From NCBI GenBank assembly GCA_030220185.1, contig JASPKZ010004202.1, positions 1,926,001 to 1,990,000 of the forward strand: a stretch of 64,000 bases of DNA, written 5' to 3'. Position 1 is the first letter of the stretch, and every line of letters starts with the position of its first letter. The notes under the pieces were generated by a model. That model did no database searches and had not been told where the DNA came from. It worked only from the letters and a program-made list of their open reading frames with translations. This stretch comes from Diploptera punctata (lineage: Eukaryota > Arthropoda > Insecta > Blattodea > Blaberidae). This document shows positions 1 through 64,000 of the stretch, in pieces. Position numbers and translations under genes: made by a program.

Positions 1-22
1 TTCATGACACCTGTAAGGTAAT

Positions 23-187
23 ATTGCATTGTATTGTAAGCCTATGTTTTCCCTTTGCAGAGATTTAGGCGCTCACCCCTACAGGGAAGAATTTGAACCA
101 TACTAATTTAGTTATATTTGTTTTTGTATAGATATTATTTTGAGTGGTATGTGGTCAGCGTTCCGCCTCATACTGACATCTAGGAAA
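23..187 (-). mobile_element. SINE-1, 5'-truncated copy
   Basis: This matches the tail half of the SINE at 35022-35432: GTAAGCC start, AGATTTAGGCGCTC, GTGGTCAGCGTTCCGCCTC. It is flanked by an imperfect 11-bp direct repeat (12-22 and 188-198, one mismatch). The tRNA-like head is missing. Confidence 0.75.
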
Positions 188-279
188 TGTAAGGCAATAA
201 ACATAACTAAATTAACTTGATCTGATAACTCGTAACGAAGCAGAGTTTAAGGCCCTACATTGGGCTGTTATGTCATTGT

Positions 280-1060
280 AGATAGATAGATGCTTTTTTT
301 TATTATATACAACTTTCCTCATTAGAGGATTGCCTCAAGGACAAAGTGATACAGACAATAATTAATTTCCGAAATTGATGAAATACATTTTGTAAATACA
401 TTAAAAAATTTCAAATTGTAATTGAAGTATACATACTATAAAGTAGAAATTTTGTAAATATGGTTTCTTAAAATTGAAATTATATATAAATTGGTAAGAG
501 GCACTCGAAAGAGCATTAAGTAATAAGTTTATGATTTGTCTTTTATGAGTTCGTTCAGTGATCCTGTCCATATTCTGCATTGTTTGTAATGGTATCGCTC
601 ACACTTTTGGTCGCATATCTTGCATTCACACGAATCACTCGGTTGGTGGAATTTTGTATTTTTGCACATTTTGTGATGATATCCGTGTGTTGCTAAACCT
701 ATGATTCTGTGCCTTTGTGGTTGGTTACTTCCAATCCACTCTCTGTTTACCATGGCGTCTGAGGCGTAGAAATCTTAATTGAAATTGATCCTCTAATGGC
801 AGCAATGGCAATTTTAGAAATATACACACTATCCAAATCTAAGGAATTCCAAAATTTAGCTAAGAATCCTGGTATAGTACCTCTTGCCCCGATCATCAAT
901 CCTGTGACAGTTATACTATCTAATTGGTATTTATCTTTGTAATAGTCAATTGTTGGCTCATATATGGCTTTCTTTTCAGAGTCAACTTCCTCAGGTTGGC
1001 CACTATGAGTCTCAAAACAGATTGTGGGATCTAATATCATACCAGTTTTACAAGATTTTA
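280..1060 (-). mobile_element. LINE with restriction-like endonuclease, 5'-truncated
   Basis: Reading from 1040 to 747 on the minus strand gives ILDPTICFETH, EEVDSEKKAIYEPTIDYYKD and GLMIGARGTIPGFLAKFWNS. This resembles the C-terminal PD-(D/E)XK-like endonuclease of R2/NeSL-type LINEs. The 3' part (280-490) matches 42070-42250. The segment ~500-770 is absent from that second copy and encodes a Cys/His cluster (CECKICDQKCERYHYKQC) on the minus strand. Confidence 0.6.
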
Positions 1061-1629
1061 GCTAATTAATTTTGTGATTTTCTTTATGCATGTTACTGTA
1101 ACATGTGTAATCCTAATGTAAAATTAAAAATAATTGTTTAAATTATTTAGAACAACTTGGCTTATTTGTAGAGTGAACAGTGTAATATATGGAATAAGGT
1201 ATTTTAATCACCTATCAAAATAAACTGATTGATAAAAAAGCAGTATTCTCTTACTAATGTGTCCGGTCTGCCCCCTTATTGTTTTTTTTAATACCTGGCA
1301 AGTCTACTGTATATTGTAACTTCTCCCTGATCTATCCTTTTTTTTTTATTTGTGTTATCCCAGAATTCATATGATCCAGGCCACACATTATTACAGGATG
1401 GTACAAAGTGTAATAAACTCTACCAGCTCTCTCTCAATGACTATTGTGAGTGAATGCAAGAGAAATATACACATCCAAGTTAACTGTTCACGGCTGGAGG
1501 GGAAGAGTTTTAGCGCTAGTGTCGCCGATCTACTGAATCTGTGGAAGGGATGTAGGAAAACACCGTACATCGGATCACGTATTGAAATGTTTCAACTTCA
1601 AATGTGGGGGAGAATCTCTAAACACGCGT

Positions 1630-1975
1630 GAAAGTTCTTAACATGGTTGTCAAATTAGTCATTTAAGCACGGAACGCTGAAGCGGTCGGATCATTTAAAA
1701 TCACAGTATTTGTCGTCTCTCTGTTACCAGCCTTACAATAAATCACAAGTGGCAACATGTAATGAGAAGGGCAAGGAAGGGACAGCTCATTCCTAGACGT
1801 AGCCCCAAAAGTAACAGGGTTGTCAAGTTAGTCATTCTGCCACTGACCGCGCAGAACGACGGATCATTAAAAAAATACATAGTATTTGTCAGCTCTCTAC
1901 CTGCCAATCAAACAACATAATACAAAGGACAGGAAGTGGCAACATAGTAAGGAATAGAAAGAGAAAGACAGTTTG
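1630..1975. repeat. Diverged tandem pair, ~150-180 bp unit
   Basis: The stretches from ~1640 and ~1822 share AACA(T/G)GGTTGTCAA(A/G)TTAGTCATT, CGGATCATT, GTATTTGTC and AAGTGGCAACAT in the same order, with many differences. I recognise no coding signal. Confidence 0.55.
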
Positions 1976-1993
1976 TTAGTTAACATATTTTCC

Positions 1994-2206
1994 TTAATTA
2001 TATTATTTTTGGTCTGGACATCTTACCTCAATATTAATGTTGATTTGTTCTTGGACATGTTTCAGTCTGGGAAAGCTGAAGATAAAACAGAGAATTGTTT
2101 TGAAACATGTCCAAGAACAAATCAACATTAATATTGAGGTAAGATGTCCAGACCAAAAATAATATAATTAAAATAACCTCAAAATATAACTTCCTAAAAT
2201 TAAATA
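1994..2206 (+). mobile_element. PLE hairpin element A with 14-bp target duplication
   Basis: Arms 1994-2064 and 2101-2171 are perfect inverted repeats over 71 nt around a 36-nt spacer. The right side continues as AACCTCAAAATATAACTTCC, the element's end. TTAACATATTTTCC is duplicated at 1980-1993 and 2207-2220. The left side lacks the terminal segment, so one end is truncated. Confidence 0.85.
2076..2117 (+). ncRNA. Hammerhead ribozyme motif, element A
   Basis: CTGAAGA (2076-2082), stem II with AAAACA pairing TGTTTT, GAAA (2102-2105), CATG (2106-2109, self-complementary stem III), TC (2110-2111) with predicted cleavage after 2111. Stem I is weak here. The spacer of the hairpin supplies the core, so it is present only once in this element. 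Confidence 0.7.
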
Positions 2207-2485
2207 TTAACATATTTTCCGCCTGCACAAAACACTTGGATGGGTAATAGATTAGGTGCTAATTATGATAGCACAATAAAAAAAATTGAAATTATCAAGG
2301 AGGCAAAAAAATACGAAGGTGGTCTATGTTAACACGCCCAACAACCAAAACCCTCTATATGAAATATTTACAAATAATTCAGTACTATGAGAAATCCTGA
2401 AGATGAAGCATGCTCTTTGAAATAACTAGATTTTAATAGTATGATGACATTTTACAACAGAAGTTAACACAATTGAGGAAGACTC

Positions 2486-2642
2486 TTTTATCAGGTACAA
2501 ATTTTTAATTATATTTGAAGAGAAAATTGTTTCCCTAGACCAAGACTCGAACCCAGGACCCTTGCCTTTCCGGGCCAAGTGCTCTACCAACTGAGCTACC
2601 GAGGCGAGTTGTGATCCAGATGCAAATTTTTCTCTTATATAC
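2486..2642 (-). repeat. tRNA-like repeat, copy 1
   Basis: On the minus strand: GGTAGCTCAGTTGGTAGAGC (A box, D-arm), then GGGTTCGAGT (B box, T-arm), then a TTTTCTCTTCAAATATAATT tail. The acceptor stem is imperfect and position 33 is not T, so this is a tRNA-derived repeat and not a tRNA gene. Confidence 0.75.
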
Positions 2643-2771
2643 ATTGTAATTTCCTCCCGCCAAATGCTTGAAACCGTAGCTTCTATCTTTGCAAATGGCT
2701 GCTTCTTAGTTAAGAAGACATTTATTGGGAATTTAATACTACTTTATAAAGCCAGTAGGGCTTCTATTGGC

Positions 2772-3017
2772 GATTTTATTATTAATTTAACACTTCTCAC
2801 TGAAGGATAAATTATATTCAAAGAGAAAATTTTTTTACAATATATATAAGAGAAAAATTTGCATCTGGATTGCAACTCGCCTCGGTAGCTCAGTTGGTAG
2901 AGCACTTGGCCCGGAAAGCCAAGGGTCCTGGGTTCGAGTCTCGGTCTAGGTAAAAAATTTTCTCTTCAAATATAATTTATCCATCAGTGAGAAGTGTTAA
3001 ATTAATAATAAAATCGA
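2772..3017 (+). repeat. tRNA-like repeat flanked by inverted tails, copy 2
   Basis: The tRNA-like head (about 2880-2950) is nearly identical to copy 1 but on the other strand. The segment 2772-2835 is the reverse complement of the tail 2952-3017 (GAGAAGTGTTAAATTAATAA and following), so the tRNA-like core sits inside ~65-bp terminal inverted repeats. Confidence 0.7.
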
Positions 3018-4085
3018 CAAATTTTTAAATTTAAACCCCATTTTAACCTCAGTGGTGTTCCACCATGAATTTTAAAAGTATATACATAATATTTTAATGG
3101 AAAAGGAAGGAATATGCAATTTGATAGAAAACAATAATGACCAATTTGTTACATATTTATTGTTAATTAAAATTACAATGGCCACGGAACATAATGCAGA
3201 CACATATTTGATGCACTGTCACCAGAGCGCAGAGAAATGAACCTTAAGATTAAGTGAACAGAGAAGCCAGGGAACCTCATTTTTGATCCATAAGTCTGTC
3301 TTCCTATTGTCATCCTCTTCTTCCACATCTCCATCTCTTCTTCTTCCGCATTATTCTGTGGCCATTGTAAAAATTGCTTAAATACTGCAAAGACCTTTAT
3401 GAGGAAAATAAAAATCACATTTTTCACCATAATAAATGGGGATAATTTCTTCTTTCTTGTGGGCTCTACAAGGCTTCTCTGTCATATAAATATTTTTTTT
3501 TTGTGTTATTGAAAAATCTGCTAAGCTGCCATATGCCATTAATGACGGTAAATTGTCTTTCTTATTAGCTACAAGAAATTTTATTTAATAAAAGGTTATA
3601 TAATTTATATGTGAATTTTCATTCATTCCAGACATTGCACAATTTGATTTTACAGAACAGTTGCATTGATGATTGTCACCCTTTTAGTAGTAATATTAAG
3701 CGACATAAACAGTATCTTCAGTGCATAACACTTTATTCACCTCAAAAAAGTTCTTAGAATAGAAGTTGCATAATGAAAAACATATTTTTTATTACATTCT
3801 CTTTTTATGCATCCTAGCAATGTTGATATACTGTACTAAAAACACACACAGAAAATACTTTATAGAAACTATAAATATAATGTTATTTTTGTATTTATTT
3901 ACAGCAAATGACAATTTTTTCAGTATATTCTAAGAAACAATCCAGATTTAGGGTTTAATTATAATATATACTTATACTTTTATAATTAAAATTGACGAAC
4001 TTGGGTGCCATTATTATCTCAGAATGTTAACAGATTTTAGGGATTTTACGTATAATATAGAAAAAATGAGAAATTCATTGCTTAG
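3018..4085. other. AT-rich spacer, nothing recognised
   Basis: No coding, RNA or repeat signal that I could identify. The minus-strand frame at 3173-3430 has no family resemblance. Confidence 0.4.
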
Positions 4086-4087
4086 TT

Positions 4088-4255
4088 ACTGCATGGCCCG
4101 ACAGGCCTAGAAGGCTCTTGGCCTACCAGCTTGTTGCTGGCCTCACAACTACATGTGTTAATTACAGAGGTAGACAATCATTCTGCCAGTGTAGGAGTGA
4201 CATGTGGTGAGCATGTCGGGTTCCCCAGCCATTATAGCTGGTTTTCTCATCCTAG
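4088..4255 (-). mobile_element. SINE-2 tail fragment
   Basis: Matches the 3' half of the SINE at 26527-26868 in reverse: GGCCTACCAGCTTGTTGCTGG, GAGTGACATGTGG and CCCAGCCATTATAGCTGG. The tRNA-like head is missing. Confidence 0.65.
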
Positions 4256-4480
4256 AGAAATTCATTATAAAATAGAAATAATTAACTACAATGTAAATGT
4301 ACGAGAACATGATAGAAATAGTATTTTAATTTTCCAAAATTTTTAGATACATCTTACAGAGAGGAATGTCTTATACACTGATAAATAAGGTAATATCAAA
4401 ATTGGAATGTTTATTTTTACAAAAAGGAAATTAAATTTCTTAACTGCTTCATCTAAGAAAATATATGTGGGAAACATAGT

Positions 4481-4680
4481 GAGTGGAGAACATATTTTTA
4501 ACGACTCACCTCATATAATTTCAAATTTCTTTGATACCGGTGGTTTCAGACAATATCTTGTCCCTCTTCAGTTAGGAAGCCATGACTGAAGAAGGACAAG
4601 ATATTGTCTGAAACAGCCGGCATCAAAGAAATTTAAAATTATATGAGGTGAGTCGTTAAAAGTATGTTCTCCACTCATTA
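4481..4680 (+). mobile_element. PLE hairpin element B with hammerhead core
   Basis: The left arm (~4481-4562) and right arm (~4593-4680) are inverted copies, ending GATTATATGAGGTGAGTCG-like on the right. The core is CTGAAGA (4586-4592), GACAA/TTGTC stem II, GAAA (4610-4613), a GCCGGC-centred stem III, then TC at 4623-4624. The left arm has ACCGGT in stem III, so the two arms have diverged slightly. Confidence 0.75.
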
Positions 4681-5635
4681 TTAATGATATAATCTCATGT
4701 TTACTTCGCAATATTAATTTAAATATAGTAATGCATTATTTAAATTCTGCTGTACAATTCTAGTATTCTTACATTTAGTAACTCAATCTTATTATTTGTA
4801 AATTATAAACCCATTTACAATGAAATTTGCAGACTTCTCCATTGTCATACTATTTTTAAATGTAATTTTTTTGACAATATAGATCCAAGCGAATGATGAC
4901 AAATCAAGAGCTTCAGAACATTTGAATGCTACTAGATCCTAACAAATACTTTGCAGACTTAAGATAAATTCTGCTAGATTTAATGCAATCAATTTCTGAA
5001 ATATAATCAGGGATTCCCTTAAGGATGAGGTTTATAAGACAAAAATCACTAGATACAAGTACAATAATCAATTGTAGTATTTAAATAGAAAATTGCTGCA
5101 CTTCTACCAAGTGTAATATACAAGTTAAATGTGGACAAAAATGTTTTATTTGTGAAAACTTGGTGATATAAAGTGGTATCTGGAATGTTTTCCAAATACT
5201 AGTAAGGGTGGCACACTCAGTTGCAACAATTTTGATACACGATACCTAAAATTCTTCCATAATATGAAGTAAAAACCTACACATTATGTCTAGTAGAGAG
5301 ATGAAAATACACATTTCATAAACTTAAGTTGATCATCTCTGCCCTCTGTGAGTGTTAATATCTTGCGTTTGTCTATGTGAAAGGGTGAACCACATACAGT
5401 GGCTAGCGAACTTTACAACAAAAACATTTCATACATTATATTAATGAGAATTTAATTACATTTTATTGAGTTAAATAAATAATAATTAAATTGAGTCATG
5501 ATAGTTTTGTGAGTAGAATAATACCACCACATTGAAATACATGCTATTTGTTCCCAATCACCATAATAAATTATTCCAAAGTGTAACCTTAGATATACTT
5601 AGTATAATGATATATTAAGTAGCAAGTAAATACAT

Positions 5636-5879
5636 TTTATTTTAAAATACAATAGGAAGTAACATTAAGAGGTTTGTTTAATAATTAAAACATTTTGTCT
5701 GTTCATTCTTACCTCTTAAGAGTAGTTTTTGTCGAACATGTTTCAGAGCTTCTTAGCCGCATCGTCAGCGATTACAGTATGTCTGTAACTGCTGGCGATG
5801 GGGCTAAGTAGCTCTGAAACATGTTCAACAAAAACTACTCTAAGAGGTAAGAATAAACAGACAAAATGTTTTAATTATT
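5636..5879 (-). mobile_element. PLE hairpin element C with 12-bp target duplication
   Basis: AAGTAAATACAT is duplicated at 5624-5635 and 5880-5891. The complete end is at the left (reverse complement AACCTCTTAATGTTACTTCC). The right arm is truncated just outside AAGAGGTAAG. The terminal stem here is TTAAGAGGT/ACCTCTTAA, a compensated variant of the usual TATGAGGT/ACCTCATA. Confidence 0.85.
5731..5771 (-). ncRNA. Hammerhead ribozyme motif, element C left arm
   Basis: On the minus strand: TCG stem I, CTGACGA (5768-5762), GGCT/AGCT stem II, GAAA (5744-5741), CATG (5740-5737), TT (5736-5735), then CGAC closing stem I. The right-arm copy has CTGGCGA, a loss of the invariant A6. Confidence 0.75.
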
Positions 5880-6628
5880 AAGTAAATACATATTAACTTG
5901 AAAGGAAAGAAAACTGAGTAAAATGGACAAAAAATAAAAGAAAAATTTCTAGATGAGAGAATATATAACATTATTGCATCAATAAAAATTATAGGAATGA
6001 CTATTAAACTATAACTGGATGGAGAATTGACAACCAGAATAATTTTGGACGTATGCAAAAGATGAATTGAAGAGATATTGGATGCATATTTCCTTCAAGA
6101 TTGGATTTATAAACATTATTAGATCAATATTCCAGCAAAGATCTATATTTTCTTGAGTTTAATAGAGAACTCTCTTTTAATTATACATAATATAAATAAA
6201 TTAATACTATTAAAAAGACAAGCTCTACAAAGAGTCACATTAAATTCTACTTCAAAATATTCTATCTAATTGTGAGTATATAAAAATTATTTAAGTAGAT
6301 TACATTCATTATGGCACATAACTTGCTCTATTCTAATGTTCTTTGAGTCACTGCTACGCTATGCATATTGTAATGCACATTTAAGAGAGTATGACATGAA
6401 ATAACAGTACTTACATAATGTTACAGGGAAAGCAACTAATGCTGTTATTATTACTAAAAGCAAGCATTTCTTACAACTATTTATTTATGTACAGGCATAA
6501 CATATTGCTTAAAACTATTTGCAACTACAAGTTGTTTATTAAGTTATGTAGATAGGAAATAACACTATGAGGTTTTTTAATATTGTTTATTTTTTATTAT
6601 TTCACTCACCTCATACTTCATAATTCAT

Positions 6629-6674
6629 AGCAGACCCTGGGTTTCTTCACATCTTTTGTGACATTCTCAATGCT
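6629..6674 (-). ncRNA. Hammerhead-like motif with U3/A8, element D left arm
   Basis: Stem I AGCA/TGCT (6674-6671 with 6632-6629), core TTGAGAA (6670-6664), CACA/TGTG stem II, GAAA (6645-6642), CCCTGGG stem III, TC (6634-6633). Core positions 3 and 8 are U and A instead of C and G. Confidence 0.5.
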
Positions 6675-7020
6675 ATGTCACGTTCACAACTGACGTCCAA
6701 CGGCCTTCTATCCTGCAGACTGACCTCCGCGCCATCTGGTGGCCGACCGAAGAATTTCCAAATCAGTCCTCTCTCCTTATAACCAGGTATTTCAAAATTC
6801 ATAGTTGTATTTTCATTCTTGCATAAGTAATTTTTTTCCCAAATTGTGAGTTCCTTCGGTTTTTCCAATTGTTTAAGTAATTTTGTTTTGGTTTCTATTC
6901 TATGTTTTTCTGACCAGGCATGTGCAGCTATTCCAGATTTTTCGGTTTCTCCATTTTTAACATTTCTGAGGTGTTCTTTTAATCTTGTATTTAGATTCCT
7001 TTTTGTTTTTCCTATGTATA
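6647..7020 (-). pseudogene. PLE GIY-YIG endonuclease fragment (left arm)
   Basis: The minus frame reads CEKIYIGKTKRNLNTRLKEH, then NGETEKSGIAAHAWSEKHRI and KPKELTIWEKNYLCKNENT. This is the GIY-YIG nuclease of Penelope-like retroelements: YIG strand, the R of TKRNLNTR, and the conserved AAHAW/EKH region. It is only the C-terminal part; no reverse transcriptase is present, so it is a dead copy. It reads on to the 3' UTR within the same frame (DRRPLDVSCERD). Confidence 0.85.
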
Positions 7021-7041
7021 TCTTTTCACAATGTTGTATAT

Positions 7042-7422
7042 CAATATATATACATAGGAAAAACAAAAAGGAATCTAAATACAAGATTAAAAAAACACCT
7101 CGGAAATGTTAAAAATGGAGAAACCGAAAAATCTGCAATAGCTGCACATGCCTGGTCAGAAAAACATAGAATAGAAACCAAAACAAAATTACTTAAACAA
7201 TTGGAAAAACCGAAGGAACTCACAATTTGGGAAAAAATTTACATATGCAAGAATGAAAATACAACTATGAATTTTGAAATACCCGGTTATAAGGAGAGAG
7301 GACTGATTTGGAAATTCTTCGGTCGGCCACCAGATGGCGCGGAGGTCAGTCTGCAGGATAGAAGGCCGTTGGACGTCAGTTGTGAACGTGACACAGCATT
7401 GAGAATGTCACAAAAGATGTGA
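7042..7422 (+). pseudogene. PLE GIY-YIG endonuclease fragment (right arm)
   Basis: Inverted duplicate of the left-arm copy, differing at a few residues (KKHLGNVKN against KEHLRNVKN, WEKIYICKN against WEKNYLCKN). The small differences show that the two arms have diverged since they were formed or had different templates. No RT domain. Confidence 0.85.
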
Positions 7423-7440
7423 AGAAACCCTGGGTCTGCT
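7395..7440 (+). ncRNA. Hammerhead-like motif with U3/A8, element D right arm
   Basis: AGCA (7395-7398), TTGAGAA (7399-7405), CACA/TGTG stem II, GAAA (7424-7427), CCCTGGG, TC (7435-7436), TGCT (7437-7440). Same arrangement as the left arm. Confidence 0.5.
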
Positions 7441-7499
7441 ATGAATTATGAAGTATGAGGTGAGTGAAATAATAAAAAATAAACAATACAAGTTGTTTG

Positions 7500-10193
7500 C
7501 TGGGATGCATCTACTGAAGAAAACTAGGTACCTACTGAAAGTTTGTTCTAATAGCTTATCTAATAATAAGCAATTCCCTATGTAACATATTGAGATCATA
7601 CACTTAGGGCCAATCACAAATTGTGATATTCTTATTCTATGTCAATAAATACAATATATAAAAAAAGTGAAATTAACATTCTATAAGTAAAAAAAAAAAT
7701 CTACATCACATTCCACATATAAAAAGAAGCTTTTAAATGCTAGCTGCCTACAAGATGAGAATTAATTATAATAGCTACAGTATTGAAGTGTTAAGACAGT
7801 TATATAGTCTTATGTGCTGCAGCCATTTATGGAGCCTTGGAAATGATACACTAAAGGAAATGCAATACTGGCTGCATATAAATGTAAATAAATATAGATA
7901 GCTGCCATTTTGTGCGTTTATATTTAGTTTTAATGATACTAATTTCAAATTTTTTATCAGTTGTAGTGACATCCATTTCAAAAATTGTTTGAGTGCAAAA
8001 AAAAAAATTGCATACCAGTAATTATTAAATTGAATAATTAGTTTAATGATTCTAAATTCTCACATTTTTGTCTAGTACATGCTGTAAACATAATTTTTTT
8101 AGAATACATTTTTAGCTGGCAAAATTAATTGGGTGTCACTAGTAATACAAAATTAGTATTTGTGGTACGAGTATAAACTTACGGTGAAAAGAATAAGAAA
8201 TATATTATTTGGGACTTTTGTTCTTATAAAATTAATTCCTTTTGTATACAATTTATATTATCGGGAATATATTTTATATAATTTTTAACGAGACATGATT
8301 TGTGTCTGGTATTTAGTTATGAATAAATATTTTTGTAGCATACAGTATAAATAAAAATTATTGTAATTAAATACTTTGTTTGAAAAATGAATGGGTTTAT
8401 GTACTACTCTGTAATGGGACCGTTATCATAATATTTCTGTATTCTTTTTCTACCACATTTGAAATCTTAACCAATCCTATATTTTAAAACTAGTAAAATG
8501 GAAAAAGCAAGAATATTTATAAAATTATTTATGAACTTCCCCGGCACACACCTATATAAATATTTCCATACAAAAGAAATAATTAATATACCCAGAAATA
8601 TGACAGCAGTTGGTCTGTCAGAATTCTGTTACATAATTCAAACACAACTAATACAAAATACATTCCAACTCCAAGATGATTATACAAAGATAATAACATA
8701 TGGTTCAATTAATAAGATATTAAATGTAACTAAATTCTCATTAGAAAATTTGCAAAAATTACCAAAAAGTTGACATGTTAGCAAACATTAAATTTCGTTA
8801 TTTTAAATTAGTTCGCTAGCCACTGTTTACAAACATGAATTCTGATTTCAGCTTATTAATGTTTTGACAAAGCCATCAAAAGACTTAACTACATGTAACA
8901 CACACTACAAAGACACTTTTTTTTTTATTTGATATAACTTTTCTGCCCTGTACACATTATTCAGTGCAAAAATTTTTGCATAGCATACAACAAGCTTCAC
9001 TTCTAGAAAAAAAAATGGTTGCTCTTTGTATCAACTTCTACTTTTTATTCACACACCATGAATACTTGAATTTTAAAATAAACATGCAGACTCTTGGGTT
9101 ATATTATTACTGTGGATATTTTATGAGTAATCATTTTTTTACAATAGAATATAGAACAGCATAATTTGTTTTTTATTGTTTTAGTAAATGAATTCCAATG
9201 ATACATCAACCTTCAGTTTATTTCTTTTTTTCCCCATAAACTTACTACTAAACATGGTTAATGACAGAATAAATTAAATAAACGTGTATATTTTCACCTT
9301 TTATGTGCTGATTCAAATTTGTTCAGGTTATATTCTATGATATATAAGTGTCTTCTTTTATGTTTGAAAACATATAACTAAACACTTGTGCTTGATAAGC
9401 TTCTAAATGTACCGGTAACCAAGTTTGTACAAAAAGCCACTTTTAAGATACACGTCATGCATCCATTCACACATCACACTAGTTTTTATTATTATTATTA
9501 TTATTGTTATATACTAACAGTAATACAATTAGAAAAATTAAAATACTATGGCTGGAGGGAGCTTCATTCAAAGTTATGATATCTATCAAAATTTTTTTTT
9601 TTCAAAATTAGCCCTTTTCCAATGTTATCTTACACATTTACTTTTATCATAAGATTAAAATTAAAAATTTGCAAGAAAGCAATTTTAGAATAGTGAAAAA
9701 TCATTATTTTAAATAACATGAGAGGAGTAATACAAAGATTATTTTTTTTTATTTCCTATTCTACTCGTACTTTTGTATCCACAAAAATGTGTAAATAAAA
9801 TAATTTGTTTTAACCTGCCTACTCTGATAAAAGGACTCTGTTATCATTTATACACTGTACAATAAAATATGGCTGTGGTGCCAACTAAACGCTCACTATA
9901 TTTAACACAGAAAAACAACTTGCCGATCACAACAACTCAAAACTGTCAACTAACAATACAATGGAATACTTGTTAAAATAGTAAAATAGTTGCAGCCTGC
10001 TTAAATATATAAGTTCACATGATGAAACACAGATGGAGCCACCAACTTAGAGTGAGGGGGCTTTAATATTTTTTTTTGTTTATACAAAAGAAAGGACAAT
10101 AAAAATGACCATCTCTACCATGTTTTTCTGTCAAATCCTAGATGGCATACTTAGCTGCTAAATGTGGAAGGAATGATTTGAATCACCTGACAA
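7500..10193 (-). other. AT-rich stretch below the Appl stop, probable 3' UTR and flank
   Basis: No gene is recognised here. The sequence is very AT-rich with homopolymer runs (for example an ATT repeat near 9490). Part is presumably Appl 3' UTR because it directly follows the stop on the minus strand, but the extent is not determinable. Short frames such as 8498-8773 (+) lack any family signal and I treat them as chance. Confidence 0.4.
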
Positions 10194-10304
10194 TTACTCC
10201 TTGACTTCAAAATATTTATAGGTGGGGTTTTCATAACCATTGATCTGCATGTTAGCCACATGTCGTTCTTCAGGGGTGGCTGCTTGGTCAACCTCCACAA
10301 AACC
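10194..10304 (-). CDS. Appl: Appl, last coding exon: cytoplasmic tail
   Basis: 36 codons plus TAA (stop 10196-10194), acceptor CAG|GGT. It encodes [20 protein letters not shown] followed by [23 protein letters not shown] is the invariant internalisation motif that binds PTB adaptors (Fe65, Mint/X11, JIP families). TPEER matches the phosphorylatable Thr motif of vertebrate APP. The exon lies 5.7 kb beyond the transmembrane exon, across an intron full of PLE hairpins. The 3' UTR must run to lower coordinates; I cannot place its end among the many AT-rich AATAAA-like sites. Confidence 0.95.
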
Positions 10305-10471
10305 CTGTCAAAGCACACACATTTTAAATTATAAACAGTGCTTCAGTTGGGGCAGATGGCATCCTTGTACTTCTTGTCTAGTTCAACTTTTATACGAAAA
10401 ATCACTATGAGGTCAAATTTAAGAATTAAATTAATGTTTTTATTACCTCACCTCATATCCTTTTGTCTTCT

Positions 10472-10508
10472 ATACTGCAGTTTCGGAGCTTATCTCCATC
10501 ATCAGTAT
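10472..10508 (-). ncRNA. Hammerhead ribozyme motif, element E left arm
   Basis: CTGATGA (10505-10499), GGAG/CTCC stem II, GAAA (10484-10481), CTGCAG (10480-10475, self-complementary), TA (10474-10473). Confidence 0.75.
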
Positions 10509-10681
10509 AGCCTCTGGTCGATCGGTGTTATGTCGTTTCTTGCCAGTTTTCTCCTTACTTCTATCGGTGGACCAATGAACCTCTGGATCAGGTCAAAATT
10601 TTGATCCAGAGGTTCATCATTTCACCAATAGAAGTAAGAAGAAAACAGCCAAGAAACGACATAACACCGGTTGACCAGAGG

Positions 10682-10720
10682 CTACTGATGATGGAGATAA
10701 GCTCCGAAACTGCAGTATAG
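10682..10720 (+). ncRNA. Hammerhead ribozyme motif, element E right arm
   Basis: CTA stem I, CTGATGA (10685-10691), GGAG/CTCC stem II, GAAA (10706-10709), CTGCAG (10710-10715), TA (10716-10717), TAG closing stem I. All core positions match the hammerhead consensus. Confidence 0.8.
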
Positions 10721-10784
10721 AAGAAAAAAGGATATGGGGTGAGGTAATAAAAACATTAATTTAATTCTTACTTCTTGTCTAGTT

Positions 10785-11560
10785 GAACTTTTGTAGGAAA
10801 AATCTCTATGAGGTTAAATTTAAGATTTAAACAAAAATGCTTTATACCTCACCTCATATCCAATCTTCTATTTATACCGGTTTCAAAGCTTATGCAGCTA
10901 ATTTTCAGTAATTTCTTGTTCGACTAATGTTATGTCGATCAGGAGAACTGCTTCTTCCTCCCTCTGTTGGTGGACCGATGAACCTCCGAATTAAATCAAA
11001 ATCCCGGAATCTCAAAATTCAAACAATTTTTTTCTTTTTTTTTTCTTTTTTTTTTAATGTGGATTTTCCCCCAAACAGTGAGTTCTTTTCGTTTTCCTAT
11101 TTGTTTATTTAAAGTAAAGTGATCCCACTACAGACCTCAGGAGGCCCTTTGGGGTAGTAGGAGGTTAAGGCTCCCACTTTTTTCTAGACAATTGGCACTT
11201 CATGTCAGCTCTGCGTGACGGCCGCCTTTACCCCCTTTGTTTATTTAAAAAAGCTTTTGTATCAATTCAATGTTATTCAGACCAAGTATGAGCAGCTACT
11301 GCTGACTTTTCCACTTCACCATTTTTGACATTTCTAAGATGTTGTTTCACCCCAGTTTTCAAATTTCTTTTTGTTTTTATGAATTTTGAAATTTCCGGGC
11401 TTTTTATTTGATCTGCAAGTTCATTGGTCCACCAAAGAGGGAGGAAGATGCAGTTCTGCTGACCGACACAATATCAGTCGACAAGAAATTACTGCCTAAG
11501 CTTTGAAAGTGATATAATTAGAAGACTGGATTTGAGGTGAGGTATAAAACAATTTAATTT
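10785..11560 (-). mobile_element. PLE element F, degenerate, interrupted by a SINE
   Basis: Left end CTCTATGAGGTT, then ACCTCACCTCATATCC; a degenerate hammerhead (core CTGAAAA, GAAA, CCGG, TA) lies on the minus strand at 10874-10908. Endonuclease-derived text continues on the minus strand around 11060-11390 (for example the WSEQH and AAHTW-like region at 11280-11300), split by the SINE at 11117-11252. The right arm ends GAGGTGAGG near 11540. Confidence 0.65.
11117..11252 (-). mobile_element. SINE-3 fragment
   Basis: Shares AAAGTGATCCCACT, GGGGTAGTA, GAGGTTAAGGCTCCCACT and CTTTACCCCC with 37088-37245. It is inserted inside PLE element F. Confidence 0.6.
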
Positions 11561-11703
11561 AAATCTTAAAGGAATAGTTAAAGAGATTAATCATAAATAA
11601 TCCTGAAACTCATTAAACATTATCAAATCATAACTGCCCACAAAAAAATTAATGCTAATCTTACTTCATGTTACACTATATAATCCTCCATAAAGATTAA
11701 TTA

Positions 11704-12574
11704 CAGTAAAACCTGTCTTAGCAGGAACCTTTATAAGAAGGAAACCTTTAGAGACGGTAAAAAATCTCCAGAACGGTACAATTTTATATGTAAAATTGTC
11801 CTGTATAAGCCAGATGCCTTCATAATGCGGAAACGGAATGGTTTTTAAAGTACCAACAGTTAATTTTTACCTCCGTAAGATGGAAAATTATTTTTAAGCA
11901 CATTCTAATTACAGTATTAATGACCACATATGTAAATTCTGCTTATGACGCTTCTGCATTATATCGTTTTACCTCCTGGTGTTGCCATTGTATTGCAGAG
12001 ATACCCTTGCTTATGTGTGACAACGAGGAATCCCTTGCTTTTCCTTGCCGCTTACAGTCATTACCAACCTAATTAAAGACGAACTTGCAATTGAGATCGA
12101 AGATGTTATGAATTTCAACAATGATTTGGCCAGAACACAAAATATAGAACGAGCTGTCGATTATTTAAATGAAACGAGAGGGGAGTCCTTGAAATGTGAA
12201 GGAACTCAAATTTCCAAAGAAGAGGAAGAAGATGTCCCACGAGAGCTGAATGTATTTAGCTACAAAAAAGCATTGTTAAATGTGAATGATCTCCAAGGAT
12301 TTGCTGCTTTGCGTGACGATCCTGCTTTAATGGACCTCCTGCAAGATGTAGAGAACCACATACTTGCCGTGACTAAAACTAGGTAGCCTACCTTACTACA
12401 GGTATGGAGGAAGTGAAATTAACTAAAAATGTGAGTAATCTCTTTTTTACTTTTTATTTGTGGTGCAGATACTGTATTTGCTTGTAATTTGGGAACCCTT
12501 TATAAGAAGGAAAACTGCCAAGACGGAAATATATTTAACGAACCGTCATGTTCCTTCATAGACAGGTTTTACTG
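11704..12574 (+). mobile_element. pogo/Tigger-like DNA transposon, internally deleted
   Basis: Terminal inverted repeats CAGTAAAACCTGTCTT (11704) and its complement AGACAGGTTTTACTG (ending 12574). A TA dinucleotide flanks each side (11702-11703, 12575-12576), as for Tc1/mariner-pogo elements. At 871 bp it is too short to hold a whole transposase. Confidence 0.85.
12045..12386 (+). pseudogene. Tigger-like transposase, C-terminal remnant
   Basis: The open frame has no ATG at its 5' end and reads NVFSYKKALLNVNDLQGFAA, then DDPALMDLLQDVENHI to a stop. The pattern of paired helices before a terminal VENHI/VEN segment is typical of the C-terminus of pogo/Tigger (CENP-B-like) transposases, past the catalytic DDE region. 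The catalytic core is missing, so this is a non-autonomous relic. Its position between matched TIRs supports the call. Distant family recognition from memory only. Confidence 0.6.
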
Positions 12575-12670
12575 TAGAATTAGAAGACCAAATGTTTTCT
12601 TTGTACTATTATAATTTATTAATTTCAATAAATAAGGTGAATTTGGTCATCTTTGTTGTCCAGTCTACAC

Positions 12671-12780
12671 AAGCTGAAGATGGTATGGACAACATATTGA
12701 AACATGTCAAATGAAACATAAAGTATTTATGAGGTAAGGTTTATTAAGAACCTCATAATGTTACTTCGTACTGTAACTTA
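12671..12780 (+). mobile_element. PLE 3' end, single arm, with hammerhead
   Basis: CTGAAGA (12674-12680), GTATG/CATAT stem II, GAAA (12699-12702), CATG, TC (12707-12708). It is followed by TATGAGGT, a short ~14-nt loop, ACCTCATA and ATGTTACTTC. No long inverted arm, so this is a solitary 3' end. Confidence 0.75.
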
Positions 12781-12789
12781 TTAACATTG

Positions 12790-13680
12790 AATTAAAAATA
12801 TTTTCTTTATTTCATACCACTCAAATGAAATATAAGGAGTGCTTTAATTGGAAAACAATATTTGGGGGTGGGAGTTCACCTTTATAGGAGTTTCTATACA
12901 GGATATAGATTGAACATTTTTAAAAACCTCTTCTTCTACTACAAGGTTTAGGCTATGCAGCCTGTTCCGGCGAAGTTAAAAGTGGAGTCCATCTTCTACG
13001 TGGTCGGCCAACATCTCTTGTTCCTCTGGGATTATACAAGAAGGTTCATTTTGACAAAAAATAACTGTGGTGTATATCATACAAGAAAGTGATTGATGTT
13101 TTTGCTCCCAGTTGAAGTGTAGATCACAACATTGTCAGATGTCCTCTCACTTGCTGTCAGTTTCCAATGTTGCTACACACAAACCTTTTTCCTTTTCACT
13201 ATCAGTCTTATGTCCACCCTCAGGGGCCCCGTCTAGGAGATATGTGGATGGCGACCACAAGGTGCCCACTTTGAGCAAAACATTGCTTCCACTTACTTGA
13301 GTTTTGCTCCTTACTTTTATCTTTAAGCGATCTGGTATTTCTTCCCTTTGTAATACCAGATCTCCCTTTTTACTTTCCTATCCAGTCTCCCTTGCCTGAC
13401 CTCTTGTTTTCTTCGACCCTGATGGTATTAGAGTATTCGAGGTCAAAGGGTTCATTTCTGTCTTTGTGTATCTCTTTCTTTTAACCTTGAATGCCCACAT
13501 AAGCTGCAAGTTCAAATGCAGCCCCATTGCAACTTATAGCAGAAGTATACAATGGATTCGTGTCATCAGCTATGGCTGGATACACGTAATGAAGAATGAA
13601 TAAATCATTGCACATATGCTACACATCTTGATCAGATTAAAATTGTTATGATTAACATTAACAGTGTACATAAGAGAATA
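12790..13680. other. Unassigned repeat-like sequence
   Basis: More GC-rich than its surroundings around 13100-13500, but I recognise no protein family, tRNA core or inverted repeat. Frame 13112-13300 (+) has no known similarity. Confidence 0.3.
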
Positions 13681-13687
13681 ATTTGCG

Positions 13688-13800
13688 TTTAGTTTGGAGT
13701 TTCTCAGGTAGTTCAGTTGATAGAGCATTTGCACAGGAAGCGAAAGGTCCTTGGTTCAAACTCCAGTCTGAGCATATTTTTCTCTTGAAATATGATGTAA
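13688..13800 (+). repeat. tRNA-like repeat, copy 3
   Basis: TCAGGTAGTTCAGTTGATAGAGC, GGTTCAAACTCCAGTCTGAGC and a TTTTTCTCTTGAAATAT tail match the 2.5-3.0 kb copies with substitutions. Confidence 0.6.
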
Positions 13801-13919
13801 GTTTTACACAGTGCACTGCAGGCATGATACATGAACTGAGTCAACAGAGGGGCTGCACCTCTTTTTATCAACAGGGGGGGTCGATATGATTATTCTAGAA
13901 ATTATTGAATTATAAAATG

Positions 13920-14473
13920 AAAATAATCTTTCAGTAATAGATTTTGAGATCACTACAAATAAAAGAGCACAACAACCTTGGGTGGGTCAAGGTTTCCTTC
14001 AGAATTTTCCTCTTGGCATCTCTAACTGACAGCCATCCACCAATTTTTGTGTTTTAAAGATGTGACTGTATAGGCTTCTCAACCATAGGATTTTTACAGG
14101 CTAGGATTGTCAATCCTAAGCACAGCCCCAACCTGGGGAAACAGGTCATTTGATTTTGGAGTTTCCATCCCCTAGATCAGTTGCTTTCACAGAAGCACCA
14201 GAATCTAATCTACCCTTTGCTTTTCTGTTGGGTTGAACTCTTTTAGCATTTGAAAAATCCCTTTTCACTGCAAGACAGCAGTTCCCTCTAAACTGTAGAG
14301 TTGCCTCTTCCACCTTTAATACCGTACCATTAATACAGGAGTGTGGATCCTCAAAATCATTTCATCGATTGGTCTTCAGTAAGGTGAGTCCCTTCACATG
14401 CATGATGCCCTCACTTTCTTGCAACTGTGTGTACGGATGGTTCCAGCAATATTGTTACAGTAAATTATAAAGA
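13920..14473. other. Unassigned intronic sequence
   Basis: No gene, tRNA core or inverted repeat that I recognise. Confidence 0.3.
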
Positions 14474-14483
14474 AATAAAAAAT

Positions 14484-14730
14484 CTAATTTAATATAATAA
14501 ATTTGGGAATTTTAATATTATGAGGTTTCATTAATAAGAATCAAATGAATCGTGAATTCTTCTTACCTCATACTTCTATGTTTTTTTAAACACAGCACCA
14601 CAGTATCGGAGAACAATCTTCTACAGTCGTGAAAACAGCTGACGGTGGGGAAGAATGTTCTGCGGTGCTGTGTTTAAAAAAACATATAAGTATGAGGTAA
14701 GAAGAATTCACGATTCATTTAATTCTTATT
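14484..14730 (-). mobile_element. PLE hairpin element G with 10-bp target duplication
   Basis: AATAAAAAAT is duplicated at 14474-14483 and 14731-14740. Arms pair from AAGAATTCACGATTCATT outward to the CTTACCTCATACTTC segment. The left arm retains the terminal ATTATGAGGTTT; the right stops in the variable segment. The hammerhead core is degenerate (no clean CUGANGA/GAAA pair). Confidence 0.75.
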
Positions 14731-14962
14731 AATAAAAAATGCACCACATGTATTTGGGGAGCGCAGGGGACACCATCCCCCCACTAAAGCACTCGTCTAT
14801 TATCACAATCATTTTACCAATAACGTTCCGCTACTTATGGATGGCAGAAAGCTATAACCATCCCAGTTTTTTTTTTCTCAAGCATTGATTATTAATGCAA
14901 TTTAGTGATCTTACAGCTTGAGTGAAGTTTTTAAACCTAAACCAATAGGTATACTGTGAAAT

Positions 14963-15700
14963 TAATTAAATATATGTAGGAAATAACACTATGAGGTTTC
15001 TTTCAATTTTAATGAGTTGCATATTTTGACTCACCTCACATTTCTTGACTCTCCATGGTATCTTTACCTTGTCGTGGTGGAGTGGTTTGCGTGCTTAAAT
15101 GATCCTGAGAGCTATGCCGGCAGTAGCATTGTTGCCGATAGGGTTACTCATGCTGACTGGTCGAAGGTGATAAGCCAGACGAAAAAAGTACCTTGGTCGA
15201 AAGAGTGATGATCTTTCACCGTAAAAATACAACCGTCAAGAAATGCAGACATGGGTTCCACTGGGGTAAAATTTTCCGGCGGTCAAATAGTCCCCCATTC
15301 GGTTCTCCGAGTGGGGACTACTTCAGGGAACCCATGCCAAAGGCTCTATTTCTTGATTTTTATGCAGACCAATTTCTTTGCTTCTGTGTAACATTCTCGA
15401 TGCATTACAACTGTTGCTTTGCTGTTGTACATCCTGCAAGTTGATTTCTGCTCCCTCTGCAGGCTGACCGATGAACTTCCAAATAAAATTCTTTTCTCTT
15501 TAAAAATTCCCGGTGAAAGAGAAAAAAATTTATTTGGAAGTTCATCAGTCAGCCAGCAGAGGGAGCAGAAATCAACTTGCAGGATGGAGAACAGCAAAGC
15601 AACAGTTGTCCTGCATCGACAATGTCGCACAGAAGCGATGAAACCAGTCTGCATAAAAATCAAGAAATACGAGGTGAGTCAAAATATACAAGTCATTAAA
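14963..15700 (-). mobile_element. PLE hairpin element H with nested SINE
   Basis: ATACTGTGAAAT (14951-14962) and ATACTGTAAAAT (15701-15712) flank it (one mismatch). Arms around 15357-15510 and 15530-15680 are inverted copies. Translated segments in both arms share LQVDFCSLC and DELPNK (PLE 3' region after the endonuclease). The left arm is interrupted by a nested SINE. Confidence 0.8.
15049..15347 (+). mobile_element. SINE-5 nested in element H
   Basis: ATTTCTTGA is duplicated at 15040-15048 and 15348-15356, and removal restores the PLE arm. It contains TTGTCGTGGTGGAGTGG near its start and AGTGGGGACTACTTCAGGGA near its end, shared with 36803-36925. Confidence 0.75.
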
Positions 15701-15988
15701 ATACTGTAAAATATCTGAAACAATGAGTCAGAACAATTTCGGATATATGAGAACTATTTTTTTCTTATGGAAGAAATAAATATGTGTAGTATAATATTAG
15801 TTTGTTGCAACATGTAATAATTTAACATTCTAACATAGACTATAGTAGATTTATCTTATAGATGGATTTAATGCATTTGCATTTGGAGACGGCCTTAATG
15901 CATTACAATGCAGCGGTTGACAATTCACTTGTTAGATGAGAAAAAAAACTTAGGTGTGGATGAACATAATTATATTTTATAACATTAC

Positions 15989-16135
15989 CTGGTTTTGAGG
16001 TGAACGAGCATTTCTACGTCTGAGAACTGCGATGCCAATAATAACAGCAGCCATCAATGCAATACCAGCAAATGCAAGAGTGAAATAAATGCTCTTACTT
16101 TCCCTGTGGTACACTTCTCGACGCACTGAATATGT
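15989..16135 (-). CDS. Appl: Appl, internal exon: transmembrane helix
   Basis: 49 codons, phase 0 at both ends (CTCAG|ACA, AACCAG|GTAATG). Residues ~1-14 are extracellular juxtamembrane (TYSVRREVYHRESK). Residues ~15-37 are the hydrophobic span beginning SIYFTLAFAGIALMAAV. They are followed by the basic stop-transfer LRRRNARSP. The helix is the intramembrane gamma-secretase substrate in the APP family. The next exon continues directly with GFVEVDQ. Confidence 0.95.
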
Positions 16136-16493
16136 CTGAGGAGAAAAAATCACAATCTGTAAGCCTGTGTACTTAGAAAAAAGTTTAGTATAATTTATTA
16201 ATACAATAATAGAAAGTGGAATATTAAGGTAAAAAAAATCAAGTGACTAGGAATTCAAAGAATCCTGGTAATATCACTATTTTTTTTAAATATTCTTTAG
16301 AACTTATTATTTATTTATATATATATATTTATTTATTTATTTGTCTGTGGAGTGAGAAGTTATTGTTTTTTAATATACTGTACACTTGGTCATGTAACTC
16401 CCTTTTTAGTGTATACAAACCATTCTATTAGGAGTCCAAAACCATATAGTTTTATTATGTTGTCTAGGGTATGTTCTGCTGAACAATTGTCAT

Positions 16494-16794
16494 TTTAAGT
16501 TATGTAGGTAGGAAATAACACTATGACGTTTACTTTAATTTTGTTGAGTTGTTTCTTGACTCACCTCATACTTCTTAAGTCCCTAGCAGATCCGGATTTC
16601 TTCACTGTATTTGTGACATTCTCAGTGCTGTATCACGTTCACAACTGACGTCCAATGATGCATGAGAGGAGACCATTGGATGTCAGTTGTGAACATGATA
16701 CAGCATTGAGAATGTCACAAATACAGTGAAGAAATCCGGATCTGCGAGGGAGTTATGAAGTATGAGGTGAGTCAAGAAACAACTCAACAAAATT
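16494..16794 (-). mobile_element. PLE hairpin element I with 9-bp target duplication
   Basis: AATTGTCAT is duplicated at 16485-16493 and 16795-16803. Arms include TCCGGATTTCTTCACTG and its complement. The left end has AACACTATGACGTTT. On the plus arm AGCA (16702-16705), TTGAGAA, GAAA (16731-16734), TCCGGA and TC form a U3/A8 hammerhead-like core. The left-arm core is CTGAGAA. Confidence 0.85.
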
Positions 16795-16849
16795 AATTGT
16801 CATGTTCTTCAGCATATTTTATTATTGGAGTTTGAAACCTAAGGTGTAA

Positions 16850-17455
16850 GAAAGGTTATACAAAAACTGAGATGAGTGACAATAATACAAATGGAAAACA
16901 CCGCTAAAGAGTAATGAATTAACTGAAATGCATTGCGGGAATTGTCAGTCACATTCATCCTTCATAATAATTAATGACAGTGCTCATGTGATACCCAAAC
17001 ATGCTTTTTATAATATTGTAAGGGTAAAGCTGTATCAATTCTGAGCTTAGTTCCAGTTGTCCTATAAACAAACTTGCATAAGGTATTAGTTCACCGACTT
17101 CATCTATTGGGTTTGGGGAACTGTGGTGCTACTTTTATCTGCCATATGACTGAATTGTCATCGATAGAAACATTGTTCTTAGGTAACAACATATTTAAGA
17201 GGAAATAAGACTGAATACAAGGTAAGATGTCACCAATAATTAGGAACTTCCTCCATTTCTTATTTATTTATAACAAAAAAATTATATATATTATAATCAG
17301 ACGTTTATGCTTTTTCCATGATCTAAATACATATATTCTTTAATGTACAATTTCTTTACAAGCAGAATTTATGCTCCATTGTGAAACACCTGATGAAGTT
17401 ATGTTAAAGTGGCAGATTAATTTGAATAAACATTTTAAAATAAATAATAAATTTG
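16850..17455. other. Intronic sequence, nothing recognised
   Basis: AT-rich with no repeat or coding signal that I could place. Confidence 0.3.
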
Positions 17456-17464
17456 TAAATTAAT

Positions 17465-17775
17465 GAGTCATTTTTACATCTTACCTCATATTTCATGTTT
17501 CTTTAAACATGGGAACTAGTTTTCAAGAGAAATATCTCTCTTATTTTCAACCGACATTTTGACTACCGGCTTTTCATTGGAATCTCCATCAATAACATTG
17601 CCATCTGGTGTTGATTTGATGAACTTAGAGATGAGGCTATGTTCATCAGGAATCTCGAAATTCATGGATCTAAATTTGTTCTTCTCAATATATATCTTCT
17701 CCCAAATTTAGATCCACGAATTTCGAGATTCCTGATGAACATGACCTCATCTCGAAATTTATCAAATCAACACCT
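17465..17775 (+). mobile_element. PLE hairpin element J, truncated at both ends
   Basis: TAAATTAAT occurs at 17456-17464 and 17776-17784. The inner arms pair GAATCTCGAAATTCAT with its complement. On the minus strand a hammerhead-like core has TTGAAAA (17550-17544), AAGAGA/TCTCTT stem II, GAAA (17524-17521), ACTAGT and TC. Confidence 0.65.
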
Positions 17776-17784
17776 TAAATTAAT

Positions 17785-18027
17785 ATTATCACAAACTTGT
17801 AAAAAAAATAAGACTTTTACTAAAATATTGTGGAACCCATTTAATTATAGTATATGCAATTTTATTAAAATATAATATTTAATAACTCATAAAATAAATG
17901 TCTCACAAGAATGAAACTTAAACACATCATTATGTATCATGCAGTGAATGTTTGTACAAAAAGCAAGTCTCTAGTTAAAAAAATGTAGAAAATAGAAATT
18001 TCACCCATCATCCCCCCTTGAAGGTAA
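17785..18027 (-). mobile_element. TTAA-type element, end fragment
   Basis: Reverse-complement match to the left part of the element at 30789-31741: shared GTACAAACATTCACTG-like, ATGTAGAAAATAGAAATTTC and CACCCATCATCCCCCC at the terminus. Confidence 0.65.
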
Positions 18028-18184
18028 AATCATTATGCGACCAATGAAAATGCAGTCTTACATCTGCTTTGTTTACATTGCAACTGGAACTTAGCTTAGA
18101 AGACGTATAGAGTGTGAGTGCTATGCATTTATTTAGGGCCTAATTTTGAAGACAAAATAAGTTATGTACTGAGAGTGATCTTAC

Positions 18185-18438
18185 CGGCTCACTGTGGCTG
18201 ACATCATGTGCCTGTGCGTGGGCAACATGTGGAATTTCTTCTCTGTGAGGTCTTGCTACTTCAGGAGCAAGAGACGAAGCCAGATCCTCCACATGTTCAT
18301 CCTCCATGGTCTCTGGATCAAACTTTTCACGACCATTTAATTTTGCTTCCACTCGATGTTTTTCTTCTCGCAACTCGACTCTCTCCTTCTTGCGTTGCTC
18401 CTTGCGCTGCTTCTCCAGTTCTTTCTGACGTTCTTTCT
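18185..18438 (-). CDS. Appl: Appl, internal exon: basic helix and juxtamembrane linker
   Basis: The exon starts with AG (completing Glu) after AACAG and ends GAGCCG|GTAAGA in phase 0, 84 full codons. The first ~30 residues are a highly charged Lys/Arg/Glu helix (KERQKELEKQRKEQRKKER). The rest is a less conserved acidic linker with many His residues near the end (HVAHAQAHDVSH). In the family this extracellular juxtamembrane segment holds the alpha/beta-type cleavage sites. I see no similarity to the vertebrate amyloid-beta peptide, as expected for an insect APPL. Confidence 0.92.
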
Positions 18439-18637
18439 CTGTTGAAAATAACTTATCATGAGTCAGGAATTACAAACAACATAATGAATGAAGTAGTGGA
18501 GTTATCAATACTTATAAAATTTATTGTTTAAAACCGTTGAGGTGGGTAGTCATAAAATAAAATAAAGGATAAAATATATCTTCTTAGGTCAGAGCCATCG
18601 TCCTCAACTTAAAAAAAATATACATGCCTTTTTTTGT

Positions 18638-18675
18638 CTGAAGGCCTTTCAGAATCTCTATTCCATCTTCAGCAG
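18638..18675 (-). ncRNA. Hammerhead ribozyme motif, element K left arm
   Basis: CTG stem I, CTGAAGA (18672-18666), GAAT/ATTC stem II, GAAA (18650-18647), GGCC (18646-18643), TT (18642-18641), CAG (18640-18638) closing stem I. Confidence 0.8.
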
Positions 18676-18758
18676 GACTTTCTTTGCTACATTACTTGAC
18701 GTACAGCACTACATTAGGACCAGCACCGAGAACATCAAGTAATGTAGCAAAGAAAGAC

Positions 18759-18796
18759 CTGCTGAAGATGGAATAGAGATTCTGAAAGGCCTTCAG
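18759..18796 (+). ncRNA. Hammerhead ribozyme motif, element K right arm
   Basis: CTG (18759-18761), CTGAAGA (18762-18768), stem II, GAAA (18784-18787), GGCC (18788-18791), TT, CAG (18794-18796). Every required core base is present in both arms. Confidence 0.8.
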
Positions 18797-18911
18797 ACAA
18801 AAAAGCATACATATTTTATAAGTTGAGGACGACGGCTCTGACCTAAGAAGGTACATTTTATCTTAATTTTATTTTAATGGAGTTATAAATTAAAAAACCT
18901 TTTAACTTTTG

Positions 18912-19229
18912 AGGTCCTGCACTGTAGCAAAGTGGTTAAGGCAAGATGCCTTGGCACAGAGCTATGAGACTTGCGCTCATTTGGATCTCCATGGAGAAGA
19001 AATTTTCTCATGGAATTTCTGCCAGTATGGGACTGGTGCCCACCCAGCATCATGAGGCATTTGGGTAGCTACAACAAGTAGCGGCTCCAGGTTGAGAAGA
19101 CCAACTATAATGATTTAGGGACTCGACATGATGACCACATATCACCCTTACACTGTCTGGATGATCGTCTACCTCTGTGATTAACATGTGGATGTGAGGT
19201 CAGCAGCCAGCTTGTAGGCCTGTCATGCC
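18912..19229 (+). mobile_element. SINE-2 copy
   Basis: tRNA-like head GTAGCAAAGTGGTTAAGGC and the body GTGCCCACCCAGCATCATG, TAGCGGCTCCAGGTTGAGA match the copy at 26527-26868. Confidence 0.75.
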
Positions 19230-19545
19230 ATGGAGTTTGTTTTAAGGCAATGTGCTATAAACAGGAAGGTCGAGGGTTCAAGTCCTGGTGGGGTCAGGAT
19301 TTTTAAACTGACCCAAATCGTCTGGTGGCTACATGACCCTGGGGTCGACTCAGCCTCTAATTGAAAGGAGTACCATGTTTTTTTCTGGGGATAAAGGTGC
19401 CTGTCATGCATGGCTGACAACCCGGCTGATATCAAGTGCCGATTGTCTAGAAAAAGTTGGAGCCTTAATATCATACAACCTCAAGGGTCTCCTATGGCCT
19501 GGGATCACTTTACTTTTTTACTCATATTCAGATTGTCACTAGAAC
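19230..19545 (+). mobile_element. SINE-3 copy
   Basis: B-box-like GGTTCAAGTCCTGGTGGGG, then ACTCAGCCTCTAAT and AAGTGCCGATTGTCTAGAAA. These match in reverse the fragments at 11117 and 37088. It abuts SINE-2. Confidence 0.55.
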
Positions 19546-19724
19546 ATTCGCTGGCCTTCGAATTGAATTTCAAGGATTTTCCTATATAAAATATGGTTAG
19601 GCAAGGTCTGTACACAATATTTTCATGCAGGCCTTGAAATTTTTATGTTTGGATAACTAACAGAAACTTTTGTAATTTAAATTTGAGGTTTAATGGAGTG
19701 AGAATGTAGTATGAATGAACTAAC

Positions 19725-19885
19725 CTTCCTGCTTAGCTGCCACATCAGCTCTATACTTGTCCAAAATGGCTGCCTCTGCATCTCGAGTCATTGCAAGCAG
19801 AGATCCCGGAGTCTCATCTTTGCTACGCAGAGCCTGGATGTAGTCTTCCATTAACTGACCAATCTTAGACCTGAGCTCTGGGAAT
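19725..19885 (-). CDS. Appl: Appl, internal exon: end of E2
   Basis: One base completes the Arg codon from the previous exon, 53 codons follow, and one base begins the next split codon. Acceptor is CAG|A; donor is GAAG|GTTAGT, a usable but weaker site. It reads FPELRSKIGQLMEDYIQALR and then TRDAEAAILDKYRADVAAKQE, the last E2 helix. The intron on its 5' side is 3.9 kb and holds three adjacent PLE hairpins at 21.9-23.5 kb plus those at 20.0-21.2 kb. Confidence 0.95.
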
Positions 19886-20040
19886 CTGAAAGAGTTACCA
19901 TGAAACCACATATTTGTAAATGTACGTATATGTGTTTATTACAAATGAACAGTCAAATGCAAAAAAGAATTATAAACCAATAAAAATGAAAGAATTGAAA
20001 ATGAAAACAAATCAGGAATTTATCAGATCAAATGCAGGGA

Positions 20041-20252
20041 TTGTGACAAAATTTATATTGGAAAAACAAAAAGAAATTTGAAAACAAGGGTGAAAGAACA
20101 TCTTAGAAACATCAAAAATGGAGAAGTGGAAAAGTCAGCAGTAGCTGCTCATGCTTGGTCCGAAAAACATTTAATTGAATCAAAAGCCAGTCTAATTAAA
20201 CAAATAGACAAACAAAAGGAACTCACGGTTTGGGAAAAGATCCACATTTAGA
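20041..20252 (+). pseudogene. PLE GIY-YIG endonuclease fragment
   Basis: Frame reads CDKIYIGKTKRNLKTRVKEH, then EKSAVAAHAWSEKHLIESKA and KQKELTVWEKIHI before an in-frame stop at IHI*KNKGK. It shows the YIG and TKRNLKTR core of the nuclease. No RT upstream. Close to but distinct from the element D copy, so several subfamilies are present. Confidence 0.85.
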
Positions 20253-20380
20253 AAAACAAAGGAAAACTTATGAACTTCAAAATTCCCGCAAATTTTGACC
20301 TGATCCAGAGGTTCATCGGTCCACCAACAGAGAGAAGAAGAAGAGTTTCTTCCGATCGACATAACATCAGTCGCCAAAAA

Positions 20381-20425
20381 AGTACTGAAGATGAGACAGT
20401 TATGGTCTTGAAATCGCGGTCTGCT
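20381..20425 (+). ncRNA. Hammerhead ribozyme motif
   Basis: AGTA stem I, CTGAAGA (20385-20391), AGAC/GTCT stem II, GAAA (20410-20413), TCGCGG, TC (20420-20421), TGCT closing stem I with one U-G pair. Confidence 0.75.
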
Positions 20426-20764
20426 AGAAGATTTATATGAGGAGAAGTAAGAAACATTTAATTTCACCACTACTACTACTACTTGTGTAAAGTGTGTTGT
20501 ACAAGGGAGAAGATGAAACTCAGTGCCTACTCCTAATGAAAAGCACCAAGGGAGCTGCCAGGCTTCATGTTTCCATCCGATGGATGAATCACTATAAACA
20601 GTACCACATGCCTTCTTAACATGTGTACTGCGGAGAGACTTGCAATCCATCCATTCATCCATCCATCCATAGTAATTCTGCCCGAGGGCAGGTTTTTCAC
20701 TGCAATCATAGCAATTTCATGCTATGCTTTGTACCTTTAACAAGTGTGGTATCTTCCCGTTCCT

Positions 20765-21240
20765 TTCCACACTGGTGAAGGATGATGATGATGGCCGGAT
20801 GATTTTCAGGGACCTTTGGGCCCTAAGCTTCCTGACATTTGTCTTACAGGTAAGAAGAAACCTCACCCAGGAGCCTGTCCCGACCGGGAATCGAACCTGG
20901 GCCCGCTGTGTGATAAGGCAGCACATTTGTTTATTTTTTATTATTTCACTCACCTCATACTTCATAATTCCTAGCAGACCCAGGGTTTCTTCACATCATT
21001 TGTGACATTCTCAATGCTGTGTCACGTTCACAACGGGAAGGCCGTTGGACATCAGTTATGAACGTGACACAGCATTGAGAATGTCACAAATGATGTGAAG
21101 AAACCCTGGGTCTGCTAGGAATTATGAAGTATGAGGTGAGTGAAATAATAAACAATATTAAAAAACCTCATAGTGTTATTTCCTACCTACATAACTTAAG
21201 GCAGCACGTTACCTTGTGACCACAGCGGTGGACCATTTGC
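20765..21240 (-). mobile_element. SINE-4 copy split by a PLE hairpin
   Basis: Minus-strand tRNA-derived SINE (GGTCACAAGGTAACGTGCTGCC head, GGTTCGATTCCCGGTCGGGA B box). It is interrupted at 20914/21197 by hairpin L. The other copy, without interruption, is at 33265-33450. Confidence 0.75.
20925..21196 (+). mobile_element. PLE hairpin element L with 11-bp target duplication
   Basis: TAAGGCAGCAC is duplicated at 20914-20924 and 21197-21207. The right side has the full end (AACCTCATAGTGTTATTTCC, ACCTACATAACT). The left side starts within the variable segment. Arms pair over ~100 bp. The plus-arm hammerhead-like core is AGCA, TTGAGAA (21075-21081), GAAA (21100-21103), CCCTGGG, TC, TGCT. Confidence 0.9.
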
Positions 21241-21344
21241 AATTTAATACAGAAATATGGTGCACAATCTAGCGAGTAAAAATCATACCACCTCTTCTTG
21301 CACTGAGATTAAAAATAGTATAATTAAATTAATTTAATAATTAA

Positions 21345-21520
21345 AATTTTCAATCCTGCTGGGTATAGAACCTGGGCCTGCTGGTCAGGAAGCAGGCATG
21401 CTACCACCTGAGCCAGCAGGTAATGGTTGTTATTCAGAATTTAAATTCAGTGTCCTATGAATATTTGTCCTCCACTAAAATGTTTCTCTACAAATATAAT
21501 TTGACCTTCAATGAGAAATG
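21345..21520 (-). repeat. tRNA-like repeat, copy 4
   Basis: Minus-strand CTGGCTCAGGTGGTAGCATG and GGTTCTATACCCAGCAGG boxes with the ATTTCTCATTGAAGGTCAA tail on one side. Degenerate. Confidence 0.5.
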
Positions 21521-21524
21521 TTAA

Positions 21525-21945
21525 ATCTAATATATAAAAATTAATGTTTGTTTGTTGGTTTGTTTGATTGTATTGTATGTGCAGCCATACCGTTGATCTG
21601 ATTTTGATGGGATTTTTTGCAAAATGTTGAGAAGATTCCCAGGATGAACATAGGCTATAAGAGAGTTGTAATACTCAACCCCTTCACCCCTAAAAATTAC
21701 CCTTTGTATTGAAAAACGTGAAATAAAGTCCCTATTTTGACGCTTAAATGGTTTATGCTGCCTAAACCGTAACAAATATACCAAATTAATGTACACAGAA
21801 TTGAATATCTCAAATCTCTACAAAAAAGCCCATGACAGCATATGTTTATCTTTTATGGATAACTCACAATAACCATTATGTCTTTCATTGATTCCAAGAA
21901 GATCGGGATAAGCTGATTCCCGGGCAAGCATAACAGCTTAAGGTA
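21525..21945 (+). mobile_element. Helitron-like element, 5' part
   Basis: Starts TCTAATATATAAAAATTAATG and shares GCCATACCGTTGATC, GATGGGATTTTTTGCAAAATG and AAGAAGATCGGGATAAG with 54184 and 60197 copies. It lacks the CTRR 3' terminus. Confidence 0.6.
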
Positions 21946-21962
21946 GAAACACATTAACATTT

Positions 21963-22546
21963 AAATTAATATTAAATTAAAAGATTCTTACCTCTCCTCA
22001 CATTATTCTGTTAAGTAGATCGCGATTTCAGGCCTGAAATCGCGATCTACTTAACAGAATAATGTGAGGAGAGGTAAGAATCTTTTAATTTAATATTGAA
22101 TTGAACCTCACAGTGATAATTCCTATATAAAAAAAGGTTAATTTAAATTAATGTTTTTATTACCTCACCTCATATCCTTTTTCTTCTATACTGCAGTCTC
22201 AGAGCTTATCTCCATCGTCAGTAGCCTCTGGTCGACCGGTGTTATGTCGTTTCTTGGCGGTTTCCTTCTTACTTCTATCGGTGGACCAATGAACCTCTGG
22301 ATCAGGTCAAAATTTTGAAACTCCCGCAAATTTTGACCTGATCCAGAGGTTCATTGATCCACCGATAGAAGTAAGAAGGAAACCGCCAAGAAACGACATA
22401 ACACCGGTCACCAGAGGCTACTGACGATGGAGATAAGCTCCGAAACTGCAGTATAGAAGAAAAAGGATATGAGGTGAGGTAATAAAAACATTAATTTAAT
22501 TCCTAAATTAAACCTCATAGTGTTCTTTCCCTGTGAAAGTTAAATA
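21963..22546 (+). mobile_element. Two adjacent PLE hairpins (M and N)
   Basis: Hairpin M: arms 21965-22030 and 22036-22110, including GAAATCGCGATC in each arm. Hairpin N: arms around 22150-22318 and 22328-22500. Each is followed by its own AACCTCA...-type end. ACATTAACATTT lies at 21951-21962 and 22547-22558, enclosing both together. Confidence 0.8.
22418..22456 (+). ncRNA. Hammerhead ribozyme motif, element N right arm
   Basis: CTA stem I, CTGACGA (22421-22427), GGAG/CTCC stem II, GAAA (22442-22445), CTGCAG (22446-22451), TA, TAG. The left arm has GAGA instead of GAAA, so only the right arm is intact. Confidence 0.78.
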
Positions 22547-22644
22547 CATTAACATTTACTTATTTTAGGAATTCTCACTATGAGGTATATTCATTAAGGT
22601 AGAATATTTTTATCATTCACCTCATATTGTTCTTCTTATTTGAT

Positions 22645-22688
22645 TATAAACTAGTTTCGGAACATAGTTTCTGTTCCATCCTCAGTAT
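22645..22688 (-). ncRNA. Hammerhead ribozyme motif, element O left arm
   Basis: ATA stem I, CTGAGGA (22685-22679), GGAACA/TGTTCC stem II, GAAA (22658-22655), CTAG (22654-22651), TT, TAT closing stem I. Confidence 0.8.
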
Positions 22689-22782
22689 CGTCACGACCGT
22701 TGTTCTGTTGTCTTGAAGAGCTGTCCTTCTCTCCTTCCATTGGCTGACTGAAAAACCTCGAAACCAGGTCATTCTCACCGGG

Positions 22783-23060
22783 AATTTCAAAGTTCATTAA
22801 TTTCTTCTTTTCGCTCTTTTGAATCTAGATCTTTTCCCAAAACGTAAGTTCTTTTGGTTTTTCTATTTGTTTTAATAATTTAGCTTCTTTCTCGATAAGA
22901 TGTTTTTCAGACCATGCATGGGCAGCCACTGCAGATTTTTATACTTCCCCTTTCTTGACATTCCTGAGATGTTCTTTCACTCTAGTTTTCAAATTTCTCT
23001 TAGTTTTTCCTATGTAGAATTTCTCACATTCTTCACATTTAATTTGATAAATCCCTGATT
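22783..23060 (-). pseudogene. PLE GIY-YIG endonuclease fragment (element O left arm)
   Basis: Minus-strand frame shows CEECEKFYIGKTKRNLKTRV and the AAHAWSEKHLIEKEAKLLK region. One change near KSAV gives a stop (IKICSG region). It is an inverted duplicate of the right-arm copy and carries about 20 additional N-terminal residues reading IKEENKSGIYQIKCEEC, the Cys-rich lead-in seen before GIY-YIG domains of PLEs. Confidence 0.8.
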
Positions 23061-23104
23061 TGTTTTCTTCTTTAATTTTCTCATTCTTATTAGGTCAAAT
23101 CAGT

Positions 23105-23335
23105 CTGTGAGAAATTCTACATAGGAAAAACTAAGAGAAATTTGAAAACTAGAGTGAAAGAACATCTCAGGAATGTCAAAAAAGGGGAAGTAGAAAAATC
23201 TGCAGTGGCTGCCCATGCATGGTCTGAAAAACATCTTATTGAGAAAGAAGCTAAATTATTAAAACAAATAGAAAAACCAAAAGAACTTACTGTTTGGGAA
23301 AAGATCTAGATTCAAAAGAGCAAAAAGAAGAAATT
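23105..23335 (+). pseudogene. PLE GIY-YIG endonuclease fragment (element O right arm)
   Basis: Frame reads CEKFYIGKTKRNLKTRVKEH, then EKSAVAAHAWSEKHLIEKEA and KPKELTVWEKI followed by a stop. Same nuclease core as the other copies. Not functional on its own because RT and N-terminal parts are absent. Confidence 0.85.
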
Positions 23336-23437
23336 AATGAACTTTGAATTTCCCGGTGAGAATGACCTGGTTTCGAGGTTTTTCAGTCAGCCAATGGAAG
23401 GAGAGCTCTTCAAGACGACAGAACAACGGTCGTGACG

Positions 23438-23481
23438 ATACTGAGGATGGAACAGAAACTATGTATCGAAACTAGTTTATA
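23438..23481 (+). ncRNA. Hammerhead ribozyme motif, element O right arm
   Basis: CTGAGGA (23441-23447), GAAA (23468-23471), CTAG, TT (23476-23477). Stem II is damaged compared with the left arm (TGTATC in place of TGTTCC). Confidence 0.65.
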
Positions 23482-23734
23482 ATCAAATAAGAAGAACAAT
23501 ATGAGGTGAGTGATAAAAATATTCTACATTAACATTTATTTAGGAGTAGCAGTGCATGTTGGGAATTAGCTAGTTAATAATAAAAACATTGAAAGAAGCT
23601 CTGCTGGTTTATAAAGTAATGTTAAAATTTCCATTTAAAGTCTTCTTAAATAAGAAGCCACCAATTGACGCATCAAACAATAGTTTGTAGCCTTTGGTGC
23701 TCTCACAAATTGTATAAAAGAAAAATTTGCACTT

Positions 23735-23815
23735 GGATTAAAGGCATAGGATAGCTCAGTGGCAGAGGTCCTGGATTCAAATCCCAGTCTAGGCGTAAAA
23801 TGTAATTTGTGCACT
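23735..23815 (+). repeat. tRNA-like repeat, copy 5 (internally deleted)
   Basis: GGATAGCTCAGTGGCAGAGG joins directly to TCCTGGATTCAAATCCCAGTC; the anticodon arm is missing. Confidence 0.6.
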
Positions 23816-23822
23816 AGTTTAC

Positions 23823-24013
23823 CTGTCCAACATCTGCAGCGACTGGTTGACCATCTTGTCAATATCAGTGAGATGTTCCAGAGTGAGAGCCTTTTCACGT
23901 TCTGCTTGTTCAAAGCTGGAGCTCAGTAGATGGCGGTAATGAGAGATTGTGTGATGTCGATCTTTGTGCAATGCACGAAGCAGCTTCTGCAGACATTTCT
24001 GTACACGATGAGT
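23823..24013 (-). CDS. Appl: Appl, internal exon: E2 distal helices
   Basis: This exon has 63 full codons plus AG of a split Arg codon (ATAG|ACT acceptor, ACAG|GTAAAC donor). It reads THRVQKCLQKLLRALHKDRH, continues HYRHLL and then EREKALTLEHLTDIDKM, the next E2 helices. Basic residues (KLLRALHKDRHH) fit the heparin-binding face described for the family. The intron 5' to it (24014-25977) contains a degenerate PLE hairpin, a LINE tail and the 24.4-24.9 kb repeat. Confidence 0.95.
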
Positions 24014-24224
24014 CTATAAATGATTTGAGAAAAATTCTCATTAAATTCATTGTAAGCAAACATAGGGTTTGAGTCAATTGCAAAGATAAAATTTAAGTCT
24101 GTAATAATTTAAAATCAGCCAAACTTATTTCCCTAAGAAAAGAGCAATATTAAAAATATTTTACCATTGATTTCATCATGTTTAGTAATTTTCTAGGTTG
24201 AGCCAGAGAGTTAAACATCGTACC

Positions 24225-24400
24225 TATATCTGAATACCTCCAAGAATATAGAAACAATTGGCTAACCCATATTCAGCGCATGGATCGTCACAGAATACCA
24301 AAACAAATTCTTCACTACATTCCTCGAGGCAGAAGATCTGTGGGTCGACCTTTTCGGAGATGGCGGGAGACCGTAACAGGCCACTGGGCCTAATACTTGA
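24225..24400 (+). pseudogene. LINE-D ORF2 tail fragment
   Basis: Reads EYRNNWLTHIQRMDRHRIPK, then HYIPRGRRSVGRPFRRWRET. This is the RT C-terminal tail motif (W..H..RM...R.P, GRP..RW) of RTE-like LINEs, ending GGCCACTGGGCCTAATACT and a GATGATGA tract. Confidence 0.65.
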
Positions 24401-24424
24401 AAGGACGATGATGATGACTTCATT

Positions 24425-24965
24425 GCTGATAACACTGAGCAAAATTTTTGTCTCAGAAAGAAAAATATGTGATTCTGATAGTATTTTTTCTCCTGAATTC
24501 AAATATATCGGTTTTTCTCCATCACGCAAGGTTTCCGAGAGACAGGCATTTACAATTTCAAACACTTTAATACTTTCTACACTCGTAACTACACAATATT
24601 CGAACATTCGGACTCACCTAGAAAGTAAGAAATGACATTTTTCTGCTATATTTCGCCTGTGGAGCATCCCTCTTGATGGTCCAACTATAATCGGCCAGCA
24701 TATTAGGATTCCATTTGCCTTGATATCTCTTTTTCATAGCTGAAATCTCCTGAGTTAGCATTTGGTTTTATTTTACAATGGACGAAAAAATTTTATTAAA
24801 AAAATAATTATTTAAATCAATTAATTGAAATTTAAAAAAAAAACTGTGGGTGATGGAGAAATTCTGAACACATATTTGAAAACACGATAAAAAAACTGCA
24901 TTAAGTACAACTGTTGATACTCATGAGACAAAAATCATGTTGACAGGTATATTATAAACTCATTT
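24425..24965 (-). mobile_element. Repeat family with FHQ...ADYCW protein tail, minus copy
   Basis: Minus-strand sequence matches 55505-56070 and 62840-63395: AAGAGATATCAAGGCAAATG, CCTAATATGCTGGCCGATTA and the AGGTGAGTCCGAATGTTCGA segment. It encodes MKKRYQGKWNPNMLADY-like text. Confidence 0.65.
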
Positions 24966-24969
24966 TTGG

Positions 24970-25445
24970 CTGTAGGGGAGAGTGATTTGATTTGGAGGTT
25001 GTTCAGTCTGCTGACGGAGGGAGCAGGAAGTGGTTCTTCAAAACAACATAACAGTGGTCGTAAAAGTAGTGAGGATGGAATCTAATTAGGTGCCGAAACC
25101 GATCTAATAAGAACAACAATATGACTTGAGATGATACAATTTTCCTTAAACAAATGAATGAAAATTGAAAAAAAAAAATGAAAATATGATGAAATAATAG
25201 CTCTGTCCTTGTGATATTTGTGAGTGGAACACAAAGGGATTAGCTTCAATGCAGCTGTAGAATTATTTTTTCTCTCTTCATTTTGTCTGTGTGTTAATTA
25301 AAGATTATACTTTTGTGTTGTTGGACTACTTTGTAATTATAAATGCCTTATATTAGGAGAGTTAAATGACGATAAAACAGAATGGTTTTGAAACATGTTC
25401 AAGAACAAATCAACATTAATATTGAGGTAAGATGATCAGACTAAA
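24970..25445 (+). mobile_element. Degenerate PLE 3' ends
   Basis: First fragment (24975-25135): GTTCAGTCTGCTGACGGAGG, GTGAGGATGG, GCCGAAACCGATC and AATATGACTTGAG. Second (25365-25440): a copy of the element A end with ATGACGA, AAAACA.., GAAACATGTTC and ATTGAGGTAAG. Hammerhead cores are mutated (GUGAGGA; AUGACGA). Confidence 0.6.
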
Positions 25446-25448
25446 AAG

Positions 25449-25945
25449 ATATAATTTTTACCTGGTAAGTCAGTCGTCCTCAACTAGATTATTAAACTTC
25501 AAGTTATTCTAATATGGAGGCCTTTTGAAAACAGTGTTTCATCTTCTGCGTTTTAACTGGAACTGGTAGTGTTATATAGGTTGTATAATAGTTTTTATGT
25601 TTGCGGTTATGTTCTCGATCAGCATCCTTGAAGACGCAGAGATTCCAAAAGAAGCAAGGAATAAAGACCTACCCAACGAGAACAAGCATCCTTGAAGACG
25701 CAGAGATTCCAAAAGAAGCAAGGAATAAAAGACCTACTCAACAAGAACATAACCGCAAACATAAATCCATTATAAAACCTATATAACACCATCAGTTCCA
25801 GTTAAAATGCAGAAGATGAAACATTGTTTTCGAAAGGCCTCCATATTAGAATAACTTGAAGAAATTTAATAATTTAGTTGAGGACGACTGACTTACCAGG
25901 TAAAAATTATATATTTAACATCTCATTACATAACCTCAACGGTGC
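25449..25945 (+). mobile_element. PLE hairpin element P with internal tandem repeat
   Basis: Arms ~25449-25560 and ~25790-25915 pair (GTCAGTCGTCCTCAACT and complement). The right arm continues to AACCTCAACGGTG. The core is CAGAAGA (25810-25816), GAAA (25832-25835), GGCC, TC. Between the arms a ~66-bp unit (CATCCTTGAAGACGCAGAG...) is tandemly duplicated (about 25620 and 25688). Confidence 0.7.
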
Positions 25946-25977
25946 TTTAATATGAATTTGAAAAGTGTTGGACTCAC

Positions 25978-26232
25978 ATTAGGAGGATTGTCATTGAGAG
26001 CCTGTGTGTAACATCCCATGGCTTCCTTCTTCCTCTCGTTGATGTGAGCCATGACTCGCTGCTGATGCATAGCCACTAGCTGGTGCTTCTCTGCATCGCC
26101 TTCTTCCTCTAGAGCTTGCACTGTCTTCTGGAATCGCTGAGTCATCCTCTTCTTGAATTCATCTGCACCCTTTGGATCATTGGTCCTCATATCCTGGTAC
26201 CGCTCTTCCAAATCTGACCAGTCCTTCATGAC
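25978..26232 (-). CDS. Appl: Appl, internal exon: E2 core helices
   Basis: This exon has 85 codons, phase 0 at both ends (CAG|GTC acceptor side, AAT|GTGAGT donor side). It begins VMKDWSDLEERYQDM and includes QALEEEGDAEKHQLVAMHQQ and AHINERKKEAM, a highly conserved part of the APP/APPL E2 coiled-coil domain. In the family E2 mediates dimerisation and binds heparan sulfate and metal; the conserved histidines (KHQL, MHQQ, AHIN) are present here. The protein acts at the neuronal surface or as a shed ectodomain. The intron between this exon and the preceding one is about 4.05 kb and contains the hairpin arms at 27.5 and 29.5 kb and a mariner-like fragment. Confidence 0.96.
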
Positions 26233-26394
26233 CTGTACAAACATAAGTTGCATTCAAATAATGAATATCTTAATATTTATGAACTTCTTATGCCATCCTT
26301 TGGCAAATTTAACATTCAATTAGAACCAAAAAAATGATTATAGCCTGAATTGATTAATTAAAACCAACTAAAATGAAAAGATTAATGAAGGCAA

Positions 26395-27190
26395 CAAATC
26401 AGGGATTTATCAAATTGATCACAAAGATTGTGAAAACATATACAAGGAAAAACAAAAAGGAAGTTAAATACAAAATTGAAAAGAAAACCTTAGAAATGTT
26501 AAAAATGGGGAAATAGAAAAGCCTGCGTCCTGTGCCGTAGCCGAGTGGTTAAGGCAGGAAGCCTTGGCGCAGAGCTATGGGACTTGTGCTGGTTCGAGTC
26601 TCCGTTGAGGAAGAAATTTTCTCATGGTATTTCAGCCAGTATGGGTCCGGTGCCCACCCAGCATCATGTGGCATTTGGTAGCTATAATAAGTAGCGGCTC
26701 CAGGTTGAGAAAACCAGCTATAACGGCTGGGGGACACGACATGCTGACCACATGTCACCCCTACAATGGCTGATGATCATCTACCTCTGTGATTGACACA
26801 TGTGGATGTGAGGCCAGCAGCCGGCTGGTAGGCTAAGGGTCTTCTATGCCTGTCGTGCCAGGAGATTTTAGAAAAGCCTGCAATAGCTGCACGTGCATGG
26901 TCAGAAAAACACAGAATCAGAACAAAGGCCAAGTTACTGAAACAGGTACATAAATCTAAGGAACTTGAGAGTTTGGGAGAAAATTCATATGCACAAAAAA
27001 TAAAAGGAAAATCATGAAATTTGAAATTTTGGGGAAAAAGATTTAATTTGGAAGTTCATTAGTCAACCAACAGAGGAAGCAGGAATCAACCTACAGGGTC
27101 ACCAACTGCCAATTCAACAGTTGAATGGAATCAATTATGATATGTAGCTTATTAAATTATATTTTTCAAGAAATCTACGATGAGGTGAGC
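26395..27190 (+). mobile_element. PLE 3' segment, interrupted by SINE-2
   Basis: Upstream part CAAATCAGGGATTTATCAAA to GAAATAGAAAAGCCTGC, downstream part AATAGCTGCACGTGCATGG to CTACGATGAGGTGAGCC. The endonuclease frame (YKEKQKGS..., AARAWSEKHRI) is shifted and has stops. It is old compared with the other copies. Confidence 0.75.
26527..26868 (+). mobile_element. SINE-2, full copy with perfect 13-bp target duplication
   Basis: TAGAAAAGCCTGC is duplicated at 26514-26526 and 26869-26881. tRNA-like head: GCCGTAGCCGAGTGGTTAAGG, B box GGTTCGAGTCTCC. Body ends near TCTATGCCTGTCGTGCCAGG. Full-length reference for this family. Confidence 0.9.
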
Positions 27191-27944
27191 CGTAAAAACT
27201 ATTTATTTATTAATGAACATCTGTTTCTTATGGCTAGAATAACTAAAACCAGTCAGATTAGATTTATAGTTATTTCTCTAGTTCCATATTTATTTATACT
27301 GCAATTTACAAAACAAAAAAGGAAATACAAGGTTAGCATAAATTATTCATAGAATTTCAAAACACACCATTTTCCAAAGTACTACCTTGAAACATTGTGT
27401 ACCAGTCACAAAGATTCTCAAGTTGCATGCTCTTACCATCAATCATGTTTCACATGGAGTACATTTCTTAGTGACCACCAGAGATGGTCTATGGAAATTT
27501 AATCAAAATTAAAGTGGGAAGTAACACTATGAGGTATTTTCAATTTATAAATGAGTTGGTGAAAATGTTTTTATATCTCAGCTCATAAATTTCTGTGTTT
27601 TTACGATAACAATTTCAAAGGTAATTTTACATTCATCTTTAGTCAAACTCTTGTAATTTTGCCATTAACACATCTTCCAAACTGCCATATTATGTTGATT
27701 TTATGAACTTGAAGATTAAATTTTACGCGCCAGCAACTTCATAATTGAATCACTGAGTTGAAAAGGGAAGAAACTCCAAATACCCTGCTGTTGAGAAAAC
27801 CTTGAAAACTACATAACATATTATAGCTTACTCTAACAAATTTTTGATCTCTGCTTTTTTATGCAAAAAATTATAAAAGTATTACTTCTTTCAATGTTAA
27901 TATTATTCGTTTTTAAACATCTTAATAATGGACAAATTATATTT

Positions 27945-28035
27945 GAAAAGAAAAATATACGCCTAGACTGGGGTTTGAACCCAGGACCTTTGACTCTCTA
28001 TATCAATGCTCTTCCAAGTGAGCTACCTAGGCCTC
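27945..28035 (-). repeat. tRNA-like repeat, copy 6
   Basis: Minus-strand GCCTAGGTAGCTCACTTGG, GGTTCAAACCCCAGTCTAGGC: the acceptor stem pairs 7/7 (one G-T), the best-preserved head of the family. The TTTTTCTTTTCAAATATAATT tail follows. Confidence 0.65.
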
Positions 28036-28039
28036 AAAG

Positions 28040-29290
28040 TATTGTTCATTTAACACTGCTTATGGTTAATGAACATGAACCGAAAGTGCGATTTTCGGTT
28101 TGCAACTGCAGTGCCGTTATCCTCCTTGAACAGAAAGATTCATGAACTATGCTAATATCCCTTCTCTATGCATCTACCCCCACTCTCCTTTTTACCTCTC
28201 CTGTTGCGCTGTTTGTGCTGCACATCTCCTCTTCTACCTCGGAACGCTCAAATACGCTACGCACATTCAGAACATTATCATTCGATCGGAACTTTAAGTT
28301 GAGACTACGTCGTCTGGAGCACGCAAGTGGCGTGGTTTGAGTTTTGGTCCAGAGGCCCAGGGAAAGCCACCCTGGCTTGGACTGTTGTATGAATGAAGTT
28401 TTGAGTGAGGTATGATATAGTTTTTGATGTTAATGATTATTATTTATTATTTTTTTGTTTAAATTCAAAGAATGATCAATATTTATATTTGTTATATTTT
28501 TCTTATACTTCAGACGTCTTGTTTATATTAAACATCCTTCTTTATATACATCCTGTTTAATGTTCAAATTATTTATGTGCATGCTGCTGTTTGATATATT
28601 CCCGTACAGAAACTTACTTATTTAGGAGATCATACAAGCTTCCTTTTTTCCGTCTAGCTTTCATGGTTAATAACAATAATGATACATTCAGTTTAAATAA
28701 GAATCATAGATTACTCTAGTGTTTTGAGATTTATTGGTGATTTATGTTTAAGTGTTTAGAAAAATAAGACGAATCAATCTTTGCTTCTTATGGGCCCGGG
28801 CAAAGGCTTTTGATTAATAACCTTGGATGTTATGAACTCTGCGCTAATATATACAACGGAAACAAAAGACGATACACGGTGGTGCAGAGCGTGGTTTTTA
28901 ATAGAAACTGCGCAAATGGTAGGCAGACTGCGGATTTCTAAATAAAATACAAAAGACGGCACGAATGGTTTTGCAGTCCAGATGCCTATACAGCATGAAA
29001 TGTTGTATCATCTATCGGGTCAATAATTTCGTTTGTAGGGGTAGTAATATTTATTTTTATCATGTGGAGACCATTACTTGCTTTCAGTCATCTGATAATC
29101 CTCTTAATTTAGAAATTCAATTAATAAATTTATTTGTGCGTGGTTCATTATAACTCTGCACAAACATTTTCCAAAGCATGGCAAAGGAAAGCAAGTAATA
29201 CCCAAAAATGTGTTTCTTGATGTATTTGAGGTGTTGAATGTAGTTTTCTTGTCTTATAATTACTAATAAAGTTTGTTTATGTAATAATGC
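28040..29290. other. Unassigned intronic sequence
   Basis: No host exon or recognisable element. The short frames at 28774-28962 (-) and 28965-29153 (+) have no family resemblance. Confidence 0.3.
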
Positions 29291-29911
29291 TGAATTAATT
29301 TTTGGATAATTTTAAAAAGGAAGAAGCTCCACTACCTTCGACGAGAGATAAAATACATATGCACTACAGAAATTTTGTTATATTTGAACTCCCTGTAAGC
29401 AGAGGATCAATATTGTAATTGGTCAAAAATTTGTCAGTGTAAGCTATAAGAAGTTTTATAGTTTTTTAAGGTTTTCTCAAAAGTAGGGCACTTGGTGTTT
29501 CTTCCCTTTTCAACTCAGCGATTCAATTCATCGTATTGTTAAAAGAAGGAAATTTATGAGGTGAGATATAAAAAACATTTTCTCAAACTCATTTACGGGG
29601 TGAATCATAAATATGGCTATACGTTTGATCGCGTTGTGTGATGAAAATATTACCAATACAGGAAATGTGAAATTACCATTGGAAAGGCAATTATTCAAAT
29701 TACAACAATGGAATAAAACAAAACAGTGTAGAACTTATGTCATTAGTCAAAATGGCGTTGAATATGCAACAACAAATTACAATTGCTGCATGGGCAATAA
29801 CATATGCTAATGATCGTGAGGCCACAAGACGGGCAAGATGTGAGTTTAACGTAGCATTGCAGCCGTCGACTGTGGGGAAGTGGAGAAAATGACTGCTGGA
29901 AAGAAGAAGTA

Positions 29912-30148
29912 TGTAGAAAATCAATTGAATGGCTAGACCTCACAGCATGTGACTATTGGTTGTGGGGTTATTTGAAGGAGAAGGTTTATGCCTGGAAACC
30001 CCAAGACGTCGACGTGCTGAAATTAGTGATTGAGGAAGAAATTAGAGCTATTCCTCTAAACATGTATCATAACGCAATGAATGACTTCCCAAAGTGTTGC
30101 CAATTATGTTTGGATGTAAACGGCGAACAGTTTGAAGCAATAAAGTGA
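29912..30148 (+). pseudogene. mariner-like transposase C-terminal fragment
   Basis: Frame reads DLTACDYWLWGYLKEKVYAW and ends DVNGEQFEAIK then stop. PDLxPxDFxLWGxLK with a final G.xFE is the hallmark of the third catalytic Asp region and C-terminus of many mariner-superfamily transposases in insects. Only ~70 residues remain; upstream sequence at 29613-29810 is open but not recognisable. It sits in the intron between the acidic and E2-core exons of Appl, on the opposite strand. Confidence 0.65.
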
Positions 30149-30286
30149 CTTGCTTAGTGGTGTTGTAAGTGATTTGTTTTATTCTATTGTAATTTGAAGG
30201 ATTCCCTTTCCAATGATAACATCATATTTCCTTTAATAATAATATTTTAGTCACTAAAAAGTTTATGTAAAAAAAGGTATATTTAC

Positions 30287-30639
30287 CTTAGTGACTTTTT
30301 CACGGTGCATTTCTTCAAGTCGCTGCTGTGCATCTTTGTAAGCCTGATGCTCGAGTCGTGGGTCGAAGTGTGTGAAGTAGGGATCAGGTGTTGGGACCTG
30401 TGTTGAAGAGGCAGGAGCAGCTGTGGGACTCGGATATGGTAGAGTGCTTGCCGTGCTGCTGCTAGCGTCCTCTTCCATGTAGTCATCATCTTCTTCCTCC
30501 TCTTCCTCTTCAGGGTCACCATCTTCGTCGTCCTCGTCTTCATCATTGTCATCTTCATCGCTTGCCACTTCTTCAAACATATCATCGTCCTTACTCTTCA
30601 GACTTGCCAGATCAATTGGTTTTTTAGGTTTCAAATTGT
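30287..30639 (-). CDS. Appl: Appl, internal exon: acidic region and start of E2
   Basis: Amyloid-precursor-like membrane protein, a neuronal type I receptor-like protein. This is the first exon visible in the window. It opens with two bases of a split codon after a TAG acceptor and ends at AAG|GTAAAT in phase 0. The first ~15 residues are basic and neutral. Residues ~20-60 are an almost unbroken Asp/Glu run, followed by a Ser/Thr/Pro-rich linker. The last ~35 residues (PYFTHFDPRLEHQAYKDAQ and following) are the first helix of the E2 domain, as in APP-family proteins. The upstream exons with signal peptide and E1 are not in the window. A second long frame on this strand is only a shadow of the acidic run. 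The assignment is secure because the next exon continues E2 in phase. Confidence 0.95.
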
Positions 30640-30788
30640 CTACAAACAAGAAATAATTTTTATATATCTCTTATTAAAAGTAAATGTATTATCACAAAAT
30701 TAAACTAGAAATTACATTTTAAAGCATCTATTATAATAATATTTTTGTTTACCCATTTGTGTTAAATGTTGGTATAATGCTAAATTAA

Positions 30789-31741
30789 GGAGGGTGATGG
30801 GTGAAATTTCTATTTTCTACATTTTTTGAGCTACAGACTTGAGTTTTTGTACAAACATTCACTGTATGATACATAATGACGTGTTTAAGTTTCATTCTTG
30901 TGAGACATTTATTTTATGAGTTATTAAATGTTATATTTTTAAAAAATTGCATTTATTATAATTAAATGAGTTCCACAATTTTTTGGTAAAATGTCTGATT
31001 CTTTTTTACAAGGCCCCTAAAATATTTAGAAAAACACCATGCATTAGAATTCTTATTATCTTTTCCTCGTTTTTTATATATCTTGTACATATTATATATT
31101 TAATTCGTTAAATTTAGAGTGAATCAAAATACATTATAAATATTAATTGTATTGTATTCATAACTTGTAATCGTTTATATATATATTGTAATTTAGATTT
31201 AAGACTATTTTTTTGTTTGTATTTTTTTAAACCTGGTTGAGTGGTAGACAAGGCCTTAAGGCCTTAACTCTGCCAGGTAAAATAAAGTTATTATTATTAT
31301 TATTATGTGAATACAAAGGAAGAAAAAAAGTTGTACCTCATGTGCAGAATTACAAAAAAAAAATTAATAATTGCATACATTTAATTTTTTATTTCTTAAA
31401 ATATTACTTCAATCATGAAACCCATGCACTACTTTGTTACCCATTGTTTTTAGGACATGCAGTAAAAATGTGAACCTTTTAGGACAAAATTTCTGAATTC
31501 CATTCAATTTTGAATGTACAAAAATGCAGTGAAAAAACAAGTTTAAAGATTTGCATGCAGGTAGTATTTAACTGGCGCAGCCTTCTTTTAACTCTGACGT
31601 AATTTAGGGCACTTAGAAGCACCATAGGTCTCTGAAACTTTGCCAACATATACATTAGAGTACAGGCTATTTTTTAGTACAAAAAACAAAAAATGCTAAT
31701 TTTGATCTCAAATGGTCAATTTTTCACCCATCACCCCCCCC
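30789..31741. mobile_element. TTAA-flanked inverted-repeat DNA element
   Basis: TTAA at 30785-30788 and 31742-31745. Ends GGAGGGTGATGGGTGAAA and TTTCACCCATCACCCCCCCC are inverted. No transposase frame seen. Contains a second repeat near 31220-31300 (TGCCAGGTAAAATAAAGTTA plus ATT tract). Confidence 0.75.
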
Positions 31742-31814
31742 TTAATATTACCCAAAACTTTTAAGATGCAATGAGAAATGGGGACTGAATATAAATTTAC
31801 AAAAAACAGAATAT

Positions 31815-32580
31815 ATGTGTTTGGAAAAGGTTGTGGATGACCTCATACTTGAAACATTGGAAAATAAAGAAATTGTGAAATTTTTAAATATCTTGGGTCA
31901 ATAATTACAAGTTCAGGTAGCTGTGAGAGAGATGTACAAACTAAAATTGCAATGGCAAAAAATTCAACTAAGACATTACATGGAATAATTTGGAACAAAA
32001 ATATTACAAAGAAAACTAAAATGAAAATTTATAAGAGCATAATAAGAATATTTTGTCATATGGAAGTGAAACTTGGCTTTTGATGGAATTATAAAAGAAT
32101 AAAATTAGAACAGTTGAATTTGATTACCTAAGAATAAGTCTTCAAAAAAACAAGACAGGATAAAATAAGAATGAATTCCTTTGGAGAGAAATAAATGTCA
32201 CCACATCTGTTGTTAAGAGGATTGAAAATCAAACTCTTAAATGGTATGGCCATGTACAAAGAATGGAAAATAAAAGATGGCTAAAGAATATAATAATAAT
32301 AATAATAATGATTTATTTTAGCTGGCAGAGTTAAGGCCATAAGGCCTTCTCTTCCACTCAACCAGCGAAAAGTAAAAGTATACAAAAATTATGTACATAT
32401 TACAATTTATACCAATAGTCACCCACTGGAAGAAATAAATGTGGCAGACCAAGATGGAAATGGAAAACCTATGTCTGAACTATAATGGATGATAGGAATT
32501 TGGAAGTAGGAGATTGGAATGATAGAAATAAATGGAAACTGAAGACAGCAAACCTATAAGTGGGTGAAAGCCGAAGAAGA
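31815..32580 (+). pseudogene. LINE-B RT tail, with internal insertion
   Basis: Translated in shifting frames: KIKMKIYKSIIR, YGSETWLL, KNKIRTVEFDYLR, NEFLWREINVTTSVVKRIEN, QTLKWYGHVQRMENK, then GRNKCGRPRWKWKT. This is the C-terminal tail of an RTE-like LINE ORF2. Stops and frameshifts make it dead. A ~130-bp repeat (32287-32420, ATAAT tract then CTGGCAGAGTTAAGGCC) is inserted in it. Confidence 0.7.
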
Positions 32581-32772
32581 TGCAATTGAATTTTTCACTG
32601 TGGTCCGTTTCAGAAGCCGTACATTCATCCAAGGTTTAATTATAAGACCTAAACCTGACTCGAACTTATCATTCCTTGGTAATGGCATGTGGGATCATGA
32701 CAAAACGTCACAATTAGTGGCCAGAGACCGATCTTGAATCCATGACGTGGAAAACCCAAGAAAACTTTTTTA

Positions 32773-32812
32773 ATCATATATATATATATATATATACTGT
32801 ATATATATCAGC
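32773..32812. repeat. TA microsatellite
   Basis: Two nearby runs of alternating TA separated by CTG. Confidence 0.8.
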
Positions 32813-33264
32813 ATTCACCATCTAAATAATACTTCGGTTGCCTGCTAGAATTCTCGAGGCGATGTGCTGATCACATGTCATTCGTGAACATCTATAGGGA
32901 AATAAGCGTGACTAAATTAACTCGTTAAGAAACTACCACTAGGGAACACCCATGTCCCTACGCGTACACTACCACTTTAGTGGATTTTATTACCATCTGG
33001 AAAAATTGCCAATCTTCAACTTTGCCCATTTTTAACTCATTCTGTTGGAACTGTAAATACTGTTTTTTTTTTTCAAATGCCCCAGGTTTGTCTCTCGACA
33101 TTCCTGGTTTCTCTTCTGGCATGGAGTACTTGTAACCCACTTCTGAGGTTGGGGCGCCTGGAAGGTGGGGTTACGTTGCCCCGATGATATGATGGGTGAT
33201 GATAATGGTGCGCCAGGAGAGTCCCTAATCCTAAGCTTAACCTAAGATGAATATGAATGATGAT

Positions 33265-33450
33265 GATTGCGATGGCCATATGATTTCGGGGACCGTTTGG
33301 GCCTTAAAGTTTTCCTGACATTTGTCTTACAGGTGAGGAAAAAACCCGATAAAAACCTTACCCAGAAAAACTGTCCCGACCGGGGATCGAACCCGGGCCC
33401 GCTGCGTGACAAGGCAGCACGCTACCCCGAGACCACAGCGTTGGACTTAT
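33265..33450 (-). mobile_element. SINE-4 copy
   Basis: Minus strand: GCTGTGGTCTCGGGGTAGCG head, GGGTTCGATCCCCGGTCGG B box, then a tail reading ACCTGTAAGACAAATGTCAGG. Matches the split copy at 20.8-21.2 kb. Confidence 0.8.
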
Positions 33451-33689
33451 TTGAAATATATTACGTAGCTTTTTCGTAAATACATATATGTGCGCGCATT
33501 TCGTTGGCGCAAGAGGAAATGTAAAATTGACATAACTTGTACGAAAGTAAGGTATTGCAAATGAGCTAACTTGGTGGTCTGTGAAGTACAGGAAGACGCG
33601 TAGTGCACGCACCTGCACGTACAAGGCAGAGGATGGTACTTCCCGGAAGCAACACATTCCGCCATATTATAGACCTACAGGATTTTGGT

Positions 33690-33812
33690 TGCTGTTAAAA
33701 AAAATGTCGCGACAGGCCAATGGCCGAAATTCCATGAGAAAATTTCTTCGCCCATGGAGATCCGAACCAGCGCATCAAGTCCTGTAGCTCTGCGCCAAGC
33801 CATTTTGCCTTA
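33690..33812 (-). mobile_element. SINE-2 head fragment
   Basis: Minus strand: GGCAAAATGGCTTGGCGCAG, GGTTCGGATCTCCATGGG and GAAATTTTCTCATGGAATTT match the 5' half of SINE-2. Confidence 0.7.
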
Positions 33813-33856
33813 AGATAGAGGTCAAATTCTCTATCTATCTACCTTAGGTTTTTTTA

Positions 33857-34460
33857 CAGCTGCTGCCGTCTTCCCGCGCCAAACCTACAAAGCCTACGAT
33901 CTTGGGCATCTTCAATGCTTAGCTCTCTTGCTTGCATTACTGTCTTCATGTTTTCCTTCCATGTTAACTTTGGTCTCCCTCTTTTCTTCTTTCTGGTCGG
34001 ATGCCATTGATATAGTTGCTTTGGCCATCGCCCATCTCCCATTCTTAAAACATGTTCTGACCACTGTAATTCCTTCTCCTCAATTCTTTCAATTATGTTT
34101 TCTTCTCCTTCCATTATGTTTCTAATTTCCTTATTTGTGACATGTTCTAATCTAGACTTTCTGGCACTTCTGCGTAAATAATCCATTTCTAGAGCTATTA
34201 GTCTATTCTTATTGATTGTACATACCTCACTTCCATACATTGCAACAGATTCCACCAATGTTTTAGCAATATTTTTTTTTTGTGTCTTTCCAAATATGCT
34301 TATCCGACCATATGGAATTTAATGATGATATTATTTTGCTACTCAATTCAATTCTATGTTTTATATTCTCTTTGCTTATACCTTCAATGTTATCCATAAT
34401 TATTCCCAAATATTTAGTTTGTTTCACTTGCTTTATTTGGATTCCTTCCTCCAATATGAA
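33857..34460 (-). pseudogene. LINE-C RT tail, frameshifted
   Basis: Minus-strand frames 34454-34263 (VKQTKYLGIIMDN ... IKHRIELSSKIISSLNSIW) and 34258-33854 (AMYGSEVCTINKNRLIALEM, WSEHVLRMGDGRWPKQLYQW, KRGRPKLTWKENM) are adjoining halves of one LINE ORF2 C-terminus split by a frameshift at ~34260. YLG.I, YGSE.W-like, W..H..RM and GRP motifs place it with RTE-like LINEs, different from LINE-A and LINE-B. Confidence 0.75.
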
Positions 34461-35021
34461 ATGTTCTCTTTCATTGCTATTTACTGCCAGATATTCTGTC
34501 AGAATTTAATGAAAATATCCATCCACCCGGATCTGAACCCGCAAAACTTGGATCCATAGGTGAATGTTATAGCCATTTGAAATGACCGAGAACTTCGTCG
34601 CAATAGGATATTATTTTCTGTTATGTTACTAAGTTCAGAGCTAAGAAGAGGGGGTGGAGGCTCGTTTTCATATCACGATTTCTATGCAGAGTACGGATAA
34701 TTTTTCATGACATTTGTAGTGCTGTGGTATGGCAGAGAGCCAACACATCTGCAACTATTGTAGCGTCCATGTCATTTCCTATTCTCGCATTTCCAACTCC
34801 CAGACTCAATGTTATTTGTACTTGTGATAGCTTTGTAACCAAAGGGCTGCTTTTCATACGTTTTAAATCCGTGACTCACTTTTTATTCTCTCTCAATGCC
34901 TCAGGCTGTCATTTCGACATTACTGGTTTTCTCTCCTGGCATTGGCGTAATTGTAACTCACTTCTAAGGTTGGGGCGCCTGGAAGGCGCGATTACGTCTG
35001 CCTCGATGATATGATAGTGAA

Positions 35022-35432
35022 CTGTATTGTATTGTAAGCCCATGCTTTCCCTTTACAGAGATTTAGGCGCTCTCCCCCTACAGGGAATAATTTGAACCAT
35101 ACTAATTTAGTTACACTTGTTTTCGTATAGATGTCATTTTTGAGTGGTCCGTGGTCAGCGTTCCGCCTCATACTGACATCTAGGAAACCAAGATGGTATT
35201 AGGACGGGAAAATTCGGTAAATTTTGCTTAGAGGCCTTTTCATTCAGGCTTAAGGATTTTTTACGAGCCTCAAAATCTTCAGACTCGGGACCCACGGTTT
35301 AAAGTCCCTCCCGGAGGACTTTCTCCTTGGATTTTTCCGTCCTAAAAAAATCCATCGACCCCGGCCGGGTTTAAACCCGCGAACCTCTGGACCAGAGGCA
35401 AGGAGCATAACCACTAGTCCACCGCGGCCGAT
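35022..35432 (-). mobile_element. SINE-1, full copy with 12-bp target duplication
   Basis: TATGATAGTGAA at 35010-35021 and 35433-35444. Minus strand: GCGGTGGACTAGTGGTTATG (A box), GGTTCGCGGGTTTAAACCC (B box), a long body, and a TACAATACAA-type end. Confidence 0.9.
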
Positions 35433-35444
35433 TATGATAGTGAA

Positions 35445-36185
35445 TTACAGTTCATGAAGTCCCGGTCAAACCATATTAATTTTTTCATTAAAGAGAATTA
35501 TTCCTGTGGTTGCCCAGGGTCTGGAATTTAGGTTAAGAACTCTCCTGGCGCTTCATTATCATTTATCACCCATCATATCATCGGGGTAACGTAACTCCAC
35601 CTTCCAGGTGTCCCAACCTAAGAAATGGATTACAATTCCGCCAATGTCAGGGGAGAAAACAAGAAATGTCATAAAAGACAACCTGGTGGCATTAAAAAAA
35701 TCATCACTTTGTTCAATACAAGTGCAAACCTTTACATTTATTCCGAACACTTTAATTCTTAAGTTTATATATATATTGGAATTATTGTTTTGTTTTGTTT
35801 CCGAAAATTGCATTATCATAATGGCAGTTTCCAAAGTAATACTATTTTTTTTTCTATTAGGCCTATCACATAGCTTATGGGCATGGTTATTAATTATTAT
35901 TATCCGATACACAGCATTTTAAATCAAATTGCATTTGCTTACGAGTTTAATGTCGCCTATTCTTGTCATGGTGTCCATCGCGACACGGTGTGAATCTCAC
36001 AGGTTGTACTCGGGAATTCAGTTGGAGATATAGACCACTTTTCATGTCGGAAAATTCGTTAACAACACATCTCTATAGCAAGACCAATTTTGACTTCCTG
36101 TTCGGAAAAAAAAAAGCTAAATTTTCATGACAAAAAAAAAACTATCGACCTTGGTAAATAGCAAACACGTGACTCTCGGACGCAT
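35445..36185. other. Unassigned sequence
   Basis: Some segments (CACCCATCATATCATCGGGG near 35570) recur near 33180 and 34990, so part is dispersed repeat. No coding signal. Confidence 0.3.
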
Positions 36186-36189
36186 CTTA

Positions 36190-36304
36190 GGGCGGAATTC
36201 ATAAAACCATCTTTATGCAAAGAGCGACTCTTTCCCCCTTTCTACGTCATAGAGAGGGGGAAAGAGTCGCTCTTTTCATAAAGATGGTTTCAAGAATTCC
36301 GACC
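36190..36304. mobile_element. Palindromic MITE, 115 bp, TTA target
   Basis: TTA at 36187-36189 and 36305-36307. Ends GGGCGGAATTCATAAAACC and GGTTTCAAGAATTCCGACC. Arms are complementary over ~50 bp (AGAGCGACTCTTTCCCCC). Confidence 0.8.
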
Positions 36305-36544
36305 TTAAATAGCATTTTTCACGGCTGATTAGTGGCGTGTGGTTGAGATACCGGTAGTAATGGAACTATCACATTACCCATGCCACTATTTACAAATATA
36401 AATTCTGCAGAAATGGATTTTTGGAGGCGTTCAGCTGGAATTTCTATACGAAATAAAATGAGAAACAGTGTAATTAAATAAAAGAGCAATGTTGAAACTT
36501 CAATTGTGAATTACATAAAAAAACAAACAATAAAATAGTATGGT

Positions 36545-36725
36545 CATGAAAAAAAAAAGAATGACAGAAGACAGATTCCCAAGAAGAATTCTAGAATGGG
36601 TGCCACTTGGTAGAAGAAGAAGAGGACGGCCAAAAATAACGTGGATTGGTGGTGTTTTGAGCAGCATGAGGGGGAAAAGGATTGGAATGATAGAGAGATG
36701 CGGAGGATAACGACAATAGATTAAT
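36545..36725 (+). pseudogene. LINE tail fragment
   Basis: MTEDRFPRRILEWVPLGRRR followed by RGRPKITWIGGV is a diverged RTE-like ORF2 tail. Confidence 0.5.
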
Positions 36726-36751
36726 TGGGCGTAGGAAGATGTTGTGAAACA

Positions 36752-36925
36752 AACTAACTCACTGGTACTATCGAACCCGTAGGTTCATGGCCGCCCGGAC
36801 GTTAACCTGGGTTCCCTGAAGTAGTCTCCGCCCGGAAAACCGAATGGAGGACTATTTGACCTCCGGAAAATTTTACTCCAGTGGAACACATGTCCGCATT
36901 TCTTGACGGTTGTATTTTTAAGGTA
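36752..36925 (-). mobile_element. LINE-A end joined to SINE-5 fragment
   Basis: ACTCACTGGTACTATCGAAC and TAGGTTCATGGCCGC are the LINE-A 3' end; from ~36803 the sequence is SINE-5 in reverse (CCTGAAGTAGTCTCCGCCC, TTTCTTGACGGTTG). Confidence 0.6.
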
Positions 36926-37087
36926 AACTAAATGATCAAATAAAAGTTTATGATACAATTATGCGTAATTTGTAATTTGTTAGACATTCTCTAGTTTTTT
37001 ATTTCATAAATAAATGCGTATTGTTCCACTTTTTAGGTCCTAGAAATCTGTCCCACAGCGTGTATATTGCATATTATTTTATTAGTG

Positions 37088-37245
37088 TAAAGTGATCCCA
37101 CTGCAGGCCCTTGGGGTAGTAAGAGGTTAAGGCTCCCACTCTTTCTGGACAATCGGCACTTGATGTCAGCCGGGTTGTAAGCCCTGCCTTTACCCCCAGA
37201 ACAAGCGTCTGGTACTCATTTCCGTTAGAGGCTGAGTCATACCTT
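37088..37245 (-). mobile_element. SINE-3 fragment
   Basis: AAAGTGATCCCACTGCAGG, GTTAAGGCTCCCACTCTTTC, TAGAGGCTGAGTCATACC. Confidence 0.6.
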
Positions 37246-37319
37246 TGCAAATATTAAAAGAGTCCAGTATTTTATATTAAATTTATCGCTTATCACTCAA
37301 TGACAAATTAAATTTGATT

Positions 37320-37380
37320 TTTGAAGAGAAAAATATAAGCCTAAATCGGGATTTGGACCCAATATCTCGGGTTCTGTACA
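37320..37380 (-). repeat. tRNA-like repeat, copy 7 (head fragment)
   Basis: GATATTGGGTCCAAATCCCG on the minus strand with the TTTTTCTCTTCAAAAATC tail. Confidence 0.55.
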
Positions 37381-37399
37381 GCAGTGTTTTAACAATTTA

Positions 37400-37506
37400 G
37401 GGCCGGTTTCACCAAGAGAGGTAACTGTATTACGCCAGTTTAAGCTATGCATTATACACGGGGAAAACTGGCGTAATACAGTTACCTCTCTTGGTGAAAC
37501 TGACTC
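37400..37506. mobile_element. Palindromic MITE, 107 bp, Harbinger-like
   Basis: TTA at 37397-37399 and 37507-37509. Ends GGGCCGGTTTCACCAAGAG and its near-complement. Same length as the copy at 39126. Confidence 0.8.
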
Positions 37507-37709
37507 TTAAGCTATTAGGCATCTCGATTTAAACATAGATCTTTCTCTAAAGGTACGTACACATATGGGCGCCGCGAACACGAACGGCGAACCTCCTGCG
37601 ATCCATAGGAAACCCACAAACCTTCAGTAGACATTTTGCAGAGCAGGTGTAACCAACCATGTCTATTCCCTTTCCGTTCTCCCGCTTGTCCTGCATTCTT
37701 TCCCAAAAA

Positions 37710-38635
37710 TAGGGACTTTTTTTAAAAAATGCCGCGGGACGCGGGACAAATTGTTAAAAATCGGGACGTCTGGTCACGCTTATTACTTAATACATCTCAT
37801 AACTTTATTTATACTTTTTCAAATATTATAGCATTAAAGGAATTAAAAAATATATATGATTTGTATATATATGTTTAAAATTATTAAGAAACTATCGCAC
37901 CATAACATGGCCTTAATTTTTAATAAAGATGTATATGATTATTATACTAGAGGTTGTACTTTATTGCACAAAGATACCAGTTTCTAAAAAAAAAAAAAAG
38001 TATAAAAGGGATTCGTTATGCATTAATCAACCATTACAATAACTTACCTATTGAATATCAACATTTCACGAATGTTAAACATTTTTCTAATTGTATTAAA
38101 ATATATTTTTTCTCATTGCTTTCTTAGTTAATTTTGTTAATTTTATTATTATTAATATTATCCTGTTTAAATATTGTATTTTATATATATATATATATTG
38201 TACATCTATAGTAGTTTGTATTACTTAAACTTATGCCTGAATTTGTTTTCTTGTTTTTATTGTTAATTGTTTTATGGCCATTATTTTTTGTATATTGCCC
38301 CTTAACATGAGCAATCTTGCTCTTTGGAGTCTTTGAAGAAATAAATAAATAATTAGTAATAAATGTGTTTATATATTGTATTGTTTTGTGATACTTCATA
38401 CATAATATTATGAAATGAACGTCTTAAATAAATAATGTTTTCTAAATAATTCTAATTTATTCATACAATTACAGTACATACGAAAAAAAAAAACACATAA
38501 CATTGAAAAAACAGGCATCTCCTTTCAATGATTTTTTAAAAATGATCCTTATGTTGAGGATCCCACAATAATTGCTTGCTTCTATAAATATCAGTAAGTT
38601 TTAACATGTTTTCCTCTGACCACTCCATACTCAAA
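37710..38635. other. AT-rich spacer, nothing recognised
   Basis: Contains AT-rich tracts and no supported gene. Confidence 0.35.
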
Positions 38636-38949
38636 TAATAGGTGCGCACCGAAAAGAACGGACCTCTCAGGTACCCGTCCAAATCTAAACAGCGAACCAT
38701 CAAAGTGTTCGTGGAAAAAACCGACAATGAGTGGATCGTGGTGCGAGACGCGCGCGCCATTCGCGCGCACCTTAAAACCCCGTCCAAATCTGACGAACAT
38801 GGTGGGTGCGCGTGCGCCGCGCAAGTGTGTACGTACCTTTATACTAATACGATTCCCGTGCGACAGGTAGCAGTGAACTTTTGTTCCACTAACGCCATCT
38901 AGCGCTCTCTTAAATATTACATTTCTAGCAAGTAAAGCTAATATTCGAT

Positions 38950-39125
38950 ACTTAATATTAAATTTATCACTTCTCACTCAATGACAAATTAAATTTGATT
39001 TTTGAAGAGAAAAATATATGCCTAAATCGGGATGTGAACCCAATATCTCTGGATTATATGCCTATATTTTATCTTAAAAAAAAATTAATTTGTCATTGAG
39101 TGATAAGTGATAAATTTAATATTAA
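38950..39125 (-). repeat. tRNA-like repeat with inverted tails, copy 8
   Basis: Minus-strand head with GGGTTCACATCCCG box; inverted tails 38950-38989 and 39085-39125 (TTTGTCATTGAGTGA and complement). Same architecture as copy 2. Confidence 0.65.
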
Positions 39126-39232
39126 GGGCCGGTTTCACCAACAGAGGTAACAGTATTACGCCAGTTTTCCCCGTGTATAATGCATAGCTTAAACTGGCGT
39201 AATGCAGTTACCTCTGTTGGTGAAACCGACCC
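39126..39232. mobile_element. Palindromic MITE, 107 bp, Harbinger-like
   Basis: TAA at 39123-39125 and 39233-39235. Ends GGGCCGGTTTCACCAACAG and complement; central 20 bp is inverted relative to the 37400 copy. Confidence 0.85.
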
Positions 39233-39295
39233 TAAACATCGAATATTAGCTTTACTTTCCAGAAATGTAATGTGTTGATTTCCATTTTAAAGTGC

Positions 39296-40978
39296 TCTTA
39301 TTTAAGAGACCGCTAGAGGATATGATTGCAGATTCCAAGAGTATATTAAATAGATGGAAAAGTTATTTTAATCAGCTATTAAATGTACATACAGAACAGG
39401 ACATTGAGGAGGATAAGTTACAGACAGCAGAAATGCTAGTCGCAGAGCCAAGTGCATTAGAGGTTGAAATGGCGATTGAAAAATTGAAGATGTATAAAGC
39501 ATCAGGTTCAGATGAGATCCCAGCAGAACTGATAAAATCAGGGGGAGAAAAATTGATGGACAAGATACGCTGGTTGCTTACTATGATTTGGGAAAAAGAA
39601 GATCTTCCAGATGAATGGAAGGAATCAATTATCATACCAATTTATAAGAAAGGAGATAAAACTGATTGCAACAACTATAGGGGCATCTCATTACTTTCAA
39701 CTTCGTACAAAATTCTAACAAATATATTAGTAAGCAGACTTACTCCCTATATTGATGACATTCTAGGAGATCATCAATGTGCATTTAGAAGAAACAGGTC
39801 TAACAACAGATCAGATTTTTAGTATAAGACAGATTTTAGAAAAGAAATGGGAATATAATGGTACTGTACATCAACTATATGTAGACTTCAAAAAAGCATA
39901 TGATTCAATTAAGAGGGAGAAGTTATATAGTATCCTGCTGGAGTTCGGAATTCCTAAAAAGTTAGTTAGACTTATACGAATGTGTCTAAATGGCTCAAAT
40001 AGTAGGGTGCGTGTAGGCAAACAGTTTTCAGACACTTTTGAAATCCAGAATGGGTTGAAGCAAGGAGATGCACTATCTCCTCTACTATTTAATTTTGTAC
40101 TAGAGCATGCCATTAAATCTTTAGAGAATGAGGAAGGCCTACAACTGAATGGTATTAATAAGCTGTTAGTTTATGCTGATGATGTAGTACTACTGGCCGA
40201 TAGCGAGGAGATACTAAAGGCCAACACGCACACACTATTGAGTAACACTAAGAAATTAGGACTGGAAGTAAATATCAGTAAAACTAAATATATGGTCACA
40301 CATAGAAATACATTATATAATGGAAATGGACAGCTAATGACAAATGAGGGAAATTTTGAGGAATTGGCTGAATTCAAATACCTAGGAACAATAATCACAA
40401 ATAGGAATGAGATGCACAAAGAAATTAAACATAGGCTCAATTCTGGAAATGCATGCTATTATGCATTGCAGAGACTTTTGATGTCCCAACTCCTTTCAAA
40501 AAACGTTAAGCTGAAAATATATAAAACTATTATTCTACCAGTTATATTATATGGGTGCGAAACATGGACTCTTACTTTAAGGGAGGAAAGGAGATTACGA
40601 GTATTTGAGAATAAAGTTCTTAGGAAAATTTTTGGACCAAAGAGAGATGAACAGACAGGTGAATGGAGAAGACTACATAACAATGAACTACATGGTCTTT
40701 ATAGGAAGCCAGATATAATAAGAACAGTTAAGTCCCGTAGACTGCGATGGGCAGGACATGTTGCACGTATGGGGAATGAAAGACGTGCATGGAAACTTCT
40801 TGTAGGAAAGCCAGAAGGAAAACGCCCAGTTGGTAGACCAAGAATGAGGTGGGAGAACAACATTAACTATGATTTGAGGGAAGTAGATTATACAGGGAAT
40901 GACTGGAAAGCATTAGCTCAGGATAGGGATGTGTGGAGAGCTTATGTCCGTGCGGCCATGAACCTACGGGTTCGATAG
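39296..40978 (+). pseudogene. LINE-A ORF2: reverse transcriptase, frameshifted
   Basis: Non-LTR retrotransposon reverse transcriptase that would copy its own RNA at a nicked target. Frame one (to 39822) shows KASGSDEIPAELIKSGGE and IPIYKKGDKTDCNNYRGISL, RT motifs 1-2. A frameshift near 39800 leads into frame two (from 39779) with LYVDFKKAYDSIKREKLY, GLKQGDALSPLLFNFVLEHA, and LLVYADDVVLLAD holding the catalytic YADD. The tail has KYLGTIITNR, YGCETWTLTLREERRL, RLRWAGHVARMGNER and GKRPVGRPRMRWENNINYD. Motif pattern is RTE-like by my recollection. The endonuclease is missing (5' truncation). Only one frameshift, so it is a fairly young copy. Confidence 0.88.
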
Positions 40979-41008
40979 TGCCAGTGAGTAAGTAAGTAAG
41001 TAAGTAAG
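39296..41008 (+). mobile_element. LINE-A, longest copy, 5'-truncated
   Basis: Starts inside ORF2, includes the RT domain and C-terminal tail, then a 3' end GGTTCGATAGTGCCAGTGAG followed by a TAAG repeat. All other LINE-A fragments in the window match its tail. Confidence 0.9.
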
Positions 41009-41094
41009 CTAGATGACGTTAGTGGAACAAAAATCCACTGCTACCTCGCGCCGGAAATCGTATTAGTATAACAGAAAAATCTATGTTTAAATCG

Positions 41095-41200
41095 TGATGC
41101 CTAATAGCTTAAAACGTTAAAGCACTGGTGTACAGTACCAGAGATATTGGGTTCAAATCCCGATTTAGGCATATATTTTTCTCTTCGAAAATCAAAAGAA
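41095..41200 (+). repeat. tRNA-like repeat, copy 9
   Basis: TGGGTTCAAATCCCGATTTAGGC with a TATTTTTCTCTTCGAAAATC tail. Confidence 0.6.
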
Positions 41201-41541
41201 CCCGGGGAAAATCTTCGCGAATTTACTTTGGAAATCGCCCTACGATGACATAAACTAACTGAGGACATAACACCAGTATCAACGACGACGCAAAATAACA
41301 AGCAAGAAGACACTTGAAATGAACTGTAAATCCCTTATTGAATGAATAATTTATTATTCCAGCCCACATAAATAATAAAGCCTTCCACTGAATATCGCCG
41401 TAGCTTAAGGCAAATACCATTAAATTTACATGGATTGTCGATATAGTAGAGACCGCCGCGGTCAGCCTCTCATGACTTGCCGGTCAAAGCGATGGCCACT
41501 GTGATTTAAAAACAACACACACAAGCTATAACAATTAAAAC

Positions 41542-41700
41542 ATTTTAAACCGTGATTTTTTAAATTGTTATTGTAAACTAGCGGGAGCTGTGACGTTATT
41601 CGCGTGGACAAAATAATTTAATTTTAAACCGTGATTTTTTAAATTGTTATTGTTAACTAGCGGGAGCTGTGACGTTATTCGCGTGGACAAAATAATTTAA
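41542..41700. repeat. Tandem duplication, 79-bp unit x2
   Basis: ATTTTAAACCGTGATTTTTT starts at 41542 and 41621; one internal difference (GTAAACTAG against GTTAACTAG). Confidence 0.9.
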
Positions 41701-41869
41701 ACAGATTGTGTATAAACAATTTATTAAAATGTACACACATTAATCCTTTACTTAATGCTCAAAGGAATTAACATATTTAATTTGAATGATGTGTTGTTGG
41801 AAAACTCTTTGTAATTAAATCCATACTTTAATTATATTTTGAAAGACAAAAATGGTTATTATGAGTCAT

Positions 41870-42010
41870 CCGTAAAATATAGACAAATGTATTTGCGGAC
41901 ATTTTTATAATTTTTTAAAGATATTCAATTCTGTGTACATTAATTTGGTGTGTTTGTTATGGTTTAGGTAGCGTGAGCCATTTAAGCGTCCAAAAAGCTA
42001 CTTTTTTAGT
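41870..42010 (-). mobile_element. Helitron-like fragment
   Basis: Reverse match to the internal ATTGAATATCTCAAA ... TTAATGTACACAGAATTG part of the 54 and 60 kb elements. Confidence 0.5.
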
Positions 42011-42064
42011 ACACCAATGCACTTTTTAAGCTCCGGTCCTATAGTATGTATGGTAATGTGTATA

Positions 42065-42645
42065 TATATATTTTTATTATATACAACTTTCCTCATTAGA
42101 GGATTGCCTCAAGGACAAAGTGATACAGACAATTATTTTTTTGAATATATGAAATATATTTTGTAAATACATTTAAAAAATTCAAATTCTAGGCCTAATG
42201 GAAATATACATACTACAAAGTAGAAATTTTGTAAAAATAGTTTCTTAAAATTTAAATTGATCCTCTAATGGCAGCGATGACAATTTTAGAAAGATACACC
42301 CTGTCCAAATCTAAGGAATTCCAAAATTTGGCTAAGAATCCTGGTATAGTATCTCTTGCCCCGATCATCAATCCTGTGACAGTTATACTATCTAGTTGGT
42401 ATTTATCTTTGTAATAGTCAATTGTTGGCTCATATATGGCTTTCTTTTCAGAGTCAACTTCCTCAGGTTGGCCAGTATGAGTCTCAAAACGAATTGTGGG
42501 ATCTAATATCATACCAATTTTAGAAGATGGTCTAAATGAAATAATATCTATTCGTCTGTTACTCCCATTAGTGGCCACACCATGAACTTCCTCATAAACT
42601 GTGAATCCAAAATCTCGCAAGGCTTCTGCCGTCATGTTTCGAATA
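42065..42645 (-). mobile_element. Restriction-endonuclease-type LINE, second copy
   Basis: 3' part 42070-42250 matches 280-490; coding part upstream on the minus strand. Confidence 0.65.
42252..42645 (-). pseudogene. LINE ORF C-terminus with restriction-like endonuclease
   Basis: Minus frame: TLRNIRHHTIRN, MTAEALRDFGFTVYEEVHGV, NRRIDIISF, MILDPTIRFETHTG, EEVDSEKKAIYEPTIDYYKD, GLMIGARDTIPGFLAKFW. The R-D/I...ILDPTIRFE...K..Y pattern fits the PD-(D/E)XK-type nuclease at the C-terminus of R2/R4/NeSL-type LINEs, where it cleaves the target site. The RT is not present, so the copy is 5'-truncated. It ends shortly after AAIRGSI, unlike the copy at the window start, which runs on into a Cys/His segment. 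Family placement is from motif memory. Confidence 0.6.
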
Positions 42646-42684
42646 GTGTGGTGCCGAATGTTTCTCAGTGTTATATACGTTAAT

Positions 42685-43075
42685 TATCAAAAATAGTATA
42701 TTATGATGCGAGGTTTTTTAAATTTCCGAGATGGTGTTTTCAAAATAATAACATCTTTGTTGGAAGTATTTGCGTTCATTATAAACAATTGATTAACGTT
42801 AACAGTGTGGGCAATGTTTATTAGTTGAAACAACAGGAGGCCTTGAGAACAATTATTGATAACATGGCCGCAAGTACGTATTTATTGTTTTATATTGTTT
42901 CAAATAAAGTTCAGTTCATTTAAAATGCAGTGATGTTTCGTATAATGTATATTAACAATACCTTTTGGATATGTTTTGTATGTAGGGCCTACATTGTACG
43001 TAGTATACATAGAGGAAGTGGTTTTACTTCCCGTACGTGGGTGTAAATGTAATATTACAGTATAGTTATTTATTA
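42685..43075 (-). repeat. Single diverged copy of the satellite-bearing repeat
   Basis: Reverse complement of one 221-bp satellite unit plus its right flank: shared AAGTACGTATTTATTG, TATTGTTTCAAATAAAGTTC, GTACGTAGTATACATA, TATTACAGTATAGTTAT and TATATTATGATGCGAGG. Confidence 0.8.
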
Positions 43076-43139
43076 ATTAAATAAAAATAAAACTTTGTTT
43101 TATTTGATTTTCATATTTATTAAGATATAATTCAGTGAC

Positions 43140-43560
43140 AGCTGTTTCGGTACACTGTACCTTCTTCAGACATGTTAACAAATTATGAATTGTGTTATTA
43201 TAGTACATATCAACTGATCTAAACAACAATACAACAATGATTTATTTAAATTTCTTAATTTAACAAAGGCGATTCATTGAAATCAAGTTAAGAATTTAAC
43301 AGTTTATTACTACTTTTCAATTTATTTATTTCTACATCCTCCAAAAGGTCTAACTTCTTACCCTTATCACAAACATGTAAAATTTCAAAATTTGGATCGA
43401 AACAATCATTAAATTGGAATAGGTGGTTAGCATATTTTGAATATTCTAAATTTCTGTTATATGCTCCTAATGTGTTCCTTTATCCGAGAGATAAACGGTC
43501 TACCAGTTTGTCCTATATAGACATTGTCACATGTGCCACACTTCAATTTATATACACCTG
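43140..43560 (-). pseudogene. Second PLE type, GIY-YIG endonuclease, frameshifted
   Basis: Minus strand reads [20 protein letters not shown], then [11 protein letters not shown], then after a frameshift NRNLEYSKYANHLFQFNDCF and LHVCDKGKKLDLLEDVEINK. The Cys-rich lead KCGTCDN and YIGQTGR mark a GIY-YIG nuclease clearly different from the YIGKTKRN family elsewhere in the window. A 3' region with CTGAAGAAGGTACAGTGTAC follows on the minus strand. Confidence 0.75.
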
Positions 43561-43627
43561 ATATTTTTTTGTTTGTTTTATTGTCTTTTAAATTTATTTA
43601 TTTTCTTGTATATCGTATTTTCTTCAT

Positions 43628-43715
43628 AGATAGTACTGAAGATGAGACCGTTATGGTCTCGAAATCGCGATCTACGTAGAAGATATAAATGAGGAGAGGT
43701 AGCAAACATTTGATT
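43628..43715 (+). mobile_element. PLE 3' end, single arm
   Basis: Contains a complete hammerhead, then GATATAAATGAGGAGAGGTA, related to the end of hairpin M and the 20.4 kb copy. Confidence 0.75.
43633..43675 (+). ncRNA. Hammerhead ribozyme motif, best-preserved copy
   Basis: GTA stem I, CTGAAGA (43636-43642), GAGACC/GGTCTC perfect 6-bp stem II, GAAA (43661-43664), TCGCGA self-complementary stem III (43665-43670), TC (43671-43672), TAC (43673-43675) closing stem I. Confidence 0.85.
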
Positions 43716-44193
43716 TTATCATATGTTTGTGATGTTGATGGTGATTTAATGTTTTTGTTTAGAAACAATGTTTAAGAGTGGTGGTGCGAGAAGTTGCCAC
43801 ATTATTTAGACAAGGACTATACGCAGTAGATAAAAAAGAGATGTTCAATACCAGAGATATTCTACCAATGATAGCGATTTAAGTTCATAAATATGACGTT
43901 TTGAGTTTGTAAATGACATGTAGTGAGTGCCCCCAGTTGTATAGGACGTCTAAACGTTTAATAATGATGGAAATAAAAAAAATGACAAAGGGCAGGGTAA
44001 TGAACCCCACACACATACGTACAGCCATGCGCCATGCAGCCTTGCTATTGATTGCTCTGCAGGACTCACTGAGCCTCACCTCAAGAAGCATAGCCCATTT
44101 CCAAATCAGGTTTCATAATTAAGTCCTTCTTTATGCGTTGTGTTATAAACAGATGATGTAATTCCTAGCTTTACAATGACAAAACTCGTACGT

Positions 44194-44660
44194 ACTTACT
44201 CACTGGCACTATCGAACCCGTAGGTTCATGGCCGCGCGGACATAAGCTCTCCATACATCCCTATCTTGAGATAATACTTTCCAATTATTTTCCTGTATAA
44301 TCTAATTCCCTCAAATCACAGTTAATGTTATTCTCCCACCTCATTCTTGGTCTACCAACTGGGCGTTTTCCCTCTTCCAGGGGGTGACCATTGGTATATA
44401 TTTTTTGGCCATCTTTCATTTTCCATTCTTTGTACATGGTATACCATTTAAGCGTTTGATTTTCAATCCTCTTAACAACAGATGTGGTGACATTCATTTC
44501 TCTCCAAAGGAATTCATTTCTTACTTTATCCTGTCTTGTTTTTTGGAGGTTTCTTCTAAAATAGTCAAATTCAACTGTTCTAATTTTATTCTTTTTTAAT
44601 TCCGTCAATGACCAAGTTTCACTTCCATATGACAAAATATTCTGTATTATGCTCTTATAA
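44194..44660 (-). pseudogene. Chimeric LINE tail: LINE-B body, LINE-A end
   Basis: Minus frame: YGSETWSLTELKKNKIRTVE, NEFLWREMNVTTSVVKRIEN, QTLKWY (LINE-B as at 32 kb), then HPLEEGKRPVGRPRMRWENN (LINE-A) and the LINE-A 3' end ACTGGCACTATCGAACCCG. The switch is at the shared GRPR motif. Confidence 0.75.
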
Positions 44661-44699
44661 ATTCATTTTAGTTTCCTTTAATTTAATGTTGAGGTATCT

Positions 44700-45427
44700 A
44701 AATAAATACCTGACAGAAATATATACGTCGACTTTTTCCCAAAAAAAAAACGTGGAAACGCATTAAAATGAGGTGAGAAGTTGAGATCAAAATAACCTAA
44801 ATTCACCATATTTGCAATGTAAAACATGTATTAGTCATAGCTTAGACAACTTATCACAAAACACGCCAACAAACAAATGAACTCTAAACTATTCTGGTGT
44901 ACTAACTCGCCCATTTTCTCTCCCAAACTAACACTAAGTTGCCCAATTTTCTCATTCCAACTTGCCCACTAATGTAGATGGACTCCAGGGATAGAATCCC
45001 CAGATAAACGAGTAAAACATGTTGGCAATTGGCTCTAGAAGGAACGTGTATTATCACATTGACCAGCAAGACGTAACAGCCACTTATTCTGCGATCAAAT
45101 ATTCACAGGTGGCCGAAATCACACTTAGTCGAGGAGAACTTGATATATTATTTGAATCTTTTACGTAATGACCCCGATGGGGTTTCGTGATCAATCATTG
45201 ATTAACTATGATACAGTTATTTGAATGCAATGTAGAAAGAAACGCCAATTCTCTATTTTTCTTTACAAAACTCAATTCAACAATAGAAATCCACCGTTAG
45301 TTCGAAAAAAAAACAAAGAATCTAGATACGTGTACCAACTACATCATACGGAAATAGTATAATGGAAAGATAAAATTAAAAATGTTCTTTTGCGCGAGTC
45401 GTACTCACAGCAAGGGCGACCATGATT
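44700..45427. other. Unassigned spacer before the satellite
   Basis: AT-rich; no supported gene or known repeat. Confidence 0.35.
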
Positions 45428-48400
45428 CAAAGTTCAACTTCCTACATTTCGGGGTTGACAACCTAAATAACTATACTGTAATATTACATATTACAAACCT
45501 CGTGCGGGAAGTAAAACCACTGCCCTTTATGTATACTACGTACAATGTACAGTACAATCAAAAATATATGCAAAATATAGTGCTAATATACATTATACGA
45601 AACAAATCACTGAATTTTAAATGAACTGAACTTTATTTGAAACAATATCAAAGTTCAACTTCCTACATTTCGGGGTTGACAACCTAAATAACTATATTGT
45701 AATATTACATATTACAAACCTCGTGCGGGAAGTGAAACCACTGCCCTTTATGTATACTACGTACAATGTACAGTACAATCAAAAATATATGCAAAATATA
45801 GTGCTAATATACATTATTGAAACAAATCACTGAATTTTAAATGAACTGAACTTTATTTGAAACAATATCAAAGTTCAACTTCCTACATTTCGGGGTTGAC
45901 AACCTAAATAACTATACTGTAATATTACATATTACAAACCTCGTGCGGGAAGTAAAACCACTGCCCTTTATGTATACTACGTACAATGTACAGTACAATC
46001 AAAAATATATGCAAAATATAGTGCTAATATACATTATACGAAACAAATCACTGAATTTTAAATGAACTGAACTTTATTTGAAACAATATCAAAGTTCAAC
46101 TTCCTACATTTCGGGGTTGACAACCTAAATAACTATACTGTAATATTACATATTACAAACCTCGTGCGGGAAGTAAAACCACTGCCCTTTATGTATACTA
46201 CGTAATGTACAGTACAATCAAAAATATATGCAAAATATAGTGCTAATATACATTATACGAAACAAATCACTGAATTTTAAATGAACTGAACTTTATTTGA
46301 AACAATATCAAAGTTCAACTTCCTACATTTCGGGGTTGACAACCTAAATAACTATACTGTAATATTACATATTACAAACCTCGTGCGGGAAGTAAAACCA
46401 CTGCCCTTTATGTATACTACGTACAATGTACAGTACAATCAAAAATATATGCAAAATATAGTGCTAATATACATTATACGAAACAAATCACTGAATTTTA
46501 AATGAACTGAACTTTATTTGAAACAATATCAAAGTTCAACTTCCTACATTTCGGGGTTGACAACCTAAATAACTATATTGTAATATTACATATTACAAAC
46601 CTCGTGCGGGAAGTGAAACCACTGCCCTTTATGTATACTACGTACAATGTACAGTACAATCAAAAATATATGCAAAATATAGTGCTAATATACATTATAC
46701 GAAACAAATCACTGAATTTTAAATGAACTGAACTTTATTTGAAACAATATCAAAGTTCAACTTCCTACATTTCGGGGTTGACAACCTAAATAACTATACT
46801 GTAATATTACATATTACAAACCTCGTGCGGGAAGTAAAACCACTGCCCTTTATGTATACTACGTACAATGTACAGTACAATCAAAAATATATGCAAAATA
46901 TAGTGCTAATATACATTATACGAAACAAATCACTGAATTTTAAATGAACTGAACTTTATTTGAAACAATATCAAAGTTCAACTTCCTACATTTCGGGGTT
47001 GACAACCTAAATAACTATACTGTAATATTACATATTACAAACCTCGTGCGGGAAGTAAAACCACTGCCCTTTATGTATACTACGTACAATGTACAGTACA
47101 ATCAAAAAATATATGCAAAATATAGTGCTAATATACATTATACGAAACAAATCACTGAATTTTAAATGAACTGAACTTTATTTGAAACAATATCAAAGTT
47201 CAACTTCCTACATTTCGGGGTTGACAACCTAAATAACTATACTGTAATATTACATATTACAAACCTCGTGCGGGAAGTAAAACCACTGCCCTTTATGTAT
47301 ACTACGTACAATGTACAGTACAATCAAAAATATATGCAAAATATAGTGCTAATATACATTATACGAAACAAATCACTGAATTTTAAATGAACTGAACTTT
47401 ATTTGAAACAATATCAAAGTTCAACTTCCTACATTTCGGGGTTGACAACCTAAATAACTATACTGTAATATTACATATTACAAACCTCGTGCGGGAAGTA
47501 AAACCACTGCCATTTATGTATACTACGTACAATGTACAGTACAATCAAAAATATATGCAAAATATAGTGCTAATATACATTATACGAAACAAATCACTGA
47601 ATTTTAAATGAACTGAACTTTATTTGAAACAATATCAAAGTTCAACTTCCTACATTTCGGGGTTGACAACCTAAATAACTATACTGTAATATTACATATT
47701 ACAAACCTCGTGCGGGAAGTAAAACCACTGCCATTTATGTATACTACGTACAATGTACAGTACAATCAAAAATATATGCAAAATATAGTGCTAATATACA
47801 TTATACGAAACAAATCACTGAATTTTAAATGAACTGAACTTTATTTGAAACAATATCAAAGTTCAACTTCCTACATTTCGGGGTTGACAACCTAAATAAC
47901 TATACTGTAATATTACATATTACAAACCTCGTGCGGGAAGTAAAACCACTGCCCTTTATGTATACTACGTACAATGTACAGTACAATCAAAAATATATGC
48001 AAAATATAGTGCTAATATACATTATACGAAACAAATCACTGAATTTTAAATGAACTGAACTTTATTTGAAACAATATCAAAGTTCAACTTCCTACATTTC
48101 GGGGTTGACAACCTAAATAACTATACTGTAATATTACATATTACAAACCTCGTGCGGGAAGTAAAACCACTGCCCTTTATGTATACTACGTACAATGTAC
48201 AGTACAATCAAAAATATATGCAAAATATAGTGCTAATATACATTATACGAAACAAATCACTGAATTTTAAATGAACTGAACTTTATTTGAAACAATATCA
48301 AAGTTCAACTTCCTACATTTCGGGGTTGACAACCTAAATAACTATACTGTAATATTACATATTACAAACCTCGTGCGGGAAGTAAAACCACTGCCCCTTT

Positions 48401-50067
48401 ATGTATACTACGTACAATGTACAGTACAATCAAAAATATATGCAAAATATAGTGCTAATATACATTATACGAAACAAATCACTGAATTTTAAATGAACTG
48501 AACTTTATTTGAAACAATATCAAAGTTCAACTTCCTACATTTCGGGGTTGACAACCTAAATAACTATACTGTAATATTACATATTACAAACCTCGTGCGG
48601 GAAGTAAAACCACTGCCATTTATGTATACTACGTACAATGTACAGTACAATCAAAAATATATGCAAAATATAGTGCTAATATACATTATACGAAACAAAT
48701 CACTGAATTTTAAATGAACTGAACTTTATTTGAAACAATATCAAAGTTCAACTTCCTACATTTCGGGGTTGACAACCTAAATAACTATACTGTAATATTA
48801 CATATTACAAACCTCGTGCGGGAAGTAAAACCACTGCCATTTATGTATACTACGTACAATGTACAGTACAATCAAAAATATATGCAAAATATAGTGCTAA
48901 TATACCATTATACGAAACAAATCACTGAATTTTAAATGAACTGAACTTTATTTGAAACAATATCAAAGTTCAACTTCCTACATTTCGGGTTGACAACCTA
49001 AATAACATATACTGTAATATTACATATTACAAACCTCGTGCGGGAAGTAAAACCACTGCCCTTTATGTATACTACGTACAATGTACAGTACAATCAAAAA
49101 TATATGCAAAAATATAGTGCTAATATACATTATACGAAACAAATCACTGAATTTTAAATGAACTGAACTTTATTTGAAACAATATCAAAGTTCAACTTCC
49201 TACATTTCGGGGTTGACAACCTAAATAACTATACTGTAATATTACATATTACAAACCTCGTGCGGGAAGTAAAACCACTGCCCTTTATGTATACTACGTA
49301 CAATGTACAGTACAATCAAAAATATATGCAAAATATAGTGCTAATATACATTATACGAAACAAATCACTGAATTTTAAATGAACTGAACTTTATTTGAAA
49401 CAATATCAAAGTTCAACTTCCTACATTTCGGGGTTGACAACCTAAATAACTATACTGTAATATTACATATTACAAACCTCGTGCGGGAAGTAAAACCACT
49501 GCCCTTTATGTATACTACGTACAATGTACAGTACAATCAAAAATATATGCAAAATATAGTGCTAATATACATTATACGAAACAAATCACTGAATTTTAAA
49601 TGAACTGAACTTTATTTGAAACAATATCAAAGTTCAACTTCCTACATTTCGGGGTTGACAACCTAAATAACTATACTGTAATATTACATATTACAAACCT
49701 CGTGCGGGAAGTAAAACCACTGCCATTTATGTATACTACGTACAATGTACAGTACAATCAAAAATATATGCAAAATATAGTGCTAATATACATTATACGA
49801 AACAAATCACTGAATTTTAAATGAACTGAACTTTATTTGAAACAATATCAAAGTTCAACTTCCTACATTTCGGGGTTGACAACCTAAATAACTATACTGT
49901 AATATTACATATTACAAACCTCGTGCGGGAAGTAAAACCACTGCCATTTATGTATACTACGTACAATGTACAGTACAATCAAAAATATATGCAAAATATA
50001 GTGCTAATATACATTATACGAAACAAATCACTGCATTTTAAATGAACTGAACATTATTTGAAACAAT
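45428..50067 (+). repeat. Satellite array, 21 copies of a 221-bp unit
   Basis: CAAAGTTCAACTTCCTACAT starts at 45428, 45649, 45869, 46090, 46309, 46530, 46751, 46972, 47194, 47415, 47636, 47857, 48078, 48299, 48521, 48742, 48964, 49186, 49407, 49628 and 49849. Spacings are 219-222. Units are nearly identical, with shared variants such as CTGCCATTTATG in place of CTGCCCTTTATG in units at ~47.4-47.6, 48.5-48.8 and 49.6-49.9 kb, suggesting block duplication. Confidence 0.97.
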
Positions 50068-50082
50068 ATAAAACAATAAATA

Positions 50083-50490
50083 TCGGCCGCGGCGGACTAG
50101 TGGTTATGCTCCTTGCCTCTGGTCCCGAGGGTCGCGGGTTCAAACCCGGCCGGGGTCGATGGATTTTTTAGGACGGAAAAATCCAAGGAGCAAGTCCTCC
50201 GGGAGGGACTTTAAGTCGTGGGTCCCGAGTCTGAAGATTTTGAGGCTCGTAAAAAATCCTTAAGCCTAAATGAAAAGGCCTCTAAGCAAAATTTACCAAA
50301 TTTTCCCGTCCTAGTACTACCTTGGTTTCCTAGATGTCAGTATGAGGCGGAACGCTGACCACGGACCACTCAAAATTACATCTATACGAAAACAAGTGTA
50401 ACTAAAAATTAGTATGGTTCAAATTCTTCCCTGTAGGAGGAGAGCGCCTAAATCTCTGTAAAGGGAAAACAGGCTTACGATACAATACAA
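50083..50490 (+). mobile_element. SINE-1, full copy with 15-bp target duplication
   Basis: ATAAAACAATAAATA at 50068-50082 and 50491-50505. Head GCGGACTAGTGGTTATGC, GGGTTCAAACCCGGCCGGG; end CTTACGATACAATACAA. Without it the flank is continuous with the diverged copy at 42.9 kb. Confidence 0.92.
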
Positions 50491-50505
50491 ATAAAACAAT
50501 AAATA

Positions 50506-50830
50506 CGTACTTTTCGCCATTTTATGACTGACTGGTATCACGGCCTGTGTAGTCTCAACTAATTAACATTGTCCACGCTATTTAACGTTAGTCAGTTGTT
50601 TATCACGAACGCAAATATATCCAAGAAATATGTTATTATTTCACTGTTATTTATTGTTTTGAAAACACCATCGCGCAAAAAAATAATGTACAATGCACGT
50701 TTGTGAAGTGTTTTACAGAATATCGGAAATTAAAAACCTCGCTATCGGTCGGTTTTTAAACATTTTCCTCGCTTCTGTAAAAACCACTTCCCAACCTCGC
50801 ATCGTAATATACTATTTCTAGTTTGTTAAC
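50506..50830 (+). repeat. Right flank of the satellite-bearing repeat
   Basis: Ends in AACCTCGCATCGTAATATACTA, the inverse of 42690-42715. Homologous to the flank of the single copy at 42.7 kb. Confidence 0.65.
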
Positions 50831-51314
50831 TGTACTACAAGAACATTTTCGCTTTTAGCGAAAGATTGCAACATAGATCGTTCCTAACAGCCAGGTTTTA
50901 CGAAGGGAGGGGGGGGTCATGCGGGACATGTACTGTCCATGGTTGCAGGAGAATTACAACCCTCGTGTTCTATGATTGGTAAGCAGTCCATTTCAATGCT
51001 CGCTCTACTTTGGACATATGTTAAGAGCTCGTTTTGATCAAAAACACATTTTCAAATCTTATTAAGGAAAGAATAAATTATTTGGAAATTGGTGGTTGTG
51101 GAAAATTTAATACCCCATAAAAGCTTCCCCTGATAAGAATAGCGACAACAATAATTTCATTCCCGCTGATTAGTGATTACCTATTTGTATCTGCGTAATT
51201 CGTTAACACGTGAATTAGATTGCATTACTGAAGCAAATAAATTGCCAATCAAACGCCTGAAAATGTACAATTAGGCTAAATGCATAACAGATGTGTGTCG
51301 GATATTATCTATTG

Positions 51315-51534
51315 ACAGATGCGTTTTCTTTTTAAGTTGGATACTCGTTACATATTGGATTTTTTTTTTTTCAGTTTTCCTCAGTTTTTTTCTTATTTGT
51401 AGAGTACTATGATAAACAAATTGCCAGATGCGTTTTCTTTTTAAGTTGGATACTCGTTACATATTGGATTTTTTTTTTTTCAGTTTTCCTCAGTTTTTTT
51501 CTTATTTGTAGAGTACTATGATAAACAAATTGCC
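51315..51534. repeat. Tandem duplication, 110-bp unit x2
   Basis: CAGATGCGTTTTCTTTTTAA begins at 51315 and 51425, with near-perfect identity between units. Confidence 0.9.
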
Positions 51535-51613
51535 AAAAAGCCAGTGCGAAATATATAAAATGTAGAGTGGACAAAAAAAAACTCAGTCATACATGCTGCT
51601 GTGAGATCTATAT

Positions 51614-52290
51614 AACTAACTCACTGGCACTATCGAACCCGTAGGTCCATGGCCGTGCGTACATAAGCTCTCCATACATTCCTATCCTGAGTTAAAGATT
51701 TCCAATCATCCCTGTATAATCTACTTCCCTCAAATCATATACCCGAGTCGCCGATTCTCCGGCTCTGAAGTTTAGATTGTACGAGGGGTAAAGGGAGAAC
51801 TTGCCCTCTACTGTCAATAAGAAAATGGTTGCAGTGGGAGTGAACGTTTGCCACAACCAATCACTGCTCTTGACGCAGGTATAGCGCGCTAGTAAGGTTT
51901 GAAATTGCTGAGATGTTGTCAGCTGTATGTCTGCTAACAGCATACATAAAGCGGCCACTCCCACTGAATATCCATATCGGCAACACTGTCGTGAAAACGT
52001 CAAGGCCGGAGAATCAGTGGCTGCAGTGTGGTAAATGTTATTTTCCCATCTCATTCTTGGTCCGTCAATTTGGGCGCCTTCCCTAGAAGAAACCTCCATG
52101 CCCCTCTTTAATTCCCAGTCGTGCCACTTGTCCTGATGGAAAGGACATGCGGAACGAATGGGGAATGAAAGAAGGTTATGGAGACTTCTGTAGGAAAACC
52201 AGAGGGAAAATGCCCAGTTGGCAGACCAAGAATGAGGTGGGAGAATAACATTAATTATGATTTGAGAGGAGTAGATTATACAGAGAATTA
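51614..52290. mobile_element. LINE-A fragments, inverted, with a ~290-bp insertion
   Basis: LINE-A tail on the minus strand at 51614-51740 and 52030-52110, interrupted by 51741-52030. That insert has GATTCTCCGGC near both ends in inverted orientation. A plus-strand LINE-A fragment (KPEGKCPVGRPRMRWENNIN) follows at 52178-52290. Confidence 0.6.
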
Positions 52291-52544
52291 TAGCCTAAAT
52301 AAATTAAGAATATATTTAGAAATTGTTTATATTCAATACTTGGAACTTAGGTTGTGTGTGAGTCATCTCCAGCTCAGTTCTCCACACCTAAAGGGTCATT
52401 TTTTCTAATATAAACTTACAATAAAATTAAAGTAATTTAGACTCAAAATGGATAATTTCAATATCAGTAGTCTTCTTCTTCTGCTTCATGAAATTAGGCC
52501 TTTTGACCTGTTTTCACATCAAGTGGGATTTAATTAATCCTCCC

Positions 52545-52680
52545 ATCTAGTAAATGGGCGTCAAATTTTAACAAATAGAATTGACAACATGAGAAACAAC
52601 TGGTATGGACATGTCAAGAGACTGCCTACAGATAGAATCCCTCAGCTGTTACTAAAAGTACAAACCAATAGGACATAGAA
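52545..52680 (+). pseudogene. LINE tail fragment
   Basis: GRQILTNRIDNMRNNWYGHV and KRLPTDRIPQ: an RTE-like ORF2 tail of another family. Confidence 0.5.
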
Positions 52681-53130
52681 TATCAGTAGTAATTATAGTA
52701 AAATAATCGCGATAAATACATTTTTTTTTGCGAGCGCAGATTTGTAAACATTCACGCAGCACGACATTCGGCTATCACAATACAGAACATTTTTTTTTTC
52801 TTCCCAGAACTGAAGATTTCCATTTCATTAAATTTTTAATAATAAGAAAAAGCAAATAAATAAAAATGAAAATTTTATCTCCTATATTATAATTTTGTTT
52901 AGCGTAACACCTACATTCACAGATCGATTTGAAGGGGACATGCTCACATTTATTAAAAAATGAAGAGATCTTAAGAGAAATGTCATAATCAATGAAAAAC
53001 TAAAAGTTTTTATCTGCACATGTTCACTTTTGAAAAAATAAGTTTATCAGTTTTACAGTAAAATGTGTAAATAGGGGATCTTCGCCCTGCTTAATTTTCC
53101 ACAAGCACCTTGTTTCTAGTTGGCAGTCTG

Positions 53131-53740
53131 ACTTACTTACTTACTTACCCACTGGCACTATCGAACCCGTAGGTCATGGCCGCACGGACACAAGCTCTCC
53201 ATACATCCCTATCCTGAGCTAATGCTTTCCAATAATTCCCTGTATAATCTACTTCCCTCAAATCATAGTTAATGTTATTCTCCCACCTCATTCTTGGTCT
53301 ACCAACTGGGCGTTTTCCTTCTGGCTTTCCTACAAGAAGCTTCCATGCACGTCTTTCATTCCCCATACGTGCAACATGTCCTGCCCATCGCAGTCCATGA
53401 GACTTAACTGTTCTTATTATATCTGGCTTCTTATAAAGACCATGTAGTTCATTGTTATGTAGTCTTCTTCATTCACCTGTCTGTTCATCTCTCTTTGGTC
53501 CAAAAATTTTCCTAAGTACTTTATTCTCAAATACTTGTAATCTCCTGTCCTCTCTTAAAGTAAGAGTCCATGTTTCGCACCCATATAATATAACTGGTAG
53601 AATAATAGTTTTATATATTTTCAGTTTAACGTTTTTTGAAAGGAGTTGGGACATCAAGAGTCTCTGCAATACATAATAGCATGCATTTCCACAATTGAGC
53701 CTATGTTTAATTTCTTTGTGCATCTCATTCGTTGGCAGTC
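53131..53740 (-). pseudogene. LINE-A ORF2 tail
   Basis: Minus strand: KNVKLKIYKTIILPVILYGC, then RRLQVFENKVLRKIFGPKRD and GKRPVGRPRMRWENN, split by a frameshift at ~53460. Confidence 0.8.
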
Positions 53741-54183
53741 TGACTCTAGACAAAGTTTGCAGGATAATTATAAAAGATTATAGTTAATAGTTAATGTTAA
53801 TTAACTTAGTCTTAAGTTTCTAAAAACATCTAACATCAATGTCTAACCTGGTTATTATCAAGATGTAATACTTCAAAATTATAGGATGAGTGAACGGTCA
53901 CATATCATAAATAATTACCAGTTTGTAGCGTAGGATATAAATTAATGGCAGTAGTTAATAGAACTCAAATAAATAGAAGTACAGTTACCATAGAGGAGTA
54001 GTGACAGGAGTTCAAAATGGCGGAGTTATTTGCTTAAAATATGGTTCGGGGACTAGATTTTGGAATACTGTACATCACATAGCAAATGATACACGACCAA
54101 GGTAAACATTAGGTTAAACAAAAATACAGTTTAAGAAACAAATACCTTATCCTTATTTTTAAAATATGGTTAATTTTCAGATA

Positions 54184-55292
54184 TCTAATGTATAAAAATG
54201 AATGTTTGTTTGTTCATACTTTTTGCGCGTCCATACCGTTGATCCGATTGGGATGGAGCTTTTTGCAAAATGTTCAGGAGATTCCCGGGATGAACAAAGG
54301 CTATAAAAGAGTTGTGATACTCAACTCCTACAACCTTAAAAATAGCTCTTTGTAGTGGAAAACGTGAAAAAAAATAGCTCTTTGGACGCTTAAATGGCTT
54401 ACGCTCCTAAACCATAACAAATACACAACATTGATGTACACAGAATTGAATATTTCAAAAAACTCTACAAAAAAGTCCTCGACAGCATATGTTTATCTCT
54501 TACGGATAACTCACAATAACCATTTTTGTCTTTCATTGATTCCAAGAAGATCGGGATAAATAGACTCCCGGGCAAGCGTGCTGTGCCATACCGTTCATCC
54601 GATTGTGATGGGGATTTTTGAAAAATGTTCAGGAGATTCCAGGGATGAACATAGGCTATAAGAGAGTTGTGATACTCATCCACTTTACCCCTAAAAATCA
54701 CCCGAAATAAAGTCCCTATTTTGACGCTTAAATGGCTTACATTGTTTAAACCATAACAAATGCACCAAATAATTGTACACATAATTGAATATCTCAAAAA
54801 TTCTACAAAAAAGTCCGCGACAGCATATGTTTACCTCTTACGGATAACTCACAATAACCATTTTTGTCTTTCATTGATGCCAAGAAGATCGAGACAAGTA
54901 CGTAGATTCCTGTGCAAGCATAGCAGCACATGGAGGGTATTCTTTTACGGATAACTCTTAATAACGAATTTTGTCTTTTAGCTCATTTATGCCAAGAAGA
55001 TCGAGATAAGTAGATTCTCAGGCAACACCGGGTAATCAGCACGGGAATCTTAAAATAATTACATTTTACTTATTCAACTAATCATAAGAAGTTCATTAAT
55101 TATCGTATTTCAGCTCATTTATGTCATGAAGATCGGGATAAGCAGATTCCCGGGCAACGCTGGGTAATCAGCACGGGGTATCTAAAAAATATAAATTTAC
55201 AATTATTTTTCCTTTTACTTATTCAACTAAACTTAAAAGCACATTAATTTTCATTTATTTAGACGTACCAGCGCACGCCGGGTATTAGCTAG
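54184..55292 (+). mobile_element. Helitron-like non-autonomous element
   Basis: Starts TCTAATGTATAAAAATGAATG after an A, ends GCCGGGTATTAGCTAG before a T, as Helitrons do (5' TC, 3' CTRR, A^T target). The 5' region is duplicated inside (54590-54960), and a CGGGTAATCAGCACGGG motif repeats in the 3' half. No Rep/helicase frame. Confidence 0.7.
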
Positions 55293-55504
55293 TAGCCTGT
55301 AAAATTTGCCTTTTTTTTTTTGTCTATCATACAGTATAAACCGTTATTCGCTTAAGCTATTGGGAATAGTAAGAACCCTAACCTCAAATTTGCCTAGTTT
55401 AATTAATAGAGGTTGGATTTCTATGTAGTAATGCGCTATGAAATATGTAACAAAACACAAAGTATGTAATATGAAAATACAAAGAGATGTTATAAAGTAT
55501 AACA

Positions 55505-56070
55505 CTGGTCAACATGATTTTTGTCTCATGAGTACCAATAGTTGTACTTATTGCAGTTTTTTTATCGTGTTTTCAAATATGTATTCGGAATTTCTCCATC
55601 GCCCACAATATTTTTATTTTAATTTCAATTAATGGATTTAAATAATTATTTTTTTAATAAACTTGGATTTCTTCCCGGAAAATCTTGGCGCAGTGAGCGA
55701 TGAGCACGGGGAACACTTTCATCAGGAGATTTCAGCTATGGAAAAGAGATATCAAGGCAAATGGAATCCTAATATGCTGGCCGATTATTGTTGGACCATC
55801 AAGAGGATGCTCCACAGGCGAAATATAGCATAAAATCATCATTTCTTAATTTCTAGGTGAGTCCGAATGTTCGAATATTGTGTAGTTACGAATGTAGAAA
55901 ATATTGAAGTGTTAAGAAAGTATAATAAATTCCTATCTCTCGGAAATCTTGCGTGATGGAGAAAAACCAATATCATATTTGAATTCAGGAGAAAAAAAAT
56001 ACTATCAGAATCACATATTTTTCTTTCTGAGACAAAAAAAAAGTTTCTTTTTTGTTGCTCAGTGTAATTA
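55505..56070 (+). mobile_element. Repeat family with FHQ...ADYCW protein tail, plus copy
   Basis: Plus frame from ~55678: ENLGAVSDEHGEHFHQEISA, MEKRYQGKWNPNMLADYCWT, IKR then a 1-bp deletion. Continues with the shared GTGAGTCCGAATGTTCGAAT region. A conserved tail that I associate with repeated, TE-like genes in arthropods. Confidence 0.6.
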
Positions 56071-56079
56071 ACTTATTTA

Positions 56080-56670
56080 TTCTAATGGCGGGAACATGAA
56101 TTTCATCATTTTCCCAAGCGACTACAAGTTTTTAAAATGCTTTTATGCAAATAAAAATGTGGGGGGAAAAATATACAAAATGCTTACATAAAAAGAGCAT
56201 GTCCCATCAGATTAGATACAATCCTAAAGTCTATCGTGACACGAAACACAGTAAGTCACTCTATAAATTTGTGGATATTTTCAGGAATTAGTTTTTGTCG
56301 ATGAGCAGAAAATATGTTTTTATATTTTGAAAAAGATCGCTCCACATCACATAGCGTCATTGGTGAATATTTAAGCAGATGCACTTTTGCTTTCAATTAA
56401 GGATTTTACATAATAGGTTTATGTAAAAAACATTAGGCCTAATTACATTTAAAATCTGCAGTATTTACCATAATATGTACAAATATGTGATATGAAAATG
56501 AAATACGCGATGTCTCTAAAGTCACTATCCATTTCAATTAAGGAAGGCAATGATTGAAAAATCAATGTTATTGTGAAGTTTTACACATATTCTACTGACT
56601 TTCTACATGACCGCCATCTAGGTGAAAACAAGTACTCCATCTTTCAGATGTGAAACAAAATGTAAGTTGC
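56080..56670. other. Unassigned sequence
   Basis: AT-rich; nothing recognised. Confidence 0.3.
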
Positions 56671-56677
56671 ACTTTAA

Positions 56678-57358
56678 GGGGAGAGGATGCTATTTTTTTG
56701 TAAAAAATGAGCAATTAAAAAAAATGTTTTTTGCTCTAAAATACTCCGTGATGTGTGGAATACATTGCATAACATTTTATGCATATTTGTACCCTTATCA
56801 GACGTTGAGGAGCCATTTTTAAAGTGTCTGCGCTCTGGAATTTAAATCACACGCCCCCTTTTGATTGTTTCCCGTAACTTCATTTTTTTTACTACATTCC
56901 TAGACAAACATTGATATATCTTCTGAACTATTATAGATACATGCATGAAATTTTGAACACACGCTCTTGAGACAATGTAACAGAACAGAAATTAGGTATT
57001 TGATTTTATTTGTAAAATATGTCTGTTTGTTTTCAGAAAAGGAAATAAAAAAGTATTGTTAAAGATTAATTGTTCATTTTACAACTTTAGGGACAATTAT
57101 CAAAATTATGTTACAGAGAGTTTGTAGAGCATGCTTTTACTAATAAAATGAAACAAATGCTGTAAATTTATCTTCAAAATTGGCTTAGATATATCGGTTT
57201 TAGTAAACCTCTACACTGGGTACATTTTTTTTCAAAATTTGGGCCCCCAATTTTTTTTTTTTGGTTAAGTTGCTATAGCCATGAACTCTTAATATACAAA
57301 ACATAAATAATTTACACCAAAAAAGAAAAAAAGTTTTAAAAAATACCATCCTCCCTCC
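56678..57358. mobile_element. TTAA-flanked inverted-repeat element, 681 bp
   Basis: TTAA at 56674-56677 and 57359-57362. Ends GGGGAGAGGATGCTATTTTTT and AAAAAATACCATCCTCCCTCC. No transposase. Confidence 0.8.
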
Positions 57359-57589
57359 TTAACATTTAAATACAAAAAAGCCTTCTGCTTCTGTTATACG
57401 ATTCCGTAAATCAAACAGACGTAATAATGACGTTTTATTTGTAACAAAAGAATGACATCTTCCAGTAAATTAGTCTACCAATTTGGTAGGATGACTTCGA
57501 ATCTTTGCGCTTAAGATTTTTTATTGGGGGGAGGGGGTATTACCATTCCATGTGTTGCAGTATTCAATTATCCATGAGGGGATAAGTCT

Positions 57590-57870
57590 ACAAGGCATTT
57601 GGCCTACCGACCGGCTGCTGGCCTCATATCCACACGTATTAATCATAGAGGTACACGATCATTTAGCCAGTATAGGGGTGACATGTGGACATGTCAAGTC
57701 CCCCAGCCGTTATAACTGGTTTTCTCAACCTAGAATCGCTACTAATTGTAGCTACCCAAATTCCTCACGATGCTGGGTGGGCGCTAATTCCACCTGGCCG
57801 AAATTCCACCAGAAAATGTCTTTCCCCAACACAGGTTCCGTATTCTGCGCTAAGGCATCATGTTTTAACG
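57590..57870 (-). mobile_element. SINE-2 copy, minus strand
   Basis: TTGGCCTACCGACCGGCTGC, GGGGTGACATGTGG, CAGCCGTTATAACTGG and GATGCTGGGTGGGCGC match SINE-2 in reverse; the tRNA head is damaged. Confidence 0.7.
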
Positions 57871-57927
57871 ACATGTTACGGTATAAACAAATATATTTAA
57901 AAAATAATACATCAGAGCTGATATACT

Positions 57928-58715
57928 CACTTACTCACTGGCACTATCGAACCCGTAGGTTCATGGCCGCGCGGACATAAGCTCTCCATACATCCCTATC
58001 CTGAGCTAATGCTTTCCAATCATTCCCTCTATAATCTACTTCCCTCAAATCATAGTTAATGTTATTCTCCCACCTCATTCTTGGTCTACCAACTGGGCGT
58101 TTTCCCTCTGGCTTTCCTACAAGAAGCTTCCATGCAAGTCTTTCATTCCCCATATGTGCAACATGTCCTGCCCATTGCAGTCTACGAGACTTAACTGTTC
58201 TTATTATATCTGGCTTCCTATAAAGACCATGTAGTTCATTGTTATGTAGTCTTCTCCATTCATCTGTCTGTTCATCTCTCTTTGGTCCAAACATTTTCCT
58301 AAGAACTTTATTCTCAAATACTCGTAATCTCCTTTCCTCCCTTAAAGTAAAAGTCCATGTTTCGCACCCATATAATATAACTGGTAGAATAATAGTTTTA
58401 TATATTTTCAGCTTAACGTTTTTGAAAGGAGTTGGGACATCAAGAGTCTCTGCAATGCATAATAGCACGCATTTCCAGAATTGAGCCTATGTTTAATTTC
58501 TTTGTGCATCTCATTCCTATTTGTGATTACTGTTCCTAGGTATTTGAATTCAGCCACTTCCTCAAAATTTCCCTCATTTGTCATTAGCTGTCCATTTCCA
58601 TTATATACTGAATTTCTACGTGTGACCATATATTTAGTTTTATTGATATTTACTTCCAGTCCTAATTTCTTAGTGTTACTCAACAGTGCTGATATATAGA
58701 GTTCAAAAGCAAAAG
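57928..58715 (-). pseudogene. LINE-A ORF2 tail
   Basis: Minus frames 58725-58408 (LGLEVNINKTKYMVTRRNSV, AEFKYLGTVITNRNEMHKEI) and 58468-57944 (NVKLKIYKTIILPVILYGCE ... AAMNLRVR stop). One frameshift at ~58420. Confidence 0.85.
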
Positions 58716-58784
58716 CCCGAGGCATTCAACCATCATGCACTATCTATTGCGATGTGTATTAGAACGTTCAGTTGTTAAATATAA

Positions 58785-59770
58785 CTAACTCACTGGCACT
58801 ATCTAACCCATAGATTCATGCTGGCGCAGACATAAGCTATCCAAACATCCCTATCCTGAGCTAATGTCTTCTAATCACCCCCTTTATAACCTACTTCCCT
58901 CAAATCACGGTCCATCTGATTTCCTTACAATAAGCTTCCATGCCCCTCTTCCATTCTCCATTCGTGCCACATGTCCTATCCATCGCAGTCTACAAAACTT
59001 AACTGGTTTCCTATAAGATCATGTAGTTCATTGTTATGTAGTCTTCTCCATTCGCCTGTCTGTTCATAACTCTTTGGTGCAAATGTTTCTTCTTCTTCTT
59101 CCTTTCCAGGATTAGGTCAATGCGACCTGTTCCGGTCTCAAGTCCTCGTTTCCTAGGCCGTCCCAAAGATCTTTTTCCATGTGGTTTGTACGTGTTGATC
59201 TTTTTGGGTAATCTTGTATTGTCCATTCTGTCTAAATGTTCTTTCCATTCGTATAGTTTATTAACTATTGAAAATATCTCCAGTTCATTGTGTAATCTAT
59301 CCATGCGTGTGCATCCTTTTACGGATCTTAAAAAAAATCATTTCAGTGGCTTGAATGTGTGAAATATGTTTCTAAGAACTTTATTCTCAAATACTCGTAT
59401 TCTTTTTTCCTCCCTTACAGTGAGAGTCCATGTTTCGCAACCATATACTATAACTGGAAGAATAACAGTTTTTTTTATATTTTCAGTTTAACTTTTTTAA
59501 AAGAAGTTGGGACAAGAGTCCCTGCAATGCATAATAGCACGCAGAATTGAGCCTATGTTTAATTTGTTTGTGCATCGCATTCCTGTTTGTAATCATTCTT
59601 CCTAGTTAGTTATTTGAATTCAGTCACTTATTCAGAATTTTCTCATTTGTCATTAACTGTCCATTTCCATTTATAATGTATTTCTATGTACGAACATATA
59701 TTTGGTTTTATTGATGTTTACTTCTAGTCTCAAGGTCTTGGTGTTACTCAATAGAGCGTGCGTGTTGGGC
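58785..59770 (-). pseudogene. Old LINE-A copy with a foreign LINE segment
   Basis: Diverged LINE-A tail at 58785-59085 and 59365-59770. Between them, 59085-59345 encodes LYEWKEHLDRMDNTRLPKKI, HGKRSLGRPRKRGLETGTGR on the minus strand, a different LINE tail. Many stops. Confidence 0.65.
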
Positions 59771-60072
59771 CGTAAGTTGGCCTATCTCCTCGCTATCGCA
59801 TAATAATATAGCATACAATATATTCAGCTGTAACAAACTTTATGCCTCACTTACTTGGAAATCATAGCATGCTACCAAATTTTCGTATATAAAAACACAA
59901 TTGTATCCCAATTTTTGTCCATCCTGCGTAAATCGATTGAAAACATAAGAACTTACAGCTGTCAGAGTTCCGACTTTTACGAAACAATTCATTGCTGCGA
60001 AAAATGCAGCCTCTATTTGTTGCATTATTTCAATCTAATACATAAAAATATAATGTAGGCCTATAATTATAA

Positions 60073-60196
60073 ACCAAAAGGGAGAAGAATGTTGGGAAGA
60101 CCATTGAAGAGATGGAAGGACCAATTCGACCTATAATGAGATCGGAACAGGCCATTGGGCTTAATCCTTGTTGTTGTTGATGATGATGATGATGAT
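60073..60196 (+). pseudogene. LINE tail fragment
   Basis: KPKGRRMLGRPLKRWKDQFD then stop, GGAACAGGCCATTGGGCTTA and a GATGATGAT tract. Confidence 0.6.
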
Positions 60197-61433
60197 ACAT
60201 AAAAATGAATGTTTGTTTGTTTGTTTGTTCGTACTTCATGCGCGGCCATACCGTTGCTCCGATTGTGATGGGGCTTTTTGTAAAATGTTCAGAAGATTCC
60301 CGGGATGAACATAGGCTATAAGAGAGTTGTGATACTCAACTCCTATACCCTTAAAAATCGCCCTTTGTAGTGGAAATCGTGAAAATAGTAGCCCATTGGA
60401 CGCTTAAATGGATTACGCTGCCTAAACCATAACAAATACACAAAATTAATGTACACAGAATTGAATATCTCAAAAAGCTCTACAATAAAGTCCGCGACAG
60501 CATATGTTTATCTGTTACGGATTACTCACAGTAACCATTTTTGTCTTTCATTGATGCCAAGAAGATCGGGACAAGTACGTAGATTCCTGTGCAAGCATAG
60601 CAGCACATGGCGGGTATTCTTTTACGGATAACTCTTAATAACGAATTTTGTGTTTTAGCTCATTTATGCCAAGAAGATCGAGGTAAGTAGATTCCCGGGC
60701 GACACCGGGTAATCAGCACGGGAATCGTAATCAGCACGGGGAATCTTAAAATAATTACGATATACAAATATACTTATTTTTTCATCTTAGTTATTGAACT
60801 GATCATAAAAAGTACATTAATTTTCGTCTTTCAGCATATTTTTGCCAAGAAGAACGGAAAGAGTAGATTCTCGGACAACGCCGGGTAAACAGCAGGAGGT
60901 ATCAAAAAATAATTACGATATAATTTTTTCCTTTTACTTATTTAACTAAACAGCTCATTTATGTCAAGAAAATCGGGATAAGTAGATTCCCGGGCAACAC
61001 CGGGTAATCAGCACGGGAATATTAAAATAATTACCATGTACATTTATAATTATTTTTCATTTTACTTATTCAACTAATCATAAAGAGTAAATTAATTTTA
61101 GTCTTTCAGCTCATTTATGCCAAGAAGATCGGGATGAGTAGATTCTCGGACAACGCCGGGTAAACAGCACGGGGTATCTAAAAATATATATTAATTGCGA
61201 TATAAATTTTCCCTTTTACTCATTTAACTAAACACATTAATTTTCGTATTTCAGCTCATTTATGTCAAGAAGATCGGGATAAGTAGATTCCCGGCAACAC
61301 CGGGTAATCAGCACGGGGTATCTAAAAATATATATATTTATAATTATTTTTCCTTTTACTTATTCAAGTAAACATAAAAGCACATTCATTTTCACTTATT
61401 TAGGCGTAACAGCGCACGCCGGGTATTAGCTGG
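60197..61433 (+). mobile_element. Helitron-like element, second copy
   Basis: Shares the whole organisation of 54184-55292. The 3' half has about five diverged repeats of ~125-200 bp, each with CTCATTTATGCCAAGAAGAT and CCGGGTAATCAGCACGGG. Ends CGCCGGGTATTAGCTGG before T. Confidence 0.7.
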
Positions 61434-61980
61434 TGGGGAATAAATGCATGTTCCTTAACCCTTAAATTGGCAAAACACAAATTTCTTCTGTTAGTTATTT
61501 GAATGTGGCGGACCGCAGTGAAAACGGAATCTTGTATAACTGTTATTATTAGGTATATTGTATAATTTGACACAAATTTAAGTGGTTTATTTTTGTTCGT
61601 TTTCTTCTGATTTATTTAAAATATTACATTAACTGAACCAACTGATGTATCCAAAAGGATACATTACGAATTTAAGGGTTAATAATACGAGCAAGAATCA
61701 CATTGACGGTCATTTAGTGGTACTTGAACCACATTTTGAAAACAGATGCGTTGTTCTTTATCTTGCTATTTGAATATTCATACACGTTTGTGCACATATC
61801 TTGCGATTTATCTCGCTAACCCAGTTAAAACTTCATTGCTCAAGTCTTCATACATTTTATATAACAGAGCAGCACGTATTGCAGGCAAGTAATTAAGATA
61901 TGCAAGCTTAAATACAAGAGTCAACTTGAATTAATGTATCCCACGGTGTGACAATCCCAGTGCAACTTATTGGAGCTATA
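61434..61980. other. Unassigned spacer
   Basis: No feature recognised. Confidence 0.3.
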
Positions 61981-62815
61981 CTTACTTACTCACTGGCACT
62001 ATCGAACCCGTAGGTTCATGGCCGCGCGGACATAAGCTCTCCATACATCCCTATCCTGAGCTAATGCTTTCCAATCATTCCCTGTATAATCTACTTCCCT
62101 CAAATCATAGTTAATGTTGTTCTCCCACCTCATTCTTGGTCTACCAACTGGGCGTTTTCCCTCTGGCTTTCCTACAAGAAGCTTCCATGCACGTCTTTCA
62201 TTCCCCATACGCGCAACATGTCCTGCCCATCGCAGTCTACGATACTTAACTGTTCTTATTATATCTGGCTTCCTATAAAGACCACGTAGTTCTCTGCTAT
62301 GTAGTCTTCTCCATTCACCTGTCTGTTCATCTCTCTTTGGTCCAAAAATTTTCCTAAGAACTTTATTCTCGAATACTCTTAATCTCCTTTCCTCCCTTAA
62401 AGTAAGAGTCCATGTTTCGCACCCATATAATATAACTGGTAGAATAACAGTTTTATATATTTTCAGCTTAACGTTTTTTGAAAGGAGTTGGGACATCAAA
62501 AGTCTCTGCAATGCATAATAGCATGCATTTCCAGAATTGAGCCTATGTTTAATTTCTTTGTGCATCTCATTCCTATTTGTGATTATTGTTCCTAGGTATT
62601 TGAATTCAGCCACTTCCTCAAAATTTCCCTCATTTGTAATTAGCTGTACATTTCCATTATATACTGAATTTCTACGCGCGACCATTTATTTAGTTTTACT
62701 GATATTTACTTACAGTCCTAATTTCTTAGTGTTACTCAATAGTGTGTGCGTGTTGGCCTGTAGTATCTCCTCGCTATCGGCCAGTATCATCAGCATAAAC
62801 TAACAGCTTATTTAT
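61981..62815 (-). pseudogene. LINE-A ORF2 tail, open over 228 codons
   Basis: Minus frame 62685-61999 runs from ARRNSVYNGNVQLITNEGNF through KYLGTIITNRNEMHKEIKHR, YGCETWTLTLREERRLRVFE and GKRPVGRPRMRWENNINYDL to AAMNLRVR stop with no frameshift. The RT catalytic region lies beyond the truncation point; only DSEE/LL remnants before 62815 are readable. Close to the 40 kb copy in sequence, so it is recent. Confidence 0.88.
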
Positions 62816-62839
62816 TGGAGCTATAACCGGAGAATTAAT

Positions 62840-63400
62840 AACACTTGTCAACATGATTTTTGTCTCATGAGCACCAATAGTTGTATTTAATGCAGTTTTG
62901 TATCGTGTTTTCAAATATGTATTCGGAATTTCTCCATCACCCACAGTTTTTTTTATTTCAATTTCAATTAATGGATTTATATAATTATTTCTTTAATAAA
63001 CGTTTTTTCGTCCATTTGCCCATTGTAAAATAAAACCAAATGAGCTAACTAAAATGGTTTCAGCTATGGAAAAGAGATATCAAGGCTAATGGAATCCTAA
63101 TATGCTGGTAGATTATTGCTGGACCATCAAGAGGGATGCTCCACAGGCGAAATATAGCAGAAAATCGTCATTTCTTACTTTCTAGGTGAGTCCGAATGTT
63201 CGAATAGTATGTAGTTACGAATGTAGAAAATATTCATGTGTTTGAAATTATAAATGCCTGTCTCTCGGAAACCTTGCATGATGGAGAAAAACCGATGCCA
63301 TATTTGAATTCAGGAGAAAAAATACTATCAGAATCGCATATTTTTCTTTCTGAGACAAAAAAAAAGTTTATTTTTGTTGCTCAGTGTAATTATAGCAGTA
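62840..63400 (+). mobile_element. Repeat family with FHQ...ADYCW protein tail, third copy
   Basis: Plus frame: MEKRYQG, NPNMLVDYCWTIKRDAPQ-like text with changes, AKYSRKSSFLTF. Shares the downstream AGGTGAGTCCGAATGTTCGA block. Its end joins LINE-A at ~63405. Confidence 0.6.
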
Positions 63401-63407
63401 GGCCTAC

Positions 63408-63815
63408 TTTAAAAGAGGAAAGGAGATTACGAATATTTGAGAATCAAGTTCTTAAGAAAATTTTGGACCAAAGAGAGATGAACACACAGGTGAATGGAGA
63501 AAGACTGCATAACAGTGAACTACATGGTCTTTATAGGAAGCCAGATATAATAAGAACAGTTAAGTCTTGTAGATTGCGATGGGCAGGACATATTGCACGA
63601 ATGGGAAATGAAAGATGTGCATGGAAGCTTCTTGTAGGAAAACCAGAGGGATAACTTCCAGTTGGTAGACCAAGAATGAGGTGGGAGAATAACATTAACC
63701 ATGATTTAAGGGAAGTAAATTTATACAGGGTAGAATGAAGAACATAAGCTCAGGATACAGATGTGTGGAGAGCTTATGTCCACGCGGCCATGAACCTATG
63801 TGTCAGATAAACTTC
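63408..63815 (+). pseudogene. LINE-A ORF2 tail, degraded
   Basis: LKEERRLRIFENQVLKKI, ELHGLYRKPDIIRTVKSCRL, RWAGHIARMGNERCAWKLLV, GKPEG then stop; frame resumes as VGRPRMRWENNIN. Ends CATGAACCTATGTGTC. Confidence 0.75.
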
Positions 63816-63831
63816 CTTCCTACGAAATTAA

Positions 63832-64000
63832 AAACAAATACTTGTACAGACTCTTATAATGCCACACTTCGACTACTGCGACATATTACTGACTAATCTG
63901 ACAACTGATCTATCTGACAGACTACAGCGTGCTCATAATGCGTGCATTCGATTTATATTCAATCTCCGTCGTTATGACCACGTGTCTCCTTCATTTCAGG
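63832..64000 (+). pseudogene. LINE RT C-terminus of another clade, cut by window end
   Basis: Open frame to the last base: ILVQTLIMPHFDYCDILLTN, then SDRLQRAHNACIRFIFNLRR and YDHVSPSF. PHFDYC and LQ..QN/HNAC.RFI are hallmarks of the C-terminal region of Jockey/CR1-type LINE reverse transcriptases. Open at the 3' edge of the window, so it may be longer. Confidence 0.7.

Follow-up and report, generated by a model that had tools for sequence, protein, structure and literature searches.

Small hammerhead ribozyme variants in Penelope-like elements (PLEs) are known to cleave as dimers (Lunse, Weinberg and Breaker 2017; Cervera and De la Pena 2014; as summarized in extracts of PMC7761336 and PMC6155905), and head-to-head PLE copies have likewise been described. 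The motifs that we report here share with these hammerheads the type I core, a minimal, putatively inter-copy stem III and the association with PLEs. They appear to differ from the described cases in their cockroach host, in their overlap with the end of an endonuclease ORF and in an abundant clade with a U3-A8 core. Two other systems are close to this locus. The Penelope elements of Adineta vaga form inverted head-to-head repeats with an optional tail on one inverted end and short target-site duplications, as here, and the available text of that report does not contain the word hammerhead (PMC3846280). In Poseidon of Anolis (PAc), according to the available sections of the report, the element's protein cuts and extends both strands, two start sites delimit the tail, and the hammerhead is cleaved only when protein is added (PMC11167929). 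As in the cockroach, the PAc hammerhead lies near these internal reverse transcription start sites and an AUG adjoins G8; in contrast, the PAc ORF begins at the hammerhead, whereas the cockroach endonuclease ORF ends within the motif. The mode of PLE integration and the role of the hammerhead are described as unresolved in the same sections and in extracts of PMC7761336.

We analyzed a stretch of 64,000 nucleotides of Diploptera punctata (contig JASPKZ010004202.1), hereafter the window. With a probability of roughly 0.75, its motifs are minimal type I hammerheads of a diverse PLE group, carried by single mirror-image insertions.

Results

A strict scan of both strands of the window found 14 hammerhead-like motifs, compared to a mean of 0.23 and a maximum of 1 in 60 order-2 Markov sequences. 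Of these motifs, ten harbored a self-complementary stem III followed by UH, a combination found in none of the 60 controls. This confirms the motif observation itself and the first-pass annotation, which had counted at least ten sites in several subfamilies with different but pairing stems. The stem pairs that it quoted are all present: GAGACC/GGTCTC at 43636 (plus), GGAACA/TGTTCC at 22685 (minus), GAAT/ATTC at 18762 (plus) and 18672 (minus), and GTATG/CATAT at 12674 (plus). The core CUGANGA ... GAAA and the cleavage-site UH were found in the copies of subfamilies A to D, except for GAGA in 22221.

Motifs of the C3-G8 subfamilies:
10682..10720, plus: subfamily A motif; CTGATGA, GGAG/CTCC, stem III CTGCAG, UA, stem I CTA/TAG
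10470..10508, minus: subfamily A motif, mirror arm; stem I with a 2-nt insertion, 2 contiguous pairs
22418..22456, plus: subfamily A motif, intact
22186..22224, minus: subfamily A motif, mirror arm; GAGA replaces GAAA
18759..18796, plus: subfamily B motif; GGAAT/ATTCT, GGCC, UU, stem I CTG/CAG
18638..18675, minus: subfamily B motif, mirror arm
22646..22688, minus: subfamily C motif; GGAACA/TGTTCC, CTAG, UU, stem I ATA/TAT
23438..23480, plus: subfamily C motif, mirror arm; stem II decayed (TGTATC)
43633..43675, plus: subfamily D motif; GAGACC/GGTCTC, TCGCGA, UC, stem I GTA/TAC
20382..20424, plus: subfamily D motif; stem III decayed (TCGCGG)
12671..12711, plus: subfamily E hammerhead-like motif; CATG, stem I absent
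5732..5771, minus: subfamily E hammerhead-like motif; CATG, stem I TCG/CGA, one stem II mismatch
2073..2114, plus: subfamily E hammerhead-like motif; core within the inter-arm spacer of palindrome 1994-2171, stem I of 1 pair
4586..4624, plus: subfamily F hammerhead-like motif; cut off at the centre of its palindrome; mirror arm 4533-4571, minus
43134..43172, minus: subfamily G hammerhead-like motif; GGTAC/GTACC, CAGCTG, stem I of 2 bp

Across 16 aligned sequences, 90.6% of the stem II cells were paired, and the covariation score was 0.836, compared to 0.336 after shuffling and at most 0.18 after sliding. Between subfamilies, the halves of stems I and II paired better with their own partners than with swapped ones (0 of 20,000 permutations for each stem; 11 representatives, registered by hand, with the F pair 4571/4586, whose stem III register is ambiguous, left out of the stem I scoring). 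The core is flanked by three helices, of which stems I and II covary and stem III is self-complementary only. Eight of the nine distinct stem III sequences of the representatives were self-complementary, compared to 0 of 200,000 random sets, with lengths picked by hand; CCCTGGG is self-complementary with a free centre, and CCAG of clade P is not. As the first-pass annotation had suggested, this favors a dimer as the putative active form, and if the motifs act at all, they most likely do so as dimers through stem III. Not all copies are intact: stem I has 0 pairs in 12674, 1 in 2076 and 2 in 43169, one stem II mismatch each occurs in 5768, clade N and clade H, and the core or GAAA is altered in 22221, 25069, 25366 and the copies at 25.5 and 25.8 kb. 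CUGANG-AUG was present in 12 of the 16 aligned motifs.

The search with Rfam models, proposed earlier as a check, gave no hammerhead in the window at the gathering score or at E values up to 10, probably because CUGANGA is followed by an extra U and stem III is tiny. Because of this, we classed the motifs as structural hammerheads by core and covariation. A model built from 16 of these window motifs (R1) found its training sites and, in addition, 5770 (plus; E = 6.6e-6), 25344 (plus; 1.3e-5) and 25047 (plus; 0.004). At E values up to 10, the R1 search did not recover a further clade, absent also from the first-pass annotation, in which U3-A8 replaces C3-G8 (6670, 7399, 16706, 21014, 21075, 15400 and 15616; 16625 has C3-A8).

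Motifs of the U3-A8 clade:
7396..7439, plus: clade N U3-A8 hammerhead-like motif; endonuclease ORF stop within the motif
6630..6673, minus: clade N U3-A8 motif, mirror arm; endonuclease ORF stop within the motif
21072..21115, plus: clade N U3-A8 motif; mirror arm 20974-21017, minus
16703..16745, plus: clade H U3-A8 motif; stem III UCCGGA; mirror arm 16586-16628, minus, C3-A8
15613..15652, plus: clade P U3-A8 motif, decayed; U4C, stem III CCAG; mirror arm 15364-15403, minus

A clade N pattern with free core positions had 4,566 exact copies in the genome and none in its reversed-pattern control, and U3 and A8 were present in 100 of 100 copies among the matches listed. The same compensatory core change has been reported in several natural hammerheads and is stated to be active in vitro (PMC3088659); unlike in those examples, it is here the hallmark of an entire clade of PLEs, present in thousands of copies. 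The clade may thus offer a large natural set to study a compensated catalytic core, and it is an abundant hammerhead-like family that is missed by searches fixed on CUGANGA, Rfam models or R1.

The motifs lie about 40 to 110 nt from PLE 3' ends. They form outward-facing pairs; the first-pass annotation had already noted inverted pairs in PLE copies. Palindrome 6581-7488 carries GIY-YIG ORFs in both arms (6647-7108, minus; 6970-7422, plus), which match PF01541 with an E value of 7.1e-5 in the left arm (23.5 bits, curated cut-off 22.6) and of 3.9e-4 in the right arm (21.1 bits, just under the cut-off). The best protein match, P0001 of Diploptera punctata (92% identity over 86% of the query), contains a GIY-YIG domain and shares the terminal ALRMSQKM, which overlaps the motif. 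RVT_1 matches were located outside the window palindromes, at 39271-39822 and 39767-40978. In A, N and H, the end of the ORF and the motif overlap in frame 0, but in C and D they do so in frame 2, an argument for retention of the motif at the RNA level. The copies show PLE-type target-site duplications, an optional tail and an inverted arrangement.

Palindromic PLE copies in the window (no strand assigned):
6581..7488: GIY-YIG coding arms; 12-nt duplication 6526-6537 / 7487-7498; tail left only
22594..23532: arms of 435 and 427 nt; 9-nt duplication 22550-22558 / 23530-23538
1994..2171: arms of 71 and 71 nt, identical; 14-nt duplication 1980-1993 / 2207-2220; right tail
20932..21157: 11-nt duplication 20914-20924 / 21197-21207; right tail
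10420..10770: subfamily A; centre at TCAAAATTTTGA
22143..22499: subfamily A; centre region as in 10420..10770
18553..18876: subfamily B; 9-nt duplication 18497-18505 / 18878-18886
16535..16796: clade H; 9-nt duplication 16485-16493 / 16795-16803
5678..5881: subfamily E; 12-nt duplication 5624-5635 / 5880-5891
4476..4681: subfamily F; without clear duplication

Seven of 14 window palindromes combined one long and one short end with a duplication, although in three of these seven the duplication measures just 9 nt, which some random pairs reach as well. The cluster had been placed in an intron, which is correct in part: an APP-like gene on the minus strand has its last coding exon near 10.2 kb, which places the motifs below 10 kb downstream of the stop codon.

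The inverted arrangement, presented earlier as notable for this cluster, recurs elsewhere in the genome. Among the matches listed (100 places each for clade N and for the subfamily A pattern, which had 4,079 exact genomic copies and none in the reversed-pattern control), 27 of 30 N and 26 of 31 A neighbor pairs within 6 kb were head-to-head. In these 53 pairs, which we fetched, a target-site duplication was scorable in 44, and 43 of the 44 had exactly one long and one short end (21 of 27 N and 22 of 26 A pairs); one N pair had two long ends, and five N and four A pairs were left unscored. Where scored, duplications were 9 to 19 nt, and the long end corresponds to a tail of about 40 nt. The distance windows that define long and short ends were chosen post hoc; when left and right flanks from different insertions were combined, 1 of 702 (N) and 32 of 650 (A) passed the same test. 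While Adineta vaga families have one or few copies in the available text (PMC3846280), two families here yielded 44 scored insertions, 43 of them mixed-ended, among the matches listed.

Arm lengths were frequently equal. By strict extension, which stops at large indels and may understate symmetry, the unequal-length index was at most 0.25 in 15 of the 27 N pairs and in 22 of the 26 A pairs, 0.25 to 0.5 in 5 of 53 and above 0.5 in 11 of 53 among the matches listed. Lenient alignment scored 44 of these 53 as symmetric but overstates symmetry, because it bridges large gaps such as the 193-nt spacer of L044. As regards the cut site, a gap of at most 30 nt between the downstream parts occurred in 1 of 27 head-to-head pairs among the matches listed.

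Both arms derive from one template lineage. Among the matches listed, arms agreed in 145 of 162 comparisons at nine variable sites (90.3 expected), and N7 was the same in both arms of 25 of 26 A pairs. By raw distance, the partner was the nearest relative in only 6 of 28 longer arms, and divergence was 3.7% within and 4.3% between pairs in the same set.

Discussion

The mixed ends and the shared template favor a coupled process in which both target strands prime reverse transcription, at two start sites. The PAc biochemistry described above lends independent support. Each mirror-image pair would be a single insertion, in which the endonuclease would cleave both target strands and both target 3' ends would prime reverse transcription on the same RNA, each at a different one of two start sites adjacent to the tail hairpin. 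The two cDNAs would be joined head-to-head via microhomology or fold-back priming, and the hammerhead of the copied RNA would usually be uncut before insertion. The observed parts of this scheme are the duplication, with one short and one long end in all scored insertions except 1 of 44, and arms that frequently end at a roughly equal point and share a template lineage. We tentatively propose a two-sided, dimeric insertion machine: a dimeric reverse transcriptase would cut both target strands, and each half would take a different start site, on either side of the tail hairpin, in one RNA or, alternatively, in an RNA pair held by the self-complementary hammerhead stem III. The hammerhead would then be mainly an RNA-RNA contact or a post-insertion processor rather than a template cutter. 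If true, the resulting mirror-image insertions would each have exactly one long end and one short end. The one-long-one-short rule bears on how PLEs insert and, together with the frequent equal arm length and the shared template lineage, makes the question of PLE integration and hammerhead role countable in two families with thousands of copies.

It is possible, if doubtful, that a cDNA begun at the long site instead folds back at its 3' end to serve as its own template, the second arm being a copy of the first. The shared template lineage fits this, as do the small spacers (5 to 77 nt in 12 window PLE palindromes; among the matches listed, 7 to 83 nt in the 13 of 20 N pairs for which a centre was located), the centres of 10420 and 22143 near the native TCAAAATTTTGA, and the self-priming proposed for Adineta Penelope in the available text (PMC3846280). 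However, plain fold-back copies the tail too, so that two long ends are expected, and a single one was present in 43 of 44 scored insertions among the matches listed. Furthermore, the spacers of 0 and 2 nt in the A pairs L072 and L081 leave no room for a hairpin loop, and joining the second target end requires an extra step.

We consider it unlikely that the motifs are dead relics whose sameness reflects amplification only, the endonuclease C terminus having been the conserved part. Stems are broken or the core is changed in many window copies, few arms are truncated at the cut site, and PAc insertion does not need cleavage according to the available sections of PMC11167929. Nevertheless, the core persists in two reading frames, the subfamilies show covariation in stems I and II with a stem III that stays self-complementary, and the C3-G8 to U3-A8 swap has been reported in natural hammerheads and as active in vitro (PMC3088659).

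Type I hammerheads of retrozymes or satellites without relation to PLEs are very improbable. Animal retrozymes do carry type I hammerheads, the amphibian examples combining a very weak helix III with a palindromic loop (extracts of PMC7229834), but they are short, tandem and non-coding, and TRF (8 rows) found no tandem array of the motif in the window. We rejected this origin since the motif overlaps the endonuclease ORF, with GIY-YIG coding sequence directly upstream, and the duplications and tail are of PLE type. A chance origin in an AT-rich, repeat-rich window, which the silence of Rfam would allow, was rejected as practically negligible in view of the scan excess (14 against 0.23 and 10 against 0 expected), the covariation and thousands of genomic copies against zero in the reversed-pattern controls.

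Among the matches listed, the eight unpaired N copies had seven short ends and one long end, indicating that the two start sites are unequally used in some insertions. Finally, the shorter arms of L098 and L099 begin 4 and 2 nt before the cut site, so that some link to cleavage may exist.

Hammerhead motifs in the window

A direct scan looked for CTGANGA, a gap of no more than 2 nt, a stem II with 4 bp or more and then GAAA. It gave 14 occurrences in the window, compared to a mean of 0.23 motifs in 60 Markov controls. In 10 of these 14, a self-complementary stem III and then UH followed, an arrangement found in none of the 60 controls, and a chance origin was therefore rejected. This is in good agreement with the first-pass annotation, which had announced hammerheads at ten or more sites and whose individual sites were all found at their places. 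The candidate CTGAAGA at 7514+ was dropped because it lies outside its palindrome. A retrozyme or satellite origin was likewise rejected, since TRF detected no tandem array of the motif and GIY-YIG coding sequence overlaps it.

The Rfam search by which the annotation had expected the motifs to be confirmed failed to do so: no hammerhead was returned in the window, either at the gathering score or at E values up to 10. A search of the Diploptera punctata genome with RF00008 gave 0 matches, but so did its controls, and this result therefore carries no weight. The silence of Rfam is likely due to an extra U directly after CUGANGA, present in 13 of 16 aligned motifs, together with a stem III of 4 to 6 nt. 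Our own covariance model, R1, built from 16 window motifs, recovered two more clear copies (5770+ and 25344+) plus weaker ones. Subfamily A was badly placed in a 27-sequence alignment, on which our counts do not draw.

Minimal hammerheads in Penelope-like elements (PLEs) were reportedly described by Lunse 2017 and Cervera 2014. In the literature searched, which covered few subscription papers, we found no report of cockroach hammerheads. Earlier publications already describe minimal PLE hammerheads, their cleavage in tandem or as dimers, a palindromic loop III and PLEs arranged head-to-head (PMC7761336, PMC6155905, PMC3088659, PMC3846280).

Pairing of the stems

Stems II and III had been said to differ among subfamilies while remaining paired, and for stem II covariation bears this out. 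Both sides of stem II have changed at 5 of 6 pairs, and when halves were swapped among 11 representatives the observed pairing was reached in 0 of 20,000 permutations, for stem I and stem II alike. Among the representatives, 8 of 9 distinct stem III sequences are self-complementary, one with a free centre. Since the inner letters of a monomer loop of 4 to 6 nt need not be self-complementary, this feature of the sequence would favor pairing between two motif copies.

The first three positions of the inner stem I are paired in four subfamilies, namely A (CTA/TAG), B (CTG/CAG), C (ATA/TAT) and D (GTA/TAC), and in the motif at 5768 (TCG/CGA); the subfamily D motif at 20385 has GTA/TGC with four contiguous pairs. 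Stem I has only two pairs at 10505 because of an insertion, is weak at 2076 (1 pair) and 43169 (2 pairs) and is missing at 12674, in an assessment that leaves out the F pair.

A clade with a U3-A8 core

Measured from the conserved TATGAGGTGAG, the place taken by CUGANGA in the other subfamilies holds UUGAGAA in palindromes 6581-7488, 20932-21157 and 16535-16796. C3-G8 is thus replaced by U3-A8, one of the six arms (16625-) being C3-A8; two further arms, 15400- and 15616+, carry U3-A8 with an altered U4. Stem I is GCA/UGC, stem III is CCCNGGG or UCCGGA, and stem II keeps its UCAC/GUGA pairs with one mismatch adjoining GAAA. These motifs were located by position, and R1 recovered none of them at E values up to 10. 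A pattern for clade N, one of the U3-A8 clades, with positions 3, 4, 7 and 8 left free, had 4,566 exact matches genome-wide and 0 in the reversed control; among the matches listed, 100 of 100 places had U3 and A8. Compared to a CTG AGG core, neither change alters the endonuclease protein in the clade N frame (TTG, Leu; AGA, Arg). Natural hammerheads with the same covariation, and its activity in vitro, are reported in an earlier study (PMC3088659).

The carrier element

Both arms of 6581-7488 code outward for GIY-YIG domains, of which one exceeds the Pfam cut-off and the other falls slightly short of it. The best homologue is the D. punctata sequence P0001, 92% identical across 86% of the query. 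In the eight arms examined, the endonuclease ORF enters the motif and stops in it or just behind it, at +14 to +55 from C3. Its frame relative to the motif is 0 in A, N and H and 2 in C and D; protein similarity served to assign the frames of A, C and D. That the motif is conserved in different reading frames argues for selection at the RNA level.

Many window motifs have a conserved GAG|GTRAG roughly 45 to 55 nt downstream of the core, which looks like a splice donor. It would also be the 5' strand of a putative tail hairpin, ATGAGGT/ACCTCAT, with apparent compensatory forms at 5768 (AAGAGGT/ACCTCTT) and 2076 (TTGAGGT/ACCTCAA); the hairpin was found by a permissive scan with noise among its returns.

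Palindromes in the window

Self-comparison bore out the inverted pairs of the annotation, giving palindromes with outward-facing arms and spacers of 0 to 77 nt (15 measured). Seven of 14 palindromes tested are bounded by a direct repeat of 9 to 14 nt, with one copy at most 7 nt from an arm end and the other 35 to 47 nt past the opposite arm. Random pairs sometimes attain 9 nt, the length of three of these repeats. Three palindromes (10420, 22143 and 36189) showed other repeat patterns and four none. The extra 35 to 47 nt correspond to the PLE tail (PMC3846280; PMC11167929). An asymmetry test used 13 PLE palindromes chosen from self-BLAST matches, and its p-value, which presupposes exponential truncation, is illustrative only. 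Calculated folding energies of seven palindromes ranged from -113 to -307 kcal/mol. Since either strand, when transcribed across a palindrome, would contain the motif once in sense and once in antisense orientation, pairing of the arms should hide the ribozyme. Three inverted structures were also noted:

17607-17774, palindrome without recognised PLE motif
25422-25939, inverted arms separated by 129 nt, with decayed motifs of subfamilies B and E and a tandem repeat of 64 bp nearby; the least symmetric of the 13 PLE palindromes compared
36189-36305, palindrome without recognised PLE motif, 9-nt direct repeat at 36155-36163 and 36306-36314

Head-to-head pairs in the genome

Genome counts were limited to N and A, two of about ten subfamilies, the A pattern having 4,079 genomic copies. 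Neighbours were examined for 100 places of each among the matches listed. Within 6 kb, clade N formed 30 neighbour pairs (27 head-to-head, 0 tail-to-tail, 3 on the same strand) and subfamily A formed 26 head-to-head, 2 tail-to-tail and 3 same-strand pairs; the remaining places had no exact mate within that distance. The sequences of all head-to-head pairs (27 N, 26 A) were retrieved.

A direct repeat of 10 to 17 nt was present in 21 of 27 N pairs, 49 to 59 nt from one core and 97 to 111 nt from the other; one pair (L051) had both ends far, and five were not scorable. Similarly, 22 of 26 A pairs had a repeat of 12 to 19 nt at 42 to 58 and 87 to 108 nt, 4 were not scorable, and none of the 26 had both ends far or both near. 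Thus, a single long, tail-bearing end is paired with a single short end in 43 of the 44 insertions scored, the distance windows having been fixed only after the data were seen. When flanks were combined from different insertions, this rule was followed by 1 of 702 combinations for N and by 32 of 650 for A. Repeat length alone discriminated weakly (N mean 12.7 versus 8.9 in cross pairs; A cross mean 9.5). By tail-motif count, 22 of the 27 N pairs had one tail, 1 had two and 4 had none; eight copies without a nearby mate comprised 7 short ends and 1 tail. In the literature searched, with few subscription papers covered, no statement of this one-long-one-short pattern as a rule was found.

Under strict extension, the index of unequal arm length was at most 0.25 in 37 of 53 pairs (15/27 N, 22/26 A), 0.25 to 0.5 in 5 pairs and higher than 0.5 in the other 11; this count replaces a lenient alignment with 44 of 53 symmetric (20/27 N, 24/26 A). 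Comparison of the two arms at 9 variable sites gave concordance in 145 of 162 cases versus 90.3 expected. By raw distance, the partner was nearest in 6 of 28 longer arms and, among all 54 arms, nearest or tied in 21 and strictly nearest in 2. These nearest-neighbour distances did not separate the mechanisms, and the failure to single out the partner fits private mutations after insertion.

Origin of the palindromes

The best explanation as a whole, to which we assign a probability of roughly three in four, is that these are PLE hammerheads whose carriers inserted by priming both target strands on one RNA. Two different start sites would be used at a staggered cut, in one insertion. A staggered cut, two start sites, a single template lineage for both arms and a stop point that the arms often share fit such priming. 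The protein of PAc, the PLE Poseidon of Anolis, reportedly cuts and extends both strands and starts at two internal sites delimiting the tail (PMC11167929).

That a single cDNA folded back to make the second arm is rather doubtful: it accounts for equal arms and small loops but leaves unexplained the second, short end and the spacers of 0 and 2 nt in two pairs (L072, L081). Fold-back and two-strand priming may also have been combined. A hammerhead-cleaved RNA as the usual template was rejected, because the centre falls inside the motif in only 2 of 27 pairs (L098, L099), whose shorter arms begin 4 and 2 nt before the predicted cut site and not at it. The gap between the subfamily A downstream parts was at most 30 nt in 1 of 27 head-to-head pairs and below 66 nt in 2, giving no sign that the hammerhead cut most templates, although arm starts so near the cut site in L098 and L099 may hint at some link with cleavage. 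PAc insertion is reportedly independent of cleavage, and its hammerhead reportedly requires protein (PMC11167929). The duplications and shared variants speak against the palindromes having usually come from two neighbouring copies of unrelated origin, and this reading was rejected. Among the clade N pairs, L052 alone is discordant at the A/T diagnostic base; it also lacks a duplication and perhaps represents two neighbouring insertions.

Other features of the window

2532-2605, 2879-2952, 27960-28032 and 41099-41171, tRNA-like matches in repeats (Rfam gathering score), probably tRNA-derived SINEs
10190-10310, 25936-26253 and 30263-30670, minus strand, exons of an amyloid-precursor-like gene (C-terminus and pieces of the APP_E2 domain), presumably Appl
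39271-40978, non-LTR-type reverse transcriptase ORF (RVT_1)
42888-43072, lone diverged 221-bp satellite unit adjoining the 43169 motif
45427-50073, array of the 221-bp satellite unit in about 21 copies, 99% match

Many truncated copies of the non-LTR-type element are also present, including at 53-63 kb.
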